64,000 bases of DNA, from the NCBI RefSeq assembly GCF_023516215.1, contig NZ_CP097349.1, positions 2,666,001-2,730,000 of the forward strand, read 5' to 3'. Positions 1 to 64,000 of the stretch are shown piece after piece. Within the stretch, counting starts at the first letter, position 1. The number at the start of each line of letters is the position of its first letter. Made by a program: the position numbers and the translations under genes. The notes under the pieces are model-generated. The model searched no databases. It saw only the letters and a program-made list of their open reading frames with translations, and had not been told where the DNA came from. This stretch comes from Cytobacillus pseudoceanisediminis (GTDB lineage Bacteria > Bacillota > Bacilli > Bacillales > Cytobacillaceae).

Positions 1-2
1 AT

Positions 3-590
3 CATAATTGGGGAGTTTATCATACACCTCTGCAAATGGACGTTGCAAAGGAAATTGTAGAAGCCGTTAATAGCTATACAGTGCATAATATTGTAGCAGA
101 AGTTATAGATGATGTTTACCTGCATTACCATGATGAAAAGCTTCTGGATATCTTCGGTTTTGGCGATCCCAAAATTACGACTGGAGATTTACGCAATTAT
201 CTTAATGATAATCCGACAAGCATGCTGATCCACACAGATGAAGAACATGTAAAAACAATTAGAGCCCATCTTTCCGAAGTCCATGCCGAAGTGATTGATC
301 ACCGTCGCTGGGCGGCTCCATGGCATGTCATTGAAATCGTAAAAACAGGGCTGAATAAAGCTGTTGGCCTCCAAAAAGCAGCTGATTACTTCCAAATACC
401 GCCTGAGCGGATCATAGCTTTCGGTGATGAAGACAATGATCTTGAAATGCTTGAATATGCAGGCTACGGGATTGCCATGGGCAATGCTATTGACCAGGTG
501 AAAAATATTGCCAATGAAGTCACCTTAACCAACGAGGAGGATGGAATCGGAATCTATTTAAATGAATTATTAAACCTTAAAGCACTATAA
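3..590 (+). CDS. yitU: Cof-type HAD hydrolase (YitU-like), 5' end outside window
   Basis: C-terminal part of a HAD-IIB (Cof) sugar-phosphate or flavin-phosphate phosphatase. The open frame runs unbroken to the window edge, so the true start lies upstream; the first in-frame ATG (base 36) is internal. Residues read HNWGVYHTPLQ and then the cap domain. The C-terminal motif FGDEDNDLEMLEYAG is the metal-binding GD-x-x-ND motif IV of the family, followed by the usual GYGIAMGNA segment. The catalytic N-terminal DxD lies off the window. Position next to the yizC, ipi, yitT and yitS homologues matches B. subtilis yitU. The substrate cannot be told from the sequence. Confidence 0.85.
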   Translation, partial: HNWGVYHTPLQMDVAKEIVEAVNSYTVHNIVAEVIDDVYLHYHDEKLLDIFGFGDPKITTGDLRNYLNDNPTSMLIHTDEEHVKTIRAHLSEVHAEVIDHRRWAAPWHVIEIVKTGLNKAVGLQKAADYFQIPPERIIAFGDEDNDLEMLEYAGYGIAMGNAIDQVKNIANEVTLTNEEDGIGIYLNELLNLKAL

Positions 591-718
591 GCAAATGACC
601 AAAAGAAATTTAATGGCAACCAGTCCTTTAAATTCCCTTTTTAAATCATTCCTATAGAGCATACTAAAGGATGGAGCAGCACAATGCTGCTTTAAACTCT
701 TTCATGGAGGGGATTCGA

Positions 719-871
719 ATGGGTAAACGTAATAAATCAAAACGCTTCGTACAACAGGGTGTTGATACTGTTAGTAAGCATGATGAACGTATCCCGTACC
801 ACATGACCTATGCAGAGGCGGAAGCCCAAAAATTAGCTAATGTGAAAGAATCATCCCTCGGAGGAATATAA
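719..871 (+). CDS. Small basic protein, unknown function (50 aa)
   Basis: Short, lysine/arginine-rich protein beginning MGKRNKSKRFVQQGVD. The start is set by a strong ribosome site (GGAGGGG) seven bases upstream of ATG 719; an open frame extends further upstream to 671 but lacks such a site. It lies between the HAD phosphatase gene and the DUF3813-type gene and is only two bases from the latter, so the two are probably cotranscribed. The N-terminal basic patch is reminiscent of small spore or stress proteins of bacilli, but I do not recognise the family and assign no function. Confidence 0.6.
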   Translation: MGKRNKSKRFVQQGVDTVSKHDERIPYHMTYAEAEAQKLANVKESSLGGI

Positions 872-873
872 CG

Positions 874-1059
874 ATGGGAAACAGATTATTTCAGGAAGCC
901 AGAAAATATGTGGAAATAGCTAAAAGTTCTGCAGGCGAAGAAACTGTTTCCCGTGCGAAAAATGCTTTAAGTTCCGCGTTTGCCAATTCCACGGCGGCTG
1001 AACAGGCACAGCTGCGGGAGATGCAGCAGGAGCTTGAGCAATATTCGCAGAATCGCTAA
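874..1059 (+). CDS. yizC: DUF3813-like small protein (YizC-like)
   Basis: 61-residue, soluble, mostly helical protein with alternating Ala/Glu/Gln stretches (EARKYVEIAKSS, AKNALSSAF, LREMQQELEQYSQ). Length and composition resemble the DUF3813 small proteins of Bacillus, and its place between the yitU-like and ipi-like genes is that of yizC in B. subtilis. A GGAGGAATATAACG ribosome site precedes ATG 874 and overlaps the end of the previous gene, so translation may be coupled. Function is unknown. The gene ends at the foot of a strong hairpin that serves as terminator. Confidence 0.6.
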   Translation: MGNRLFQEARKYVEIAKSSAGEETVSRAKNALSSAFANSTAAEQAQLREMQQELEQYSQNR

Positions 1060-1096
1060 AAGAAGCTGGCAGCCTCGATGGCTGCCAGCTTCTTTT
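1058..1096. terminator. Bidirectional rho-independent terminator
   Basis: A perfect 17-bp stem (bases 1058-1074 with 1080-1096) closes on a 5-base loop, with A-run and T-run at the two feet. It ends the yizC-side transcript on the plus strand and the BsuPI-type gene on the minus strand, whose stop codon lies inside the stem. Confidence 0.9.
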
Positions 1097-1850
1097 ACCT
1101 CCTTTCCAGGATAACAGGAAAGGGATTTATAATATGTCCGTCATTATGGCTTTTTTCATATAAATGCAAAATCACTGATCCGTTTTCAGGCAATTTATCA
1201 GCAGGAATGCTTACTTTTATATTATAGTTCTCCCAGTTATTTGAAAGAGCTGATACTCCCTTTTCAGGCAGCAGTTCATTATGGCCATCTTCAACTGTAT
1301 ACCATAGCTTTCCGTTTTTTGGACGCCCTTCAATTGATACTGAATATAAGCCATTCTCTCCAGTAACCTTAACATGGCGAAAGGCAGGATTTTGTCCTGG
1401 GATATAGACAGAGGCTTCTGATTCCGCTTTGGTCTCCAGTTCTTTGCCATTTAAGTTTGATGCCAAAAGCCTGGCTTTTACAATGTACTCCCCTTCCTTT
1501 ACTCTTTTGCCATTGTGCCGATAATCCCACTGCTCTTTCCACACCTTGAATTCATCCGGTTTGACGGCAATGGTCTGTATAGCTTGTAAAAATGCTTTAC
1601 CTTCTGAAGAGGAATATACCATTTCGCCATTTTGATTTAATATATTTACTTCGTAAAATTGGGAAGTCCTAAACTCAAAGCTTAGCGGGTAATTGGCAGT
1701 ATTCCTCAGAAGCAATTCTATCTCCATTGTTTCCGTTCCTGCTTGAGGCATTACTTTAAAATCAAATGGCATTTCCTTTTTAGAAGCTTCAAAACTTTGC
1801 AAAGGCATAGTGAAGATAATCAGAGCAGCAGCAGTCAAAAGCCGAAGCAT
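1095..1850 (-). CDS. ipi: Exported BsuPI-domain protein (Ipi-like, two-domain)
   Basis: 251 residues. Residues 1-22 form a hydrophobic signal-like segment (LLTAAALIIFTMPLQS). Residues about 25-130 match the BsuPI fold of the B. subtilis intracellular proteinase inhibitor: ELLLRNTANYPLSFEF, then a KVWKEQWDYR-type strand near residue 110. Residues about 155-251 form a second beta-rich domain ending LHLYEKSHNDGHIINPF, which resembles Gmad2-type Ig-like domains of spore proteins (tentative). B. subtilis Ipi is about 119 residues and cytoplasmic, so this version is roughly double length and probably exported. It sits between yizC-like and yitT genes as in B. subtilis. RBS GGAGGGATGAAGG precedes ATG 1850. 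Protease inhibition is inferred from the family only. Confidence 0.75.
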   Translation of the reverse strand: MLRLLTAAALIIFTMPLQSFEASKKEMPFDFKVMPQAGTETMEIELLLRNTANYPLSFEFRTSQFYEVNILNQNGEMVYSSSEGKAFLQAIQTIAVKPDEFKVWKEQWDYRHNGKRVKEGEYIVKARLLASNLNGKELETKAESEASVYIPGQNPAFRHVKVTGENGLYSVSIEGRPKNGKLWYTVEDGHNELLPEKGVSALSNNWENYNIKVSIPADKLPENGSVILHLYEKSHNDGHIINPFPVILERR

Positions 1851-1869
1851 CCTTCATCCCTCCATTCAT

Positions 1870-2697
1870 TTAATCCCTGCGGAAGAAACCATAAACACCA
1901 GCGGTTTGGACAATATTTGTAAAGGCATTCGGATCTACTTCTTTAATAATTCTTTCAAGGTCGAATAACTCATAACGGGTGATGACAATCATCATCATTT
2001 CCTTGTTTTCATTTGTAAAAGCCCCTTTGCCGGAATGGTTGTAATTCCCCTGACCAGATGGTCATGGATGGCTTTTTTCATTTCTTCCGATTTTTTCGTT
2101 ATAATTAATGCTGTCAGTTTCTCATGTCTTGTATGAATGGCATCAATGACCCTGGTTGAGGCATAAAGGGTAACAAGAGTGTATAAAGCTTTTTCCCATC
2201 CATACAAAAAGCCAGCTGTTATTATAATAATGGCGTTAAGTGTGAAAAAATATGTACCGACAGGCTTGTCTTTCATTCGGGACAATACCATTGCGATGAT
2301 ATCCATTCCTCCTGTGGAAGCCCCCATTTCAGTGTTATCCCTACGCCAACAGCCGCAATCACACCTCCAAAAACGGCATTAAGCAAAATATCTTTTGAAA
2401 CATGAATTACCGGTATGATTTCCAAGAAAAATGACATTAAGAATACGCTTAGAAAACTGTAAATAGTAAAAGACCTTCCAACCTTCTTCCAGGCTAAAAT
2501 GGTTACAGGAATATTTAGAATGAACAGCAGAATTCCTGTTGATCCAAAATCCCCAAGAATGCTTGATAATAGCTGTGCCACACCTGTAAAACCGCTCGCA
2601 TATACATTGGCAGGTATCAGAAAAAATTCATCGCAATTGCGTTCAATATCGCGCCAATCAAAACAATAAATACTTTCTTAGTTTCTAACCAAACCAT
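1870..2697 (-). CDS. yitT: YitT-family membrane protein, three frameshifts
   Basis: Reads as a single YitT gene (DUF161 membrane part plus DUF2179 soluble tail, about 276 residues) once three single bases are restored. The breaks are at A6 2621-2626, at 2321-2329, and at C4 2022-2025 (plus-strand bases). The restored protein starts MVWLETKKVFIVLIGAIL, has five or six membrane segments, a GASTGGMDII motif, and ends in a soluble domain with ITRYELFDLERIIKEVD. The start is ATG 2697 after a GGGGG-rich ribosome site. YitT proteins are integral membrane proteins of unknown transport role. Each break lies in a short homopolymer and lacks one base, so sequence error is likelier than true decay, although three hits in one gene leave a pseudogene possible. 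Confidence 0.8.
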
Positions 2698-2740
2698 TTT
2701 TTACCCCCTGAATTTTTTTATTATTTTCTTTACCCAGTAA

Positions 2741-2972
2741 AGTGAATCTTCAATCAGCGGGGGATTTTTCCCCGCTGATTGTTAGTTGAGGCACACAGCA
2801 CAAGGAAGGCTTCGTCAGCATAATCATCAACCAAAAGCTGCAGCTTATGGGAGGAAGCGGGTCACAAAGACGTTTTCACAGCATACGGGCAGTTTGCCCC
2901 CGCTTATATCCCCTTCTATTCCTTTGATTCTGAAAGTAAGAGTCTTACTGCCCGTTGGACTTGCGAAAAGTG
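2741..2972. repeat. Dispersed intergenic repeat family A, copy 1
   Basis: Fills most of the 356-base gap between the divergent yitT and degV genes. It begins GTAAAGTGAATCTTCAATCAG and contains a perfect hairpin (AATCAGCGGGGA with its complement, 2753-2780), followed by TTAGTTGA. After about 80 further bases comes a second long-range stem, ACGGGCAGT (2885-2893) with ACTGCCCGT (2947-2955). The second copy at 7319-7464 shares these blocks in the same order. No credible gene is present here. Confidence 0.7.
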
Positions 2973-3053
2973 TCATTTTCAACACAATTCATTGTTTTTT
3001 CTCCTTGATTTCTATAAACTTAATTCATATAGTTTGAAAGCAGGTGAAAGAAA

Positions 3054-3908
3054 ATGTCAGTAAAAATTTTAGCTGACAGTGCGTGTGATCTGCCGCTAAG
3101 CTTTTATGAAGAAAATGGCGTCACACTTTTCCCATTAAAGGTTCAACTGAATGATACAGAATATGAAGATTTAGTCACCATAGAACCTAAGGATGTTTAT
3201 GATGCTATCCGTGAGGGCCAGGTGCCTAAAACATCTCAGGTATCCCCTCTCCATTTTGAGGAAACGTTCATGAAGATGGCAGAACAAAATGAAGACGGCA
3301 TTTATGTTTCTTTTTCCTCCGGACTCTCAGGTACATACCAGACCGCTGTAATGATTTTGGAGCAAGTAAAAGAGAAATACCCGGATTTCAAATTATCCAT
3401 TATCGATTCTAAGGCGGCTTCATTGGGATATGGATTAATCGTTAAGGCAGCGGCTGCTAACGCACAATCAGGCGCATCCAAGGAAGACATACAGCAAGAT
3501 ATCGAACTTCGATGCCGGCACCTCGAGAGTTTATTCACTGTAAATGATCTCGAATACCTGGCAAAAGGCGGCCGTGTTTCTAAAGCTTCCGCATTTCTAG
3601 GCGGACTTTTGAACATTAAACCTCTGCTAACTGTAGAAGATGGCAAACTTGTACCGATTGAGAAACTGCGCGGCAAGAAAAAGCTTCTTCGCCGCATCAT
3701 TGAGCTGATGAAAGAAAATGGGACTTCGTTTGAGAATCAGACGGTCGGCATCAGCCATGCTGATGATGAAGACACAGCTCTTGAAATGCAAAAATTAATC
3801 CTGGAAGAGCTAAAAGCCAAAGAAGTCTATATTACATCCATAGGCTCTGCAATCGGGTCCCATACGGGTCCAGGAACAATTGCGATTTTCTACCAAAAGC
3901 AAATATAA
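3054..3908 (+). CDS. yitS: DegV family fatty-acid-binding protein (YitS-like)
   Basis: 284 residues, full family length. DegV/FakB proteins bind a fatty acid and present it to the FakA kinase. Seen here: N-terminal ILADSACDLP, the ligand-site stretch PKTSQVSP (about residues 61-68), SFSSGLSGTYQ (about 84-94), IDSKAASLGYG, and the C-terminal IGSHTGPGTIAIFY typical of the family. The Ser/Thr residues that hold the carboxylate are present. RBS AGGTGAAAG precedes ATG 3054. It lies divergent from yitT as the yitS counterpart. Which fatty acid is bound cannot be told. Confidence 0.9.
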   Translation: MSVKILADSACDLPLSFYEENGVTLFPLKVQLNDTEYEDLVTIEPKDVYDAIREGQVPKTSQVSPLHFEETFMKMAEQNEDGIYVSFSSGLSGTYQTAVMILEQVKEKYPDFKLSIIDSKAASLGYGLIVKAAAANAQSGASKEDIQQDIELRCRHLESLFTVNDLEYLAKGGRVSKASAFLGGLLNIKPLLTVEDGKLVPIEKLRGKKKLLRRIIELMKENGTSFENQTVGISHADDEDTALEMQKLILEELKAKEVYITSIGSAIGSHTGPGTIAIFYQKQI

Positions 3909-4014
3909 ACCTAGTGAAGAATACATACTCCATTTCATTCTGACAGACAATATGATTGTACTTCAGTAATATTCTGAAGGATAAACCTCTCAGTATGAAA
4001 GGAGTATTATTATT

Positions 4015-4146
4015 ATGCCGCATACTTCCGATAATGATAAAAAAGCAAAAGACAATAATGCGCTTCTTCACGAAAAAAATATGATGCGCGAGAAAAACCG
4101 CAAAGCCGGGAAAAACCAATATTCCAAAAAGACAGATCATCTATAA
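4015..4146 (+). CDS. DUF3941-like tiny protein (43 aa)
   Basis: 43-residue, highly charged protein beginning MPHTSDNDKKAKDNNALLHE and ending YSKKTDHL, preceded by the ribosome site AAAGGAG eight bases upstream and followed at once by a terminator. The composition (Lys/Asn/Arg-rich, MMREKNRKAGK core) matches the small DUF3941 proteins of Bacillaceae as I recall them. It has no membrane segment or cysteine. Function is unknown. Confidence 0.6.
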   Translation: MPHTSDNDKKAKDNNALLHEKNMMREKNRKAGKNQYSKKTDHL

Positions 4147-4150
4147 TAAT

Positions 4151-4181
4151 AAAACGGGCAAGCATTGGCTTGTCCGTTTTT
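4151..4181 (+). terminator. Rho-independent terminator
   Basis: A 13-bp stem (4151-4163 with 4168-4180, one G-T pair) with a 4-base loop and a T-run directly follows the stop of the 43-residue gene. The A-run on its left side lets it also act on the opposing cvfB transcript. Confidence 0.85.
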
Positions 4182-4191
4182 AGATTGTGAA

Positions 4192-5055
4192 TTAGTCTTT
4201 CTTTATATATGTCCATCCATCTTCCTGATAAACCTTGCCTTCCTTCATAAGCCTTCCCAAAGCCCTTTTAAAAGAAGCTTTGCTTAGCTGAAAACGATCC
4301 TGTATATCTTCTGGCGCGCTTTTATCGCCAAATGGCATCGCACCATTGCGGCTTTCAAGATAAGATAGGATTTTTTCGGAATCATCGTCCAATACCTCAT
4401 GTTTTCTGGGTATAAGGGAAACATTCACTGTTCCGTCCTCTTTCACATCAACAATCCGTCCCTCAACTTTTTCGCCAAGACGGGGCTCCCTTTTGCGCTG
4501 GGATTCATGGATAAAGCCTTTAAAGCCCTCAGCTGTAAAAATCCAGCTCCCAACCTTTGCAGTTCTATATATATGTCCGTGAATATTCTTATTAAAATCA
4601 CTTTTGGCTGCCTTTATTGAAATATCTGTAATGACAGGATCAGTAGCCATTTTTACATAAATTCTGTTATTCTTATTCACCCGGAGTGTAATGTATAACC
4701 TATCCCCTTCAATCGGCCAGACGGCTTCATGTACAGGCAAATCTTCCTCACCGAGGAGCATGTCCTTCTGAATGCCGATGTTGATAAATACACCGATGCC
4801 GGGCTTTACATCACTTACATGCGCCCATCCATATGTACCAGCCTGAACTTCCGGAATCACAGTTGTTGCTGCAATTCTTCCCTGCGAGTCCATATAAAGA
4901 AAAGCCTCGACTTCCTGTCCTTCCTCCAGCTTTTCATCTGTCTCGTTCTGATGAAGAAGAACATCTTCCTCTCCATCCGTCAAAAAATAGCCAAAAGCCG
5001 CTTCCCTTGAAACAATCAGTTTAGCAGCACGGCCTAAATTCTCTTCTAAAGCCAT
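4192..5055 (-). CDS. cvfB: CvfB/YitL-type S1-domain RNA-binding protein
   Basis: 287 residues with serial S1-like beta-barrels and a C-terminal winged-helix, the layout of conserved virulence factor B (CvfB, B. subtilis YitL). Visible landmarks: VSREAAFGYFL near the N-terminus, the second S1 repeat GVFINIGIQKDMLL, a third around GFIHESQRKREPRLGEKVEGRIV, and the C-terminal helix-turn-helix FQLSKASFKRALGRLMKEGKV. CvfB proteins bind RNA and modulate gene expression. RBS AAGGAGGAAAAGGG precedes ATG 5055. It lies divergent from the yajQ-like gene, as in B. subtilis (yitL-yitK). Confidence 0.88.
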   Translation of the reverse strand: MALEENLGRAAKLIVSREAAFGYFLTDGEEDVLLHQNETDEKLEEGQEVEAFLYMDSQGRIAATTVIPEVQAGTYGWAHVSDVKPGIGVFINIGIQKDMLLGEEDLPVHEAVWPIEGDRLYITLRVNKNNRIYVKMATDPVITDISIKAAKSDFNKNIHGHIYRTAKVGSWIFTAEGFKGFIHESQRKREPRLGEKVEGRIVDVKEDGTVNVSLIPRKHEVLDDDSEKILSYLESRNGAMPFGDKSAPEDIQDRFQLSKASFKRALGRLMKEGKVYQEDGWTYIKKD

Positions 5056-5213
5056 CCCTTTTCCTCCTTCTTAGTTTCCAGTAAACAAATATTCATTATA
5101 TTAAATCTTTCCCAATTAAGATCACATAACTCCTAAAGTTGTTTGAACTGCTATATTTTACTATAATAAGGACAAGAAGTGAAACTTAAAATGTTATCTC
5201 CAAGGAGGCTGTC

Positions 5214-5705
5214 ATGTCTAAAGAAAGCTCATTTGATATTGTATCCAAAGTTGACTTTTCTGAAGTAACCAATGCCATCAATATTGCCATGAAGGAAATC
5301 TCCACCCGTTATGACTTTAAAGGCAGCAAAAGTGATATAAAGCTCGATAAAGAAGAGCTCGTGCTTCTATCTGATGATGAATTTAAAATGGAACAGCTTA
5401 AAGATGTTTTATTGAGTAAATTGATAAAAAGGGGCATACCTGTAAAAAATCTTGATTACAGCAAGATTGAGGGGGCATCAGGCGGAACTGTACGCCAAAG
5501 AGCAAAGCTTGTCCAGGGAATTGATAAAGACAATGCCAAGAAGATCAATACCCTTATTAAAAACAGCGGTTTAAAGGTGAAGAGCCAGGTTCAGGATGAT
5601 CAGGTCCGAGTAACCGGCAAAAACCGCGATGACCTGCAGAAGATTATTGCTGCTGTTAAAGAGGCAGATTTGACTGTTGATGTTCAATTCGTAAATTATC
5701 GGTAA
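5214..5705 (+). CDS. yitK: YajQ family nucleotide-binding protein (YitK)
   Basis: 163 residues, exactly family length. The YajQ signature [18 protein letters not shown] is at the N-terminus, with [13 protein letters not shown] (about residues 30-42) and the C-terminal [20 protein letters not shown]. The family forms two ferredoxin-like domains that bind nucleic acid or nucleotides; some members (Xanthomonas) bind cyclic di-GMP. RBS AAGGAGG sits eight bases before ATG 5214. Whether this protein responds to cyclic di-GMP is unknown. Confidence 0.93.
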
Positions 5706-5709
5706 TTTT

Positions 5710-5738
5710 AAGCAAACGGAGAAAATCCGTTTGCTTTT
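5710..5738 (+). terminator. Rho-independent terminator after yitK
   Basis: An 11-bp perfect stem AAGCAAACGGA (5710-5720) with TCCGTTTGCTT (5726-5736) and a T-rich tail immediately follows the yajQ-like stop codon. Confidence 0.88.
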
Positions 5739-5824
5739 ATAATTTTTCAGAAAAACCAGCTTGCTTTAAATGAATTTATTTGCTGATTTTTTAATTTTCA
5801 CCGTTTGAGAAAGAATGCTAAGGG

Positions 5825-6343
5825 TTATTTTACAAATTTATACATCATTAATTCATCTGCATAAGACCCATCGCTTCTTTTAATATGTTTAATTTTGCGT
5901 CCTTCCTCCTGAAATCCAAATCGCTTGTACAGATGGATTGCTCTTTGGTTATACGAAAAGACTTCCAGGCATACTTTTTCAAGACCCGGTTCTTCTTGCG
6001 CCCACTTCAAAAATTGCTCCATCATTTTGCTTCCCAGTCCCTGGTTACAATGCTTCTTCTGTATTGTAATCCCGAAATACCCCAGATGGTTTACCTTTTT
6101 GCTTTTTGAACGCCGAAAGTTCAGCATTCCAATCACTTCATTGTCAACTTCCGCTAATAAAATAAGATCTCCAGTTCTAATGCTCTGCTCAAGCCACGCT
6201 TCCTCTTCTTCAATTGTTAAATTAAACTCATCCGCCTCAGTCATTAAAAAATCAGTTTCTCCAAAAGCTTTCCGGCAATGCGCCAAAATGGCTTCTGCAT
6301 CACTTTTGTCAGCTGATCGAATCTGCAAATCCTGTTCCCCCAC
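5825..6343 (-). CDS. yitI: GNAT N-acetyltransferase (YitI-like)
   Basis: 172 residues, one GNAT domain. The acetyl-CoA pyrophosphate loop is seen as QKKHCNQGLGSKMM (Q/RxxGxG/A) at about residue 105, followed by KVCLEVFSYNQRAIHLYKRFGF, the classic C-terminal half. The substrate is unknown. Position beside yitK and yitL matches yitI of B. subtilis. The start is uncertain: GTG 6343 has a weak ribosome site, and a TTG five codons in (6328) sits behind a G-rich site. It is divergent from the SDR gene. Confidence 0.85.
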   Translation of the reverse strand: MGEQDLQIRSADKSDAEAILAHCRKAFGETDFLMTEADEFNLTIEEEEAWLEQSIRTGDLILLAEVDNEVIGMLNFRRSKSKKVNHLGYFGITIQKKHCNQGLGSKMMEQFLKWAQEEPGLEKVCLEVFSYNQRAIHLYKRFGFQEEGRKIKHIKRSDGSYADELMMYKFVK

Positions 6344-6448
6344 TCTTTTTTAAATCCATTATATAAGAGAAATGCAAATAATTTCCATGTTTTTTTACCA
6401 TAATAAAATGGAATTAAAAGAGTATTAATGATTTGGAGGGATTTAGTA

Positions 6449-7318
6449 ATGTCTAATACTCAAAACAATCCAAAGGAATTTCCGCCTCAGCATCAGGATC
6501 ATCAGCCCGGCACAGAGGCGCCAATGCAGCCTGAGCCCCAAACTGTTGATCCAAATTATAAAGGGTCCGATAAATTAAAAGGAAAAGTTGTTTTAATAAC
6601 AGGCGGAGACAGCGGCATCGGAAAATCAGCTGCCATTTATTTTGCCAAAGAAGGAGCCAGCGTGGCGATTGTCTATCTGGAAGAACATGAAGACGCAGAA
6701 AAGACTAAAGAGGCCATTCAGGCTGAAGGACAAGACTGTCTGCTGATCTCCGGAGATCTCGGAAGCGAAACATTCTGTAAGGATGCAGTCAGGAAAACAC
6801 TTGATAAATTTGGGCAAATCGATGTACTGGTTAATAATGCAGCCGAGCAGCATCCTCAAAATAGCCTGCTTGATATCACTGCTGAACAGCTTGAAAAAAC
6901 ATTCCGAACAAACATCTTTTCATTCTTCCATCTGACAAAAGCAGTACTTCCTCACCTTAAAAAAGGGAGCTCAATTATCAATACTGCTTCGATAACAGCT
7001 TATGAAGGCAACGAGCAGCTAATCGACTATTCTTCAACAAAAGGAGCGATTGTCTCCTTTACACGCTCATTGGCCAAATCGCTGGCTGGACAGGGAATTC
7101 GCGTAAATGGAGTTGCTCCTGGACCTATTTGGACACCGCTTATTCCATCTACATTCACAGCAGATAAGGTATCAAAATTTGGATCAAATACCCCAATAGG
7201 CAGAGCAGGACAGCCTTATGAATTAGCTCCGGCCTATGTCTATCTTGCCAGTGATGATTCATCTTATGTGAGCGGCCAGATGATTCATGTCAATGGAGGC
7301 ACTATTGTAAACGGGTAG
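6449..7318 (+). CDS. SDR family oxidoreductase (YhdF-like)
   Basis: 289-residue short-chain dehydrogenase with the long N-terminal extension (PPQHQDHQPG) typical of the YhdF/YdaD general-stress subgroup. The NAD(P) motif TGGDSGIGK (about residues 52-60), the NNAAEQHP turn, the catalytic Ser in NTASITAYEG and the YSSTKGA Tyr/Lys pair are all present. ATG 6449 is chosen because TTGGAGGGATT lies just before it; an upstream in-frame ATG at 6428 overlaps that site. The substrate is unknown. The gene is followed by a family A repeat. Confidence 0.88.
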   Translation: MSNTQNNPKEFPPQHQDHQPGTEAPMQPEPQTVDPNYKGSDKLKGKVVLITGGDSGIGKSAAIYFAKEGASVAIVYLEEHEDAEKTKEAIQAEGQDCLLISGDLGSETFCKDAVRKTLDKFGQIDVLVNNAAEQHPQNSLLDITAEQLEKTFRTNIFSFFHLTKAVLPHLKKGSSIINTASITAYEGNEQLIDYSSTKGAIVSFTRSLAKSLAGQGIRVNGVAPGPIWTPLIPSTFTADKVSKFGSNTPIGRAGQPYELAPAYVYLASDDSSYVSGQMIHVNGGTIVNG

Positions 7319-7464
7319 AGTGAAACTTCAATCAGAAAGGGTTCAATTAACCCCTCTGATTGTTAGTTGAACCAATCTGGCTTATACGGGCAGTTTGACT
7401 CCCAATGATCTCTTATGAATCCTCTGAGTCTTCCATTGGAGAGTCTTACTGACCGTTAGACTGC
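7319..7464. repeat. Dispersed intergenic repeat family A, copy 2
   Basis: Starts right at the SDR stop codon. Shared blocks with copy 1: GAGTGAAACTTCAATCAG, CTGATTGTTAGTTGA, TATACGGGCAGTTTG, and GAGTCTTACTGACCGTTAGAC. The first hairpin keeps its pairing although its inner bases differ from copy 1 (AAGGGTT with AACCCCT instead of CGGGGGA with TCCCCG). An additional inner stem CTCCCAATG with CATTGGAG is present here. Confidence 0.72.
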
Positions 7465-7467
7465 GAT

Positions 7468-7502
7468 AAAAAAGGGAAGCCTGCATCAGGCTTCCCTTTT
7501 TT
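7468..7502. terminator. Bidirectional rho-independent terminator
   Basis: A 16-bp perfect stem (7468-7483 with 7487-7502) on a 3-base loop, with A6 and T6 feet. It covers the stop of the LacI-family gene on the minus strand and ends any read-through from the SDR gene on the plus strand. Confidence 0.9.
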
Positions 7503-8547
7503 ATGATACAATCTGTGGTTCTTCAGTTTTCGGACTGCTGCATGAGCAGCGTTTTACAATTTTATGGGGAATAATAATGCGCTTTACAGGCTCCCGCGGG
7601 TTTTCAATTCTGTATATAAGGCTTCGGGCAGATTCAAATCCCAGATCGAATATATTGATATCGACAGAAGTTAGAGGAGGTCTGGACATTTCAGCCAGAA
7701 GCACATTATTAAAACTGATGATAGACATATCTTCAGGAACTTTTATACCCATTTCATCCAGAGTATTCAGGACACCCAATGCCATTAAGTCGTCGGCAAC
7801 CACAAGGGCGGTTGGAGGTTTTGTCAGGGAAATGAGTTCTCTGACAGCTTCCTGGCCTCCTTCTTTTAAGAATTCTTCATGAACAATATATTCATTTACC
7901 AGTTCAATTCCAGCATCCCTTAATGCTTTTTCATAGCCGAGCAGACGTTCAACTGTAACGGTTAGATTCAAGTTTCCGCCGACAAACGCAATTTGCTTAT
8001 GGCCCAGCTTAATCAAGTATTCCGTTACTTCTTTGGCTGCACGGAAATTATTATTATCCACGTAAGTGATTTCTTCTTCGTCCGAAAAAGGCTTGCCAAT
8101 AACAACAAATGGGAAATCCCTATCTTTTAAGAAGGCCAGAACTTTATCCTCCACTTTTGAATACAGCAATATCACTCCATCTACCCGGCCGCCCTGTACC
8201 ATTTGGACAACACCTTCATAGATCTCATCATCTGTTTTCCCGGTTGTCATATGGAGAGCATAATGCCTTTCATGGGCTCCCTCGCTCAGACCCCTAAGGA
8301 CAGTTGGAAAGAAGGGGTTCTGAAATACAACATCCGTAGAACTGGGCATTATCAGCCCAATTGCGCGGGTTGATTGGCTTGCAAGGCTTCGGGCAATAAA
8401 ATTCGGATGATATCCTAACTGTTCCATTGCTTCCCTGACTTTTTGCTTAGTTTTCTCGCTGATGCGAGGATTGTTGGCAATTACCCTTGAAACAGTAGAA
8501 GGCGCAACTTTTGCCATCTTTGCTACATCTTTAATTGTGACTGCCAA
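7501..8547 (-). CDS. malR: LacI-family maltodextrin operon regulator (MalR/MdxR-type)
   Basis: 348-residue LacI/GalR repressor. The N-terminal helix-turn-helix is TIKDVAKMAKVAPSTVSRVI, and the hinge helix ends SLASQSTRAIGLI. The periplasmic-binding-fold effector domain contains GRVDGVILL, FVGGNLNLTVTVERLLGY and ALVVADDLMALGVL. TTG 8547 is preferred because GGAGAGG lies nine bases upstream; a GTG three codons earlier (8556) is the alternative. It is the last gene of the maltodextrin cluster, downstream of the amylase. Palindromes of the LacI type near mdxF, mdxE and the neopullulanase gene are its likely targets. Effector (maltose or maltodextrin) is inferred from context. Confidence 0.85.
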   Translation of the reverse strand: MAVTIKDVAKMAKVAPSTVSRVIANNPRISEKTKQKVREAMEQLGYHPNFIARSLASQSTRAIGLIMPSSTDVVFQNPFFPTVLRGLSEGAHERHYALHMTTGKTDDEIYEGVVQMVQGGRVDGVILLYSKVEDKVLAFLKDRDFPFVVIGKPFSDEEEITYVDNNNFRAAKEVTEYLIKLGHKQIAFVGGNLNLTVTVERLLGYEKALRDAGIELVNEYIVHEEFLKEGGQEAVRELISLTKPPTALVVADDLMALGVLNTLDEMGIKVPEDMSIISFNNVLLAEMSRPPLTSVDINIFDLGFESARSLIYRIENPREPVKRIIIPHKIVKRCSCSSPKTEEPQIVS

Positions 8548-8667
8548 TAGAATCACCCTCTCCGTGAGGTCTCTGTTATTAATATTATAATCAAAACAGG
8601 TTTGATTTTCTTTCCTTTTTTAAACAGTTAACAGGAATAGGAAGAAGGGGAGGCTCTAATGCCAAAA

Positions 8668-10206
8668 TTACTCGGATTTCTTCTGTTTTGACCGCTTCCA
8701 TAAAAGATAGATAAAAATCATAAAGGCTGAATAAACTGCTGCAAGTGCTGCAATCAGCGGAATATTCAATCCCGATTTTTCTGCCAGAACATATACTTCA
8801 GCCTCTTCCCGGTCAATGATCATCTCATATTTTCCGTCTTTATCTCGGATGAGATCATCAGCAATCATGCCGCGAAGCTCTTTTCCTTCTTCTAATTGAG
8901 TGGAATCAAGTACCGCTTTCTGTGACTTTGTTGAATTATTGATCACAATAACCGTTGTTTCATCTTCGTAATTCCGTTTATAAACGGCAAAACCGTCCTT
9001 TTCCTCCAGCAGTTCCATGTCGCCCCTTGTTAAAGATGGCAGCATTTGCCTAACTTCCCCAAGTTTTGCGATATAATCAATCAGTTCTTTATCTGTACGG
9101 AAATCCATTTGCCTGCGGTTGTCAGGGTCCTCACCGCCATCCATAGCTATTTCACTTCCATAATAAACAATTGGAATCCCAGGTGTGGTATACATGTATG
9201 TTAAGGCAAGTTTCCACCTTGGACCCGGATGATGATTTTTTGTGATAGCATCCCGAGTGAACCTGACAGTATCATGATTATCCATGAAGCTTCCCATTAG
9301 ATAGGGATTTTCATAAAATGCCTTATTTCGGTCCCAGTTTGCAAAAAGCCAGCTTAACGATTTGTCAGGCTCTGCAAAGGCAGTTCTTAAATGATCATTT
9401 AAAGGATAATCAACAAAGCCGTCTATTCCTGTTTTTTCATATTCAGCAATATATTTTGGATCATCCGACCATACTTCCCCCAGCAAATAAAAGTCTTCTT
9501 TGACTGACTTTACATTTTTGGCGAATTCGGTCCAGAATGATTTTGGAACATGCTTTACAGTATCAAGACGATATCCATCAATATCCGTTTCTTCGATCCA
9601 CCACTTTGCTGCATCAATTAAATAGTTTTGTACCTCAGGGTTTTCCTGCTTTAAATCAGGGAGTCCATAAATCCAGCCATTTTCAATCTCAGATTGATTC
9701 GTCCAGTTGATGATATCTTGTTTTTCATGGAACCAGTCCTTTTTCCCGGGGTCATTAACCCATTCGTGATTGGTGCCCACATGATTTACAACAAAGTCCA
9801 AAATCACTTTCATATCTCTTTTGTGAGCTTCTTGGACTAACTGCTTGAATTCATCCATTGTGCCAAAGTGCTCTTCCGTGTTATAAAAATCTTTAATCCA
9901 ATAACCGTGATAGCCCTTCTCTTCATTATCAAAAACGGGAGTCAGCCAAATTGCGGTAAACCCCATATCTTTAATATAATCCAGGCGTTCTGTAATCCCC
10001 TTAAAATCTCCGCCATGATAAGCTTTTGGGTCCTGAACATCGACTTTAAAGTCATTGTTGGGATCTCCATTGCTAAATCGGTCAACCATTAAGAAATAAA
10101 ATGTTTCATCTTGCCATTTACGCTCTTCTTTTTCAGCTGCTCCTGCCGGCAGGGCATAAAAAAGAAGAAACGGGATTAAGATGAAGGTTATGATTCCTTT
10201 ATTCAT
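8668..10206 (-). CDS. Alpha-amylase (GH13), exported and membrane-anchored
   Basis: 512 residues. A signal peptide (IITFILIPFLLFYALPAGAA) is followed by a GH13 barrel. Catalytic regions: I DFVVNHVG, II GYRLDTVKHV (nucleophile Asp), III LLGEVWSD (acid Glu) and IV FMDNHDTVRF (stabiliser Asp). Residues about 478-500 form a C-terminal membrane span (IPLIAALAAVYSAFMIFIYL) followed by WKRSKQKKSE, so the enzyme should be held on the outer face of the membrane. The start is ATG 10206 behind AAGGAGGAGCGGCG; the frame is open for 14 more codons without such a site. It lies between malR and mdxG and should feed maltodextrins to the adjacent importer. Confidence 0.9.
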   Translation of the reverse strand: MNKGIITFILIPFLLFYALPAGAAEKEERKWQDETFYFLMVDRFSNGDPNNDFKVDVQDPKAYHGGDFKGITERLDYIKDMGFTAIWLTPVFDNEEKGYHGYWIKDFYNTEEHFGTMDEFKQLVQEAHKRDMKVILDFVVNHVGTNHEWVNDPGKKDWFHEKQDIINWTNQSEIENGWIYGLPDLKQENPEVQNYLIDAAKWWIEETDIDGYRLDTVKHVPKSFWTEFAKNVKSVKEDFYLLGEVWSDDPKYIAEYEKTGIDGFVDYPLNDHLRTAFAEPDKSLSWLFANWDRNKAFYENPYLMGSFMDNHDTVRFTRDAITKNHHPGPRWKLALTYMYTTPGIPIVYYGSEIAMDGGEDPDNRRQMDFRTDKELIDYIAKLGEVRQMLPSLTRGDMELLEEKDGFAVYKRNYEDETTVIVINNSTKSQKAVLDSTQLEEGKELRGMIADDLIRDKDGKYEMIIDREEAEVYVLAEKSGLNIPLIAALAAVYSAFMIFIYLLWKRSKQKKSE

Positions 10207-10300
10207 CGCCGCTCCTCCTTCATTTTTCAAGCCGCTGAGAGACTGCAATCCAGTTCAGTTCGCAGACTGCAGCGGCCAGTAAAGTTTCAGCCCTTTAAGA

Positions 10301-11143
10301 TTAGCCTTTTGTTCCCCCTGCCGTCAAACCAGATACAAAGTATTTTTGGAACATAAGGAACAGTGCAGCAATCGGAATGGCAATTAAAACAGAACCAGCA
10401 GCAAACTTTGTAAATTCATTTCCAAATTGCTTCGCAACCATTTCATACAATCCTACAGCCATTGTGAACTTTTCATCTGTTCTTAATAAAATTCTTGCAA
10501 GGATAAAATCCCCAAAAGGAGCTATGAATGAAAATAGCGCAACTACCGCAACAATTGGTTTTGCCAGCGGCATAACAATTTGCCAGAAGACACGCAGATG
10601 GCTCGCACCATCCATTTTCGCAGATTCATCAAGTTCTTTTGGAATCGTATCGAGATAACCCTTCATCAGCCAGGTATTCATTGGAATCTGTCCGCCGACA
10701 TACACAAGGATTAATCCAAGATGTGTATCAATTAAACCTGTTCTTGTCGCTAATACAAATATGGCAATCAGCGCTGCAAAGTTGGGTATCATTTGCAGTA
10801 TCAGGAAAGTTAATAATCCATTTTTCCTTCCGATAAAGCGGTAACGGGAAAATGAGTACGCAGTGAAGGATACTGTAATAACCGTTAAAATCATGGTCAA
10901 TGTACTTATTTTCAAAGAATTCCAGTACCATTTAACATAATTGGATTTATCTGAATCAAAAAGGTATTTGTAATGGTCTAATGTCGGATTTTCAGGAAAC
11001 ATTGTGGATCCCGACAAACTTTGGCCTGGATTTAAGGAAGAACCCACTACCCACAAAAGCGGATAAATCACAATAAAGCTCATCAAGGCAATGATGACAT
11101 AGGAAAAAGTCAGCCGGATAATTTTATTTTTCTTCATGCTCAT
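10301..11143 (-). CDS. mdxG: Maltodextrin ABC transporter permease MdxG
   Basis: 280 residues, six membrane spans, MalG class. The EAA loop that docks the ATPase is ELDESAKMDGASHLRVFWQI (about residues 170-190). The C-terminus FVSGLTAGGTKG is the MalG-type ending. It starts two bases after the mdxF stop, so the two are cotranscribed. No ATPase gene of the MsmK type is in this cluster; a shared ATPase encoded elsewhere is likely, as in B. subtilis. Confidence 0.92.
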   Translation of the reverse strand: MSMKKNKIIRLTFSYVIIALMSFIVIYPLLWVVGSSLNPGQSLSGSTMFPENPTLDHYKYLFDSDKSNYVKWYWNSLKISTLTMILTVITVSFTAYSFSRYRFIGRKNGLLTFLILQMIPNFAALIAIFVLATRTGLIDTHLGLILVYVGGQIPMNTWLMKGYLDTIPKELDESAKMDGASHLRVFWQIVMPLAKPIVAVVALFSFIAPFGDFILARILLRTDEKFTMAVGLYEMVAKQFGNEFTKFAAGSVLIAIPIAALFLMFQKYFVSGLTAGGTKG

Positions 11144-11145
11144 AG

Positions 11146-12428
11146 CTACATCAAATCCTCTTCTTGGAATGATTTTGTTCTTCTAAACTGCCATAGGGCT
11201 ACCGTGATGACTATGAGTGATAGGATCATGGTAACTGCAGCGGCTTTGCCGTATTGGGCAGAAGTCATTGTCAGTTTATAAATCCAGGATATAAGAATAT
11301 CCGAACCGCCGGCATTTTGGCCCGGAATGGCCGGTCCCCCGCCATTGAACAAGAAGATAACATTAAAGTTGTTGAAGTTGAATGTATACTGAGTAATGAT
11401 AATGGGTGCCGTTGCAAAAAGAACCAGCGGCAGAGTGATTTTTGTGAATTTCTGCAGGATCGTTGCACCATCCACTGTTGCAGCTTCATAAAGCTCATCC
11501 GGAATGGACTGCAGCACACCTGTTGTCATAGCAAAAATGAACGGGAATCCAAGCCATGACTGAATGAAAATTAATGCTAAACGTGTCCAATTTTCCTCTG
11601 TCATCCATGGAACAGGACCGATGCCAATTGCATCCAGAATCGTTTTATTAATCACACCAAATGTCTCATTGAACATCCCTGAGAAAATCAGGATCGATAT
11701 AAATGCAGGAACTGCCCAAGGGAGAATGAAAATTGTTCGGATAATCGCTTTCCCTTTAAGATCCTTCTGGTTAACGAGAATTGCCAGGAAAATACCCAGA
11801 GCTACCTGCAAAGAGGTAGCTACAAAAGTCCAGACTATTGTCCAGCCCATTACGCCAAAGAAGGTTTTTCTCCATAAATCCAGCTTGAAGATATCGATAA
11901 AATTCTGAATGCCAACCCAATCTACCAGTTTTGCAGGCGGAGAATGATATAGATCATAGTTTGTAAATGCAAGAAGAACTACGAATAAGATAGGAAAAAT
12001 AACTACGAAAACTAAGAGAAAAATCCTGGTGATATCATTAAATATGGAAAACCATTATCAAGGAGATTGTGGTACTGTTCCCTGACACTGTTTAATTTCA
12101 GCCCCAAATCACGTTTTTTTCCATTATTATATGCATCATAAATATTGAAAGCATATATGATAAGTCCCAATGCTGTTACAATCAGTGCGATAATTCCATC
12201 GATCAGGAGAAAAATTGAGTGGTCCAGAACTGGAATTTCCCCCAGTGTAATAAGTCCCCAGAATCCCCAATTTAGTGTGTCATAGAATGCTGCAAAGAAC
12301 GAAACAGTAAGAATTAAGAATATGGCACCTTTCACGAATTGTTTATTATAAAACTGTCCAAATCCAGGCAGGATGGATAATAGAGCAGCATTTCTTCCAT
12401 GATTGGATGTCATTTTTTTTGTTTCCAT
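11146..12428 (-). CDS. mdxF: Maltodextrin ABC transporter permease MdxF (frameshifted)
   Basis: MalF-class permease of about 427 residues, broken by one missing base in the run at 12019-12023. The first part begins METKKMTSNHG and carries the MdxF-specific N-terminal region LSILPGFGQFYNKQFVKGAIFL. After the break the frame continues LVFVVIFPILFVVLLAFTNY and contains the EAA loop ELYEAATVDGATILQKFTKI. RBS GGGAGGCC precedes ATG 12428. The MalF/MalG pair forms the channel that takes up maltodextrins delivered by MdxE. The break is most likely a homopolymer sequencing error. Confidence 0.88.
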
Positions 12429-12512
12429 ATGGCTGTGGCCTCCCTTTCTTTATAGGAGAAAGTATTTTCTATTATTATAATTCATTTCCAAAATAATAGC
12501 GGCTGTTTTTGT

Positions 12513-12524
12513 GCAAACGGTTGC
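12513..12524. promoter_or_regulatory. LacI-type operator upstream of mdxF
   Basis: Near-palindrome GCAAACGGTTGC, 85 bases upstream of the mdxF start, in the mdxE-mdxF gap. It has the central CG and arm spacing of MalR/CcpA-class sites and resembles the site at 14065-14077 read on the other strand. Confidence 0.55.
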
Positions 12525-12599
12525 TTTAAAGAGGAACAGGAAAGCGGCTTCTGCCGCTTCAATTTAAAGATATGAATGTATTAATTCTGAAGTTGATTA

Positions 12600-12663
12600 A
12601 CTGTCTAGCTCCAGACGACAGCGGCTCTTGGAGCTAAGCCGAAGCGGGCTCCTTCTGCTTTTT
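12600..12663 (-). repeat. Intergenic repeat family B, short copy
   Basis: Lies in the 299-base gap between mdxE and mdxF. Read on the minus strand it begins AAAAAAGCAGAAGGAGC and ends GGAGCTAGACAG, the end motif shared with the copies near 26.6, 42.8 and 45.6 kb. The rest of the gap holds the operator at 12513, a small GC-rich hairpin near 12534-12551 and the mdxE terminator. Confidence 0.5.
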
Positions 12664-12684
12664 TTGGCATTATATAAAAATGAT

Positions 12685-12712
12685 GGGCAATACCTCCTGG
12701 GAGGTACCGCCC
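12685..12712 (-). terminator. Terminator or attenuator after mdxE
   Basis: A 13-bp stem (12685-12697 with 12700-12712) sits just after the mdxE stop, followed on the minus strand by a T-rich stretch. It probably reduces read-through from mdxE into mdxF, giving more binding protein than permease. Confidence 0.75.
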
Positions 12713-12727
12713 TTTGTCTGTCAAGAT

Positions 12728-14020
12728 TTACTTGGCAGGGTGATTTGTTTCGATATTTGTTTTAATCGTTTTTACTGCATCGTCAAGTGCTGCCTTTGGT
12801 TCAGCTTTTCCTGTTGCAATCGTTTGAAGTGCAGAGGCCATTGGTCCCCAGACTTCAGCCATTTCAGGAATGTTTGGCATTGGAACAGCATATTGAGATT
12901 GCTCTGCGACTGCTTTTGCAGCTTCATTGTCTGCAATTACAGGATCTTCAATAAGAGATTTTACAGGAGGGATTTCCTGAGTTGTCTCGAAACGGATTTT
13001 TGAGTTTTCTTCATTTGTAATATGCTCAACAAATTTTGTTGCCCAATAAGGGTTTTTAGTGAATGCAGTTACATGCCAGCCTTTAACACCCATGAATGTT
13101 TTAACAGGCTCACCGTTAGGAAGCTTTGGCATTACAGAAACTCCAACATCAATTCCTGCATCCTTCATGCCTTGAAGTGCCCATGGACCATTCATAACAG
13201 AAGCAGCTTTTCCTTCATTGAATAAGCCATCCATTGCTGCTCCGCCACTTTCCCCGATGATTCCTTTAGGGAATAAGCCCTCACTGTACCATTTTTGAAT
13301 GAACTCAGCACCTTCAACAGCGCCTTCGTTGTTTAAGCCTACATCTTCACGGTCTAATGCACCGTCATTTTCCTTGAAAACATATCCGCCCATGCCAGCA
13401 ATAGGTCCGTGTGCGAAATAGAAGTTATCGAATAGAGCCAGGAATCCGTACTGTCCGCCAGCCGTCAATTCTTTAGCTTGAGTGTAAAGCTCATCCATTG
13501 TTTCAGGAGCTTTTTCCATTAATGCTTTATTATAGATGAATACTGGTGTTTCAGTTGCTTTTGGAAGACCATATAATTTTCCGTCAAACATTTGAGCAGT
13601 GATGGATGATTCTGTGAAAGTATCAAGAACACTGTCTTCTACCTGGATTTCCTGAAGAAGACCTTCAGTTACAACCTGGCCAATCTGGTCATGAGGAAGT
13701 GTAACAACGTCAGGTGCATTTCCCGCAGGTCCATCAAGTCTTAATTGGTCACGGATCTTATCTGCCATGCCCAACTCTTTAAATTCAACTTTAATTCCAT
13801 ATTCTTTTTCAAAAGACTCAATGGCAGGCTTTAAAGCTATGCCTTTATCTGTGTCTTCCCAAACTACTAATTTTTCCGGTTTTGGCTCTTCAGCCTGGTT
13901 TTCGCTTGTGCCGTTATCTTTATCTGTGTTTTCCGGCTGTGCCTCACGCTGAGGACCGCAAGCTGCCAGCATTCCGATCACTAATACCAGCATCATAAAG
14001 AAAGATAGTGACTTTTTCAT
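12728..14020 (-). CDS. mdxE: Maltodextrin-binding lipoprotein MdxE
   Basis: 430-residue solute-binding protein of the MalE/MalX family. The lipoprotein signal is MKKSLSFFMMLVLVIGMLAAC, with the lipobox Cys near residue 21. Family landmarks are KLVVWEDTDKGIALKPAIESF, APDVVTLPHDQIGQ and FMGVKGWHVTAFTKNPYWA. The start is ATG 14020 behind AAGGGGGC; the frame is open for 20 more codons without a ribosome site. It is the promoter-proximal gene of the mdxE-mdxF-mdxG-amylase-malR transcription unit and should sit on the outer membrane face to capture maltodextrins. Confidence 0.92.
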   Translation of the reverse strand: MKKSLSFFMMLVLVIGMLAACGPQREAQPENTDKDNGTSENQAEEPKPEKLVVWEDTDKGIALKPAIESFEKEYGIKVEFKELGMADKIRDQLRLDGPAGNAPDVVTLPHDQIGQVVTEGLLQEIQVEDSVLDTFTESSITAQMFDGKLYGLPKATETPVFIYNKALMEKAPETMDELYTQAKELTAGGQYGFLALFDNFYFAHGPIAGMGGYVFKENDGALDREDVGLNNEGAVEGAEFIQKWYSEGLFPKGIIGESGGAAMDGLFNEGKAASVMNGPWALQGMKDAGIDVGVSVMPKLPNGEPVKTFMGVKGWHVTAFTKNPYWATKFVEHITNEENSKIRFETTQEIPPVKSLIEDPVIADNEAAKAVAEQSQYAVPMPNIPEMAEVWGPMASALQTIATGKAEPKAALDDAVKTIKTNIETNHPAK

Positions 14021-14064
14021 GATATTGCCCCCTTTAAATAAATCTGTTGAGTAATGCAAAAAGT

Positions 14065-14077
14065 ACAACCGTTTGCA
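14065..14077. promoter_or_regulatory. LacI-type operator upstream of mdxE
   Basis: ACAACCGTTTGCA lies 45 bases upstream of the mdxE start and shares the AACCGTTTGC core with the mdxF-proximal site on the opposite strand. Confidence 0.5.
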
Positions 14078-14083
14078 CAAAAG

Positions 14084-14097
14084 TGTAAACGCTTTTA
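14084..14097. promoter_or_regulatory. CcpA cre-like site upstream of mdxE
   Basis: TGTAAACGCTTTTA matches the cre consensus TGWAARCGYTWWCW with one mismatch and lies next to the preceding operator. Carbon catabolite repression of the maltodextrin unit by CcpA would be expected. Confidence 0.6.
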
Positions 14098-14152
14098 TCT
14101 ATTTCTAAAAAATATGAGCGTTCACTTAAACTTTTACCCAATGAAACCGCTT

Positions 14153-14170
14153 AATGAAAACGATTGCACA
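14153..14170. promoter_or_regulatory. Possible LacI-type operator in the mdxE/neopullulanase gap
   Basis: AATGAAAACGATTGCACA carries the half-site CGATTGCA that recurs in the stronger palindrome at 14305-14318. The 317-base gap between the two divergent arms holds this, the sites at 14065, 14084 and 14305, and otherwise only AT-rich promoter-like DNA. Confidence 0.4.
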
Positions 14171-14299
14171 ATTTCTAATTTTTATTATACAAGGTTTTTG
14201 GGCTTTTACAACTACTTTTTTCTAAATATTTTTAAGCGAAAATTAATTTCAAAAGATTGATACTCATTTCTATACTATATTTTCATTTCTTTCATATGG

Positions 14300-16107
<1,808 letters not shown>

Positions 16108-16133
16108 GAAACCTGATTGAAGTAAGGAAAGTT

Positions 16134-16165
16134 CTTAAGGGCAAGACCTTAAGGCTTTTCTTTTT
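16134..16165 (+). terminator. Rho-independent terminator after neopullulanase gene
   Basis: A 7-bp stem CTTAAGG (16134-16140) with CCTTAAG (16147-16153), followed by a T-rich run at 16156-16165. Confidence 0.75.
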
Positions 16166-16232
16166 TCGTTTTTAATTGTCGTCGGCCCCTCCTATTTACA
16201 TGAAAATTTATTTACAAACAGGGAGAATAACC

Positions 16233-17582
16233 ATGACTAAGAACCAGAAAAAATTGACATTATTTGCATTAACCTGGCCGATCTTTATAGAAATATTGCT
16301 TCACATGCTTATGGGGAATGCTGATACGCTTATGCTCTCGCAATATTCGGATGAATCCGTAGCTGCAGTTGGTGTGGCAAATCAGATCCTTTCTCTCGTG
16401 ATCGTCATGTTTGGATTTGTTGCAACTGGGACGTCCATCCTTATTGCTCAAAATTTAGGTGCAAAAAATAATAAAACAGCTGCTGAAATTTCAATTGTCT
16501 CCTTAGGGGCAAACCTTGTATTTGGAATCATCTTAAGTATCCTTCTATATGTATCTGGCAAACCGCTGCTCCGGATGATGGATTTGCCGGTGGAACTTTT
16601 AAGCCAGGCAAACGCCTATTTGGTCATCGTTGGCGGCTTATCCTTTGTCCAGGCATTAATTATGACAATTGGAGCCATCATCAGAAGTTATGGGTTTACC
16701 AGAGATGTTATGTACATTACCATCGGCATGAACATATTAAATGTTATAGGCAATTACTTATTCATTTTTGGCCCATTCGGCTTTCCTGTATTGGGTGTAG
16801 AAGGAGTGGCGATATCCACTGTCATCAGCAGATTGATCGGATTTGCTGCTGCTGTCGCTTTCCTGCTTAGAAGAACAGAAAAAGCGCTTCCGTTCCGCTT
16901 ACTTTTCCGCTTTCCAAAAAAACATATCAAAAATCTTTTAAGAATTGGGATCCCTTCAGCAGGTGAACATTTATCCTATAATGGGTCGCAGATGGTCATT
17001 ACCATTTTCATCGCTGCTCTGGGTACAGAAGCTCTGACTGCAAAAGTTTATGCACAAAATATTATGATGTTCATTTTCCTTTTCAGTGTTGCCATCAGCC
17101 AGGGCACTCAAATCTTGATAGGCCATATGGTAGGTGGAAAGGATTATGAGGCAGCCTATAAAAGGTGCATGAAAAGTCTGCGCCTTGCCATCATGATTTC
17201 GTTCGGAACAGCCGTTATTTTCTCCTTATTCTCAGAAGAATTGATGGGCATATTCACTTCTAATCCAGACATCATAAAGATTGGCAGTGTTCTCATTCTT
17301 CTAACCATACTCCTGGAGCCCGGCAGATCGTTTAATTTGGTCGTCATTAACTCCCTCCGCGCAGCCGGCGATGTAAAATTCCCCGTTTATATGGGGATCC
17401 TGTCCATGTGGGGTGTAAGCGTCACCCTTTCCTATGTTCTTGGAATTCATTTTGGACTGGGACTTGCCGGCATTTGGATCGCTTTTATTGCCGATGAATG
17501 GCTTAGAGGATTACTCATGTTATGGCGCTGGAGATCCAGAGTCTGGGTTAACAAATCGTTTGTGTCATCAAAAGCAGTCTAA
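16233..17582 (+). CDS. yisQ: MATE family efflux transporter (YisQ-like)
   Basis: 449 residues, twelve predicted membrane spans in two similar halves, the MATE multidrug/Na+ antiporter layout. Visible: ALTWPIFIEILLHMLMGNADTLMLSQ at the N-terminus, the matching GIPSAGEHLSYNGSQMVITIF at the start of the second half, and RAAGDVKFPVYMG near span 11. ATG 16233 has AGGGAGAA upstream; earlier in-frame starts lack one. It faces asnO, as yisQ does in B. subtilis. The substrate is unknown. Confidence 0.88.
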   Translation: MTKNQKKLTLFALTWPIFIEILLHMLMGNADTLMLSQYSDESVAAVGVANQILSLVIVMFGFVATGTSILIAQNLGAKNNKTAAEISIVSLGANLVFGIILSILLYVSGKPLLRMMDLPVELLSQANAYLVIVGGLSFVQALIMTIGAIIRSYGFTRDVMYITIGMNILNVIGNYLFIFGPFGFPVLGVEGVAISTVISRLIGFAAAVAFLLRRTEKALPFRLLFRFPKKHIKNLLRIGIPSAGEHLSYNGSQMVITIFIAALGTEALTAKVYAQNIMMFIFLFSVAISQGTQILIGHMVGGKDYEAAYKRCMKSLRLAIMISFGTAVIFSLFSEELMGIFTSNPDIIKIGSVLILLTILLEPGRSFNLVVINSLRAAGDVKFPVYMGILSMWGVSVTLSYVLGIHFGLGLAGIWIAFIADEWLRGLLMLWRWRSRVWVNKSFVSSKAV

Positions 17583-17722
17583 ATAAGAAAAGCGGAAGCG
17601 CCTTGCTCACTGAGGAACGCAGACTAAATACGCCACGTCCTCCCAAAAGCTACCGCTTTCGGGTGTGCGATGTATCGCTGCGGCAGCTTTCCTTATCCTG
17701 CGGCAGCGTCTGCATGACCCCC
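17582..17722 (+). repeat. Intergenic repeat family B copy
   Basis: AAGAAAAGCGGAAGCGCCTTG at the left end, then about 120 bases (GCAGACTAAATACGCCACGT, CTCCCAAAAGCTACCGCTTT and onward to GTCTGCATGACC) that closely match the copy at 20327, three kilobases away. Together the two copies bracket asnO and yisN. Confidence 0.75.
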
Positions 17723-17730
17723 ATAATGAA

Positions 17731-17758
17731 AGCGGCAGTTAAGACTGCCGCTGTTTTT
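17731..17758. terminator. Bidirectional terminator between yisQ and asnO
   Basis: Perfect 9-bp stem AGCGGCAGT (17731-17739) with ACTGCCGCT (17744-17752), then T6. It ends the MATE transcript and lies directly after the asnO stop on the other strand. Confidence 0.85.
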
Positions 17759-19606
17759 TCATTCTAAAATATTTATATTATAGTCTTTAAACCAAATATG
17801 AATCTGTGCAAGGTGTGCTAACAGCTGAGGACCAGTCATAAGCTGCCCAAACCATGGTTCCTGGAATGAGTCACCGCCCGATTCTATTATATTCTTCAGC
17901 TGGCTGTAATCAAAGAATTCATACAGAGCGGATGACCGGTCTTCCAGGTATCCAGTGAGCATCTTTTGGACTGCTCCCGTATATTCCGGATTATGCGTTT
18001 TGGGGTACGGGCTTTTCTTTCTGTATAAGACTTCATTCGGCAGTATGCCTTCGAGTGCTTTGCGCAGGATTCCTTTTTCGCGGTTTCCATGCATTTTGAT
18101 CTCCCACGGAATATTCCATACATATTCCACCAATCGATGATCGGCAAAAGGCACCCGGACTTCAAGGCTCGCCCCCATGCTCATTCTGTCCTTACGGTCC
18201 AAAAGGGTCGTCATAAAGTAAATCATATTAATATAGAAAAGTTCTCTCCTGCTTGCGTCTTCCTTGCTTTCCCCGTCTAAGGCAGGGGTTTCAGAGATTG
18301 CCTGAAGATATTTTTCCATGGCATAGTCATGGATATTTAATTTCTTCCTCCAATCTTCTTTCAATAGCCCCTGTCTGGCTTCGAGCGACCTCATCCACGG
18401 GAAGCCCTTACGCTTTAAGTCTTCCTCTCTATGGAACCATGGATAGCCGCCAAATATTTCATCCGCGCATTCACCTGATAAGCTTACAACAAAATCCTTT
18501 TTTATTTCCCTGCAAAACCATAGCAGGGAGGAATCGACATCAGCCATGCCCGGAAGATCCCTTACATGCACGGATTCGATTAAATCCTCTGCCAGCTTCT
18601 GCTGGGTGATTATACAGCTGTTATGTCTCGTATTAAAGGACTGGGACATTTTTCGGATAAATGCTCCATCCGAATTGGGCTGAAACTCATTTGCCTTGAA
18701 AAACTCTTCATTTCCCTCATAATCTATCGAATAAGTGTTCAATTGGCCCTTTCCATCTCTTTCGTAAGCTTTTGCCGCAATAGCGGTAATCGCACTCGAA
18801 TCCACACCGCCGGAAAGGAACGTGCATAAAGGGACATCCGAGACCAGCTGCCTTGTTACAGCATCCGTAAATAATTCTCTCACTCGTTCAGCAGTTTCCT
18901 CAACATTATCCCCATGATGCGCACTTTTTACATTCCAATAACGCCATACCTTCAGTCCATTTCTCGAAAAGGTCAGCGCATGTGCAGGCCTTAATTCATC
19001 AATGCCTCTGAAAACTCCTGACCCTGGGGATCTTGATGGCCCCAGTCCAAAAACTTCTGCCAGACCTTCCCTGCCGATTTCAGCCTTAACATCAGGATGG
19101 GCCAAAATAGCCTTCAATTCAGATCCGAATATAATGCCCTGCTTCGTTTCTCTATAAAATAAAGGTTTTACCCCTAAACGGTCCCTGCCTATAAATAATT
19201 GTTCTTTCTTCTCATCCCATACAGCGAAAGCATAGATGCCATTCAAAAATTGAAGGCAATTTTCTCCCCATTCTATATAAGAAGTCAGCAAAACCTCAGT
19301 GTCAGAATGGCCATCAAACGAATATCCTTTTATAAGGAGTTCTTTACGGAGATCCTCCGTATTATAAAGCTCTCCATTATAGCAAATTGTATAGCGGTTT
19401 TGATGTTTTTCCCTAGTCATTGGCTGTTTTCCGCCTGCCGGGTCTACAACAATTAACCTTTTATGGCCGAATCCAGCATGCACATCTGTCCATATGTTTG
19501 TTTCATCTGGACCCCGCTTTGCCAGCGTATCCGCCATTTTTCCAATTGCTGCCGTTTCTTTTCTCATATCTTTTTGGAAATCAATCCAGCCGGTAATTCC
19601 ACACAT
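17759..19606 (-). CDS. asnO: Glutamine-hydrolysing asparagine synthetase (AsnO-like)
   Basis: 615 residues, full AsnB-family length. The N-terminal amidotransferase domain begins MCGITGW with the nucleophile Cys2, and CYNGELYN and DTEVLL follow. The synthetase domain has the ATP-binding LSGGVDSSAI loop (about residue 264), SGECADEIFGGYP and the C-terminal YRKKSPYPKTHNP. It makes asparagine from aspartate, glutamine and ATP. Of the three B. subtilis paralogues this position (between yisN and yisQ) is that of asnO, which is sporulation-associated; a sigma-K-like promoter upstream fits. RBS AAAGGATG precedes ATG 19606. Confidence 0.92.
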   Translation of the reverse strand: MCGITGWIDFQKDMRKETAAIGKMADTLAKRGPDETNIWTDVHAGFGHKRLIVVDPAGGKQPMTREKHQNRYTICYNGELYNTEDLRKELLIKGYSFDGHSDTEVLLTSYIEWGENCLQFLNGIYAFAVWDEKKEQLFIGRDRLGVKPLFYRETKQGIIFGSELKAILAHPDVKAEIGREGLAEVFGLGPSRSPGSGVFRGIDELRPAHALTFSRNGLKVWRYWNVKSAHHGDNVEETAERVRELFTDAVTRQLVSDVPLCTFLSGGVDSSAITAIAAKAYERDGKGQLNTYSIDYEGNEEFFKANEFQPNSDGAFIRKMSQSFNTRHNSCIITQQKLAEDLIESVHVRDLPGMADVDSSLLWFCREIKKDFVVSLSGECADEIFGGYPWFHREEDLKRKGFPWMRSLEARQGLLKEDWRKKLNIHDYAMEKYLQAISETPALDGESKEDASRRELFYINMIYFMTTLLDRKDRMSMGASLEVRVPFADHRLVEYVWNIPWEIKMHGNREKGILRKALEGILPNEVLYRKKSPYPKTHNPEYTGAVQKMLTGYLEDRSSALYEFFDYSQLKNIIESGGDSFQEPWFGQLMTGPQLLAHLAQIHIWFKDYNINILE

Positions 19607-19657
19607 TTTACATCATCCTTTCAAAGCGGAATCGCATGGGCACATTTTTCATGATGC

Positions 19658-19684
19658 TATTGTATGCACAGCCTAGAAAAAAGT
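19658..19684 (-). promoter_or_regulatory. Sigma-K-like promoter of asnO
   Basis: On the minus strand AC, a 16-base spacer and CATACAATA match the sigma-K consensus AC-N16/17-CATANNNTA. The -10 element lies about 50 bases upstream of the asnO start. The same arrangement occurs before gerPA. The consensus is short, so chance is possible. Confidence 0.45.
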
Positions 19685-19763
19685 TAATTGTCCACATACA
19701 AGCGGTTATAAAAATCGCCAAAACTGTCTAAAAAGAAGTTGAGGAAGTTAATGGAGGTTTTAT

Positions 19764-20326
19764 ATGAATAGACAGCAGCGAACAAAGCTTATTGAATATC
19801 AATCCCGTGCTTTTACAGAAGGCACTGTAGAGTATATTAATGAACAATGGGTTTTTTCGACCATGAAACAGATGAAGCATCATTATTGGATGAATTCCTC
19901 CATCAGGAAATGGAAATATTTCGCTTTAAACGGTGGAAGAAAGGCATTTTATTTGAGGATGGCAAAGTGGCCTTTGATGATGAAATATTCCACTTAAAGA
20001 ATCAGGACTCGATCCGCATCCGAAAACATCTTGTTTTCTCCCTCGAGAGATTACTGGAGGAAATGAATGATGATGCCTTTTACCAGTTCGTAACCACTTT
20101 AAATTCCATGCAATTTTCGGTTTATGACTGTATTTATTGCTATAATCAGCTGGCATTTTTCAATGATAAAGACAGAAAAAGCGGTGTGAATTTTATCGTT
20201 TTTGATAATCAGGATCATATTTGCAATGTGCAGCACCATTTTTGCTATTATGAAAAAATGAGTGATCGGTTTGAATTTACCTTAAACAGCGGAAAAAGAA
20301 TGGTTATTGAAAAGATTTCTTCATAA
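19764..20326 (+). CDS. yisN: YisN-position conserved protein (frameshifted)
   Basis: About 188 residues when one T is restored in the T6 run at 19852-19857. The start (MNRQQRTKLIEYQSRAF) follows a GGAGG ribosome site, and the restored junction reads INEQWVFFDHETDEASLLDE. The protein is soluble, rich in aromatic and acidic residues, with cysteines in DCIYCYNQ. It lies divergent from asnO, the position of B. subtilis yisN; I recall YisN as DUF2777 but cannot confirm this. Function is unknown. The break is probably a homopolymer sequence error. Confidence 0.65.
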
Positions 20327-20612
20327 GAAATGCGGAAGCGCCTTGACCACGAAGGAAAGCAGACTAAGAACGCCACGTCCTCCCAAAAGCTAACGCTTTC
20401 GGTCGTGCGAAGTATCGCTTCCGTAGCTTTCCTTGTCCTGTGGCAACGTCTGCATGACCTGCATCCTGCGGGCCTCAGGCATAAGCCGTTTCCTTTCAGA
20501 AGGTGTTCTTCCTTCTGAAAGGAAACGGCTTATGACCCTGAGTCCCTATGAGCCGAAACAACACAAGCTTGTGATCTCGAGGGGGTAGTCAGATTGCACT
20601 AGTTCGACGTTC
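20327..20612 (+). repeat. Intergenic repeat family B, long copy with perfect hairpin
   Basis: Fills the 355-base gap after yisN. The left part repeats the 17582 copy. The middle holds a 24-bp perfect hairpin (20480-20503 with 20511-20534, arms starting CATAAGCCGTTTCC), flanked by CTCAGG and CCTGAG that extend it. The right part (GAGTCCCTATGAGCCGAAAC, CTTGTGATCTCGAGGGGGTA) is shared with the 45.4-kb copy. No gene is present. Confidence 0.78.
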
Positions 20613-20633
20613 AAAATCTTATACTTTTTTCAT

Positions 20634-20674
20634 AAAAAAACAGCAGCCTGCCTTTAATGGCGGTGCTGCTGTTT
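20634..20674 (-). terminator. Rho-independent terminator of the FIST/EAL gene
   Basis: AACAGCAGC (20639-20647) pairs with GCTGCTGTT (20665-20673) with further pairing inside; A7 on the left becomes the T-run of the minus-strand transcript. Confidence 0.82.
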
Positions 20675-20681
20675 CTTTATT

Positions 20682-23602
20682 CTAGCTGTGCGTTTGGGCA
20701 TATTTAGATAAGCCTTCCTCAAACTCACTGGTCATAAGCGGCTTATGAATATAGAAGCCTTGTGCATAATGGCATTTCAATTCTTTTAACAGCTCAATCT
20801 GCTCCTGTGTTTCCACCCCTTCTGCCACGACTTTAACAGCAAGTCCGTGTCCCATGGTGATGATGGCTTTTACAATGGCAACATCGGATGTGTTTAATCG
20901 CAGATTATTAATAAAAGACCGATCGATCTTTAATGTATTGATTGGAAGGTCCTTTAAATAACTTAGGGAAGAATAGCCTGTGCCAAAATCATCAATTGAT
21001 ACTTTGACTCCTATATTCTGCAGCGACTGCATGACTTGTATACTGTGCTCAACATTTCTAAGCATCGTGCTCTCCGTCAGCTCCAATGTTAAATATTGCG
21101 GCTCCATACCGGAAAGTTCCAATGCCATCTTAACTTCTTGAAGAAATCCTGGCTGCTGGAATTGATAGGCCGATACATTCACAGAGATGGAAAGCGATTT
21201 ATAGCCAAGCATTTGCCAACGTTTATTCTGTTTACAAGCCGACCGCAATACCCAGCCGCCGATATCCTTAATGAGACCTGTCTCTTCTGCAAGAGGAATA
21301 AATTCACCGGGTGAAACAAGTCCAAGTTTTGGATGATTCCAGCGGATTAGGGCTTCGCTCCCGTATAAATTGCCAGTTTCAAGATCAATTAAGGGCTGAT
21401 AGCATAGAAAGAATTCATTTTTCTGCAAAGCTTTTCTTAAGTAGCTTTCAAGCTCAAGTCTGACCATTGCCTGCTGATTCATTTCCATTGAGAAAAAGGT
21501 GACCCTGTTTCCTCCCTGCTGCTTGGAGCGATTTGTGGCAATATCCGCATTTTTCAGCAGCAAATGCTCATCGGCCCCATCATCTGGATGCAGGCTCGCA
21601 CCAATGCTGGCAGTGACAATAAACTCCTGATTCGACTGAGATATAGGATGCGATATTTCATCTAATATCTTTTTGGAGACATTCATAACCTTCTCGATAG
21701 TTGCTTCCCTTGATAATACTAAAGTAAACTTATCACCGCTGAACCTTCCCAAATAAGAACCCGATGGCAAAACCCTTTCTATTCTTTCGGAAATTTCCTT
21801 TAACACCATATCCCCAGCAAAGTGACCCAGACTATCATTTATGATTTTAAATCGGTCGATATCAATAGAAAGAACGGCAATTTTCTTCTGTTTTTTTCTG
21901 GCTCTCTTTAATTGCATTTCCAATTGTTCTGTAAACTTCATTCTGTTTGGCAGCCCCGTATCCCGGTCAAAAAAAGCCAGTTCTGTTATCTTCTCTTCAA
22001 TCTTTTTCTGTTCTGTAATATTTCTGCCAATTCCATAAATACCTACACATTCCCCATTAACAGTAATCGGAATATTTTTGAGCTGAAAAAGATTGGTTTC
22101 GCCAGATTTTGTATTGATATAAACGTTATAATATTGCTCTTTCCCTCTTAACGCCCGGTAAAAGTGCATTCTGACCCTTGGCACATCCGCATCACGCACA
22201 TATGAAAGAGCTGTTTTTCCGATTATTTCATCCTGCATGAACCCAAAAGTTTTCTCGAATGCAGGGTTAATACTTGTGAAATTCCCCTTCAAATCGGTTG
22301 AATAAACAAAATCTGCATTATTATCAAATAGAGATTTATAATATTGTTCAGACATTTTCAGACTGCTGTTTAATGCATTAATATCATCCTGAGAAGCATG
22401 CATTAAATGAGTCAAAGAAGTAATCGTTTTAAATTGGGCCGTCTTTTCATAAGAATATAGTTTTGGCTGATTCTTTTTTGATTCAGCAACATTTTCTGAT
22501 AGAGCAAGATATGTAAGAGAATGTCCGACCATCTGCGGCACTCTGCCTTTTCGGAAAGAAATTTCCCCGTATGAAAAGAACCCATTCGCCGGGGCTATCC
22601 CCTGGAACATCTCCAGTTCTTTTTCCGTAAAATCTCTTGCAAACTGTTTTCGTGCCATACAATTGTATATAAATATGCTTTCAGGAGCTAACTGGTCAAG
22701 CTCTTTTAATTCCTGTAAAGACCGTTCAATGATGTCTTCCAGATTAGCATAAGCAAACGTGAGTGTGTCTCCTTCTTCAACCTTCCTGTTTACTTTAATA
22801 GCACCATTTTCGAGTGGTTTTATAATAAAAACAGAAACTTTTTCCCCGCGGTACTTTAACAGGAAAGGGAATTCAGTACCTGATTCCGGTAAATCCTTAA
22901 TAAAAGCCTCACCCAAATAGTGCTTTAGAATATTTAAGGGCTTCTTATGATCTAAGGAATAGATGATAGATCCTTCGGCCTTTGTAACAGTAAAGCTTTT
23001 TCCAATCTCCTGCCACTGATAATTTGCAAACGGACGGACTGAAAGATGGCCGCTTTGAAGCGCAACTGCTGCAAGCCCATCGCTGGTGAGTCCATCTTGA
23101 GTAAAAGCTAAGCCCTCCTGAAATAAGCCATTATCTCCCGCAAGGCCCCCTGAAATCACTATATCTGGATGGGTTTCATTAATCCCCTCCAGCAAGGCTG
23201 TGGAATCTACATCAAATCCAGCAGGGAAAATAATTACAGCTTCTGTATTGAAGATAGCAAGTTCCCGTGCTAAGGTCTTGCCCATTTCATAACTATTCTT
23301 AAAATCAGTCCTGTTAAACAGGAAAGATTTTAATTCTGTTTTTCAAAGACAGTAAAGCAGATCACTGTTTGTTTTTCCGTAATCCGGCCTTCATGAATTT
23401 CACCAGAAGTCGAACAGCCTGCTATTTGTGCAAATGGAAGCTTGTCTGCCAGTTCTTTTTGAAGTTTCGCGATATTTAGACTTTCAGGGTTTCCTGTAAA
23501 AACCTGCACCAGCAAATTAGGATATTCATCTAATTCGTTCAAGTCTATAAATCTATTCAGCTGGCTGGTATTCTTATATAAACATGAAATCGTCTTTGCC
23601 AT
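20682..23602 (-). CDS. FIST-PAS-GGDEF(degenerate)-EAL signalling protein (frameshifted)
   Basis: About 973 residues once one base is restored in the run at 23339-23343; the junction then reads VFEKTELKSFLFNRTDF. Domains in order: FIST N and C (residues 1 to about 370), PAS (about 410-535, SLFDNNADFVYSTDL), GGDEF (about 543-705) and EAL (about 715-960). The GGDEF active site is replaced by SGDKF, so cyclase activity is unlikely. The EAL site is intact (GSEALIRW, LELTEST, DDFGTGYSSL, VVAEGVETQ), so it should hydrolyse cyclic di-GMP. No membrane span is evident. FIST is a putative small-ligand sensor, possibly for amino acids. It has no obvious operon partner. Confidence 0.88.
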
Positions 23603-23762
23603 AAAAACCCACCATCACAGTAAGATCATTAGAAAAATGCCAGTTACCCGCTAAAGGAACGCTCCTTATACAGCAGAGACTCCCATTTCTAATTTTTTAT
23701 CATAGAGTTAGTTATATTTTTAAATTACCATATTTAGTGAAGTCATGACATGACAAAATTAG

Positions 23763-23789
23763 AAAAAGCTGCCTTTTTGGCAGCTTTCT
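23763..23789 (-). terminator. Rho-independent terminator of yisL
   Basis: Perfect 9-bp stem AAAGCTGCC (23765-23773) with GGCAGCTTT (23779-23787), T-rich on the outgoing minus strand, 17 bases after the yisL stop. Confidence 0.85.
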
Positions 23790-23805
23790 CAAAAAATATC
23801 TTTAT

Positions 23806-24162
23806 TTACGTCATAAATGTTAATGGCAATTTAACAAAGCCTAAATATAAAACCAAAATTAAAGCAACAACAAACTGCCCCCATAAAATAGATGTCTTTT
23901 TCCCTTTAACAGTTCGGATAATAATCATTTCAAACATAGCTATTACCCAAATGCCTACCAGGGACTTCAGCACATAAAGAAGGTCAATGCTGTTAAGGCT
24001 GCTTAAAATCCAAACCCCTGTTCCAATAATCAGCAAATAGAACAGTCTCAAGATCATGTGAACGACTTTTAAACCTTTTTGCTTGCCGCTTTTATGCATC
24101 ATAAGGGCAATAATAAATAAAACTAGTGCCAAAAACCAAGTTGTTATATGGGCATGTATCAT
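23806..24162 (-). CDS. yisL: YisL family (UPF0344) membrane protein
   Basis: 118 residues with four predicted membrane spans. Begins MIHAHITTWFLALVLFII and contains HMILRLFYLLIIGTGVWIL and VKSLVGIWVIAMFEMIIIRT, closely matching the UPF0344/YisL pattern. ATG 24162 is chosen for the AGGAGG site seven bases upstream; the frame extends twelve codons further without one. It lies next to yisK as in B. subtilis. Function is unknown. Confidence 0.9.
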   Translation of the reverse strand: MIHAHITTWFLALVLFIIALMMHKSGKQKGLKVVHMILRLFYLLIIGTGVWILSSLNSIDLLYVLKSLVGIWVIAMFEMIIIRTVKGKKTSILWGQFVVALILVLYLGFVKLPLTFMT

Positions 24163-24327
24163 TCCAGTGCCTCCTATAGTAAAATTCGATACCATCATAC
24201 CATATTGGCATAGAAAATCCTAAAATTATGGTGCTGCTAAGATCATTTAAGAACAACTTTGTGAACTATTTAAGGCAATATGTGATATTTTTCATGGACA
24301 CTCTGAAAATATAAATTAATACGTAAT

Positions 24328-24351
24328 GGCCTGTGATTTTGTACACAGGCC
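24328..24351 (-). terminator. Hairpin terminator of yisK
   Basis: Perfect 8-bp stem GGCCTGTG (24328-24335) with CACAGGCC (24344-24351) just after the yisK stop; only a modest T-rich tail follows. Confidence 0.65.
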
Positions 24352-24357
24352 ACCTGT

Positions 24358-25265
24358 TTATTTTTCTATACAATTTGTTAGAGTTCCTATTTTTTCAACT
24401 GTAATTTCCACTTTATCTCCCGGCTGAAGAAAGCGTGGAGGCTTGAAGCCTTTGCCTACACCTGCGGGAGTTCCAGTAGCAATAATATCTCCCGGCTCAA
24501 GGGTCATGCCTTTTGACAGGACCGAGATGATTTCTTCGATTGGGAAGATAAAGTTCTCAGTATTTGAACTTTGTCTCAATTCTCCGTTTACCTTTGTTTG
24601 AATATCAAGCTGATTCGGGTTTTCAATTGCAGATGAATGGACGATCCATGGACCCATCGGGCATGTGGCATCCAGGCTTTTTCCGATAAAAAATTGCTTA
24701 TGGCGTGACTGCAGATCCCTTGCTGTCACATCATTAATAATGGTATAGCCAAAGATGTGATCCAATGCTTCTTCTTTGGGGATAGCCCGTCCTTTTTTCC
24801 GATTACAACGGCAAGCTCTCCTTCATAATCCAGCTCTGCTGTAACATTATGATGATTTAATACCGTTTCATTATGGCCTATTACCGTTGTTGGCGATTTC
24901 GTAAATACCATTATATGCTCAGGAATGTCTTCTTTGCTTCCCATCTCAATTGCATGCTCGGCATAATTCTTGCCTACACAAAAGATATTCTTATCGGGAC
25001 GGGGAATCGGGGCCTCCAATGCAACAGAAGCGAGCGGCCGGAAGAGTTCTTCCCTGCCGGGATTGCTGCTTAGCCAATCTTTTAATCTATGTACCTTCTC
25101 AATGAACTTATCTCCTAAGGCAATACATTCCTTCAAAGCCGCTGGCAAATCACTTTTGCCTTCCATTTTTACTAAAGCTGCATTTAGCGGAACAACCTTT
25201 GTGCCGGTTCCGTCCAATAAACCTGCCACACTTCCGCTGCCATCCTTAAAAGTAACAAACTTCAT
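24358..25265 (-). CDS. yisK: FAH-family hydrolase/decarboxylase YisK (frameshifted)
   Basis: About 302 residues with one base missing in T6 at 24793-24798. The restored junction reads GKKGRAIPKEEALDHIFGYT. The N-terminal lid is followed by the fumarylacetoacetase-like fold: NIFCVGKNYAEHAIEMG, the metal ligands in LDYEGELAVVIG, NDVTARDLQSRHKQFFIGKS, and DIIATGTPAGVGKGF. B. subtilis YisK decarboxylates oxaloacetate and binds Mbl; that is established for the homologue, not shown here. The start is ATG 25265 behind GAGGTGAT. The break is probably a sequence error. Confidence 0.88.
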
Positions 25266-25349
25266 TCCCATCACCTCATTTTATTTTTCACTTTTTTAGT
25301 ATAATATAAATTTTCAGATTTTTGGACTATTTATAAGTGAACCCAAATA

Positions 25350-26537
25350 TTAACCCTTTCTCTTCCAACTAGGGATTTTCAAATAGGTGAAGCTCCTCCA
25401 AAGCCATTCAATCGGTCCATAATAATAGCGGGCAGCCCAGAAGCGGCTGATTATTACCTGAAAAGCGAAAATGAAAATAACCAGAAGTGTCCCCCAAAAA
25501 ACAGATACCTTTCCATAGAAACCTAATCCATAACTATAAAAAATAAAAGTCGAGATAATAGACTGGAAAAGATAATTTGAGAGCGAAAGTTTCCCAACAT
25601 ATGAGAGCGGCAGCAGAAATCCGGGACCTTGACCATTTTTTATCATCACTGCTATCCCTAAACCATAAGCAATAGCCAGCAGCGGGCCTCCAAATATATC
25701 CTGCACGTAATCCAGTCCCAGATTGCTTTCCATCATGTATGGCAGCAATTTAAACAATACCCCTGCAGCCAAAGAGACCAGCATTATTTTCGTGAGGAAT
25801 GCACGATTTTTTTCCGGTTCCTCCAGCCATTTCAGCTTGGCAGCTCCTCCTCCTATTAAAAATAAAGGAAAAATAGAGGCAATCATGATAGGCAGTGAAG
25901 CAAGATTATTAACTCCTGACCAGTCCTCTGCCCGCTGTACGGTAACCTCAGTAAAGCTTCCATTTTGATAGACCTGTAAAGAAGCTAATGCCGCTTGAGG
26001 GTCATAGATTGATAGCTCATCAGCAGGAACAAACAGAACAGTTGCAAAAAACAAAAGGGAAAATAACAGATTGGGAATGATGTAAAGCAATATTCCGGTC
26101 AAAAGCATATTTCTTCCGGACATCTTTACAAACAGTAAAAACATAAAGCCAAAGATTGCATAATTAATTAGAATATCCCCATGCCATATGAGAAAAGCGT
26201 GAATGATGCCTAACAGCAGCAGAAGGGAAAATCTCCTTGCAGCCATTACTCCAAATCCAAGGCCTTTAGCCAGTGCACTCTCCCTCAGAATGACTAATCC
26301 GTAACCGAACAACATGGAAAATAATGGATAAAAGCTGGCCTGCACAAAGATATCAATAAAAGCATAGGCTGCTTTATCTGCCGGGCTGTCCCACCATTCA
26401 AAAGGATCAATGTATAGATATGGCGAATGGAAAGAAAGCATATTAACCAAAAAGATCCCGAGGATGGCAAATCCCCTCATAATATCCAGCGAAATGATCC
26501 GATCCTTCTCCAGCACCGGACTGACTTGCCTGTCCAT
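25350..26537 (-). CDS. DUF418 family membrane protein
   Basis: 395 residues with about ten membrane spans. The N-terminus has the family motif RIISLDIMRGFAILGIFLVNM. The C-terminal DUF418 region contains GKLSLSNYLFQSIISTFIFYSYGLG and ends near GPIEWLWRSFTY, matching YeiB/YxaH-type proteins. The family is thought to transport or modify something at the membrane; no substrate is established. RBS GGAGGCG precedes ATG 26537. It lies alone between yisK and a family B repeat remnant. Confidence 0.85.
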   Translation of the reverse strand: MDRQVSPVLEKDRIISLDIMRGFAILGIFLVNMLSFHSPYLYIDPFEWWDSPADKAAYAFIDIFVQASFYPLFSMLFGYGLVILRESALAKGLGFGVMAARRFSLLLLLGIIHAFLIWHGDILINYAIFGFMFLLFVKMSGRNMLLTGILLYIIPNLLFSLLFFATVLFVPADELSIYDPQAALASLQVYQNGSFTEVTVQRAEDWSGVNNLASLPIMIASIFPLFLIGGGAAKLKWLEEPEKNRAFLTKIMLVSLAAGVLFKLLPYMMESNLGLDYVQDIFGGPLLAIAYGLGIAVMIKNGQGPGFLLPLSYVGKLSLSNYLFQSIISTFIFYSYGLGFYGKVSVFWGTLLVIFIFAFQVIISRFWAARYYYGPIEWLWRSFTYLKIPSWKRKG

Positions 26538-26604
26538 AAAACGCCTCCTTCTTTGGAAAGAAAATCTAACCTTAATGATAGAGAGCAGAATTCTAATTGT
26601 CCAG

Positions 26605-26683
26605 AAAAGAAATGCGGAAGCTCCTTGCCCACGAAGGAACGAGAGACTAAGGGGGCAGGCTGCTTGTGCTAGACAGCTATCAT
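26605..26683 (+). repeat. Intergenic repeat family B, shortened copy
   Basis: AGAAATGCGGAAGCTCCTTGCC on the left and CAGGCTGCTTGTGCTAGACAG on the right, the two ends of the family with the central part missing. Confidence 0.65.
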
Positions 26684-26693
26684 CATTCTTTTT

Positions 26694-26728
26694 GAAAAAA
26701 AGACCCCAGCAAATGCTGTAGTCCCGGC
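26694..26728 (-). terminator. Probable terminator of the acyl-CoA synthetase gene
   Basis: CAGCA (26707-26711) pairs with TGCTG (26714-26718), with GAC and GTC outside. A long A-run at 26694-26701 gives the T-run on the minus strand. Confidence 0.55.
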
Positions 26729-26734
26729 TTTCAG

Positions 26735-28326
26735 TTAATTAACAAAACGGCCTGTTTTCCCTTTCAACTCCCAGTAATCATTCCGAAGATGGATTTTTTG
26801 GATTTTCCCCGAAGCTGTTTTCGGCAGCTCTTCGACAAAAGTCACTCCCGTTACAGCTTTAAAGTGGGCAAGTTTCTCCCTGGTAAAACTGATAATTTCC
26901 TGCTCAGTCAGTGTTTTCCCGTTTCGCAGCACGATGAACGCGTGCGGCGTTTCCCCCACTTTTCATGAGGTACAGCTATAACGGCTGCTTCCAGTATTGC
27001 AGGATGCTCGTATAAAGCCCCTTCAATTTCGATGGATGAGATGTTTTCACCGCCGCTGATAATGATATCCTTTTTACGGTCTACGATATCGATATTTCCG
27101 TATTCATCTACATTTGCCATATCACCGGTATGAAGCCAGCCGCCTCGAATAGCTTCCATTGTTGCCTCTTCATTTTTCCAATAGCCTTTCATCACTCCGT
27201 TGCTGCGGACAACGACTTCACCGATTTCCAGGCCATTATGGGCCACTTCTTCACCCTGTTCATTAATTACCCTGACTTCACAGCCTATCATCTGGTGTCC
27301 TGCCTTTGCTTTCATCCGGTACTGCTGAGCAAGTGGAAGTTCTTTAAGATGAGATCGAATCGTCGATACAGTGCTTAATGGAGATGATTCAGTCATTCCA
27401 TATACCTGTATGAACTCCCATCCAAGCTCCTTTTCTACTCTTGTTACAAAAGCTGGCGGTGGGGCGGAACCAGCTATAACAACTCTGACATCTTGTTCAA
27501 CAGCCGGAACAAATTGTTCATAATGCTGCATCAGCGAATTCAGGACTGTAGGAGCCATATGCATGACGGATACTTTATGTTTTTGCACTTCATCAAAAAT
27601 CCTTTCCGGAGTCGCTTTTCTTATACACACCTGAGAAGCTCCATTTGCCGTGTAATAAAAAGGAGAGCCCCATCCATTCACATGGAACATCGGGAGGACA
27701 TGAAGCAATACATCCTGATCACTGACCCTTAAATGATGCATAGTTGACAATGCATGCAGGTAATTGTTGCGATGGGTCAGCATGACACCTTTTGGATTGC
27801 CTGTTGTACCGCTGGTATATAGAAGGCTGCACACATCATTTTCATCGAGGACTTCCCTCTGATATGGACTGCTGTCCTGGCTGCTGAGCCATGAATCATA
27901 ATCACTCTCTTCAGTCTCTTCCTCTTTATAATGCACGAAGATTTTTTTCACAGTTTTCAGCTGATCTTTCACGGGAAGTATAAGGTGATAAAGATCCTGG
28001 TCTACAAATAGAATTTTGGATTCACTGTGATTTAATATATACAGATAATCTTCCGGCTTCAGCCGTATATTTAGAGGGACGATAATTCCTCCCAGCTGAA
28101 AAATGCCATAAAAGCCCTCCAGCATTTCGACGGAATTTGGTGCAAGAAAAGCCACCCTGTCCCCTTTTTCAATCCCTGAAGCCTTTAAGCCATGGGAGAG
28201 CTGATTAACTCTCGTATTCAATTCCTCATATGTAAAAACTCGATCATCTGCAAAAATGGCTTTCTTTGAACCGTAAAGAGACACAGCACGATCTAAAAAC
28301 TGCGTTACTATTAATGGGACATTCAT
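26735..28326 (-). CDS. Acyl-CoA synthetase, AMP-forming (frameshifted)
   Basis: About 530 residues when one G is restored in the run at 26953-26957, giving HEKWGETPHAFIVL. Adenylation motifs: [20 protein letters not shown] (A3), VYGMTESSP (A5), GWLHTGDMANVDEYGNIDIVDR (A7-A8) and the catalytic lysine in LPKTASGKIQK. It resembles the medium/long-chain fatty-acyl-CoA ligases of the AlkK type. It activates a carboxylic acid to its CoA thioester; the chain length is not predictable. RBS GAGGTGG precedes ATG 28326. It is divergent from gerP, and no FadR-type box was seen before it. Confidence 0.85.
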
Positions 28327-28474
28327 CTTATGGCCACCTCACTGAAAATTTAGTGAATTCTATATTTTCTATATTATCATAAAAAATATGACAGTTTCAC
28401 CTGAATTTTGTCTGTTATATAACATTTGCAGGCCTTCTTATTAAACGCATTTCAGATATTTGGGCTAATTAATC

Positions 28475-28501
28475 ACAATCAGCTAGCAGGCACATACGAT
28501 A
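28475..28501 (+). promoter_or_regulatory. Sigma-K-like promoter of the gerP operon
   Basis: AC (28475-28476), a 16-base spacer and CATACGATA (28493-28501) fit AC-N16/17-CATANNNTA exactly. It lies about 30 bases upstream of gerPA. gerP is sigma-K dependent in B. subtilis, which supports the call. Confidence 0.7.
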
Positions 28502-28531
28502 TACAAGAAATCATTTTAAAGGGTGTTATGT

Positions 28532-28753
28532 ATGCCAGCTATTGTCGGAGTCGCACAGGTCATATCAATCGGAAGCAGTTCTGTCTTCAACATTGGGGAT
28601 GTCTATAAAATCATGCCTGTTTCTAACGCTAAGACCTTTTCAGGCGCTGGATCGTTTAACACAGGGGATGGCCTGAATGTCTACAATCACCGGAGCACAA
28701 CAAACACTTATGATTGTGATGGCGTGGATCAGGGCAATTATTTCAATGCTTAA
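28532..28753 (+). CDS. gerPA: Spore germination protein GerPA
   Basis: 73 residues beginning MPAIVGVAQVISIGSSSVFNIG, with the GerPA/GerPF core KTFSGAGSFNTGDGLNVYN and the ending VDQGNYFNA. GerP proteins are made in the mother cell and help small germinants cross the spore coat. It is first in a tight gerPABCDEF series. An in-frame GTG lies three codons earlier, but ATG 28532 fits family length and follows AAAGGGTG. Confidence 0.92.
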   Translation: MPAIVGVAQVISIGSSSVFNIGDVYKIMPVSNAKTFSGAGSFNTGDGLNVYNHRSTTNTYDCDGVDQGNYFNA

Positions 28754-28765
28754 ACGGGTGATCTT

Positions 28766-29004
28766 ATGAATTTTTATATACAGCAATCCATTCATATTAA
28801 TTTTATTAAGATAGGCGGGATTTCAAACTCTTCCGTCATGCAGATTGGAAGTGCAGGCATAATAAAGCCAGCGTCTTATTTGTATAACACTGGCGGCTTT
28901 ACTGAGCCTGCACCTGAAGCGGAATTGCCAACGCCGGCGGGGCCAGCAGGGGGAGTGTTTTGCTGGCACCTTCTGTCCCTTTGACTGGAGCGCAGAAACG
29001 TTAA
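28766..29004 (+). CDS. gerPB: Spore germination protein GerPB (frameshifted near 3' end)
   Basis: Starts MNFYIQQSIHINFIKIGGISN and continues NSSVMQIGSAGIIKPAS and LYNTGGFTEPAPE, the GerPB pattern. As written the frame ends at 28984 with an atypical tail. Adding one G to the G5 run at 28949-28953 gives AGGSVLLAPSVPLTGAQKR and a stop at 29002-29004, close to the usual GerPB ending. It follows gerPA by 12 bases. The role is in coat permeability to germinants, as for the other GerP proteins. Confidence 0.85.
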
Positions 29005-29034
29005 GTTCATTTTTAATAAAGCGAGGTGGTGCGC

Positions 29035-29646
29035 TTGAATCAGCAATTAAATACCTATCTTCAGCAATTGCATGCTTTTGTGGAGGCACAGGAAAAACGA
29101 ATACGCAGCCTGGAAGCAGCGGTCAAAAAACTTCAGGAAGAGACTGAAGTTCTGAAAAACCGCCCGCCGATGCAGGTCGATCGGATTGAATATAAATTCG
29201 ACCAGCTTAAGGTAGAGTCTCTTGAAGGAACTTTAAATATTGGCTTAAATCCTTCTGAGCTGCAAAACATTGAAGATTTTGCCGTAGATAACAAAAACAT
29301 CAAAGCACCTATTTCGCCTAAGAATCAAATGAAGAGAACAATGGAAATTGAAGATGCCATCTATCAATATTTAGAACGGGAACTTCCTGACATTACAGCT
29401 TCTGTACAGAAGAAGTTAAATGTCAGTGTGGATGATTCCTATATTGCATTTATCAAAGAGGATATCAAAAAGCAGCTGCCTAACAGGATTGACTTCTATA
29501 TTAAACAGCAGCAGGCTTCAAATCGATCAGGGCAGGAAAATGATAACGCAGAAATTATTGAGCTTATTAAAAAGGAAATTTACAATGGAGTCCATGCCTT
29601 TATCTCGCATTTGCCGGAGAATATGAAAGGGATGAATAACGAATGA
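29035..29646 (+). CDS. gerPC: Spore germination protein GerPC
   Basis: About 203 residues. The N-terminal coiled coil (LQQLHAFVEAQEKRIRSLEAAV) precedes VDRIEYKFDQLKVESLEGTLNIGL, the GerPC core. The C-terminal half is helical and charged. TTG 29035 is preferred because GAGGTG lies about eight bases before it; GTG 29026 or 29029 are alternatives. The stop overlaps the gerPD start (ATGA). It is the only large member of the operon and presumably a structural or assembly factor in the coat. Confidence 0.88.
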   Translation: MNQQLNTYLQQLHAFVEAQEKRIRSLEAAVKKLQEETEVLKNRPPMQVDRIEYKFDQLKVESLEGTLNIGLNPSELQNIEDFAVDNKNIKAPISPKNQMKRTMEIEDAIYQYLERELPDITASVQKKLNVSVDDSYIAFIKEDIKKQLPNRIDFYIKQQQASNRSGQENDNAEIIELIKKEIYNGVHAFISHLPENMKGMNNE

Positions 29647-29819
29647 ATTATCAGGTATATAACAGAGATTTGTGTGTTGGCAGCATAAGAGTGCTCGGTG
29701 TATCCAGTTCATCTGTTTTAATGGTGGGAGATACGCAAACGATCCAGCTGGCAGCCACCTTTGATACACCACCAGAATCACTTCTGATTGGGCCGTTTGT
29801 GCCTCTGACACCGGAGTAA
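29643..29819 (+). CDS. gerPD: Spore germination protein GerPD
   Basis: 58 residues, MNYQVYNRDLCVGSIRVLGV then SSSSVLMVGDTQTIQL and the ending PFVPLTPE, which is the GerPD pattern and length. Its ATG overlaps the gerPC stop by four bases, so the two are translationally coupled. It shares the internal SSSSV-x-x-G turn with GerPB and GerPE. The role is coat permeability to germinants. Confidence 0.9.
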   Translation: MNYQVYNRDLCVGSIRVLGVSSSSVLMVGDTQTIQLAATFDTPPESLLIGPFVPLTPE

Positions 29820-29825
29820 GCTGCT

Positions 29826-30224
29826 ATGCTGCAAAGAACTTCATCCGTTGACAGAATCAATATTGACACCATCGCCTTTTCTTCTGTATTTGAAATTGGG
29901 GACTCCTGTTTTATTAAAGGATTCTCCAGAGCAATTGCCGATCAGCGTGAAGCTGAATATTTCAACGCAAAGGAAGGGAATTTTTCAGTCTATCCCGTAT
30001 TCAGTGAACCCATTCCTTTAATCCCAATTGAAGAAGACATAACCATGCAGACAACACAGCTCAATCCGATCATTAGGGTTCAAAACATTGATATTATCGG
30101 GGTTTCCTCATCATCTGTCGTTCATATCGGCAACAGCGGAAATATTTCAATGGAAGCCCGGGTCAAGCATATCCGTCAGGTTTATCCCAAAACGGCGCTT
30201 CTTAAGGATGAAAATTTTTCATAA
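29826..30224 (+). CDS. gerPE: Spore germination protein GerPE
   Basis: 132 residues beginning MLQRTSSVDRINIDTIAFSS. It contains SSVFEIGDSCFIKGFSRAIADQ and later VSSSSVVHIGNSGNISMEARVKHIRQ, so two copies of the S-S-V-x-x-IG turn that marks GerP proteins. Family length is normal. It starts six bases after the gerPD stop. Established role for homologues: spore coat permeability and germination. Confidence 0.9.
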   Translation: MLQRTSSVDRINIDTIAFSSVFEIGDSCFIKGFSRAIADQREAEYFNAKEGNFSVYPVFSEPIPLIPIEEDITMQTTQLNPIIRVQNIDIIGVSSSSVVHIGNSGNISMEARVKHIRQVYPKTALLKDENFS

Positions 30225-30236
30225 AGGATGTTTTAC

Positions 30237-30454
30237 ATGCCAGCTATAATCGGACCGGTACAAATCATCAATGTCGGCGGGGGATTGTGCAATTTGGGGA
30301 CTCCCTTTATATCTCTCCAAAAAGCAATTCAAAATCAACGACCGGACAGGGTGCCGCAAATACGGGCGGCTTAGTCATTACAAACAATGGCCTGAGTGCC
30401 AGCAATGTACTGGATACCAGTCTGGTTGATCAGCCAAATGTCGGCAATAACTAA
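30237..30454 (+). CDS. gerPF: Spore germination protein GerPF (frameshifted)
   Basis: Starts MPAIIGPVQIINVGGG. With one G added to the run at 30279-30283 the frame reads IVQFGDSLYISPKSNSKS and then TGQGAANTGGLVITNN, ending VDQPNVGNN at 30454. That is the 72-residue GerPA/GerPF fold and the usual last gene of the operon. As written it stops after 45 residues. A ribosome site AAAGGATG lies upstream. The break is probably a sequence error, since the remainder is perfectly conserved. Confidence 0.87.
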
Positions 30455-30472
30455 TCCATTATCAGAAATTCA

Positions 30473-30500
30473 GGACGATAGCACATTTGTTATCGTCCTT
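30473..30500. terminator. Bidirectional terminator between gerPF and yisB
   Basis: Perfect 8-bp stem GGACGATA (30473-30480) with TATCGTCC (30491-30498), then TTTTG; the yisB stop codon lies in its right arm. Confidence 0.82.
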
Positions 30501-30801
30501 TTGATTTCCTGTCATTGGACTTTTTGGCTTTCGTTAACTTGGTTGAAGGCTGCTTCCTGATCCATTTCAAATATTTTCGGATTTTATCATCCTGCTGCAA
30601 TAACTCTATTGAATTCAGCCTTACAGCTAGCTCTGCATTCGTATATAAAGCGTGAATCTGCTTATGGCAGGGTATGCATAATTTCGCGGTGGGCAGGAAG
30701 GTGCCTCCCATTTCTTTCGGCGTTAAATGATGGACTGTTATATCAATATCCTCCCGCAGGCATAATTCGCAGGTTCCCGCCTCTATTTGCCTTTTTCCCA
30801 T
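30490..30801 (-). CDS. yisB: HNH endonuclease-like protein (YisB)
   Basis: 103 residues. The zinc-binding CELC and CIPC pairs flank the HNH motif, where VHHLTPKEMGG supplies the catalytic His-His and HKQIH the last His. The C-terminal 30 residues are very basic (KLTKAKKSNDRKSKGR), fitting DNA contact. RBS AAAGGAGG precedes ATG 30801. It sits between gerP and addA as yisB does in B. subtilis, where its function is unknown. No phage or restriction genes adjoin it. Confidence 0.88.
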   Translation of the reverse strand: MGKRQIEAGTCELCLREDIDITVHHLTPKEMGGTFLPTAKLCIPCHKQIHALYTNAELAVRLNSIELLQQDDKIRKYLKWIRKQPSTKLTKAKKSNDRKSKGR

Positions 30802-30864
30802 TGCAAGCCTCCTTTATATTTAAATTACCCTTTATATTGGGGCGGCAGTAAATTTATATTCTCG

Positions 30865-30962
30865 TTTTTGCGCGCGGTGATGTTTCCTTTGCGCGCGGGA
30901 ATTCACTGGTTGTGCGCGGCTTTTCGGCTATTACGCGCAATACCATTCCTAGTAACGCACAA
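30865..30962. repeat. Five GC-rich boxes about 21 bp apart between yisB and addA
   Basis: Short boxes GCGCGCGG (30870), GCGCGCGG (30891), GTGCGCGG (30912), ACGCGCAA (30933) and ACGCACAA (30955) start at intervals of 21, 21, 21 and 22 bases. AT-rich DNA of differing sequence lies between them. The spacing equals two helical turns, so all boxes face the same side of the DNA. They occupy the place of the sbcDC genes of B. subtilis. Confidence 0.7.
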
Positions 30963-30987
30963 AAAACCGGCAAGTTCTCTTGCCGGC
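30961..30987 (-). terminator. Rho-independent terminator of addBA
   Basis: Perfect 8-bp stem CCGGCAAG (30967-30974) with CTTGCCGG (30979-30986); A6 at 30961-30966 is the T-run of the minus-strand transcript. Confidence 0.9.
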
Positions 30988-30992
30988 TTTCC

Positions 30993-33900
30993 CTATAACT
31001 TAAGTGTATGAGCCCCGTCAAAGAAGAATAGGTATCTTTCATTGACTTCTCTCTTTAATATTTGTTCCAATGCTCTGGTGTACATATCAATTTGAACTTT
31101 GTACCTGTTTTCGAGAACGGGTTTGGCTTCAGCAAAGCCTCCCTTAAACCGGCCGCTGATTCCATCCGTTTTATAATCCAGAAGCACCAGGCCCTGCTCA
31201 TCTTCAATTACACAGTCCACAATCCCCTGGATGAGAACCGTTTCATCTTCTCCCTTCCAATCTGAATAGATTTCCCGGGCTGGAAAAGATAGACTGAATG
31301 GGATTTCTCTTCGTACCGATTTAGCCTGAACGATTCTTTGTCCCAGTTTGGTTTCGAAAAACTGTACAATCAGCTGTGGTTCAATGCTGGCATGCTGCTC
31401 TTCTGTCAGCAATTCGTTTTGAAGCATCTCTGCCATTTTGGAAGATATTGTTTCCACAGTTGCAGGCCTGCTGAAATCAATATGCTGCATGACAGCATGC
31501 ATAGCAGTACCCCGTTCAGCTGGAGAAAGAGATTTTTCTTGCATGAATCGAGGCCTGCCAAGCAGGGGTTTATTGATTTTACGGATTAATTCAGTTCCGC
31601 TGTCTTCTTCAGAAAAAATCTCCCGCTGCCGCTTCACTTCCGAAACGGATTGTTTAGATCTAGCTTGAGCAGCCTGCTTAAAGGAATATTTCCAGGAAAG
31701 CTGTTCCTCAACTTTATCCTTATAAGCCGATTCAGCCGGAACAGGTTTTCCTTCATAAACCAATTGCAGCAAATCCGTTTCGCCCTCATTGGCTTCTTCT
31801 GAAAGAACTGCAGCTTCTTCGCTTTTGATTATGGTTATATTCCAGCAGGAAGGGTGTTCAAGTATTTCTGCAGGAACGAGAGGATGAACCGGCCCTTCTC
31901 CTCTCAATGCCTCACAATCTCTATGTCTGACAAGCGATGGACCAATCCAGTCCAGGTAACTGTTTGCAGAAGCCCTGTCATACTCATTCAGGAGCCACTC
32001 TTTATGCTCCGATGCCTGCAGCCACTGATTTAATTTTTTATCTGCACTTTTGACGGACGATACCAGGAAAAGCTTTTCCTTCGCCCTTGTTAAAGCAACA
32101 TATAGGACCCGCATTTCTTCAGCAAGCATTTCCATTTTCTTTTTTCGTTTAAAAGCAATCTGCGGCAAAGAGGGGTAAGAAATTCTCTTCTCGGCATTTA
32201 CATATTTTGCAGCGAATCCAAATTCCTTATCAAGCAAGTATGGCTTTTTCAGATCCATCGTATTAAAATTGCGGGCAAGCCCTGCAATGAAAACGAAAGG
32301 AAATTCCAGCCCTTTGCTGCTGTGGATCGTCATAAGACGGACAACATCTTCCTGCTCACCCAAAGCACGGGCAGCGCCAAGATCATCGCCTCTGTCCCGC
32401 ATTCGTTCAATAAACCTTAAGAAGCGGAATAATCCTCTGAATGATGTTGCTTCATACTGTCTTGCTCTATCGTACAATGCGCGAAGGTTTGCCTGCCTCT
32501 GCTTTCCGCCCGGCATGCCGCCGACGAAATCATAAAATCTGGTTTCTCTATACAGATGCCAAATCAGTTCGGAAAGCGAACCCTGGCGGGCCATCACACG
32601 CCAATCTTTAAGCTGGTCAAAAAACGGCCGCACTTTCTCATATAATTCTTCTGTTTCCAGGGTTGGGTCATTCCGGCAAAAAGAAGTCAATGCTTCATAG
32701 AAAGACCCTCTTTTATTATGGATTCTGATTTGTGCAAGCTCTTCTTCTGTCAGCCCCAAAATAGGAGATCTTAGAACTGATGCCAGCGGAATATCCTGAT
32801 ACGGATTATCAATCACTTTTAGAAGTGACATCATAATCGCTACTTCCGTTGCTTCAAAATAGCCGCTGGAGAGATTGGCATAAACAGGGATTCCCTGCTG
32901 TTTGAACTCCTCCATTATTTGCGGAGCCCATGTCATGGAACGAAGCAGGATGACAATATCCCTGTACTTGGCAGGCCGCCCGGATTCGGTCTTTGTGTTG
33001 TAAACTTCTTTCCGATTCCCAATGATTTCTTTTATTTTCGACGCCATAAATCTGGCTTCGAGCTGTGACTGGGCTAACTCTTCGCTGTCAAAACCCTCAT
33101 CCATTGATTCAGGCTCAGGTTCGTTTTTTTCATTTCCTTCAAGATCAATAATGGCTATTTCCACAGGGTGTTCCTGACTCTCTGAATAAGGTGCTCCTTT
33201 AATAAGCTCAGCTGCCTGATCATACTCAATTTCACCAACAGATGTCCCCATAATTTGCTTAAAAATATAGTTGGTCCCGTGGAGGACTTCTTTACGGCTT
33301 CTGAAATTTCGCGCCAGATCAATTCTAAGGCCTGTCTCTTCTCCGTCCCGTCCGAACCGGGTGTACTTACTCAAAAACAGATTAGGCTCTGCAAGGCGGA
33401 AACGGTAGATCGACTGCTTTACATCGCCTACCATGAAAAGATTCCCGTTTTCTTCTGAATCTGCTGTTACCAGCTGCAAAATAGCTTCCTGCACCATGTT
33501 GGTATCCTGATACTCATCAACCAGGACTTCTTTGAACTGATTTCTGCAGGCAAGAGCTGCTTCTGATGGCAATAGCCTTCCCTCTTCATCTGATGATGAA
33601 AGAATTTCAAGGCAATAATGCTCAAGATCGGCAAAGTCAACCAGCCCTTTTTCAGTTTTAACCTGGTCAAAGCGAATTGAGAATTCTTTAACTAACGAAA
33701 CAAGCGATTCTATATGGGGCTTCATTTCCGCCATGTCACGCATGAAGCTTTCCTGTTTGCGGAAAAACAGTTCTTCCTGCAGGCCGGTTATGATTTTCTT
33801 GGCCTGGTCCCTGAGTTTCTTTGCCTTTTCAACCAGCCCTTCATCATAATCATTGCCTTTACACGTTTTGGCTCTGCCAAAAGACCATGATTGCATCGCT

Positions 33901-34751
33901 TCATATAGCATCGGCCACGAATCGTTTTTCGCTTCGATTAGAGTATTGACAACGTGCAGATCTGCGATAAAGTTTTCTGCTCTCGGAGCCGGTCCTCCAG
34001 GAAGCTTGGTCAGCTCCAGCCCATATTCCAGCAGCTGCCTGGCCCCTTTCAGCTGAAGATCTATATCCTCCAAAAGGGAACGGACAAATGGAAGCTTTTC
34101 AAGACTTTCAACACCGTCCACGTTATACATCTCAACAATTGAATCAAGATATTGATCAGGTGAAGGGTTGGAGCGGGCAAAATCGTATAAGTCCCTTATT
34201 ATATCCTGAAGGGCAGTGTCACTTCTGTCATTTGTAAAAGTATCCACAAGTGCAAAGAATGCTTCGTTTCCCTCTTTACCGTATTCCTCTTCAAAAAGCT
34301 CCTCGAGTACTTCATCCCTTAAGAGCTGTGCTTCTGTTTCATCAGCGATTCGAAATCCGGGATCAATATCGGTCATGTAGTAATATTTACGGATCATCTC
34401 TAAGCAAAATGAATGCAAAGTCGAGATGGATGCCCTGTTTAATAAGCTTACCTGCTTTCTGAGGTGAGCAGACTTCGGATCGGCATTAATCGCTTTTTCA
34501 AGCGCCTCGCCGATTCTGTGCCTCATTTCGGCAGCTGAGGCATTTGTGAAGGTCACAACAAGGAGTTCATCGACATTAATAAGATCTTCATCAGCGATAA
34601 TCTTATTGATAATCCTTTCAACCAAAACAGCCGTTTTCCCTGAACCGGCTGCAGCAGCCACCAGAATATCCTGTCCCTTGGCCATAATTGCTTTCCACTG
34701 GTCATCAGTCCAGGTTGCATCTTCCGGCTTAGGCGGTATGGCCATTTTCAT
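30993..34751 (-). CDS. addA: ATP-dependent helicase/nuclease subunit AddA
   Basis: 1252 residues, normal AddA length. UvrD-type helicase motif I AAAAGSGKTAVLVERI (about residue 30), motif II VLVDEYQDTN, motif III MVGDVKQSIYRFRLA, and late motifs LMTIHSSKGLEFPFVF and VLYVALTRAKEKL. The C-terminal RecB-type nuclease has VLLDYKTDGI. With AddB it resects double-strand breaks and loads RecA at Chi. ATG 34751 is chosen for AAGGAGGTGGAGGGCG; the gene overlaps addB by 23 bases. No frameshift in 3.8 kb. Confidence 0.96.
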   Translation of the reverse strand: MKMAIPPKPEDATWTDDQWKAIMAKGQDILVAAAAGSGKTAVLVERIINKIIADEDLINVDELLVVTFTNASAAEMRHRIGEALEKAINADPKSAHLRKQVSLLNRASISTLHSFCLEMIRKYYYMTDIDPGFRIADETEAQLLRDEVLEELFEEEYGKEGNEAFFALVDTFTNDRSDTALQDIIRDLYDFARSNPSPDQYLDSIVEMYNVDGVESLEKLPFVRSLLEDIDLQLKGARQLLEYGLELTKLPGGPAPRAENFIADLHVVNTLIEAKNDSWPMLYEAMQSWSFGRAKTCKGNDYDEGLVEKAKKLRDQAKKIITGLQEELFFRKQESFMRDMAEMKPHIESLVSLVKEFSIRFDQVKTEKGLVDFADLEHYCLEILSSSDEEGRLLPSEAALACRNQFKEVLVDEYQDTNMVQEAILQLVTADSEENGNLFMVGDVKQSIYRFRLAEPNLFLSKYTRFGRDGEETGLRIDLARNFRSRKEVLHGTNYIFKQIMGTSVGEIEYDQAAELIKGAPYSESQEHPVEIAIIDLEGNEKNEPEPESMDEGFDSEELAQSQLEARFMASKIKEIIGNRKEVYNTKTESGRPAKYRDIVILLRSMTWAPQIMEEFKQQGIPVYANLSSGYFEATEVAIMMSLLKVIDNPYQDIPLASVLRSPILGLTEEELAQIRIHNKRGSFYEALTSFCRNDPTLETEELYEKVRPFFDQLKDWRVMARQGSLSELIWHLYRETRFYDFVGGMPGGKQRQANLRALYDRARQYEATSFRGLFRFLRFIERMRDRGDDLGAARALGEQEDVVRLMTIHSSKGLEFPFVFIAGLARNFNTMDLKKPYLLDKEFGFAAKYVNAEKRISYPSLPQIAFKRKKKMEMLAEEMRVLYVALTRAKEKLFLVSSVKSADKKLNQWLQASEHKEWLLNEYDRASANSYLDWIGPSLVRHRDCEALRGEGPVHPLVPAEILEHPSCWNITIIKSEEAAVLSEEANEGETDLLQLVYEGKPVPAESAYKDKVEEQLSWKYSFKQAAQARSKQSVSEVKRQREIFSEEDSGTELIRKINKPLLGRPRFMQEKSLSPAERGTAMHAVMQHIDFSRPATVETISSKMAEMLQNELLTEEQHASIEPQLIVQFFETKLGQRIVQAKSVRREIPFSLSFPAREIYSDWKGEDETVLIQGIVDCVIEDEQGLVLLDYKTDGISGRFKGGFAEAKPVLENRYKVQIDMYTRALEQILKREVNERYLFFFDGAHTLKL

Positions 34752-37700
34752 CGCCCTCCACCTCCTTCTTGATGATTTCAATCATGTCTTCTTTTGGCTT
34801 AGGCACAAATAACCTGTAATCATTGGTTTCGAGCGATTCGTCAAATTGGCATACAGATTTATAGGCACAAAATGTACATGGTGTTTTTTCCTTCATTTTA
34901 TATGGGGCAATTTTAACATCGCCCTCTGTAATCATATTGCCAGTATTCCTATACATCTTTCTTACGTAGCGGCGCAAATAATCAAACTCCTGCTTGCTTG
35001 CCACTTTTGATCGCTTTGAAAGTGTCCCGTCTTTTTTAAATCCGGCTGAGATAATGGATGAATCGCCTGTCTCAATTGTCTGGTCCATTAACCTGATGAC
35101 ATTTTCATCTCCCAGCAGCAGGCCATTCATTTTAAATTTCTTATAGAGTTCCTGCTCGATATCCTCTAATGTCAGCATTTTTGAAGTGCTGACGATTGGA
35201 TTATGGACATGGAAATAAAGGACTCCTGCCGGATCGGCTTCAGTCCCGATCAAAGAATTGGAATGGGCAATAATGATGTCCAGATACGTGAGCATCTGCA
35301 GAGCAATCCCATAATATACCTCACTGACATTCAAATCCTTGGAGCTGGATTTATAGTCAATTACCCGTAAAAATGTCCCGTTTGTATCCTGAGCCTTGTC
35401 TACTCTGTCAATTCTTCCGACAAGCTCCATTTTAGTCCCATTTTTAAGAGGAAAAACAAGCGAAGGGAGTTCTCCTTTTGGTCCAAACCCCAATTCCAGC
35501 CCCACTGGCGAGAATCCGCTTGATTTGGCATGCTCACTGATAACATAGGAAGCCCTGCTGATGATTTGCTCAAGCTTTCTCTTAATATAGTGATGTCTGT
35601 TCGAGCTTAAAAGAATTTCATTTTGCAGTTTAGGAGCAAGCATTTCAACTGCTTCTTTTGCAAGGATTTCACACTGTTCCCTTGTCATATCTGTCCATGA
35701 AAGCTTCTGGGTCATAACTGTTTCTGCGATAAATTTTAAAGCTGCATGGAATAAATCCCCGATATCCGGAGCTTCTAAGCGGTATACCTGTCTTTCCCGC
35801 AGCCTTAGTCCATGCTGTGCAAAATGGGAAAATGGACAGCTATGGAATAATTCCATCCTGGAAACACTCGCCTGAATATGATCACCATACAATTCTTTAC
35901 TGATGTCTGCGCCAAGCTGAAGTGTCCGGTTTTCATAATTCAGGCTGGAAAGAACCTTTAATGCCGGCCTTCTCCAATGCTCATTGTTAAGATAGCAGTT
36001 ATAAACATCCCACCACAGGTCATAAATTGGATAGCTGCGTTTTTTCAGCTGAAGCTGTGAAGTCAAATACGAAAGTGCAGTATTTAGATTATCCGCATAT
36101 TCCAGCTGCTCCGTTTCCGGCAGTTCTGCCGGATCCGACATGAAGGAATGCTGCCTGCAATCAGGGAATAAATCTCCCAATCTCTTAATATAAGGAGAAG
36201 GCATAAGTGCTTTACCTTCTTCATTTGCCAGCGGGTAACTGATAAAAAGTTTTTCTGATGGAGTAACAAACGCTTTATAGGCTATAAATTCTTCATCAAG
36301 AAGTCGTGTACGGCTTCCTGGCGCCAGTTTCATTCCGTTTGTGTTCAGAATTTCTCTGTCATCATCCGCCAGCACACCGTCCTCTGAGAATTTGGCAGGT
36401 ATTACTCCTTCATTCAGACCAATGACAAAGGCAGCTTTAATATCAGTTAGCCTTGACCTTTCCAAATCGGCCGCCATGACCTGATCGATGGCAGGCGGAA
36501 CAAGTGTAAATCGAAGCGACTCCAGACCGGCATCCAGAACGGAAGCAAAGCGCTTTAGCGTCACTTCTTCTTCACCAAGCATTTCTACATACTGATCGAG
36601 AAGCTCCATAATGGCATTCCATGCTTGTCCATGCTCCCTTGATTTAACAAGGTTCCCTTTTTCCTCTTCAGCTGATTTCCACTTTTCAATCTTCACAGGC
36701 ACATCCAATTCTTCCAGGTATAAAAATAAAGCTTCACAATATCCGCGGCCATCAGCAGCTTTTTTTAAGCGCCTGTGCAGCCTTAATATTGGGCCTGTAA
36801 TCATTTCGCGCAAATCACTTAACTCATCTTCTATTCTCTTCTCGGAATCTGTCTGGGCAACCGCTTCAAACTCCAGCCCCCTGATTCTCCTGTATATCCA
36901 TCTTTTCTTCTTCGTCCATTTGTCTCCTTGAATTCCATAGGCAAGAACATAGTTCTCAAGTCTGTCCATTTGCTCACGAAGCTTGCCGGCGTTTAATTTG
37001 GACGGAAAAATCAGTTCCGTTTTTACTGCTCTGAAGATCGGTTCATACCGCCAATTCCCATTGATGATTTCAAGAGTTGACCTAATTAACTCCACAAGCG
37101 GATGATTCAGCATAGTTCTTTTTTGGTCAATAAAAAATGGGATTTCATAGTCATGGAACACTGTTTCAATCATGTCATGATAATCCTGTCCGTTTCTTGC
37201 AAGTACTGCAATATCACGATAGCGATAGCCATCTGTGCGAACAAGCTTATTTATTTTTCTGGCAACGCCCTCGATTTCAGCCCTCCTGTTGACAGCCTGT
37301 CCGATGTGAATGTCTGCTTCCCCCAGAAATGCCTCAGCAGGCCTGCTGTCAAAATGTGCCTCAAGGTGCCTAAGAGAAGGGCTGCACCACCTTTTTTGCT
37401 CAGTAATGACCATTTCTTCAATACCCAATCTGTTGCGGGAAGCCATTTCTTTGATTGTCTGATAGTTTTCTCCGGCCATTCTGAATAAATGAAGTTCTTC
37501 AGTTGCACTATGTTTAAACTGCTTGTCAAGTGTCAGTGTAATAGTGACGTTTTTACACTGCTTCATCAGCTGTTCAACAATCGAATATTCCTGTGATGTA
37601 AAGCTGTAAAAGCCATCTATATAAACCTCGGCATTTTTTAGATACTCTGAATGGGAGGCCTTTTCAGCAAGAAGGCGGAAGTAGTCTTCTGAATCAGTAT

Positions 37701-38235
37701 ATTTGCCTGCAAGGGATTCTTCAAAATTTTTATAGATTAACTCAAGGTCATGAAGCTTGTCCTGAAGTGCCTTGTTCGATTTTCCTGTTCCTGAGAGCTG
37801 CTGCTGCCTTTCAGCCAGTTCATCGGGTGCTACACAATAACGTTTGAATTCAGTCATCATTTGTTCAATTTGCTGAATAAAACCATTTTTATCGGCAGCC
37901 CTCTGAAAAAGCTTCAGCTCATCCTTTTTATCTTCGATGATCTTGCGGATAAGCATGCTGATGCCAACACTGTTAAGATGATATCTGCTCATGCCTCCTG
38001 TTTCCTGAAGAATTCTCCAGGCAAGGCGCGTGAAAGAATATACCTGGCTGCGTATCATTCCGCCAAGGCCGGGCGTGGTAATTAATTTATATTCTGAAAG
38101 GAACGTCATTTGTTCCGGAACTAAATAAATGATTGGATCTCCATCCGGGTTAAGCCGCAGTTCATCGCGGATTTCATTTAGGCAGTATTCCGTTTTGCCG
38201 CTTCCGGACCGGCCTATCAATAAACGTACGGTCAT
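34729..38235 (-). CDS. addB: ATP-dependent helicase/nuclease subunit AddB
   Basis: 1168 residues. The N-terminal P-loop is LLIGRSGSGKTEYCLNEI. The C-terminal nuclease has RVIDYKSSSKDL, and the cysteines of the iron-sulfur cluster are visible in FHSCPFSHFA and in CTFCAYKSVCQF. AddB forms the dual nuclease-helicase with AddA; in homologues the B subunit recognises Chi. The start is ATG 38235 behind AAGGAGG; nine further codons upstream lack a site. In B. subtilis addAB is also under ComK, and comK lies 10 kb away here, but no clear ComK box was seen upstream. Confidence 0.96.
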   Translation of the reverse strand: MTVRLLIGRSGSGKTEYCLNEIRDELRLNPDGDPIIYLVPEQMTFLSEYKLITTPGLGGMIRSQVYSFTRLAWRILQETGGMSRYHLNSVGISMLIRKIIEDKKDELKLFQRAADKNGFIQQIEQMMTEFKRYCVAPDELAERQQQLSGTGKSNKALQDKLHDLELIYKNFEESLAGKYTDSEDYFRLLAEKASHSEYLKNAEVYIDGFYSFTSQEYSIVEQLMKQCKNVTITLTLDKQFKHSATEELHLFRMAGENYQTIKEMASRNRLGIEEMVITEQKRWCSPSLRHLEAHFDSRPAEAFLGEADIHIGQAVNRRAEIEGVARKINKLVRTDGYRYRDIAVLARNGQDYHDMIETVFHDYEIPFFIDQKRTMLNHPLVELIRSTLEIINGNWRYEPIFRAVKTELIFPSKLNAGKLREQMDRLENYVLAYGIQGDKWTKKKRWIYRRIRGLEFEAVAQTDSEKRIEDELSDLREMITGPILRLHRRLKKAADGRGYCEALFLYLEELDVPVKIEKWKSAEEEKGNLVKSREHGQAWNAIMELLDQYVEMLGEEEVTLKRFASVLDAGLESLRFTLVPPAIDQVMAADLERSRLTDIKAAFVIGLNEGVIPAKFSEDGVLADDDREILNTNGMKLAPGSRTRLLDEEFIAYKAFVTPSEKLFISYPLANEEGKALMPSPYIKRLGDLFPDCRQHSFMSDPAELPETEQLEYADNLNTALSYLTSQLQLKKRSYPIYDLWWDVYNCYLNNEHWRRPALKVLSSLNYENRTLQLGADISKELYGDHIQASVSRMELFHSCPFSHFAQHGLRLRERQVYRLEAPDIGDLFHAALKFIAETVMTQKLSWTDMTREQCEILAKEAVEMLAPKLQNEILLSSNRHHYIKRKLEQIISRASYVISEHAKSSGFSPVGLELGFGPKGELPSLVFPLKNGTKMELVGRIDRVDKAQDTNGTFLRVIDYKSSSKDLNVSEVYYGIALQMLTYLDIIIAHSNSLIGTEADPAGVLYFHVHNPIVSTSKMLTLEDIEQELYKKFKMNGLLLGDENVIRLMDQTIETGDSSIISAGFKKDGTLSKRSKVASKQEFDYLRRYVRKMYRNTGNMITEGDVKIAPYKMKEKTPCTFCAYKSVCQFDESLETNDYRLFVPKPKEDMIEIIKKEVEGDENGHTA

Positions 38236-38382
38236 ATTTTTCCTCCTTAAAAAAACTCTCACTCTATCATTATTTTATCATATAAGCTGTTCAATTTTTC
38301 GAATGGGGTTCTTCAAAATTGTGGAAATGACAACTTACCTATACGAGGTTTTGTGCATAAAGTATATCGGCAGGTGATAAGG

Positions 38383-39536
38383 ATGATTTCAAAACAGATC
38401 CTGATTGCAACTTCAGTCATTTTGACAGTTACAGGAGTTTTTGTGGCCAGCAATATTTATACACTAATCCCTATTTACGGGGATATTGCTGACTCTTTTC
38501 AGGTAAATGAAAATTATATTGTTGGCGGTGGAAGCCTGTTTGCATTTTTTTATGCAGCCGGCCTGCTATTCTTTGGCCCTGCTTCCGATACCTTTGGCAG
38601 GCGCAGAATTATTATTACAGGTTTGTTTGCTTCTGCTTTGTCCACTTGTGCTGTAGGGCTTTCTCCTAATGTAGAGGCTCTCTATATAACCAGGTCGATT
38701 CAGGGGCTGACTCTTGGGAGCTTTGCTCCTGTTGCCTTCGCTTATACCTTTGATCTTTTCAGGCCGAGGGGCCGCACCCTGCTGCTTGTTTTTATCAATA
38801 CAGGATTCCTTGTCGCCGGCATTCTTGGACAGCTGATCAGTTCGACAATTACTTTTTATTTTAAATGGAACTATGCTTTTTATTTCTTTGCGTTTTGCTA
38901 TTTTATTCTTTTCCTTGTATCGTATAAAATACTTCCAGGCACTTCTCCTCCTTCCAAATCAGGGGTTTCCGTTATTTCTATTATGAAAAAACTATTAATG
39001 AAGGGAAGCCTGCTCCAAAGCTATGCTATTACCTTTACTTTGCTGTTTGCCTTTGTAGCTTTTTACGATGCAATAGGAAGGAATTTCGAGGGAACCATGG
39101 AGGAGCTGTTCACATTAAGAGCTGTGGGACTAATCGGGGCGCTGCTGTCTCTCTTTACGGGAAAATTAATTGAGCGGATTGGTGCCCATTCGACATTAAA
39201 GCTTGGTTTACTTTTAGGGATTTTCAGCATTATTAATATGTTTTTCTTCAGCAGCACTATTGCCTTAATGGCAATTTCCATTATGTTTGTGGCTTCCATA
39301 TCCCTTCTTGTTCCCACTGTTATCACACTGATTGGCATGATTGCAGGGGCTGACCGTGCAAAAGCGCTTTCTCTCTATTCTTTTTTCTATTAACCGGAGC
39401 AAGCCTTGCCCCGCCGGCAGTTATGATTCTTGAATATTATTATGTACTGTATCTGCTTCTTGCCTTTTTCCTGACGAATATCATTCTTAGCTATTACTTG
39501 TCAAAAGAATTTACTTTTGTCAGTCAGCCAGAATAA
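38383..39536 (+). CDS. MFS transporter (frameshifted)
   Basis: About 384 residues with twelve membrane spans when one T is added to the T6 run at 39381-39386. As written the frame stops at 39393 after 337 residues; the continuation reads LTGASLAPPAVMILEYYYVLYLLLAFF and ends VSQPE at 39536. The MFS loop 2-3 motif is FGPASDTFGRRRIIITG, and span 1 begins ILIATSVILTVTGVFV. It belongs to the drug-antiporter-like (DHA) group by look; the substrate is unknown. It stands alone between addB and a GNAT gene. Confidence 0.82.
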
Positions 39537-39544
39537 ATCTTATA

Positions 39545-39569
39545 AAGCGCGGAATTATTCCGCGCTTCT
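39545..39569. terminator. Bidirectional terminator, MFS/GNAT
   Basis: Perfect 10-bp stem AAGCGCGGAA (39545-39554) with TTCCGCGCTT (39558-39567) between two converging genes. Confidence 0.85.
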
Positions 39570-40109
39570 TCACTCTTTCCACTCCTTTCTCAGGAGCCCG
39601 TATAGATACATATCATGCCGTTTTCCATCGCGCTCAAGAAACTCTCTATAGCAGCCTTCTCTCTGGAATCCAAGACTTTCATAAAGAGTTTTTGCTCTAG
39701 TATTATAGGAAAATACAGAAAGCTGAAGCCTATACAGATTCAGCTCCATAAAAGCATAGCGAATCAGGCATTGCATGGCTTCCTTTCCATACCCTTTACC
39801 CCATTCGGCTTCATCTGCAATGGCAATGGTGATCCAGCTTGTTCTGTGTGGCCATAGAATGCCGTTTAGCTCCGCATATCCTATCAGTTCATTTGCTTCT
39901 TTTAACCTAAGCGAAAATCTGAAGGTGTTTTGCGGACATTCATCAAGCCATTTCTTAATTTCCATTTCCTGTTTGGGTTTTACCGGCAGAGCATCCAGGT
40001 TTCGCATGATTTTTTCGTCTGCATGCCACTGGATTATCTTTTTAATATCATCCTCAATAAACGATCCCAGAATGATCCTCTTTCCAGACAATATCGTACT
40101 GCTTATCAC
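39570..40109 (-). CDS. RimJ/RimL-type GNAT acetyltransferase
   Basis: 179 residues. Begins VISSTILSGKRIILGSFIEDD. The acetyl-CoA loop is WGKGYGKEAMQCLIRYAF, followed by NLYRLQLSVFSYNTRAKTLYESLGFQREGCYREF, the RimJ/RimL/YdaF pattern. GTG 40109 is chosen because GGAGGTG sits six bases before it; the frame continues eight codons upstream. The substrate could be a protein N-terminus, antibiotic or polyamine; nothing in the sequence decides. Confidence 0.85.
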   Translation of the reverse strand: MISSTILSGKRIILGSFIEDDIKKIIQWHADEKIMRNLDALPVKPKQEMEIKKWLDECPQNTFRFSLRLKEANELIGYAELNGILWPHRTSWITIAIADEAEWGKGYGKEAMQCLIRYAFMELNLYRLQLSVFSYNTRAKTLYESLGFQREGCYREFLERDGKRHDMYLYGLLRKEWKE

Positions 40110-40163
40110 TTTCTTCACCTCCGGAAAAATCAATTCTGCAGGATGGGATCCGCTTATTGGATA

Positions 40164-40192
40164 AATAAAGAGCCCCGAAGGAACTCTTTATT
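40164..40192 (-). terminator. Terminator of the SDR-thiolase unit
   Basis: AATAAAGAG (40164-40172) pairs with CTCTTTATT (40184-40192). The thiolase stop codon is inside the right arm, and the tail is only moderately T-rich. Confidence 0.55.
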
Positions 40193-41366
40193 CGTACGTT
40201 TCCACAAATATTGTGGCTCCCATCCCGCCTCCGACACATAGAGAAGCTATTCCTTTATGGCCGCCTCTTCTCTTTAATTCATGAACGAGACCCACAACAA
40301 GGCGCGCACCGGTACATCCAATAGGGTGTCCCAGACTGATTCCGCTTCCATTTACATTTACTTTGTCCCGGTTTAAGCCTAACTCTTTCTCAACCGCCAA
40401 ATATTGGGCTGCAAAAGCCTCATTTATCTCAATCAAGTCTGCATCATCAAGCGACCAGCTTACATTAGCAAGACCTTTTTGTACTGCCGGCACAGGCCCT
40501 ATTCCCATTACTTTTGGATCTACTCCTGCCACGGAGAAGCCAGCAATCTTTGCCAGAGGCTTCAGTCCCTTGTCCAGAGCCAGATCTTCCGGCATCAGGA
40601 CAAGTGCTGCTCCGCCGTCATTCAGGCTTGATGCATTTCCTGCTGTAACAGAGCCACCCTTTCTGAAGACAGGGCTCAAGCTTCGCAGCTTTTCGGCTGT
40701 TAAATCTGCCCGCGGGTTTTCATCTTTTGTAACGGTTACTTCTCCTTTCCTGCTTTTCACAGTAATTGGAACGATCTGCGAATCAAAGTAACCGTTTTCA
40801 ATTGCATGCAAGGCTCTCCTGTGGCTGAGCAAGGCTGCTTCATCTTGTTCTTCTCTTGTAATGGCATGCATTTCTGCCAGGTTTTCTGCCGTTTCCCCCA
40901 TCATAATATGATGGATTGGATCTTCGAGAATTTCCCATACGGTATCGGTTACCTGCCCATGCTGCATGCGGGCGCCCCAGCGATGCTGTTTTAATACATA
41001 AGGGCTGGAGCTCATGGCTTCAACTCCTCCAGCAATCACGATATCTGACATCCCTGACTGAATCTGCAGTGCTGCAGACATAATTGCCTGCATACCGGAT
41101 GCACACTGCCTCTGGACTGTGAACCCTGTTGTTGTATCGTCAAAGCCTGCAAGCAAAGCTGCTGTTCTTGCTGTATTCGGTTCATCTGTACGCTGAATGC
41201 AGTGTCCCAATATCACTTCATCCACCTCATTGCTCTGCAGGCCGCTTCTCCCGGCAGCTTCTTTTAATACAGGCACAATCAAATCCGTCGGCAGCAGATC
41301 CTTAAACGCTCCTCCAAACGTGCCAACCGGTGTTCTGACTGCTGATGTTATGACAACATTTCTCAT
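40188..41366 (-). CDS. Acetyl-CoA C-acetyltransferase (thiolase)
   Basis: 392 residues, normal thiolase length. The acyl-carrying Cys is in QRQCASGMQA (about residue 88), the catalytic His in GHPIGCTGARL, and the second Cys in LCVGGGMGA. N-terminal VVITSAVRTPVGTFGG is typical. It condenses two acetyl-CoA to acetoacetyl-CoA or runs in reverse. ATG 41366 has GAGGTGG upstream. It lies 54 bases after a reductase gene, so the pair could serve acetoacetyl-CoA/3-hydroxybutyryl-CoA metabolism. No PHA synthase is in the window. Confidence 0.9.
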   Translation of the reverse strand: MRNVVITSAVRTPVGTFGGAFKDLLPTDLIVPVLKEAAGRSGLQSNEVDEVILGHCIQRTDEPNTARTAALLAGFDDTTTGFTVQRQCASGMQAIMSAALQIQSGMSDIVIAGGVEAMSSSPYVLKQHRWGARMQHGQVTDTVWEILEDPIHHIMMGETAENLAEMHAITREEQDEAALLSHRRALHAIENGYFDSQIVPITVKSRKGEVTVTKDENPRADLTAEKLRSLSPVFRKGGSVTAGNASSLNDGGAALVLMPEDLALDKGLKPLAKIAGFSVAGVDPKVMGIGPVPAVQKGLANVSWSLDDADLIEINEAFAAQYLAVEKELGLNRDKVNVNGSGISLGHPIGCTGARLVVGLVHELKRRGGHKGIASLCVGGGMGATIFVETYE

Positions 41367-41420
41367 CTTTTCCACCTCATTAATCTTCTGATTATCGAGC
41401 ACAGGCTCGAAGTCAGTTCA

Positions 41421-42161
41421 TTACATCATGATGCCGCCATCTACATGAAGGACCGTGCCATTCACATAATCCGACTCATCGGAAGCCAGAAACAGGTATG
41501 CATTCGCAATATCTTCCGGTTTTCCAAGTCTGCCCAGGGGAACCATGCCCTGCATTTGGCCAATAACCTTTTCCGGTACTTTTGCTGTCATACCGGTTGA
41601 GATGAATCCTGGGGCAACGGCATTTACGTTGATTCCTTTTCTGCCGAGTTCTTTTGCCCATGTTTTGGTCATCCCCAATACACCCGCTTTGGCTGCCGCA
41701 TAGTTTGTCTGTCCGACATTCCCATAGACTCCCGATACAGAGGACGTATTGATTATTTTTCCGCTTCCCTGTTCCAGCATGAATGGAAGGACTGCTTGTG
41801 TACAATGAAAGACACCTGTCAGATTCACGTCCATAACCGCCTGAAAATCATCTGCAGCAAGCTTTGCCAGCATCCCGTCCCTCGTAATTCCTGCATTATT
41901 GATCAGGATGTCAATTTTTCCAAATGCCGCTTTTACAGCTTCCGCCATACTGTCTATGCTTTGCCTGTCCGAGACATTAACCTGAAAAAACTCAACCTGA
42001 AGACCTTTTTCCTTCAGCTCTTGTGCCCTGGTAATTCCCATGTCTGCATCATAATCAGCCATAGCTACCACCGCTCCTTCACCTGCAAACTTTTCGGCAG
42101 CAGCCAGACCAATTCCATTCGCCGCACCTGTAATAATGGCGACTTTATCCTTCAGCCTCAT
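41421..42161 (-). CDS. SDR 3-oxoacyl/acetoacetyl-CoA reductase (FabG/PhaB-like)
   Basis: 246 residues. NADP-binding TGAANGIGLAAAE, NNAGITRDGMLAKL, catalytic NTSSVSGVYGNVGQTNYAAAKAG (Ser, Tyr, Lys) and C-terminal VNGTVLHVDGGIMM. This is the FabG/PhaB class that reduces 3-ketoacyl thioesters. ATG 42161 has GGAGGTG upstream; 39 codons of open frame before it lack a site. It is followed by the thiolase gene on the same strand, which suggests acetoacetyl-CoA as substrate; this is an inference from context. Confidence 0.86.
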   Translation of the reverse strand: MRLKDKVAIITGAANGIGLAAAEKFAGEGAVVAMADYDADMGITRAQELKEKGLQVEFFQVNVSDRQSIDSMAEAVKAAFGKIDILINNAGITRDGMLAKLAADDFQAVMDVNLTGVFHCTQAVLPFMLEQGSGKIINTSSVSGVYGNVGQTNYAAAKAGVLGMTKTWAKELGRKGINVNAVAPGFISTGMTAKVPEKVIGQMQGMVPLGRLGKPEDIANAYLFLASDESDYVNGTVLHVDGGIMM

Positions 42162-42412
42162 CAATTGCACCTCCGTGATATATTTAAATATTCCGACATT
42201 GGATTCTGGAACAGATCCTTTGCGTTTACTCAGGCTATTATTCGACAAAGCCTGCAGTTTCTCCTTTGTCCCCTGCAATATAATCTCATGGTTAAAAAGC
42301 TTTCCCGGTCTTCCAGGGAACTGATGGTAATTTTTTGAATCGGTTTAGCCGCTGTAAAAAAAGGCTAAGAAATATAAAACAAAAGACAGCAAAATTGAAA
42401 GGAGCATTTATC

Positions 42413-42739
42413 ATGAAAGTTGTTTATGGCTTGATGGCTCAAAACGGAGATGCCCAGGAGCTGTTATGGGATTTGGGATTTTGGGAAAGTGAAGAAACGG
42501 CAAAGGAATATTTAAATGCCGAAATGGCCAATACACGCGGAGTTACCGTAGAACCCATTACAATTAATGACGCTATCCCAATTCCCCCAGAAGAAATGGA
42601 AGAAGAAAAAATGGTTGCCTGCTCCCTTTGCGGAATTGAATACAATCGTGAAGATGTCAATATGACTGATTATGATGAAGACGTATGTGTAAACTGTGAA
42701 CCTGAATATAGGAATAATCCTAATTTGCATGTTATCTGA
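42413..42739 (+). CDS. Small zinc-ribbon protein, unknown function
   Basis: 108 residues. The N-terminal 60 residues look like a small alpha/beta domain (MKVVYGLMAQNGDAQELLWD). The acidic linker PPEEMEEEKM leads to a C-terminal zinc ribbon with CSLCGIEYNRED and CVNCEPEYRNN, two CxxC pairs 19 residues apart. ATG 42413 follows AAAGGAGC. It is monocistronic and divergent from the reductase gene. I do not recognise the family. The ribbon could bind nucleic acid or a protein partner. Confidence 0.7.
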   Translation: MKVVYGLMAQNGDAQELLWDLGFWESEETAKEYLNAEMANTRGVTVEPITINDAIPIPPEEMEEEKMVACSLCGIEYNREDVNMTDYDEDVCVNCEPEYRNNPNLHVI

Positions 42740-42755
42740 GATGTCTTGCCTGCAA

Positions 42756-42826
42756 ATTAGAAAAGCGCAAGAGCCTTGCCCACCCCCGACACCTCGAGGG
42801 GAGGCGCTGCGAAAGCTAGACAGTAA
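42756..42826 (+). repeat. Intergenic repeat family B, short copy
   Basis: TTAGAAAAGCGCAAGAGCCTTG at the left, CGAAAGCTAGACAGT at the right, with a CCTCGAGGGGAGGCGC core. Lies between the zinc-ribbon gene and a terminator. Confidence 0.68.
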
Positions 42827-42830
42827 AATA

Positions 42831-42870
42831 AAAGGGACTCGAATAATTAGTATTATCGAGTCCCTTTTTT
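42831..42870. terminator. Bidirectional terminator, zinc-ribbon gene/sipV
   Basis: AAAGGGACTCGA with TCGAGTCCCTTT (42831-42867) plus an inner ATAAT/ATTAT stem; T6 on the right and A-rich on the left. Confidence 0.85.
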
Positions 42871-42886
42871 CACAAGATAAGTTAGT

Positions 42887-43441
42887 TTAGAATGACGCAT
42901 CCATTTCATCAAGCGGCCAATAGCGCAGGTTTACTTTTCCTACAACCTGGCCGGCTGAAATAAATCCAAAATGTCTGCTGTCCCAGCTTCCGAGGCGATT
43001 ATCTCCCATAACAAATAGTTTTCCCTCTGGAACCGTTTCAGTGCCCGTCATCTCCAGGAGTGTAAAATCACCTGTCAGTTTGCCGCCCAATGTTTCTTTC
43101 CGGTATTTCTCCAAGTATGGCTCATCCACTTTTTTACTATTTATAAATAGTTCATCATTGCGGTATTCGATTTCATCCCCTGGCATCCCTATAATTCTTT
43201 TTACAAAATCCTCTTCATCATTATGATGAAAAACAATTACGTCAAAGCGCTCTAAGTCGCTGACCTGGTAACCGATTTTATTCACAATCAGTTTATTTCC
43301 ATCCTGAAGAGTGGGCATCATGGATTCACCTTCCACAACATAATTGGAGAAGAAAAAAGTCCGTATAAAAGCAAAGATAATGATGCCAATTGCAAAAGCC
43401 TTCAGCCATTCCGCTCCTTCTTTTCTCAATCCTTCCTTCAC
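42887..43441 (-). CDS. sipV: Type I signal peptidase (SipV-like)
   Basis: 184 residues. A single N-terminal membrane span (AFAIGIIIFAFIRTFFF) precedes the catalytic serine in VVEGESMMPTLQDG and the catalytic lysine in DFVKRIIGMPGDEIEY. GDNRLGSWDSRHFGF is the conserved box E. It removes signal peptides from exported proteins on the outer membrane face, which here include the amylase. GTG 43441 follows GGGGGAGATG. Its position next to yhjE matches sipV rather than the other sip genes of B. subtilis. Confidence 0.92.
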   Translation of the reverse strand: MKEGLRKEGAEWLKAFAIGIIIFAFIRTFFFSNYVVEGESMMPTLQDGNKLIVNKIGYQVSDLERFDVIVFHHNDEEDFVKRIIGMPGDEIEYRNDELFINSKKVDEPYLEKYRKETLGGKLTGDFTLLEMTGTETVPEGKLFVMGDNRLGSWDSRHFGFISAGQVVGKVNLRYWPLDEMDASF

Positions 43442-43468
43442 ATTTCATCTCCCCCAATGCTTATGCAT

Positions 43469-44092
43469 TCATTGCTTTTTATTCCCGCGATCTTTTTCTA
43501 CGCTCATATTCATCTTTATTTCAATGATTTTGCCGACATACCAAAGAATGAAAATGACCAATGCAACAATGGCTGTCCGAATTGGCTGTGTTACTAATGA
43601 TTTGATATCATATCCGACAAAGCTTATTGTAAAAATCATCACTATTTTGCCACTCAGGACTGCCAGCATATATTGAGCCATGCTGATATTCGAAAGCCCT
43701 GCGACAATATTTACGACTGCCGAAGGAGTAAACGGAAAACAGAGCAGGATGAACAATGGTCCAAACCCATGCTTTTCCACCCATTTCATAAGCCTCTGTA
43801 CCTGCTTATGCTTCTTCAAAAAACGGAGTATTCGTTTCTGGCCATATTTCCTGACCAGCAGGAAAACGAGCAGCGCTCCTGCGACCGCGCCGAGCCAGGA
43901 GTATAAGAAACCCAGCCAGAGACCAAATGCACTCGCATTTGCCATAACAAACAAAACCAGGGGCAGAAAAGGCAAAAATGCTTCTAGCATTGGAAGCAGA
44001 ATACCGGGGAGCGGTCCAAATGAACGATATTCCCGAATTAAATCCATTATATTATCCAATGTTAACCAATCTTTGAACAGTTCAAAATCCAT
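43469..44092 (-). CDS. yhjE: TVP38/TMEM64 family membrane protein (YhjE-like)
   Basis: 207 residues with about five membrane spans. The family core is seen in FGPLPGILLPMLEAFLPFLPL, SWLGAVAGALLVFLLVRKYG, and the re-entrant CFPFTPSAVVNIVAGLSN. DedA/TVP38 proteins act in membrane lipid and envelope homeostasis; some flip phospholipid carriers. It is just upstream of sipV on the same strand (28 bases), as in B. subtilis. RBS AAGGAGAT precedes ATG 44092. Confidence 0.88.
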   Translation of the reverse strand: MDFELFKDWLTLDNIMDLIREYRSFGPLPGILLPMLEAFLPFLPLVLFVMANASAFGLWLGFLYSWLGAVAGALLVFLLVRKYGQKRILRFLKKHKQVQRLMKWVEKHGFGPLFILLCFPFTPSAVVNIVAGLSNISMAQYMLAVLSGKIVMIFTISFVGYDIKSLVTQPIRTAIVALVIFILWYVGKIIEIKMNMSVEKDRGNKKQ

Positions 44093-44223
44093 TTAATATC
44101 TCCTTGTCCAATATGCAGCAAAGTCCTATTCGTTCGATTATCATTAAAGGGAAGTTTCCCCTAGTTTTACCACTTACCCTTTTATTGTACACCTAATCCG
44201 CCAAAAACTGTGTTTCTACCTTT

Positions 44224-45135
44224 TTATTTCGAAAGAAACTCATGGATAGCCGCTTTGTTTGCCTCTTTATCAATGCCTAAAACAGCAGCACCATTAATTC
44301 TCTGGTTTTCAAATGTTCCATCAACAGGAACACGAAGAGTCTCTACATTCCTGTTATCCTTAGATAAGAAATCTTTCCCGATATAAAGAATATCTCCCGT
44401 ATCCATATTAGTATTTACAAATGGAGTTACTACCCCGATTAGTTTCGGAAGCTTTGTAATGGTCTGAAGGCTTGTAAACTGGCTTGCTACTTCTTTCATT
44501 ACCTTCTGCTGGCGTTCTACTCTTCCAAAATCCCCTACGGCATCCTGCCTAAACCTGACATACCCAAGGAGATGCTCTCCATCAAGGCGCTGCAGACCCG
44601 GTTCCAGAGTAACACCGATATTGGCAGACATTCTTTTTTCTACATCAATTTCTACCCCTCTTGGAAAAGCTTCATCAATTAAATGAACAAAGCCTTCGAA
44701 ATCAACAATTGAGTAATATTTAATATCTATATCAAAGTTTTCCTTAATCGTTTGCCTTAATAACTCAGGACCACCATAAGCAAGAGCTGAATTTATTCTG
44801 TTTTGCCCATGGCCCGGTATGTCCACGTACATATCTCTCATAAAAGAAATAAGTTTATATGTTCCCTTTTCAGGATGATATTGGGCAACCATGATGGTAT
44901 CTGCCCTTGATTTCTCTTTTCCCCTTGCGTCACTTCCAAGGATCAGAATATTCGTTCCTCCATATTTATCTTTTTCACCGTTAAATTCAAACTCTTCTGT
45001 CTGTATATTTGCCTCTCCCTCTGTCTGGGAAACACCTTGCTTGAACTGAAAATACGAATAGCCAAGGGTTCCTGCAATCAAGAGAAACAGAATCAGGAGG
45101 ACGGACTTCCATTTTTTTCTTTTTCTTCTTTTCAT
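44224..45135 (-). CDS. LytR-CpsA-Psr (LCP) family ligase
   Basis: 303 residues. Short basic cytoplasmic start, one membrane span (VLLILFLLIAGTLGYSYF), then the LCP domain: NILILGSDARGKEKSRADTIMV (phosphate-binding Asp/Arg), SFMRDMYVDIPGHGQNRINSALAYGG and RFRQDAVGDFGRVERQQKVM. LCP enzymes attach teichoic acids or capsule to peptidoglycan. The start is doubtful: ATG 45135 has no clear ribosome site, while GAAAGGAC lies before an out-of-frame ATG at 45151. An extra base in the A-rich stretch 45112-45130 could explain this. Confidence 0.88.
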   Translation of the reverse strand: MKRRKRKKWKSVLLILFLLIAGTLGYSYFQFKQGVSQTEGEANIQTEEFEFNGEKDKYGGTNILILGSDARGKEKSRADTIMVAQYHPEKGTYKLISFMRDMYVDIPGHGQNRINSALAYGGPELLRQTIKENFDIDIKYYSIVDFEGFVHLIDEAFPRGVEIDVEKRMSANIGVTLEPGLQRLDGEHLLGYVRFRQDAVGDFGRVERQQKVMKEVASQFTSLQTITKLPKLIGVVTPFVNTNMDTGDILYIGKDFLSKDNRNVETLRVPVDGTFENQRINGAAVLGIDKEANKAAIHEFLSK

Positions 45136-45387
45136 GTCTATCTGATCTCATAAGAATAAGTCCTTTCTTTGCAGTTAAATTATCATTCTGCCGCGGGTAT
45201 GAAAATACCTTCACCTATATTCGACTTCGGTTTCCATAAAAAAGTTTCGATATCACTGCTGGTATATCCTGTATACCCTTATACTTTGCAGATGAATGGG
45301 TTTCGTTGCAACTTATTTTAAATAGTTTCTTTACCCTATATGAAAACTGATTTCATTGATATATCGGCGATTTTGATGTTACTTTAC
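45136..45387. other. Gene-free stretch upstream of the LCP gene
   Basis: About 250 AT-rich bases with no credible reading frame. It should hold the LCP gene promoter, but no -35/-10 pair is convincing. Confidence 0.5.
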
Positions 45388-45648
45388 AGCTCTATTAGAA
45401 AAAGCTCCTTGCCCACCCCCGAAAAGCACAAGTCGAGCCTCACAGAAAGGCGTCCTTTGCCTTTTGGGAGGATTGCCCGAAATGTAGAGGCGACTGCCCA
45501 GGGACGACAGGCATAAGACGGTTCCTGTAAGAAGGCGTCCTTCCTTCTGGAAGGAAACGGCTTATGACCCCGAGTCCCTAGGAGCCGAAACAAGACAAGC
45601 TTGTGACCTCGAGGGGGTAGGCTGCTTGCGCTAGACAGCTCTCGAAGT
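45388..45648 (+). repeat. Intergenic repeat family B, long copy
   Basis: Starts TATTAGAAAAAGCTCCTTGCC and ends GGCTGCTTGCGCTAGACAG. The centre holds a decayed version of the hairpin seen at 20480 (CATAAGACGGTTCCTGTAAG against CTTCTGGAAGGAAACGG) and an inner stem around GCGTCCTTTGCCTTTTGG. The right part shares GACCTCGAGGGGGTAGGC and flanking sequence with the 20.5-kb copy. Reading frames inside are not genes. Confidence 0.78.
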
Positions 45649-45674
45649 ACAAAGGTATAAATTTTGATATTATC

Positions 45675-45707
45675 AAAAAACCGCAAACCCAAAGGCCTGC
45701 GGTAACT
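45675..45707 (-). terminator. Rho-independent terminator of the S9 peptidase gene
   Basis: ACCGCA (45680-45685) pairs with TGCGGT (45698-45703); A6 at 45675-45680 provides the T-run on the minus strand. Confidence 0.72.
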
Positions 45708-45710
45708 TTT

Positions 45711-47696
45711 TTATAGATATTCATTAAACCAGCCGGCAATGTAATTCAGGCGGCTGATTCTTAAATTCGGTTTTCCGCTTCTGGAAAGCTCATGGTTGGC
45801 TTCAGGGAACCGCACAAATTTTGCTGTTTTCTTCCGATGCTTTAAGGCTATGAATAATTGCTCTGCCTGCTCAATTGGACAGCGATAATCCTTTTCGCTG
45901 TGCAAAATCAGCAGAGGTGTATTCATATCATTCACATAAGCAAGCGGGGAATGTTTCCAAAGCTTTTCTATATCATTCAAATCACTCTTGATTTGCCAAT
46001 CAGTAAAATAGTAGCCGATATCACTTACTCCATAAAAGCTGATCCAGTTGGAGATGGATCGCTGAGTGACTGCCGCCTTAAATCGGCTGGTGTGTCCAAT
46101 AATCCAGTTGGTCATAAACCCGCCATAGCTTCCTCCCGTTACGCCAAGCCGGTCTTTATCGATAAAATCGAAGTTTTCCAGCGCATAATCGACTGCATCC
46201 ATAATATCTTCATAATCCTTGCCCCCGTAATCTCCTCTTACAGCATCTACAAAATGCTGGCCATATCCATGGCTTCCCCGTGGATTGATAAATAAGACCG
46301 CATAGCCTTTTGCTGCGAGACATTGAAATTCGTGAAAATATGAATTGGCATACATGGCATGAGGGCCGCCATGGATTTCGAGCACAAGCGGTACTTTTTC
46401 GCCCTCTTTCAGATGGGCTGGTTTCATGATCCAGCCATGCAGATCCCAATCATCTGAAGATTTAAACTGAATTGGCTCCGCATCTGCCAACTCTACACCT
46501 TTCAGGAACTCTTCATTCACATTTGTCAGCTGTTTTAATTCCCCTGTTGGGACATCAAGCAAAAATAAATCCCCTGGATATGACGGCTTGCTAATGGCTA
46601 CAACAGCTTTATTGACGCTTCCTCCTGTTGTCAATCCATATACATGCTGCTGATCCAGCAGCGCAGGATATAATTCCCCATCTAAAGAGCCATAATAAAC
46701 AACTGTATTACCATGGTCAGTTGCCAGGAAATAAAAGCTTCTGCTGTCCTCTGCCCAAAGAATTCCCGGTGTTACTGTACCCTGCTGGAAATCCCCGATG
46801 GCATAATCACCAGCCAATATATCTGATTCTGCAGTAAGGCACTGCAGATTTCCAAATTCGAGATTATACACCCAGACCTTTGTATGCGTAGCATTTTCGT
46901 ATTCCCTTTCATGCCCGAACAATCCTATGTATTTTCCATCCGGCGACCATGTGGCGCTTCCAAAATAACCTTTTCCATTTGTAATCCTTTTCATGTCTTT
47001 TGTTTCAAGATGGATAATATAGACATCGCTTAGAAAAGAGAAATCTTTGTCTTCACTTAAATCTGCCGTAACAGCAATCCATTTTCCATCTGGTGACCAG
47101 TCTTGCAATTGGTAGTCATGTTCTCCGGATGTCAGCTGCTCCATTCCGCCAGTTTCAATATCTATTAATGCAACCTGGCTGTACCTTCCGCTCCAAAAAC
47201 CCTGGGCGTCTGATTTGTGCTTCATTTTTTCAATTTCAAGAGGAAGGGGCCTGTCTGTCTGTTTTTCCTGATTTTCCTTTGTTTCTGCATCTTCTCCAGG
47301 CTTTACTGAAAGATTGAAAACAATCTTCTTCCCATCAGGTGACCAAACAGGCTTTGAAGCGCCATTTGCACAGTGTGTCAGCTGTTTGGCTTCTCCTCCT
47401 GCTTTGCTCATCACATAAATCTGTGATTTTCCGTCTCTGTCGGATACAAATGCGATTGACTCCCCATCAGGAGACCAGCGGGGCGAATGATTACGATGTT
47501 TGCCGTAAGTCCATTGAACCGGCATATTGCCTTTAATGGTATTTAAGTAAAAAATATTTGAACTATATGTATTTTCCTCATCAAGCATTCTGGTCTCAAC
47601 AAAAGCTAAGTCATTTCCATTCAAGGATAGCTGCGGATCAGCTACTGATTTTAACTGATAAAGGTCTTCCGGTTTAATTGTATTTTTTTGCGTCAT
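45711..47696 (-). CDS. S9 family peptidase (acylaminoacyl-peptidase-like, YuxL type)
   Basis: 661 residues. Residues 1 to about 400 form a WD40/PD40-like beta-propeller with repeated SPDGK turns (SPDGESIAF, SPDGKKIVF, SPDGKWIAV, SPDGKYIGL). The C-terminal alpha/beta hydrolase domain has the serine in GVTGGSYGGFMTNW, the aspartate in HSEKDYRCP and the histidine in EANHELSRSG. It should cleave short or acylated peptides in the cytoplasm. RBS AAAGGATGG precedes ATG 47696. Transcribed alone. Confidence 0.92.
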   Translation of the reverse strand: MTQKNTIKPEDLYQLKSVADPQLSLNGNDLAFVETRMLDEENTYSSNIFYLNTIKGNMPVQWTYGKHRNHSPRWSPDGESIAFVSDRDGKSQIYVMSKAGGEAKQLTHCANGASKPVWSPDGKKIVFNLSVKPGEDAETKENQEKQTDRPLPLEIEKMKHKSDAQGFWSGRYSQVALIDIETGGMEQLTSGEHDYQLQDWSPDGKWIAVTADLSEDKDFSFLSDVYIIHLETKDMKRITNGKGYFGSATWSPDGKYIGLFGHEREYENATHTKVWVYNLEFGNLQCLTAESDILAGDYAIGDFQQGTVTPGILWAEDSRSFYFLATDHGNTVVYYGSLDGELYPALLDQQHVYGLTTGGSVNKAVVAISKPSYPGDLFLLDVPTGELKQLTNVNEEFLKGVELADAEPIQFKSSDDWDLHGWIMKPAHLKEGEKVPLVLEIHGGPHAMYANSYFHEFQCLAAKGYAVLFINPRGSHGYGQHFVDAVRGDYGGKDYEDIMDAVDYALENFDFIDKDRLGVTGGSYGGFMTNWIIGHTSRFKAAVTQRSISNWISFYGVSDIGYYFTDWQIKSDLNDIEKLWKHSPLAYVNDMNTPLLILHSEKDYRCPIEQAEQLFIALKHRKKTAKFVRFPEANHELSRSGKPNLRISRLNYIAGWFNEYL

Positions 47697-47928
47697 TTAT
47701 TCCATCCTTTCTAACTGTGCTGTCCTCTTTATTTCGACATCAGAAATAAAATCCCTTCTCAATACGCTGCCGGCTGAAACTCTTTTTAATTATTGGAAAT
47801 GATGAAGAATAACAGCGTTTCGACAAATATAGGCTCTTGCAAGAAAAAACATTCCTTTGTAAAATTAAATGAGAACACTTGTTCTGTAACACTAACAGGA
47901 TACTATTGATTAAGGGAGCAGAAAAAAC

Positions 47929-48318
47929 ATGACCAGAATTCCTGAGGAAGACCGTAATATCATGGAACAGGCTATTTATTTGCCAATGGTGCTAACCATT
48001 TTAAATCGCGACTCCATCGTCATTAATAAAAGCCCGTTTAAACTAAAACAGCCTTATCTTGATTTGGTTGAAGAAACAATGAAGGTCATTCAAAGTGAAC
48101 TCTCTGAGGTAAAACGCTATATGAATAAACACCAGCTTAAGGTACAGGAAATAAAGAGAGATGAGGCATTTACTATGTTCATGTTCCTTTACAAAGGATA
48201 TGAGGAGCATCATAATTACTTTAACCCCCGCATCCGCAATAAAGTCCAGGAGCTGATGACATATTATCTTATTAAAAAACCTATGCCCAGGCCAGGAAAA
48301 AATCTGAAGGCAAATTAA
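47929..48318 (+). CDS. Conserved hypothetical helical protein (129 aa)
   Basis: 129 residues, all-helical, soluble and basic at the end (KKPMPRPGKNLKAN). Central stretch KSPFKLKQPYLDLVEETMKV and later FLYKGYEEHHNYFNPRIRNKV. I do not recognise a named family. RBS GGGAGC and ATG 47929 are clear, and a terminator follows. It faces comK, and nothing in it suggests a role in competence beyond that proximity. Confidence 0.65.
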   Translation: MTRIPEEDRNIMEQAIYLPMVLTILNRDSIVINKSPFKLKQPYLDLVEETMKVIQSELSEVKRYMNKHQLKVQEIKRDEAFTMFMFLYKGYEEHHNYFNPRIRNKVQELMTYYLIKKPMPRPGKNLKAN

Positions 48319-48371
48319 TATTTGGAATAAGAAAAGCCTGCAGCTAATAATGTAATATACACACGAAAAAC

Positions 48372-48398
48372 AGAAGCATGAAATTCCGCATGCTTCTT
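48372..48398. terminator. Bidirectional terminator before comK end
   Basis: Perfect 9-bp stem AGAAGCATG (48372-48380) with CATGCTTCT (48389-48397) between two converging genes. Confidence 0.8.
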
Positions 48399-48416
48399 AT
48401 TTATCCTTTCCCTTCT

Positions 48417-48971
48417 CTATTGGTAGGCTCCAGTTCTCTCCGAAGCATTCATTATTTTGGAACCATTCACAAAGTACAATGCCTTTCTCTCTGAATCCTC
48501 TATCCTCCTTATCAATGTCGTTTTTAGTAAAGCTGTTCTGAGCACCTGATTATTAAGCGTAGTATAAGATACTGGAATAATGAAGCTTTGCTTATTCTTA
48601 AAAACCACTTGAGTATGTGCGTTTTCCGCTCGCTTGAAATAATTGATATGATCCAATGCAATCCAGATGCATTCAGGATTGTTTGGAGAAGCCGTCGGGA
48701 AAAAATAAATGAAATTTGTGGGGTCTATCGTTATTGGAGCTTTATGGGTAATGCCGGTTAATTGGCGTGTACCCTCTTTTCTGCCTTCATAGCTTGATCC
48801 AAAATATTTGCAGCTGCTTTTAATTATATCGATCGGCTTAAAAGGGGAAGTCACCTCATCATCAAGCTCCCAGATTTGCGAATAAACTTTCAGCCCATAA
48901 GCGAGGGGTTTGATAATCATTGTATTTGGATTGACTTCATACTCCTCGATCATTTGGGTATTATGGCTCAT
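48417..48971 (-). CDS. comK: Competence transcription factor ComK
   Basis: 184 residues, close to the usual 192. Core motifs are intact: SCKYFGSSYEGRKEGT (about residues 51-66), THKAPITIDPTNFIYFFPT and NPECIWIALDHI, then FIIPVSYTTLNNQVLRTALLKT. ComK binds AT-rich boxes and activates DNA-uptake genes and, in B. subtilis, addAB. The C-terminus is shorter than in B. subtilis, the region that MecA binds there. RBS AGGAGATG precedes ATG 48971. The upstream 200 bases are very AT-rich with A/T tracts but no exact AAAA-N5-TTTT pair. Confidence 0.92.
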   Translation of the reverse strand: MSHNTQMIEEYEVNPNTMIIKPLAYGLKVYSQIWELDDEVTSPFKPIDIIKSSCKYFGSSYEGRKEGTRQLTGITHKAPITIDPTNFIYFFPTASPNNPECIWIALDHINYFKRAENAHTQVVFKNKQSFIIPVSYTTLNNQVLRTALLKTTLIRRIEDSERKALYFVNGSKIMNASERTGAYQ

Positions 48972-49170
48972 ATGTTTTCATCTCCTATCTATTTTCGCTC
49001 TCGCTTTTCCATATTAACACCAATTTATCTAAAAATTACTAATTTATTTAATAGTTTCTAATTTGTTCACAATTTCGACATTCTGAAAATATTTTCTTAA
49101 AATTTAAAAAACTTAGTTGAATATTTAGAAGCAATTCCATATAATATTAAAAAGCTCAGGGGTGATTTCC

Positions 49171-49407
49171 ATGAAGGAAAAATCATACACCGAATTGATG
49201 AAAACCAGTGGGATAAAACGGAAAAACCATAAGGATTCTTTTGTTCTTGACCTTTATATTGATATGCTTGTTACCGAGATTCTGCTGAATACTGAAAAAG
49301 AAAAGCTGATGAATAAAATAGACGCAGCAATTGATGAAAGAAATAAACCGTCATTTATGCATTTATCAAAGCAGTACAAAGAACTTTCCAAACGTTTTGG
49401 CACTTAG
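49171..49407 (+). CDS. yhzC: IDEAL-domain protein (YhzC-like)
   Basis: 78 residues. The C-terminal half has the IDEAL motif NKIDAAIDERNKPSFMHLS, a short acidic helix named for its sequence. The N-terminal half is LDLYIDMLVTEILLNTEKEKL. ATG 49171 is behind AGGGGTGA; an in-frame ATA/ATG region at 49162 lacks a site. It is divergent from comK, the same pairing as yhzC-comK in B. subtilis. Function is unknown. Confidence 0.85.
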   Translation: MKEKSYTELMKTSGIKRKNHKDSFVLDLYIDMLVTEILLNTEKEKLMNKIDAAIDERNKPSFMHLSKQYKELSKRFGT

Positions 49408-49470
49408 TAAACCAGTTTGCCCCCGCCAATCGGCGGGGTATTTTATTTTTAATAAGGCAGGAGAAAATTA

Positions 49471-50114
49471 TTGGACAGCAGGCATTTATTTTTAATGGGC
49501 GGAAGCCCTCCATTCGGGCAAAGGCTTGGAAAAAGTTTACGGAGCTGGCTTGTGGAGCGGCTGGCAAAATAGCTATACTCTTTTTGGAAAGGGAAGGCTG
49601 GGAAGGCTATATGAATAAGTATACTTCCGGCTTAACTCAAAATGGCGCAAGGAATTTCTGTTATCTGCCTCTTTCCCCTGCACCACCAGAATCTTTTCTT
49701 CAAGAATTGGTGTCCTGTACCGGGGTCATCATTGGAGGCGGTGAAACGGAAAAATACAGAAGTTATATTGTTGATACTGAAGTGGGAGAATACATTGGCA
49801 AGATGTACAAGAACGGTATTCCTGTAGCAGTTTTTTCGGCAGGTGCCCTAATTATCCCGGAGCATTGCATAATTCCCCCTATTGATACATCTGAAAAACA
49901 GCATCTCTTTCTGAAAGGTATCGGGTTAATCAGGGATTGTGTCATTAGTGTCCATTTCACTAAATGGAATGAAGGGGAAAATTTAAAGAGGGCAGCGGGG
50001 AAAACCAATGTCACGGCTGGTTATGGAATTGATGATGATGCAGGCATTTATTTTTATAATGAAATTCAGACTGATAGTGAAGGCGGCATACATATTTATA
50101 AGAATGAAATATAA
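49471..50114 (+). CDS. Peptidase S51/class I GATase-like protein (frameshifted)
   Basis: About 214 residues after one base is restored near 49513-49516. TTG 49471 follows AGGAG and reads MDSRHLFLMGGSPP; the second frame supplies AKAWKKFTELACGAAGKIAILFLEREGWEGYM. The nucleophile elbow is VAVFSAGALIIPEHC, with GVIIGGGETEKYRSYI before it, the peptidase E/cyanophycinase-like layout. It is likely a small cytoplasmic serine hydrolase or dipeptidase; the substrate is unknown. This is the one break that is not in a run of four or more bases. Confidence 0.75.
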
Positions 50115-50142
50115 AAAAGCAAGCCACATGGCCTGCTTTTTT
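50113..50142. terminator. Bidirectional terminator, S51-like/M48 genes
   Basis: AAAAAAGCA with TGCTTTTTT (50113-50142) and an inner GCC/GGC stem. Confidence 0.82.
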
Positions 50143-50159
50143 CTCATATTATTGTCAAA

Positions 50160-51452
50160 TCAGTCTGCCGCCTGCTTCCGTTCTTTTTGCCTCTGTTCCA
50201 TTTCAAATTCTTCGAGCATGGAAATACGCTCCAGCATGGTTGGATGTCCATACCGGAATATTTTTACGAGAAGCGGCGGATTAACCTGGCTTAAACCGGC
50301 ACGTGTCAGCTCCTGAAATGTTTCTATTGCTGCTTTTGAGTCCGTCGTCATTTCGATGGCATAGCGGTCTGCCCTTGTTTCCTGATACCGTGAAACAAAA
50401 TTGGATAGAGGACTTGAAATAAAAAGCAGCATCGAAAGAATCATCAAAAACAGCGGCAGGGACCGAATATCATTTACCGCAGGAATTTTAAGCGCCCGTC
50501 CCCATTTATCGACTGCTTTCTCCATTATTTTGGCTGTCAAATAAAGGCCCAGCAGGGAAAGCAGCAAGTAACCGCCAATTCCGATATATATATGCTTTTC
50601 CACGTAATGGGCCATTTCATGTGCCATTATAAACAGGATCTGATCTTCAGTTAATTTATTCAGGGTTGTGTCCCATAGAACAATTCTTGAATTTGATCCG
50701 ATACCAGTCACATATGCATTCAGCGCATTTGTTTTCTCTGCCATATCGACTTCAAAGACATGTTCCGCCGGTATTTTAGCCTGATTTGCCAAATCCAGAA
50801 TTTTCGTTTCAAGTTCCTTGTTTTTCAAAGGATAGAAATCATTATAAAGAGGGTCAATGACAACAGGCTGCAGGAACATCATAAATAAGGTAAATGGAAC
50901 AGACAATAACCAGGCATAAAGCCACCATCTCTTCCTGCTCTTATTAATCAGCCAGTACAATACAGACACTATGAGAACCATCATTCCATAATTAACCCAA
51001 AAATCAATGAGTTCATCCTTCATCCATCCGCTGAAGCTCTGTGTCGAGATATTATACGTTTTTGAAAGTGAAAAGCTGATATAGCTTAATGGCATAGTAG
51101 CAATAAACGCGAAAAAAGAAAGCCAAATCAAATAAATCGCCGTTTGCAGGAATTTATAAGGTGCAGTCTGTTCAGCCCACTTCTTAAAAGCCTTCGATAA
51201 GCCAAATAAGAGAATGAATAAATAGAAAATCCATTCAAAAGGTGTAGAAATAAAAAACAGCAGGTTTCTTATTTTAGAATATTCCTCACTGAGCATCAGT
51301 TCCCTGCCGTTCAGGAAAGTTGCCGGATCTGCCCGTGAGCCTTCATACTCAAAGGGCAGACTGCTGTCAGCAAAATAGAATAAATACCAATAAAAAAATA
51401 AACCGTATACAAAAAAGGCCAGCGCCCCGTAAAAGCCTAATTTCCGCGCCAT
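50160..51452 (-). CDS. yhfN: M48 family metallopeptidase (YhfN-like, Ste24 type)
   Basis: 430 residues with several membrane spans. The zinc motif is FIMAHEMAHYVEKH (HEXXH, about residue 283), and the downstream glutamate is in RYQETRADRYAIE, the Ste24/CAAX-protease pattern. IGSNSRIVLWDTTLNKL precedes it. It should be an integral membrane protease with a cytoplasmic zinc site. RBS AAGGGGGGATC precedes ATG 51452. Position between comK-yhzC and the lcfB block matches yhfN. Confidence 0.9.
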   Translation of the reverse strand: MARKLGFYGALAFFVYGLFFYWYLFYFADSSLPFEYEGSRADPATFLNGRELMLSEEYSKIRNLLFFISTPFEWIFYLFILLFGLSKAFKKWAEQTAPYKFLQTAIYLIWLSFFAFIATMPLSYISFSLSKTYNISTQSFSGWMKDELIDFWVNYGMMVLIVSVLYWLINKSRKRWWLYAWLLSVPFTLFMMFLQPVVIDPLYNDFYPLKNKELETKILDLANQAKIPAEHVFEVDMAEKTNALNAYVTGIGSNSRIVLWDTTLNKLTEDQILFIMAHEMAHYVEKHIYIGIGGYLLLSLLGLYLTAKIMEKAVDKWGRALKIPAVNDIRSLPLFLMILSMLLFISSPLSNFVSRYQETRADRYAIEMTTDSKAAIETFQELTRAGLSQVNPPLLVKIFRYGHPTMLERISMLEEFEMEQRQKERKQAAD

Positions 51453-51566
51453 CTGATCCCCCCTTATGGTACAACCTTTCTATATTTAGTTTAGTATAAA
51501 AATCTGGAATTAGAACTATTTTGATGGGACAATCCAAGTTATTAGCCTTTCACAGGAGTTCTATTG

Positions 51567-51595
51567 AAAAAGCCGGTTCTAGAAGGAACCGGCTA
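51567..51595 (-). terminator. Rho-independent terminator of azlCD
   Basis: Perfect 9-bp stem AGCCGGTTC (51571-51579) with GAACCGGCT (51586-51594); A-run to the left. Confidence 0.85.
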
Positions 51596-51618
51596 AAGAA
51601 CATCAATAATAATCTTTT

Positions 51619-51924
51619 CTAAAATAAGAAAGAATATACAGATAACACAGCAATCGATCCTAATACAACAACAATCACATTTGCACCTAAAAAGGCTGCT
51701 AGAAAAGCAGCAGCTGCCCCGAGCAGCCCAAACCAAATATCTTCATTTATAAACAGGATGCCTGGAAAAATAAGTGCCCCTAAGGTCGCATACGGCACAT
51801 TCTTTAATATCCCCTGAACGAACCCGGGAAGCTCCTTCCCCTTAAAAAGCACAAAAGGCAGCAGTCTTGGGATATACGTAACTGCTGCCATCCCAACAAT
51901 CATCCACACGATATGGCTACTCAT
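51619..51924 (-). CDS. azlD: Branched-chain amino acid exporter subunit AzlD
   Basis: 101 residues, four membrane spans. Begins MSSHIVWMIVGMAAVTYIPRLLPF, the AzlD signature, with PYATLGALIFPGILF following. It pairs with AzlC to export branched-chain amino acids or analogues. ATG 51924 overlaps the end of azlC by eight bases, so translation is coupled. A divergent XRE-cupin regulator lies beyond azlC. Confidence 0.92.
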   Translation of the reverse strand: MSSHIVWMIVGMAAVTYIPRLLPFVLFKGKELPGFVQGILKNVPYATLGALIFPGILFINEDIWFGLLGAAAAFLAAFLGANVIVVVLGSIAVLSVYSFLF

Positions 51925-52645
51925 GCCCCTGCCCCCTGTGCCTGTTTTTTGCATTTTCAATCCATTCTACTATTACAGCTGACAAAAGCGTGGCCAGCAC
52001 AATTGCCCAGCCAGTCGATAGCGTATTAGTCAAAGTGAAAATTGTGTTAAAACACGCTGCCAGTGCCGCAAGAAAAACAACTTTTGCACTCTTTTTCATA
52101 GACGGAACGAGAAGGCCGACAAACATGGCATAAAGAGCAACAGACATGCTTTCCTGCAAGGTTTGCGGAAGGCTCCCACCAATTAGGTGCCCAAGCCCTG
52201 AGCAAAAGACCCAGCTTAAATAGGAAACCGAGATAAGCCCAAGCATATAACCGCTTGTTACCTTTTCTTCACGTACTGCTGCAACTGAGAAAGTTTCGTC
52301 CGTAATCCCAAAAGATAAAATTACCTTGTTAGCAGCCTGTTCATCATCCCACTTTTCATTAAGAGAGGTTGACATTAAGAAGTGCCTGATATTCACGATA
52401 AAAGTTGTCAAAACAATTTCAAATATGCCCGTTCCCAATGAAAGAAGGCTCAGGGATATGTACTGTGCTGCCCCTGCAAATACGAGCAAACTCATTAAAG
52501 CTGTTTCACCAATTGAAAGACCAGTTGTTTTGGCGAGCAGCCCAAATGTTAAAGCGATGGGTGCATATCCTATCGCGATGCTGATTCCCGACTGCACCCC
52601 TTTCCTATACTCCCCGGAAGGCTTGCCGACTGCAAGTTCTGCCAT
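51917..52645 (-). CDS. azlC: Branched-chain amino acid exporter subunit AzlC
   Basis: 242 residues, six to eight membrane spans. Landmarks: SIAIGYAPIALTFGLLAKTTGLS, MSLLVFAGAAQYISLSLL and NIRHFLMSTSLNEKW, then GITDETFSVA, all AzlC hallmarks. It forms an exporter for branched-chain amino acids with AzlD. ATG 52645 is the likely start; GTG 52654 three codons earlier is possible. In B. subtilis azlCD is under the Lrp-type AzlB; here an XRE-cupin gene is divergent instead. Confidence 0.92.
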   Translation of the reverse strand: MAELAVGKPSGEYRKGVQSGISIAIGYAPIALTFGLLAKTTGLSIGETALMSLLVFAGAAQYISLSLLSLGTGIFEIVLTTFIVNIRHFLMSTSLNEKWDDEQAANKVILSFGITDETFSVAAVREEKVTSGYMLGLISVSYLSWVFCSGLGHLIGGSLPQTLQESMSVALYAMFVGLLVPSMKKSAKVVFLAALAACFNTIFTLTNTLSTGWAIVLATLLSAVIVEWIENAKNRHRGQGHE

Positions 52646-52725
52646 AATGCTCACCGCCTTAAAAAATATAATACCAGCCTGAAAATTATACTATAATAGA
52701 CTTAATATTAAAGCATGATGCGCTG

Positions 52726-52741
52726 GTATAGTATATTATAC
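52726..52741. promoter_or_regulatory. Palindrome between azlC and the XRE-cupin gene
   Basis: GTATAGTATATTATAC is a near-perfect 16-base inverted repeat in the 135-base gap between two divergent genes. It could be the operator of the XRE-cupin protein and contains promoter-like TATA sequence. No experimental parallel is known to me. Confidence 0.4.
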
Positions 52742-52780
52742 ATTCGTGCGTTATATTACACAATAAACCTGGAGGATATA

Positions 52781-53331
52781 ATGGAGAATATTCAAAAAAG
52801 TATTGGGGAAAACCTAAGGAATATTCGAAAAACAAGAGGATACAGCCTGGATGCAGCGGCAGAAATAACCGGGGTCAGCAAGGCGATGCTGGGACAGATT
52901 GAGCGGGGGAATCCAACCCGACTGTCACCACGCTTTGGAAAATCGCGAGCGGCCTTCAAGTTTCATTTTCCTCACTTATTCATGAGGAACCATCAGATGT
53001 CCAACTCATAGAATTGAAGACTCTAACTCCAATAATGGAGAGCATGGGCGATTACAGGGTTTATCCCGTGTTCCCTTTTGACCCCCGCAAGAAATTCGAG
53101 ATCTTCACAGTCGAAATTGAATCGGGCTGCCAGCATACATCTGATAAACATAATGAGGGTGTTGAAGAATATATCACTGTCATGTCCGGAACTCTTGAAA
53201 TAGAGATCGGAGACCAGCGAATCACTGTCCGCTCCGGCAATTCAATAAAATTCTCAGCAAATAAAGCGCATACGTATAAAAATATCGGAGCCGAACTGAT
53301 TCGCTACCAGGCAGTCATGTATTATCCATGA
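52781..53331 (+). CDS. XRE-cupin transcriptional regulator (frameshifted)
   Basis: About 183 residues with one G restored in G5 at 52905-52909. Residues 1 to about 65 are a helix-turn-helix: IGENLRNIRKTRGYSLDAAA and ITGVSKAMLGQIERGESNPT, restored across the break. Residues about 105-180 are a cupin: SGCQHTSDKHNEGVEEYITV and IEIGDQRITVRSGNSIKFSA. Such proteins sense a small molecule in the cupin and repress a neighbouring operon, here probably azlCD. ATG 52781 follows CTGGAGG. Confidence 0.85.
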
Positions 53332-53340
53332 AAAAGTTGG

Positions 53341-53368
53341 CATATCGCTTCGGGCGGTATGTTTTTTT
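53341..53368 (+). terminator. Rho-independent terminator of the XRE-cupin gene
   Basis: CATATCGC (53341-53348) with GCGGTATG (53354-53361), loop TTCGG, followed by T7. Confidence 0.88.
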
Positions 53369-53394
53369 ACTGGAATATTTCCAAAACAAACAAG

Positions 53395-53423
53395 CCGGAC
53401 AAAGCCAAAAGCCTTTTGTCCGG
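53395..53423 (-). terminator. Terminator of the ABC importer operon
   Basis: Perfect 9-bp stem CCGGACAAA (53395-53403) with TTTGTCCGG (53415-53423) just after the ATPase gene; the outgoing minus strand is T-rich. Confidence 0.78.
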
Positions 53424-53430
53424 TCTCCCT

Positions 53431-54234
53431 TTAGATTAATACAGCCTTGTCACTGCTCATTTTCTCTCCACGGATTTTTTGGAATTCTTCAAGCAGTTTT
53501 TCGACGGTCAAATCTTTCTTTTGGTCTTCATTTGTTTCAAAAATGATCTGGCCCTTGTCCATCATGATCAGCCTATTTCCCAGGTCAAGTGCCTGCTGCA
53601 TATTGTGGGTCACCATTAATGTAGTAAGTTTATATGTTTCCACAATCTCTTTCGTAAGGCTGGTAATCAATTCTGCACGAGCCGGGTCCAAGGCAGCGGT
53701 ATGTTCGTCTAAAAGCAATATTTTAGGCTCTGTAAAAGTCGCCATCAACAGGGATAATGCCTGCCTCTCCCCGCCTGACAGCAGTCCAACTTTTGCTGAA
53801 AGCCTGTTTTCCAATCCAAGATGCAGCATTTCCAGCTTTTCCTGGAAAAAGTCGCGTCGTTTCTTGGAAACTCCTTTGCGAAGGCCACGTGCCATAGTTC
53901 TCGAATAAGCAATGGCAAGATTTTCTTCTATGGTCATGGAAGGGGCTGTTCCTGCCATCGGATCCTGGAAGACACGTCCGATCAGCCTGGATCTTTTATG
54001 TTCTTTCACAAGAGTGACATCAGTGCCATCAACCAGCACTTCTCCTATATCAGGAATCAATTTGCCGGAAATCATATTCATAAGAGTAGATTTTCCCGCT
54101 CCATTACTGCCAATAACCGTCATGAAGTCGCCTGGCTTTAAATGAAGATCGATTCTGTGAAGTGCTGTTTTTTCGTCTGGAGTTCCCTCATTAAACACTT
54201 TATGAATCTGATTTAATTGCAGCAAGATGTTCAC
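53431..54234 (-). CDS. ABC transporter ATP-binding protein (TrpZ-like)
   Basis: 267 residues. Walker A GSNGAGKSTLMNMI, Q-loop VFQDPMAGTAPS, signature LLSGGERQALSLLM, Walker B KILLLDEHTAALDP and switch His in MVTHNMQQAL. Translation probably starts at GTG 54234 (MNILLQLNQIHKVFNEG). In the sequence as given its frame is open into the permease gene, producing an apparent 561-residue fusion. I read that as the result of one missing base in T6 at 54256-54261, because the alternative frame ends the permease normally at 54200. Confidence 0.85.
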   Translation of the reverse strand: MNILLQLNQIHKVFNEGTPDEKTALHRIDLHLKPGDFMTVIGSNGAGKSTLMNMISGKLIPDIGEVLVDGTDVTLVKEHKRSRLIGRVFQDPMAGTAPSMTIEENLAIAYSRTMARGLRKGVSKKRRDFFQEKLEMLHLGLENRLSAKVGLLSGGERQALSLLMATFTEPKILLLDEHTAALDPARAELITSLTKEIVETYKLTTLMVTHNMQQALDLGNRLIMMDKGQIIFETNEDQKKDLTVEKLLEEFQKIRGEKMSSDKAVLI

Positions 54235-55220
54235 CACTTTTCCCGTAGGCATTAGTTTTTTCGCTTCCGCTAATCTCCGCCGCTTTCTCTGCTTTTCTTT
54301 TTGCTGCTGAATAAGCTTTGGCAGAATCAGCGCACCAATCACGATTACTGCTGTGATTAGCTTCATATCTCCTGTTTCAAGAAATTCAACTCTCAATGCA
54401 AGAGTGACTATAATACGATATAAAATGGCTCCTCCAATGACAGCCAGTGTTGCTCGGACAATAGTTTTTGCGCCAAAGATTGCTTCTCCAATGATTACGG
54501 ATGCAAGTCCTATGATAATCATCCCGATTCCCATTCCGACGTCACTGAATCCGTTATACTGTGCCACTAATGCTCCAGAAAAAGCTACAAGTGCATTTGA
54601 AATGCCCAAGCCAGCTATCTTCAGGATATCTGTATCAGCTGAAAAGCTTCGGATCATCGTCTCATTGTCGCCTGTTGCACGTATAGCCAGACCAATATCT
54701 GTCTTTAAGAAAAGATCAATCAATACTTTCGCAGCAAAGGCTAATATTAGCATTAAAATCAGAATCCCCCAGGTCTTTGGGATGAAACCCATTCCCAATG
54801 CCCCAAACAGGCTTTGAATAGCCTGATCAATCCCAAGTCCCTGCCAGAATGCTGTAAGCTTTGTGATAGCCGTTTCCTCAGACAGCAGTGGAACATTTGA
54901 CTTGCCCATAATCCGGAGATTGATAGAGTACAATGCGATCATCATTAATATTCCGGACAAGAGGGCATTAATTTTTCCTTTTGTATGAAGAAGGCCTGTA
55001 AGGCAGCCTGCTGCAAACCCCGCAAGCAATGCTGTCATTGTTGCCAAAAATGGATTGTATCCTCCTACTATCATGACAGCTGCTACAGATGCGCCCGTTA
55101 CAAAGCTTCCATCCACCGTCAGATCGGGAAAATCCAGTATTCTGAATGATAGGTAAACCCCAATGCCATTAAGGCATAAATTGCTCCTGCCTCAATGGAA
55201 CCAAAGATCGCTGTTGGCAT
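54200..55220 (-). CDS. ABC transporter permease (TrpY-like, two frameshifts)
   Basis: About 340 residues. It starts MPTAIFGSIEAGAIYALMAL at ATG 55220. One base missing in C4 at 55158-55161 is needed to join this to SFRILDFPDLTVDGSFVTGA and the rest of a BPD_transp_2-type permease with eight or more spans (GILMMIALYSINLRIMG, GIGMIIIGLASVIIGEAIFG). A second missing base in T6 at 54256-54261 restores a normal end (GEHLAAIKSDS, stop at 54200-54202) that overlaps the ATPase start. The importer probably takes up an amino acid such as tryptophan; this is inferred from operon type only. Confidence 0.82.
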
Positions 55221-55233
55221 AGTAATCTCCCTT

Positions 55234-55262
55234 TCTATTAGAAAAGCGCAAACGCTGGTGGG
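55234..55262 (-). repeat. Remnant of repeat family B
   Basis: TCTATTAGAAAAGCGCAAAC matches the left end of the family and stops within 29 bases, in the short gap between binding-protein and permease genes. Confidence 0.45.
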
Positions 55263-55275
55263 TTATTTACAGGTA

Positions 55276-56286
55276 TTACTCCACAAACTCAGCAAGATCG
55301 CTCCATTCCTCTTTTAAGTCAATGCCCATTTCTTCTGCAGCCTTTTTATTGATTACCAGCTTTAGATTCTGCGGATATTGGACAGGAAGTTCGGATGGCT
55401 TCTTGCCGTCTTTTAAAATTTTTGCAGCCATTTCCCCAGCTTCATATCCGATATCTTCATAGTCAAATCCGTAAGCAGCAAAGCCCCCGCGTTTAACAGA
55501 GTCCAGTTCTCCCACGAAAAGCGGGATGTCATTGTCGTTTGAAACCTGAATGACAGATTCCAAAGCGGAAACAACAGTATTATCCGTAATAATATAGATG
55601 GCATCAGCTTTTCCGACAAGAGATTCTGCAGCCTGTTTCACTTCGGAAGAATTGGATACGGTTGCTTCAGCCAATTTCATATCTGTACTTGAAAGAGCTT
55701 CCCTCACCTTTTCAATCTGCACCTCTGAATTTTGTTCTCCAGAATTGTAAATAACACCCACTGTGCCTGCCTCAAACTGTTCATTTATAAATTTAACCAT
55801 GTTGGGTATCGCATCAGGATGCGTATCTGTTGTACCTGTTATATTTCCTTCAGGAGAATCCATTGATTTTACTAATTGCGCACCCACTGGATCGGTTACT
55901 GAAGTAAATACAATTGGTATATCCTTTGTTGCATTCAGTGCACTTAATGCACTGGGGGTAGAGTTGGCAAAGATCAGGTCTACTCCATCTCCGGCAAAAT
56001 TATTGGCAATGGATTGATTATTATTCTGGTCCCCTTGTGCAATCTGAACATCGTAGCTTGCTTCAATACCAGAATCCTCCAATGCCTTCTTAAAGCCCTC
56101 GAGTGCCGCATCTAACGAGGGATGCTCGACAATCTGCGTAACTCCTATATTAAATGATTCTTCCTTTTCTTTATCAGAAGAGCCTGCATCTCCATTTGTA
56201 CTTTCACTCCCGCAGCCGCTTAGAAGCAAAGTTCCCATAAGACCTGCAGCAGCTATTGCTTTAAATGATTTTATTCTCTCTAACAT
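55276..56286 (-). CDS. ABC transporter substrate-binding lipoprotein (TrpX-like)
   Basis: 336 residues of the ABC_sub_bind (PF04392-like) family. The lipobox is GTLLLSGCGSE with the lipid-carrying Cys at about residue 25, followed by a Ser/Glu/Lys-rich linker. The binding domain begins FNIGVTQIVEHPSLDAAL and includes DLIFANSTPSALSAL, PIVFTSVTDPVGAQLV and AIYIITDNTVVSALE. Binding protein, permease and ATPase follow in that order on one strand, as in TrpXYZ-type importers. No T-box or other leader was seen upstream. Confidence 0.86.
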   Translation of the reverse strand: MLERIKSFKAIAAAGLMGTLLLSGCGSESTNGDAGSSDKEKEESFNIGVTQIVEHPSLDAALEGFKKALEDSGIEASYDVQIAQGDQNNNQSIANNFAGDGVDLIFANSTPSALSALNATKDIPIVFTSVTDPVGAQLVKSMDSPEGNITGTTDTHPDAIPNMVKFINEQFEAGTVGVIYNSGEQNSEVQIEKVREALSSTDMKLAEATVSNSSEVKQAAESLVGKADAIYIITDNTVVSALESVIQVSNDNDIPLFVGELDSVKRGGFAAYGFDYEDIGYEAGEMAAKILKDGKKPSELPVQYPQNLKLVINKKAAEEMGIDLKEEWSDLAEFVE

Positions 56287-56432
56287 ACTAGATGATCCCC
56301 CTTTTATCTCTATCTTTTCACTTCAGCACTTTTATGCTTTTATGCTTTTATTCACTAAATTATATAGTTAATAGCGACACTATTCAAGATATTTTTTAAT
56401 AATTTTCTAAAAATTTATTATTTTAATAGAAA

Positions 56433-56458
56433 GGACACAGCCAAATATTGCCGTGTCC
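56433..56458 (-). terminator. Terminator of the enoyl-CoA hydratase gene
   Basis: GGACAC (56433-56438) pairs with GTGTCC (56453-56458), followed on the minus strand by TTTCTATTAAAA. Confidence 0.65.
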
Positions 56459-56477
56459 CATTACCCGCTTATTCATT

Positions 56478-57254
56478 TTATTTCCCTTTAAACTCCGGTT
56501 TTCTTTTTTCAGCAAATGCTGCAAGAGCTTCAACTCTATCTTCTGTTGGGATAATTACTTCATATGCCTTCCTTTCAATCTGCAGCCCAGTCTGCAAATC
56601 GACACCCATGCCATGTTTTACAGCAAATTTAGCCTGCTGCAGGGCAAGCGGGCCGTTATTAAGCATTTGTCCGGCAAATTCAAAGCAATCATTTAAGAGA
56701 TTATCTTTTTCAGTCACTTTTGTAAGGATGCCGTATTCAAGCGCTTTTTCAGAAGTAAGCCTTTTAGCCGTCAAAATTAATTCCAGGGCTTTGGCCTGGC
56801 CTATCAATCTTGGAAGTCTTTGAGTGCCGCCTGCCCCTGGTATTATGGCCAAACTTGTTTCTGTAAGTCCCATTAAAGTGCCTGAAACGGCGATGCGGAA
56901 ATCGCAGGATAGAGCTAACTCCATCCCGCCCCCGAAGGCAAAACCGTTAATAGCAGCAATAGTAGGCTGCGGAAGCTGATCAACCAGTGAGAATACCTCA
57001 CCTATTTTATATATATTTCTGCGGACTTGCTCTTCTGATAGTGTCCTGCGCTCTTTTAAGTCTGCACCAACACTGAATGCTTTTTCTCCAGCCCCTGTAA
57101 AAATCACTGCACGCACATCAGGGCTGGTGCGCAGCTTTTCAACTGATTCCTGAAGCTCCGATAAAGTATCAAAATTAAAAGCATTCAATGCATCAGGGCG
57201 GTTAATCGTTACGACCGCAATATGACCTTTTGTTTCGACTGCAATAGAACTCAT
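56478..57254 (-). CDS. Enoyl-CoA hydratase/isomerase family protein
   Basis: 258 residues, normal crotonase length. Oxyanion-hole motifs FSVGADLKERR (about residue 61) and AAINGFAFGGGMELALSCDFRIA; catalytic glutamates in GFAFGGGMELAL and GLTETSLAIIPGAGGTQRL are present. C-terminal IIPTEDRVEALAAFAEKRKPEFKGK is typical. It hydrates trans-2-enoyl-CoA in fatty-acid or branched-chain acid breakdown. RBS GAGGAGAG precedes ATG 57254. It lies 126 bases after lcfB on the same strand; a weak terminator lies between. Confidence 0.9.
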   Translation of the reverse strand: MSSIAVETKGHIAVVTINRPDALNAFNFDTLSELQESVEKLRTSPDVRAVIFTGAGEKAFSVGADLKERRTLSEEQVRRNIYKIGEVFSLVDQLPQPTIAAINGFAFGGGMELALSCDFRIAVSGTLMGLTETSLAIIPGAGGTQRLPRLIGQAKALELILTAKRLTSEKALEYGILTKVTEKDNLLNDCFEFAGQMLNNGPLALQQAKFAVKHGMGVDLQTGLQIERKAYEVIIPTEDRVEALAAFAEKRKPEFKGK

Positions 57255-57347
57255 ATGTATCTCTCCTCTTTCAAGTACTATCTAATAATTCGATGAATTT
57301 CGTGAAAACCCTTTCAAATTTAGTCAATTTGAAATTGGAATAGAAAA

Positions 57348-57372
57348 GGACAGACACATCCCATGCCTGTCC
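57348..57372 (-). terminator. Probable terminator of lcfB
   Basis: GGACAG (57348-57353) with CTGTCC (57367-57372) and a short inner CA/TG pair, directly after the lcfB stop; T-rich on the minus strand. Confidence 0.6.
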
Positions 57373-57380
57373 ATAAAAAC

Positions 57381-58935
57381 CTATTTAGTCTGTAGAACCT
57401 GATTCTTCAATGCTCTCCTCAAAATTTTACCAGTTGTGTTCTTTGGCAGCTCTTCTAAAAACTCGATCGATGACGGCACTTTATATTTAGCCAGATGCTC
57501 AGCACAGTATGCAAGCAGCAGTTCTTCTGTCAGCTGAGGATTTTTAGTTACAACATAGCATCTCACCGCTTCACCCAGATTTGGGTCAGGCACACCCAAT
57601 ACAGCAACTTCAACTACATCCTCGTGATTATAGAGCACCTCTTCAACTTCCCGCGGGTACACATTATATCCGCCGACTAAAATAAGGTCCTTTTTACGGT
57701 CAACGATATAAAAATAACCTTCCTCATCCCTTTTTGCGAGGTCTCCTGTATAAAGCCAGCCATCGCGAATAGTTGCCGCGGTTTCTTCCGGCAGCTTGTA
57801 GTAGCCTTTCATCACGTTGGGCCCGCGCACAATCAGTTCACCTACTTCGCCAACGGAAACTTCCTCTCCCAGTTCATTTACGACCTTATTCTCAACGTTC
57901 ATAATGGATTGCCCGATTGAGCCTGCTTTCCGCGGCTTATCAAGCGGATTGAAGCAGGTAACCGGAGAAGCTTCTGAAAGACCATATCCTTCTGAGACAA
58001 TGACATTGAATTTTTTTCAAAGCCATGAAGAAGTGCAACAGGCATGGCAGCACCGCCCGAAATGCAAAGCCTTAACGATTTCAGATCTTCCGTATTTCCA
58101 TCATCAAACTGAAGAAGGAAATTGTACATGGTCGGAACGCCGGCAAAAACAGTAGGTTCATATTTTTTAGCGAGTCTAAATATTTCTTTCGGGCTGAATT
58201 TTGGATCTATTAAAATAGTAGCCCCATTCATCAGCGGTGCATTGAGAGCAACCGTTAAACAGAAGACATGAAACATAGGCAAAGTAGTGATAACCCGGTC
58301 ATTTTCGTTCATGTGCAAATAGTCGCTGACATCCTTTGCATTGCAGTAGAGGTTTTTATGTGTCAGCATGGCACCCTTCGGCTTGCCTGTCGTACCGGAT
58401 GTATATAGGATAACGGCTGTTTCATCATCTTTGAGCTCAGGGCCTTTAAAATCCAAATCTCCTGAAGCTATCACTTGTGTAAACGATTTCATTTTTGAGA
58501 AAGCTGATAATGCAGACGGATCCGCTTTTGAAGCCTGTCCCTGCGGGGTTTCACAAATAATAAAGTTCTCCACTCTTGGAAGAGCCTGATGCATCTTCTC
58601 AATCAAAGGCACTAACAGGTCAAGCGTAACAAGCGCTTTTACATCACCATTATTAACAATGTAGCCAATTTCATCCGGTGTATAAATTGGGTTGATCGGT
58701 ATAACAGTTGCTCCAAGCCGCAGTGCTCCATGCAGGCCGATGACAAAATGCGGCGAATTCCCAAGTAAAAGAGCAATATGATCTCCTTTTTCACTCCCAG
58801 CTTTGAGAGCCCATCCGCAAATTTAGTCACAGCACCATCAAGCTCCCCATATGTACTGGACTGGTCCATAAAATAATAGGCAGTCTTATTGCCCATTTTG
58901 ATCGCCGTTTCATGCAGATGCTCTGTTAAATTCAT
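57381..58935 (-). CDS. lcfB: Long-chain fatty-acid-CoA ligase LcfB (two frameshifts)
   Basis: About 518 residues after restoring one base in T5 at 58787-58791 and one in T7 at 58011-58017. The restored joins read [15 protein letters not shown] and [20 protein letters not shown]. Adenylation motifs: [59 protein letters not shown] and the lysine in [13 protein letters not shown]. Sequence and neighbours (lplJ downstream on the map, yhfN further on) match LcfB/YhfL. It makes acyl-CoA for beta-oxidation. A FadR box lies 18 bases before the start. Both breaks look like homopolymer errors. Confidence 0.9.
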
Positions 58936-58952
58936 TTACACTCCCCCTGTAA

Positions 58953-58970
58953 TGAATGAATAGTCATTCA
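58953..58970. promoter_or_regulatory. FadR operator upstream of lcfB
   Basis: TGAATGAATAGTCATTCA is an exact match to the B. subtilis FadR (YsiA) consensus TGAATGAMTANTCATTCA and lies directly upstream of lcfB, a known FadR target in B. subtilis. Repression is expected to be lifted by long-chain acyl-CoA. Confidence 0.92.
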
Positions 58971-59100
58971 TTTTTATTAAATAAATTTTCTAAATATATT
59001 ATATTGAAAGAAAGTTTTGTATTCAAGTAGGAAAGCGAATTGTTCACAATTTCTTTTTTATAGAGGACTGCCTTTCGCAAAACTTTATATAAATATAAGA

Positions 59101-59124
59101 AAAGCCGGCATAATGCCAGCTTTC
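59101..59124 (-). terminator. Rho-independent terminator of lplJ
   Basis: AAAGC, GGCA pair with TGCC, GCTTT (59101-59123) around a 3-base loop with one mismatch; 16 bases after the lplJ stop. Confidence 0.7.
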
Positions 59125-59139
59125 CAATAAATGATCCCA

Positions 59140-60129
59140 TTAATAAACCAGGTTGATAAATTCGGTCTTTGTCACATTTCCGAAGTAATGCTTAATGTCC
59201 ACTCCTTCAAGGGCATTTTCAATCTCTGACTTTTCATAGCGAATTCCTGTAAGCTTGCTTTCAATTTCGCTTACATCTCCAACCCCAAAGAAGTCTCCGT
59301 AAATTTTACATTCCTCAATTTTCCCTTTTGTGACGTTAAGTCTAATATCAATTTGCCCCACTGGGAAACGATGCGAGTGCTGAAGATCAAATTTGGGTGA
59401 TTTTCCATAATTCCAATCCCAGTTTTGATAGCGCTCCTTGGACAGCTGATGAATTTTTTCCCAATCATCATTCGTAAGCCTGTACTCTGCAATTTCATCT
59501 AAATCACCAAAAATATTCTTAAGCAGCAAAGTGCGAAATTCTTGAATTGTGATTTTTTTATCCAGGAACTCTGAGATATTAGCAACACGGCTTCGAATAG
59601 ACTTAATGCCTTTCGATTCAATTTTATCTTTCTTTACCTTTAATGCCGAAACGACATTTTCTATTTCGGAATCAAACAAGAGGGTACCATGGCTAAACAT
59701 TCTGCCTTTGGTAGAAAACTGGGCATTCCCGGATATCTTTCTGCCTTCTGCCATCAGGTCATTTCGCCCGCTCAATTCAGCATTAACACCAAGCTTCTGC
59801 AAAGCTTCTACAACCGGCTCGGTAAACTTTTGGAAGTTGTGGAAGCTTTCTCCATCATCTTTTGTGATAAAGCTGAAGTTGAGATTGCCTAAATCATGAT
59901 AAACAGCCCCGCCGCCAGAAAGCCTTCTGACCACATGGATACCATTGTTCTCGACATATTCAGTATTAATCTCTTCAACTGTATTCTGGTTTTTTCCAAT
60001 AATAATGGAAGGTTCATTAATATAAAAAAGCAAATAGGTTTCTTCAATATCAAGATTCTTTAGTGCATATTCCTCAATAGCAAGGTTAATTCTGGGATCT
60101 GTGATTCCCTGGTTGTCAATAAAAAGCAT
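59140..60129 (-). CDS. lplJ: Lipoate-protein ligase LplJ
   Basis: 329 residues, normal length. N-terminal EEYALKNLDIEETYLLFYINEPSIIIGKNQN, the lipoyl-AMP site RRLSGGGAVYHDLGNLNFSF and GRNDLMAEGRKISGNAQFS with the catalytic lysine are all present; the C-terminal accessory domain begins near residue 245. It attaches free lipoate to E2 subunits and GcvH. It starts 12 bases after the yhfI stop (operon yhfI-lplJ), as in B. subtilis. RBS GAGGAGG precedes ATG 60129. Confidence 0.94.
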   Translation of the reverse strand: MLFIDNQGITDPRINLAIEEYALKNLDIEETYLLFYINEPSIIIGKNQNTVEEINTEYVENNGIHVVRRLSGGGAVYHDLGNLNFSFITKDDGESFHNFQKFTEPVVEALQKLGVNAELSGRNDLMAEGRKISGNAQFSTKGRMFSHGTLLFDSEIENVVSALKVKKDKIESKGIKSIRSRVANISEFLDKKITIQEFRTLLLKNIFGDLDEIAEYRLTNDDWEKIHQLSKERYQNWDWNYGKSPKFDLQHSHRFPVGQIDIRLNVTKGKIEECKIYGDFFGVGDVSEIESKLTGIRYEKSEIENALEGVDIKHYFGNVTKTEFINLVY

Positions 60130-60141
60130 CTGTTTTCCTCC

Positions 60142-60875
60142 TCAAAAAGTATGGGACCATTGATAATCCGCAATAGAAATAGGACCGGTATATTTTGTTG
60201 AAGCCTCTTCCTTCAGCTTTCGCAGTTCACCATAATGAGGCAAATGAGTCAGCAGCAAATTTTTCACCTTTGCTTTGCTGGCCAATGTTCCAGCATCCAA
60301 GCTTGTCATATGCCCAGCATTTTTTCCATTTTGATGACCGTAAAAATTGCATTCGCAAACTAATAAATCAGCATTTTCGCTAAATGCTGCCAGCTCTTCT
60401 TTATATGACGTATCAGCCGTATAAATAAGCGTTTTGCCGTCTGCTTCAATTCTCATTGCATAGCAAGGCACAGGGTGATTAGTCTTTAAAAAGCGAATTT
60501 GAAACGGGCCTGCAAAGAGAGTGCCATCAGGATCATAGCAGACTCCTTTTGTGATATCCTTGTATGTAAATTTGGCAAATTCATACTGATCAAGAGAATG
60601 ACCATAGATCGGGAGGGTATCTGTTTTCCTGCCTAAAAAACTCTGAATGAGCCTGGCATGCTGCAGAACCCCTATATCCGCAATGTGATCTGGATGGTAA
60701 TGCGAGATAATCACTGCATCCAATTCTTCTGGCTGAAAAAATTCTGCATTTTTGAAAGTACGCCGCTTCCGCAGTCGATCAGCAAATGAAACCCATCATG
60801 CTCCAGCAAATACCCTGAACTCGCCCCATCAGCTTTAGGATAACCGCCCCAGCTCCCAATTACAGTTAACTTCAT
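60142..60875 (-). CDS. yhfI: MBL-fold metal-dependent hydrolase YhfI (frameshifted)
   Basis: About 244 residues with one base missing in A6 at 60736-60741. The first frame supplies MKLTVIGSWGGYPKADGASS and LLIDCGSGVL; the join reads MQNFFQPEELDAVIISHYHPDHIADIG. The zinc motif HYHPDH, the GHMTSLDAGTLASKAKVK stretch and LLLTHLPHYG mark a metallo-beta-lactamase fold of the RNase Z-like/YhfI group. The substrate is unknown. It is upstream of lplJ on the same strand. RBS AGGAGG lies before ATG 60875. The break is probably a sequence error. Confidence 0.87.
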
Positions 60876-61019
60876 CACGTTTCCTCCTTATTAATAAAGC
60901 GTAAGTTCCTACGCTATGACTGATAACCAAACTCTCAGGGAAAGGCCCATCTTTACTATGTCCAATATACTCGATTATGCCTATTTTTTCACTTTTTTAA
61001 TATTGTATTGAAACAGATG

Positions 61020-61048
61020 TTGACACAAAGATACTGTTATAATACAAT
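61020..61048 (+). promoter_or_regulatory. Sigma-A-type promoter of yhfH
   Basis: TTGACA (61020-61025), a 17-base spacer and TACAAT (61043-61048), 65 bases upstream of yhfH. A TATAAT at 61038 is at the wrong distance (12 bases) from the same -35. Confidence 0.65.
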
Positions 61049-61112
61049 CGACTTAAATAATCAAATTATTTAGAACAATATCACAAATTATCTCAAATTA
61101 GGAGGCTTCAAC

Positions 61113-61247
61113 ATGATTCAAAACATTATGGAGTTTTTCAGAAACCTGCCGGCAAAACAATGTTCAGAATGCGGGAAGTCGATCGACGAGCAGCATGAAT
61201 GCTACGGAAACAAGTGTGATAAATGCATGGGAATAACAGATTTATAG
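61113..61247 (+). CDS. yhfH: YhfH family small zinc-ribbon protein
   Basis: 44 residues: MIQNIMEFFRNLPAKQCSEC, then GKSIDEQHECYGNKCDKC. The CSEC and CDKC pairs, with an extra Cys between, form a zinc ribbon, matching YhfH of B. subtilis in length and motif. ATG 61113 follows AGGAGG. It is divergent from yhfI, as yhfH is adjacent to yhfI in B. subtilis. Function is unknown. Confidence 0.88.
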   Translation: MIQNIMEFFRNLPAKQCSECGKSIDEQHECYGNKCDKCMGITDL

Positions 61248-61259
61248 AATAATATATTA

Positions 61260-61292
61260 AAAGCCAGCCCTGTGGGCTGGCTTTGTTTTTTG
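61260..61292. terminator. Terminator between yhfH and yhgE
   Basis: Perfect 11-bp stem AAAGCCAGCCC (61260-61270) with GGGCTGGCTTT (61274-61284), followed by GTTTTTTG. Confidence 0.9.
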
Positions 61293-61299
61293 CTTATAA

Positions 61300-63468
61300 T
61301 CAATCAGCCTTCCCTGCAGCAGCTGCAAATCTTTTCTTGTGCATTGCAGTAAAGTAAACAAAAGTTCCTGCAATGAACAGGGCAGCGAAACTCAATAGAA
61401 TGACTGCATTCTCCCACATGAAATCAAAATTCCCGCTAGAAATGACAGCCTTTAGTCCGGAAACGGAATAGGTCATAGGCAAGTATGAACTGATTGGCTG
61501 AAGTGCATTAGGAATCAGCTCAAGCGGGAAAGTACCAGCACTTGTTGTCAGCTGGAGAATTAATATGATAATTGCAGCAAACCTGCCAGGATCACCCATT
61601 ACGGTGACAAAAAATTGAATAAGCGCGATGAACGTAATGCTGGTTATGATGGTAAACAGAAGAAACAAAGGTACACTCTTCACTTCCAGGCCAAGTCCCA
61701 GCAATAGAATCAAGGCTGCAATGAGACCCTGAATAATGCCTATTCCAGCAAGAATCCCAAACTTGCTTGCAAACCAGCTAAATCCTGACCGTGGAACACC
61801 AGCCGGTTCACGAAGCGGGAATACAATAGAAAGAAGCAGAGCACCTACGAAAAGGCCAAGAGACAGAAAATAAGGCGCGAACCCAGTACCATAGTTAGGA
61901 ACTTCTGTTATCTTCTCGTTATCTATTTCTACCGGATTTGCCATCATATTATAAGTTTTATCGCTGGCATTTACAGATGAGGCATTTTCAGCGCCATCCG
62001 CTAATTTATTTGCTAACTCAGCAGATCCTTCATAGATTTGTGCATTACCTTCGGCTACTTTGCCTGCGCCATCTTCAAGCTGCTTTGTGCCATCTGCAAA
62101 TGCAGCTGAACCTTGGGTCAGTTTGCCAAGACCTCCTGACAAATCTGCTGCACCGCCTGCTAGCCTGTCTGCTCCGGCTTGGGCTTCACCAAATTTCTGA
62201 GCAAATGTTTCCATTCCAGCACCGAAATCTTTATGTCCCTGTACAAGCTGCTGAGAACCAGTTTCCAGATCGGATGCCCCTTGGGCAAGCTGATTTATTC
62301 CCTGCTGGAGCTGCAGCTGTCCTTCATTTAGCTGCCCCATTTTTTGGGATAATTCGGCTCCTCCCGCAGATAGTTTACCAGCTGACTCAGCAAGCTGGGC
62401 TGATCCAGCCTTCAGCTGGGCAAGCACAGTCTGAAGCTCAGCTTTTTCAGGAGATCCATCAGGAAGCTGCGATATAAAGCCCTGCAGCTTTTGCTCTAAA
62501 AGAGCAGTGCCTCCACTGAGTTTTTGTGCCTCCGTTTGCCATTGTTCCAGAGATGAAGATAAGGTTTTGACTCCATTTTCCACCTGCTCGGTTCCATCAA
62601 TCATAACAGGAAGTTTTTCCTTTATTGTAACAATCCCTGCTTTTGTTTGTGTAACACCTGCTGACAGCTTTTGACTTCCAGATTCCAGCTGATCAGAAGC
62701 TTTACTTAATTCTGATTGGCCTTCAGCTAATTTCCCTAAACCTTCTGAAAGGGATTTAGCTCCCTCTGTCATTTCTTCTGAACCTTTTCTTGCTGAGCTT
62801 ACACCATTATTGAACTCAATGGATTTATCGGCTAAAAGCGCCAGCTTCTCATGCAGCGTGTCAGAACCATCCTTTAAATCTGCAGCTCCTTCACTGATTT
62901 GAAGGGCCCCATCACTTGCCTGTCCAATGCCATCTGCCAGTTCCCCTACCTTATCGAACATCGTTTCAGCATATGTTTCAGTCACTTTTTCTGACAGAGA
63001 CGCTTTAATTTTTTCTACAGCTGTTCCGCCAATTTGAGCTGATAAAAAATTGTAGCTCTCATTGGGAACGTAAATCAGGTTCATTTTCTGCGGATTGTCT
63101 TCCAGGAGAGTGGTTGCATTCTTGGAAAAATCCTTAGGGATTTCAACAAGCATATAATATTGCTGATCATTTAGATCTTTATATGCTTCCTCTTTATCAA
63201 CAAATTGAAAATTAAAGTCCTTGCTTTCCTTTAATTTATCAACAAGATCATCGCCCAGATGCAATTCATTATCTTCAAATGCAGCACCGGCATCCTCATT
63301 AACGATAGCAACAGGCAGATCATCTAAATGATCGTATGGATCCCAAAATGCCCAAAGAAACATTCCGCTGTATAAAATAGGAATAAACACTACTGCGATA
63401 ATAGGAATCAGCAGTTTTTTGTTTTTTAAGATTGCTGAAAATTCCTTCAAGAAAAGTTTGTTTTTCAC
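61300..63468 (-). CDS. yhgE: YhgE/Pip family membrane protein
   Basis: 722 residues. One N-terminal span (LLIPIIAVVFIPILYSGMFLWAF) is followed by the conserved LPVAIVNEDAGA. The large extracellular middle part has many repeats of the form L-x-x-G-x-x-x-L (LKDGSDTL, LAEGQSEL, LQQGINQLAQGASDL, LEDGAGKVAEG), predicted long helices. Five or so C-terminal spans follow (YFLSLGLFVGALLLSIVF onward), of the ABC-2 permease type. This is the layout of YhgE, Pip and the type VII secretion protein YueB/EsaA. It lies downstream of the TetR gene yhgD, which probably regulates it. Role unsettled. Confidence 0.92.
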   Translation of the reverse strand: MKNKLFLKEFSAILKNKKLLIPIIAVVFIPILYSGMFLWAFWDPYDHLDDLPVAIVNEDAGAAFEDNELHLGDDLVDKLKESKDFNFQFVDKEEAYKDLNDQQYYMLVEIPKDFSKNATTLLEDNPQKMNLIYVPNESYNFLSAQIGGTAVEKIKASLSEKVTETYAETMFDKVGELADGIGQASDGALQISEGAADLKDGSDTLHEKLALLADKSIEFNNGVSSARKGSEEMTEGAKSLSEGLGKLAEGQSELSKASDQLESGSQKLSAGVTQTKAGIVTIKEKLPVMIDGTEQVENGVKTLSSSLEQWQTEAQKLSGGTALLEQKLQGFISQLPDGSPEKAELQTVLAQLKAGSAQLAESAGKLSAGGAELSQKMGQLNEGQLQLQQGINQLAQGASDLETGSQQLVQGHKDFGAGMETFAQKFGEAQAGADRLAGGAADLSGGLGKLTQGSAAFADGTKQLEDGAGKVAEGNAQIYEGSAELANKLADGAENASSVNASDKTYNMMANPVEIDNEKITEVPNYGTGFAPYFLSLGLFVGALLLSIVFPLREPAGVPRSGFSWFASKFGILAGIGIIQGLIAALILLLGLGLEVKSVPLFLLFTIITSITFIALIQFFVTVMGDPGRFAAIIILILQLTTSAGTFPLELIPNALQPISSYLPMTYSVSGLKAVISSGNFDFMWENAVILLSFAALFIAGTFVYFTAMHKKRFAAAAGKAD

Positions 63469-63491
63469 CGTAAATCCCTCCGTAATAACTT

Positions 63492-63518
63492 AATGACTAA
63501 TTTCCTCATTCGGTCATT
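63492..63518. promoter_or_regulatory. Inverted repeat between yhgD and yhgE
   Basis: AATGAC (63492-63497) and GTCATT (63513-63518) face each other across 15 bases in the 73-base gap between a TetR-family gene and its neighbour. Size and symmetry suit a TetR operator. Confidence 0.5.
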
Positions 63519-63541
63519 TCTCTGAAAAAATAGAGGACTAT

Positions 63542-64000
63542 CTAGTTCGATAATCCTTTCATAATGTATTGTTCAAACAGCATAGCTATTTTTTCTTTTT
63601 CCAAAGGTTCATGACGCTGCTCCCAATCAAATATGAGAGCAATATAAAGCTTCAGCATCACAAAAGATGTCAGTTCCGGATCGCATTTCCGGATTTCTCC
63701 TTTTTCAATCGCTTGTGTGACTTTGTCTTTTAAATAACTTAATATCGCATCCTCTACTTTCCCAATTACATCTGTAACAGCAGGAGTTCCCATTTCCTTT
63801 GCTTCCTGGAAAAGCTTGATTGTCAGCTGATGCTTCATGCGGAATTCAAGTATTTTATACAAACCCCGATGAACATTTTTATGAAAGGGCAAAGAAGGAT
63901 CAAGCGCTTCATCAGCTGCGCTTTTCATTTCCATAATGAGCGTATGGATAATTTCATCAAACAGCTCTTCTTTATTTTTAAAGAAATTATAAATAGTGCC
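63542..64000 (-). CDS. yhgD: TetR-family regulator (YhgD-like), 5' end outside window
   Basis: C-terminal 152 residues of a TetR repressor; the frame is open to the window edge. The first visible residues, GTIYNFFKNKEELFDEIIHTL, are the end of the helix-turn-helix (the YxxFxNKEEL signature). The rest is the helical ligand and dimer domain, ending FEQYIMKGLSN. It lies directly upstream of yhgE on the same strand, the arrangement yhgD-yhgE of B. subtilis. The effector is unknown. Confidence 0.9.
   Translation of the reverse strand, partial: GTIYNFFKNKEELFDEIIHTLIMEMKSAADEALDPSLPFHKNVHRGLYKILEFRMKHQLTIKLFQEAKEMGTPAVTDVIGKVEDAILSYLKDKVTQAIEKGEIRKCDPELTSFVMLKLYIALIFDWEQRHEPLEKEKIAMLFEQYIMKGLSN

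What the first reader, a model, noticed from the sequence alone, without database searches (positions are those of the whole stretch)
1870..60875. Eighteen one-base deletions in fourteen genes: the assembly, not the genome, is probably broken
Frame breaks occur in yitT (3), mdxF, yisN, the FIST/EAL gene, yisK, an acyl-CoA synthetase, gerPB, gerPF, an MFS gene, an S51-like gene, the XRE-cupin gene, a permease (2), lcfB (2) and yhfI. Every one needs exactly one added base, and all but one lie in a run of 4-7 identical bases. Adding it restores family-length protein each time. True decay would give deletions and insertions, nonsense changes and non-homopolymer sites, and would not hit gerP, lcfB and mdxF while leaving 7.2 kb of addAB intact.
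Basis: partly seen in the sequence, partly recalled or inferred. Interest (0 to 1): 0.7.

Follow-up and report, generated by a model that had tools for sequence, protein, structure and literature searches.

The report
Long-read assembly errors, not pseudogenes
The broken genes in this stretch of a Bacillus relative are almost certainly sequencing mistakes that shorten runs of identical letters, so the living bacterium very probably has intact genes and claims of gene loss from this assembly would be wrong.

Summary
All 18 frame breaks exist, and all lie in runs of 4-7 identical bases. None is shared: in 143 informative site-by-relative comparisons with 13 relatives, none has the window's run length. 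A same-species chromosome (NZ_CP015506.1, labelled Cytobacillus oceanisediminis 2691, 99.6% identical) has these genes open. At least one more break exists, in an LCP-family gene whose run is two bases short. Over 326 kb aligned in seven regions this assembly is the shorter one at 144 of 160 gaps, and at 120 of 124 in runs of 4 or more. The chance of shortening climbs with run length (19 of 22 at G/C 6, 17 of 28 at A/T 8), is the same inside and outside genes, hits 23S rRNA copies, and puts a frame-breaking gap into 55 of 234 long ORFs. A split mutL made a mismatch-repair mutator the serious rival; polarised substitutions (62 on this branch, 73 on the other, half of the 62 transversions) speak strongly against it. 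Best explanation: an unpolished nanopore-type long-read consensus (platform inferred; no reads seen). Ordinary artefact; interest low.

The parts
1869..2697 (-). yitT family gene (276 aa in relatives), three frame breaks
   Evidence: Pfam YitT_membrane + DUF2179 on the G021 copy
11146..12428 (-). mdxF/MalF-like sugar permease (427 aa in G021), one frame break
19764..20326 (+). yisN-like gene, DUF2777 (187 aa), one frame break
   Evidence: Pfam
20682..23602 (-). FIST-PAS-GGDEF-EAL gene (973 aa), one frame break
   Evidence: Pfam
24358..25274 (-). yisK-like gene, FAA hydrolase family (305 aa), one frame break
   Evidence: Pfam
26735..28326 (-). acyl-CoA synthetase (530 aa), one frame break
28766..29004 (+). 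gerPB (79 aa in G021), one frame break
   Evidence: Pfam GerPB
30228..30454 (+). gerPF (75 aa in G021), one frame break
   Evidence: Pfam gerPA/gerPF
30993..38262 (-). addA and addB, no break; about 1.4 expected from their run content
   Evidence: UvrD/PDDEXK on AddA
38353..39536 (+). MFS transporter gene (394 aa in G021), one frame break
44224..45214 (-).
49471..50114 (+). S51-like peptidase gene (214 aa), one frame break
52715..53331 (+). XRE-cupin regulator gene (205 aa in G021), one frame break
54200..55220 (-). BPD_transp_2 permease gene (340 aa), two frame breaks
57381..58935 (-). lcfB-like long-chain acyl-CoA ligase (518 aa), two frame breaks
60142..60878 (-). yhfI-like metallo-beta-lactamase-fold gene (245 aa), one frame break

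Best explanation
The breaks are errors of the assembly. Its consensus understates the length of homopolymer runs, by one base as a rule and two now and then. The chance grows from under 0.1% at A/T runs of 4 to 7 of 7 at runs of 9-10, and faster for G/C runs. A gene holding a long run is then read out of frame. About a quarter of the longer ORFs in the sampled regions carry such a gap, so the same is expected genome-wide. The pattern is that of a long-read-only (most likely nanopore R9-type) consensus never polished with accurate short reads. Shown: direction, dependence on run length and base, indifference to coding, private to this assembly, rRNA hit. Inferred: the platform, the lack of polishing, and the extrapolation to the whole genome; no reads or assembly record were available.
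For: Window with flanks vs same-species G021: 47 gaps in 98 kb, 42 with the own assembly shorter. Pooled 325,897 aligned columns: own shorter at 144, longer at 16; in runs of 4 or more 120 vs 4. Shortened/total by G021 run length: A/T 4: 1/3497, 5: 6/1421, 6: 17/471, 7: 32/169, 8: 17/28, 9: 5/5, 10: 2/2; G/C 4: 6/803, 5: 14/179, 6: 19/22, 7: 1/1. Coding 74 observed vs 76.6 expected, non-coding 47 vs 46.5: no sign of selection against frame breaks. 23S rRNA against one G021 copy: 6 of 6 own copies examined (of 8 found) are short at one G/C run and 5 of 6 at a second; 0 of 16 other copies examined (5 G021, 5 G006, 6 G001) has a gap. 55 of 234 ORFs of 150 aa or more have a frame-breaking gap, 71 gaps, all own shorter, 65 of 71 in runs of 4 or more; among them menD (twice), rlmB, yacP, ispF near its C end, a ribonucleotide reductase alpha subunit, thiC, glgB; clpB is hit too. 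Published nanopore behaviour matches: lengths underestimated, accuracy dropping above length 5, C/G runs worse than A/T (PMC8486125, passages); a long-read draft with 23.3% pseudogenes before correction (PMC12007338, passages).
Against: No reads, no assembly record and no second assembly of the same strain were seen; G021 differs from it by 0.1-1.3% in the aligned pieces, so it is another strain. G021 has a private difference of its own that splits a GNAT gene (39943). 24 of the 144 shorter gaps are not in runs of 4 or more, and 6 of the 71 ORF gaps are not, one of them 29 bases long; part of these and of the 16 reverse gaps must be real strain differences. A 13-kb piece at 97.08% identity was dropped from the pooled count (limit 98.5%); it has 24 gaps, 15 own shorter and 9 own longer, mostly outside runs. 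G011 also has a broken S51-like gene, so that gene can decay. G005, another assembly, has gaps in 6 of 6 23S copies examined, mostly not in long runs. Other long-read platforms were not excluded as the source.
Confidence: 0.98

Rival explanations
1. The strain is a real mismatch-repair mutator: mutL is split and mutS loses its end, so replication slippage shortened runs across the genome and truly broke the genes.
For: mutL is split into 333 + 312 aa and the mutS open frame is 866 aa against 885-886 in three relatives; indel rates in repair-deficient strains also rise with run length (PMC8510543, passages).
Against: Window substitutions polarised with up to five outgroups: 62 on this branch (31 transitions, 31 transversions) against 73 on the G021 branch (41, 32); 35 ambiguous, 23 with too few outgroups. 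No longer branch, no excess of transitions. Repair-deficient E. coli lines gave 30,061 substitutions and 5,324 indels (PMC8510543); transversions were 0.01 to about 0.025 of substitutions in repair-deficient B. subtilis (PMC11890065, passages). Slippage should also give insertions; here 120 to 4. The mutS and mutL breaks sit in runs that are 7 and 6 long in G021, the same error class.
Confidence: 0.01
2. Ordinary pseudogene decay of genes this strain no longer needs.
For: Some hit genes look dispensable (transporters, gerP); the S51-like gene is also broken in G011.
Against: No insertions: 71 of 71 frame-breaking gaps in ORFs of 150 aa or more have own shorter (this reference choice favours breaks in own, but non-coding gaps are 46 to 9 as well). 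Central genes (menD twice, rlmB, RNR alpha) and rRNA are hit; rates are equal in and between genes. Nonsense substitutions were not counted.
Confidence: 0.005
3. The short runs are real and the genes are rescued by transcriptional slippage or programmed frameshifting.
For: Slippage on A/T runs is a known way for AT-rich endosymbionts to tolerate frame breaks (recalled, no call).
Against: All 18 sites would have to be unique to this strain while 13 relatives, one of them 99.6% identical, have the longer run; G/C runs are hit more than A/T runs of the same length and rRNA is hit.
Confidence: 0.003
4. The relatives are wrong and this assembly is right.
For: G021 has a private split in a GNAT gene and G005 has damaged 23S copies.
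Against: Thirteen distinct genomes (no two alike above 98% in the checks) agree in frame at the 18 sites, and the ORFs they give are the conserved ones.
Confidence: 0.002

Closest known systems
Homopolymer-length errors of nanopore consensus sequences (R9-type chemistry)
   Same: Mostly shortening, steep rise with run length, G/C runs worse than A/T, frame breaks in many genes (PMC8486125 passages)
   Different: No difference seen; the platform of this assembly is not documented here
Gene-fragmenting errors in long-read drafts (Kastor example, PMC12007338, passages)
   Same: 23.3% of genes were pseudogenes before correction there; 55 of 234 (23.5%) ORFs carry a frame-breaking gap here
   Different: There checked with reads and a short-read assembly; here by relatives only, and by a different measure
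MutSL-deficient hypermutator genomes
   Same: Run-length dependent indels; mutL appears split in this assembly
   Different: No excess of substitutions or transitions, almost no insertions in runs, rRNA affected

Membership tests
Long-read homopolymer compression artefact | Differences are private to one assembly and nearly all in one direction | tested here: met
   0 of 143 comparisons share the window length; 120 vs 4 in runs
Long-read homopolymer compression artefact | Error chance rises steeply with run length, G/C worse than A/T | tested here: met
   table; published behaviour in PMC8486125 (passages)
Long-read homopolymer compression artefact | Indifferent to function: coding, non-coding and rRNA alike | tested here: met
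Long-read homopolymer compression artefact | Accurate reads of the strain show the longer runs | not testable with these tools
   no reads held
Mismatch-repair mutator | Excess of substitutions on the branch, nearly all transitions | tested here: not met
   62 vs 73 substitutions, 31 ts: 31 tv
Mismatch-repair mutator | mutS or mutL inactive | tested here: inconclusive
   frames broken in the assembly, but at runs of the error class
Genuine pseudogenes | Insertions as well as deletions, and sparing of central genes | tested here: not met
   71 of 71 gaps own shorter, central genes hit
Genuine pseudogenes | Nonsense substitutions among the lesions | not tested
   not counted separately
Phase-variable contingency loci | Run length at a locus varies out of frame among relatives | tested here: not met
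   relatives agree in frame at the 18 sites

The most novel reading that the evidence does not exclude
One of the longest runs, for example in the LCP or lcfB-like gene, is a true phase-variable switch in this strain whose signal is buried under the assembly errors.
Probability: 0.01. Interest if true: 0.3.

Novelty: not a real feature. Interest (0 to 1): 0.08.

Why it matters
Anyone who takes this assembly at face value would report a natural mismatch-repair mutant with broken gerP, menaquinone and glycogen genes and with about a quarter of its longer genes damaged. The search tool holds one genome per species, so this assembly may stand for its species in collections, and the error would spread to gene-presence tables built on it. 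Comparing run lengths with a relative is a cheap way to flag such genomes; the completeness score (99.58) does not reveal the problem.

Tried and rejected
A DNA-alignment count of out-of-frame ORFs was too noisy at 90-95% identity. The window still stood out with G006 as reference (15 of 51 vs 6-12 of 52-67), G001 (18 of 47 vs 7-12 of 50-65) and G009 (14 of 44 vs 5-11 of 48-67), but paired gaps inflated the counts, so the protein-level count replaced it. The run at 40173 was first taken for a coding break and rejected, because the GNAT gene starts downstream of it in G006, G001 and G009. An ORF holding sigH is among the 55, but its gap (codon 38 of 258) falls before the SigH match, which begins at residue 51, so sigH itself is probably not broken. 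One search lists further gaps inside relatives' ORFs that G021 and the window share, or that only one relative shows (for example near 28752, 30193, 26551-26650, 42222-42310); many are in ORFs of 60-130 aa that need not be genes; none was counted. Short gaps at the edge of a 251-aa ORF (1096) and in a 57-aa ORF (2901-2929) were not counted as breaks. DNA search of plasmids with addA gave nothing. A paper search for the essentiality of ispF and menD listed 5 papers, none read or used, so essentiality is recalled. A paper search on Bacillus oceanisediminis genomes gave 37 papers, 15 listed, none seen to describe this assembly. The names R9 and PacBio/HiFi as sources, and slippage in endosymbionts, rest partly on recall.
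Full report
What the window is. It is bases 2,666,001-2,730,000 of the 5,347,902-base contig C1 of a 5.69-Mb, two-contig genome with completeness 99.58. Its AddA is 100% identical to that of NZ_CP015506.1, labelled Cytobacillus oceanisediminis 2691, reached here as G021. The two align over the whole window within one piece at 99.585%, so G021 serves as a second assembly of the same species, though of another strain. Other same-genus assemblies at 95% (G005, G006) and 90-91% (G001, G009, G011) were fetched for the same region, and named 24-kb loci (L036-L041, L051) cover its middle part. These 13 relatives are distinct genomes by the pairwise checks made.

The observation. All 18 breaks in 14 genes exist, all in window runs of 4-7 identical bases. 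Between 4 and 13 relatives are informative per site, 143 comparisons in all: 141 are one base longer and two are two shorter (G006 and L051 at gerPB, the same reading frame); none has the window's length. A 19th break lies in an LCP-family gene, where the run is two bases short and an alternative start hides the damage.

Not chance, and not just this window. I compared the own assembly with G021 in seven regions: the window with flanks, the rpoB/ribosomal region, the origin region and four others. Of 404 kb of own sequence, 325,897 columns aligned in pieces of at least 1,500 columns above 98.5% identity. One 13-kb piece at 97.08% was dropped by that limit; it has 24 gaps, 15 own shorter and 9 longer. 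In what was kept, the own assembly is shorter at 144 gaps and longer at 16; in runs of 4 or more the ratio is 120 to 4 (sign test 9e-31). The shortened share climbs with run length: A/T 1/3497, 6/1421, 17/471, 32/169, 17/28, 5/5, 2/2 for lengths 4 to 10; G/C 6/803, 14/179, 19/22, 1/1 for lengths 4 to 7. In 404 kb of own chromosome no A/T run exceeds 8 and no G/C run exceeds 6, against A/T up to 10 and G/C up to 7 in 400 kb of G021. The 80-kb samples of G005 and G001 show no A/T run of 9 either, so the ceiling alone is weak in small samples.

No sign of selection. With pooled rates per run length, runs inside ORFs were shortened 74 times (76.6 expected) and runs between them 47 times (46.5 expected), runs across an ORF edge set aside. 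Real mutations that destroy genes should be rarer in genes. Of 234 G021 ORFs of at least 150 aa wholly inside the aligned pieces, 55 carry a gap that is not a multiple of three in the own assembly: 71 gaps, none with an extra base, 65 of them in runs of 4 or more and one 29 bases long. Taking G021 ORFs as reference favours finding breaks in own, so the non-coding counts (46 shorter, 9 longer) are the fairer measure of direction. The hit genes include menD (two gaps), rlmB, yacP, ispF close to its end, a ribonucleotide reductase alpha subunit, thiC and glgB, and clpB. Menaquinone and isoprenoid genes are essential in B. subtilis as I recall it; whether the RNR gene has a second copy was not checked. 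23S rRNA: measured against one G021 copy, 6 of the 6 own copies examined (of 8 found) are short at one G/C run and 5 of 6 at a second; none of 5 other G021, 5 G006 and 6 G001 copies has a gap. Four of the ten G021 copies, all 2,936 bases long, and a 2,785-base match in G001 were not examined. G005 has 3-19 gaps in 6 of 6 copies examined, mostly not in long runs.

The serious rival. The assembly shows mutL split in two and mutS shortened at its end. A mismatch-repair mutator would produce run-length dependent indels. It would also produce many more substitutions, nearly all transitions: repair-deficient E. coli lines gave 30,061 substitutions and 5,324 indels (PMC8510543, passages), and transversions were 0.01 to about 0.025 of substitutions in repair-deficient B. 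subtilis (PMC11890065, passages). In the window, substitutions polarised with up to five outgroups number 62 on this branch (31 transitions, 31 transversions) and 73 on the G021 branch (41 and 32); 35 were ambiguous and 23 had too few outgroups. The branch is neither longer nor richer in transitions. The mutS and mutL breaks themselves lie in runs that are 7 and 6 long in G021, so they look like the same error and not its cause.

Protein-level control. Of G006 proteins conserved as one ORF in at least three other assemblies, 11 of 48 present in the window are split over ORFs, against 1 of 65 in G021, 0 of 52 in G005, 3 of 61 in G001, 2 of 60 in G009 and 0 of 63 in G011; the three of G001 are marginal, at 0.91-0.92 of the length. 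With G009 and G001 as references the window gives 8 of 42 and 8 of 42, the others 0 or 1.

Mechanism. In nanopore sequencing the current hardly changes while a run of one base passes, and the speed of passage is not constant, so run length is hard to tell and tends to be understated; accuracy falls sharply above length 5, and C and G runs are worse than A and T runs (PMC8486125, passages). R10.4 resolves most runs below 11 in the consensus and owes its gain over R9.4.1 largely to this; a high-quality label can be reached despite many frame errors (PMC9262707, passages). A published long-read draft had 23.3% pseudogenes before correction (PMC12007338, passages); here 23.5% of the ORFs tested carry a frame-breaking gap. 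The dependence on base and length therefore fits an unpolished R9-type consensus; the platform is inferred.

Verdict. The gene breaks are very probably not features of the organism.

Noticed in passing
G000:C1:2129464-2133757 (L186, L190): mutL appears split and mutS shortened in this assembly; an automatic reading would call the strain a natural mutator. A further MutS-type match at C1:5192167 has a shorter open frame (457 aa) than its likely counterparts in relatives (790 aa).
   Followed up: partly
L119, L124, L129, L134, L139, L143 (G005): Six of six 23S copies examined in the related assembly G005 carry 3-19 gaps, mostly outside long runs, while 0 of 52 conserved proteins were split in its copy of this region: an error of another kind, perhaps in repeats.
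   Followed up: no
window 39570-40133 (-); L146:12509-13176: A GNAT acetyltransferase gene is open here but split in NZ_CP015506.1 by a one-base difference; G005 has it split too.
   Followed up: partly
L042, L094, L043, L058, L038: Naming trouble: the record labelled C. oceanisediminis 2691 matches the window at 99.6%, but C. oceanisediminis CGMCC 1.10115 only at 75-82%; '2691 strain DE0166' has 68% identical AddA; records named Pseudomonas, Chryseobacterium and Paenibacillus carry AddA 87%, 68% and 93% identical.
   Followed up: no
G000 and G021, whole genomes: Eight near-full 23S copies in this genome against ten in the same-species chromosome, and one own copy is 2,920 bases; copies may be collapsed in the assembly.
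   Followed up: no
window 26695-26707 and around 42219-42318: Stretches with length differences among relatives in both directions, unlike the 18 coding sites; the second touches the start of an ORF of varying length (267-337 aa).
   Followed up: no
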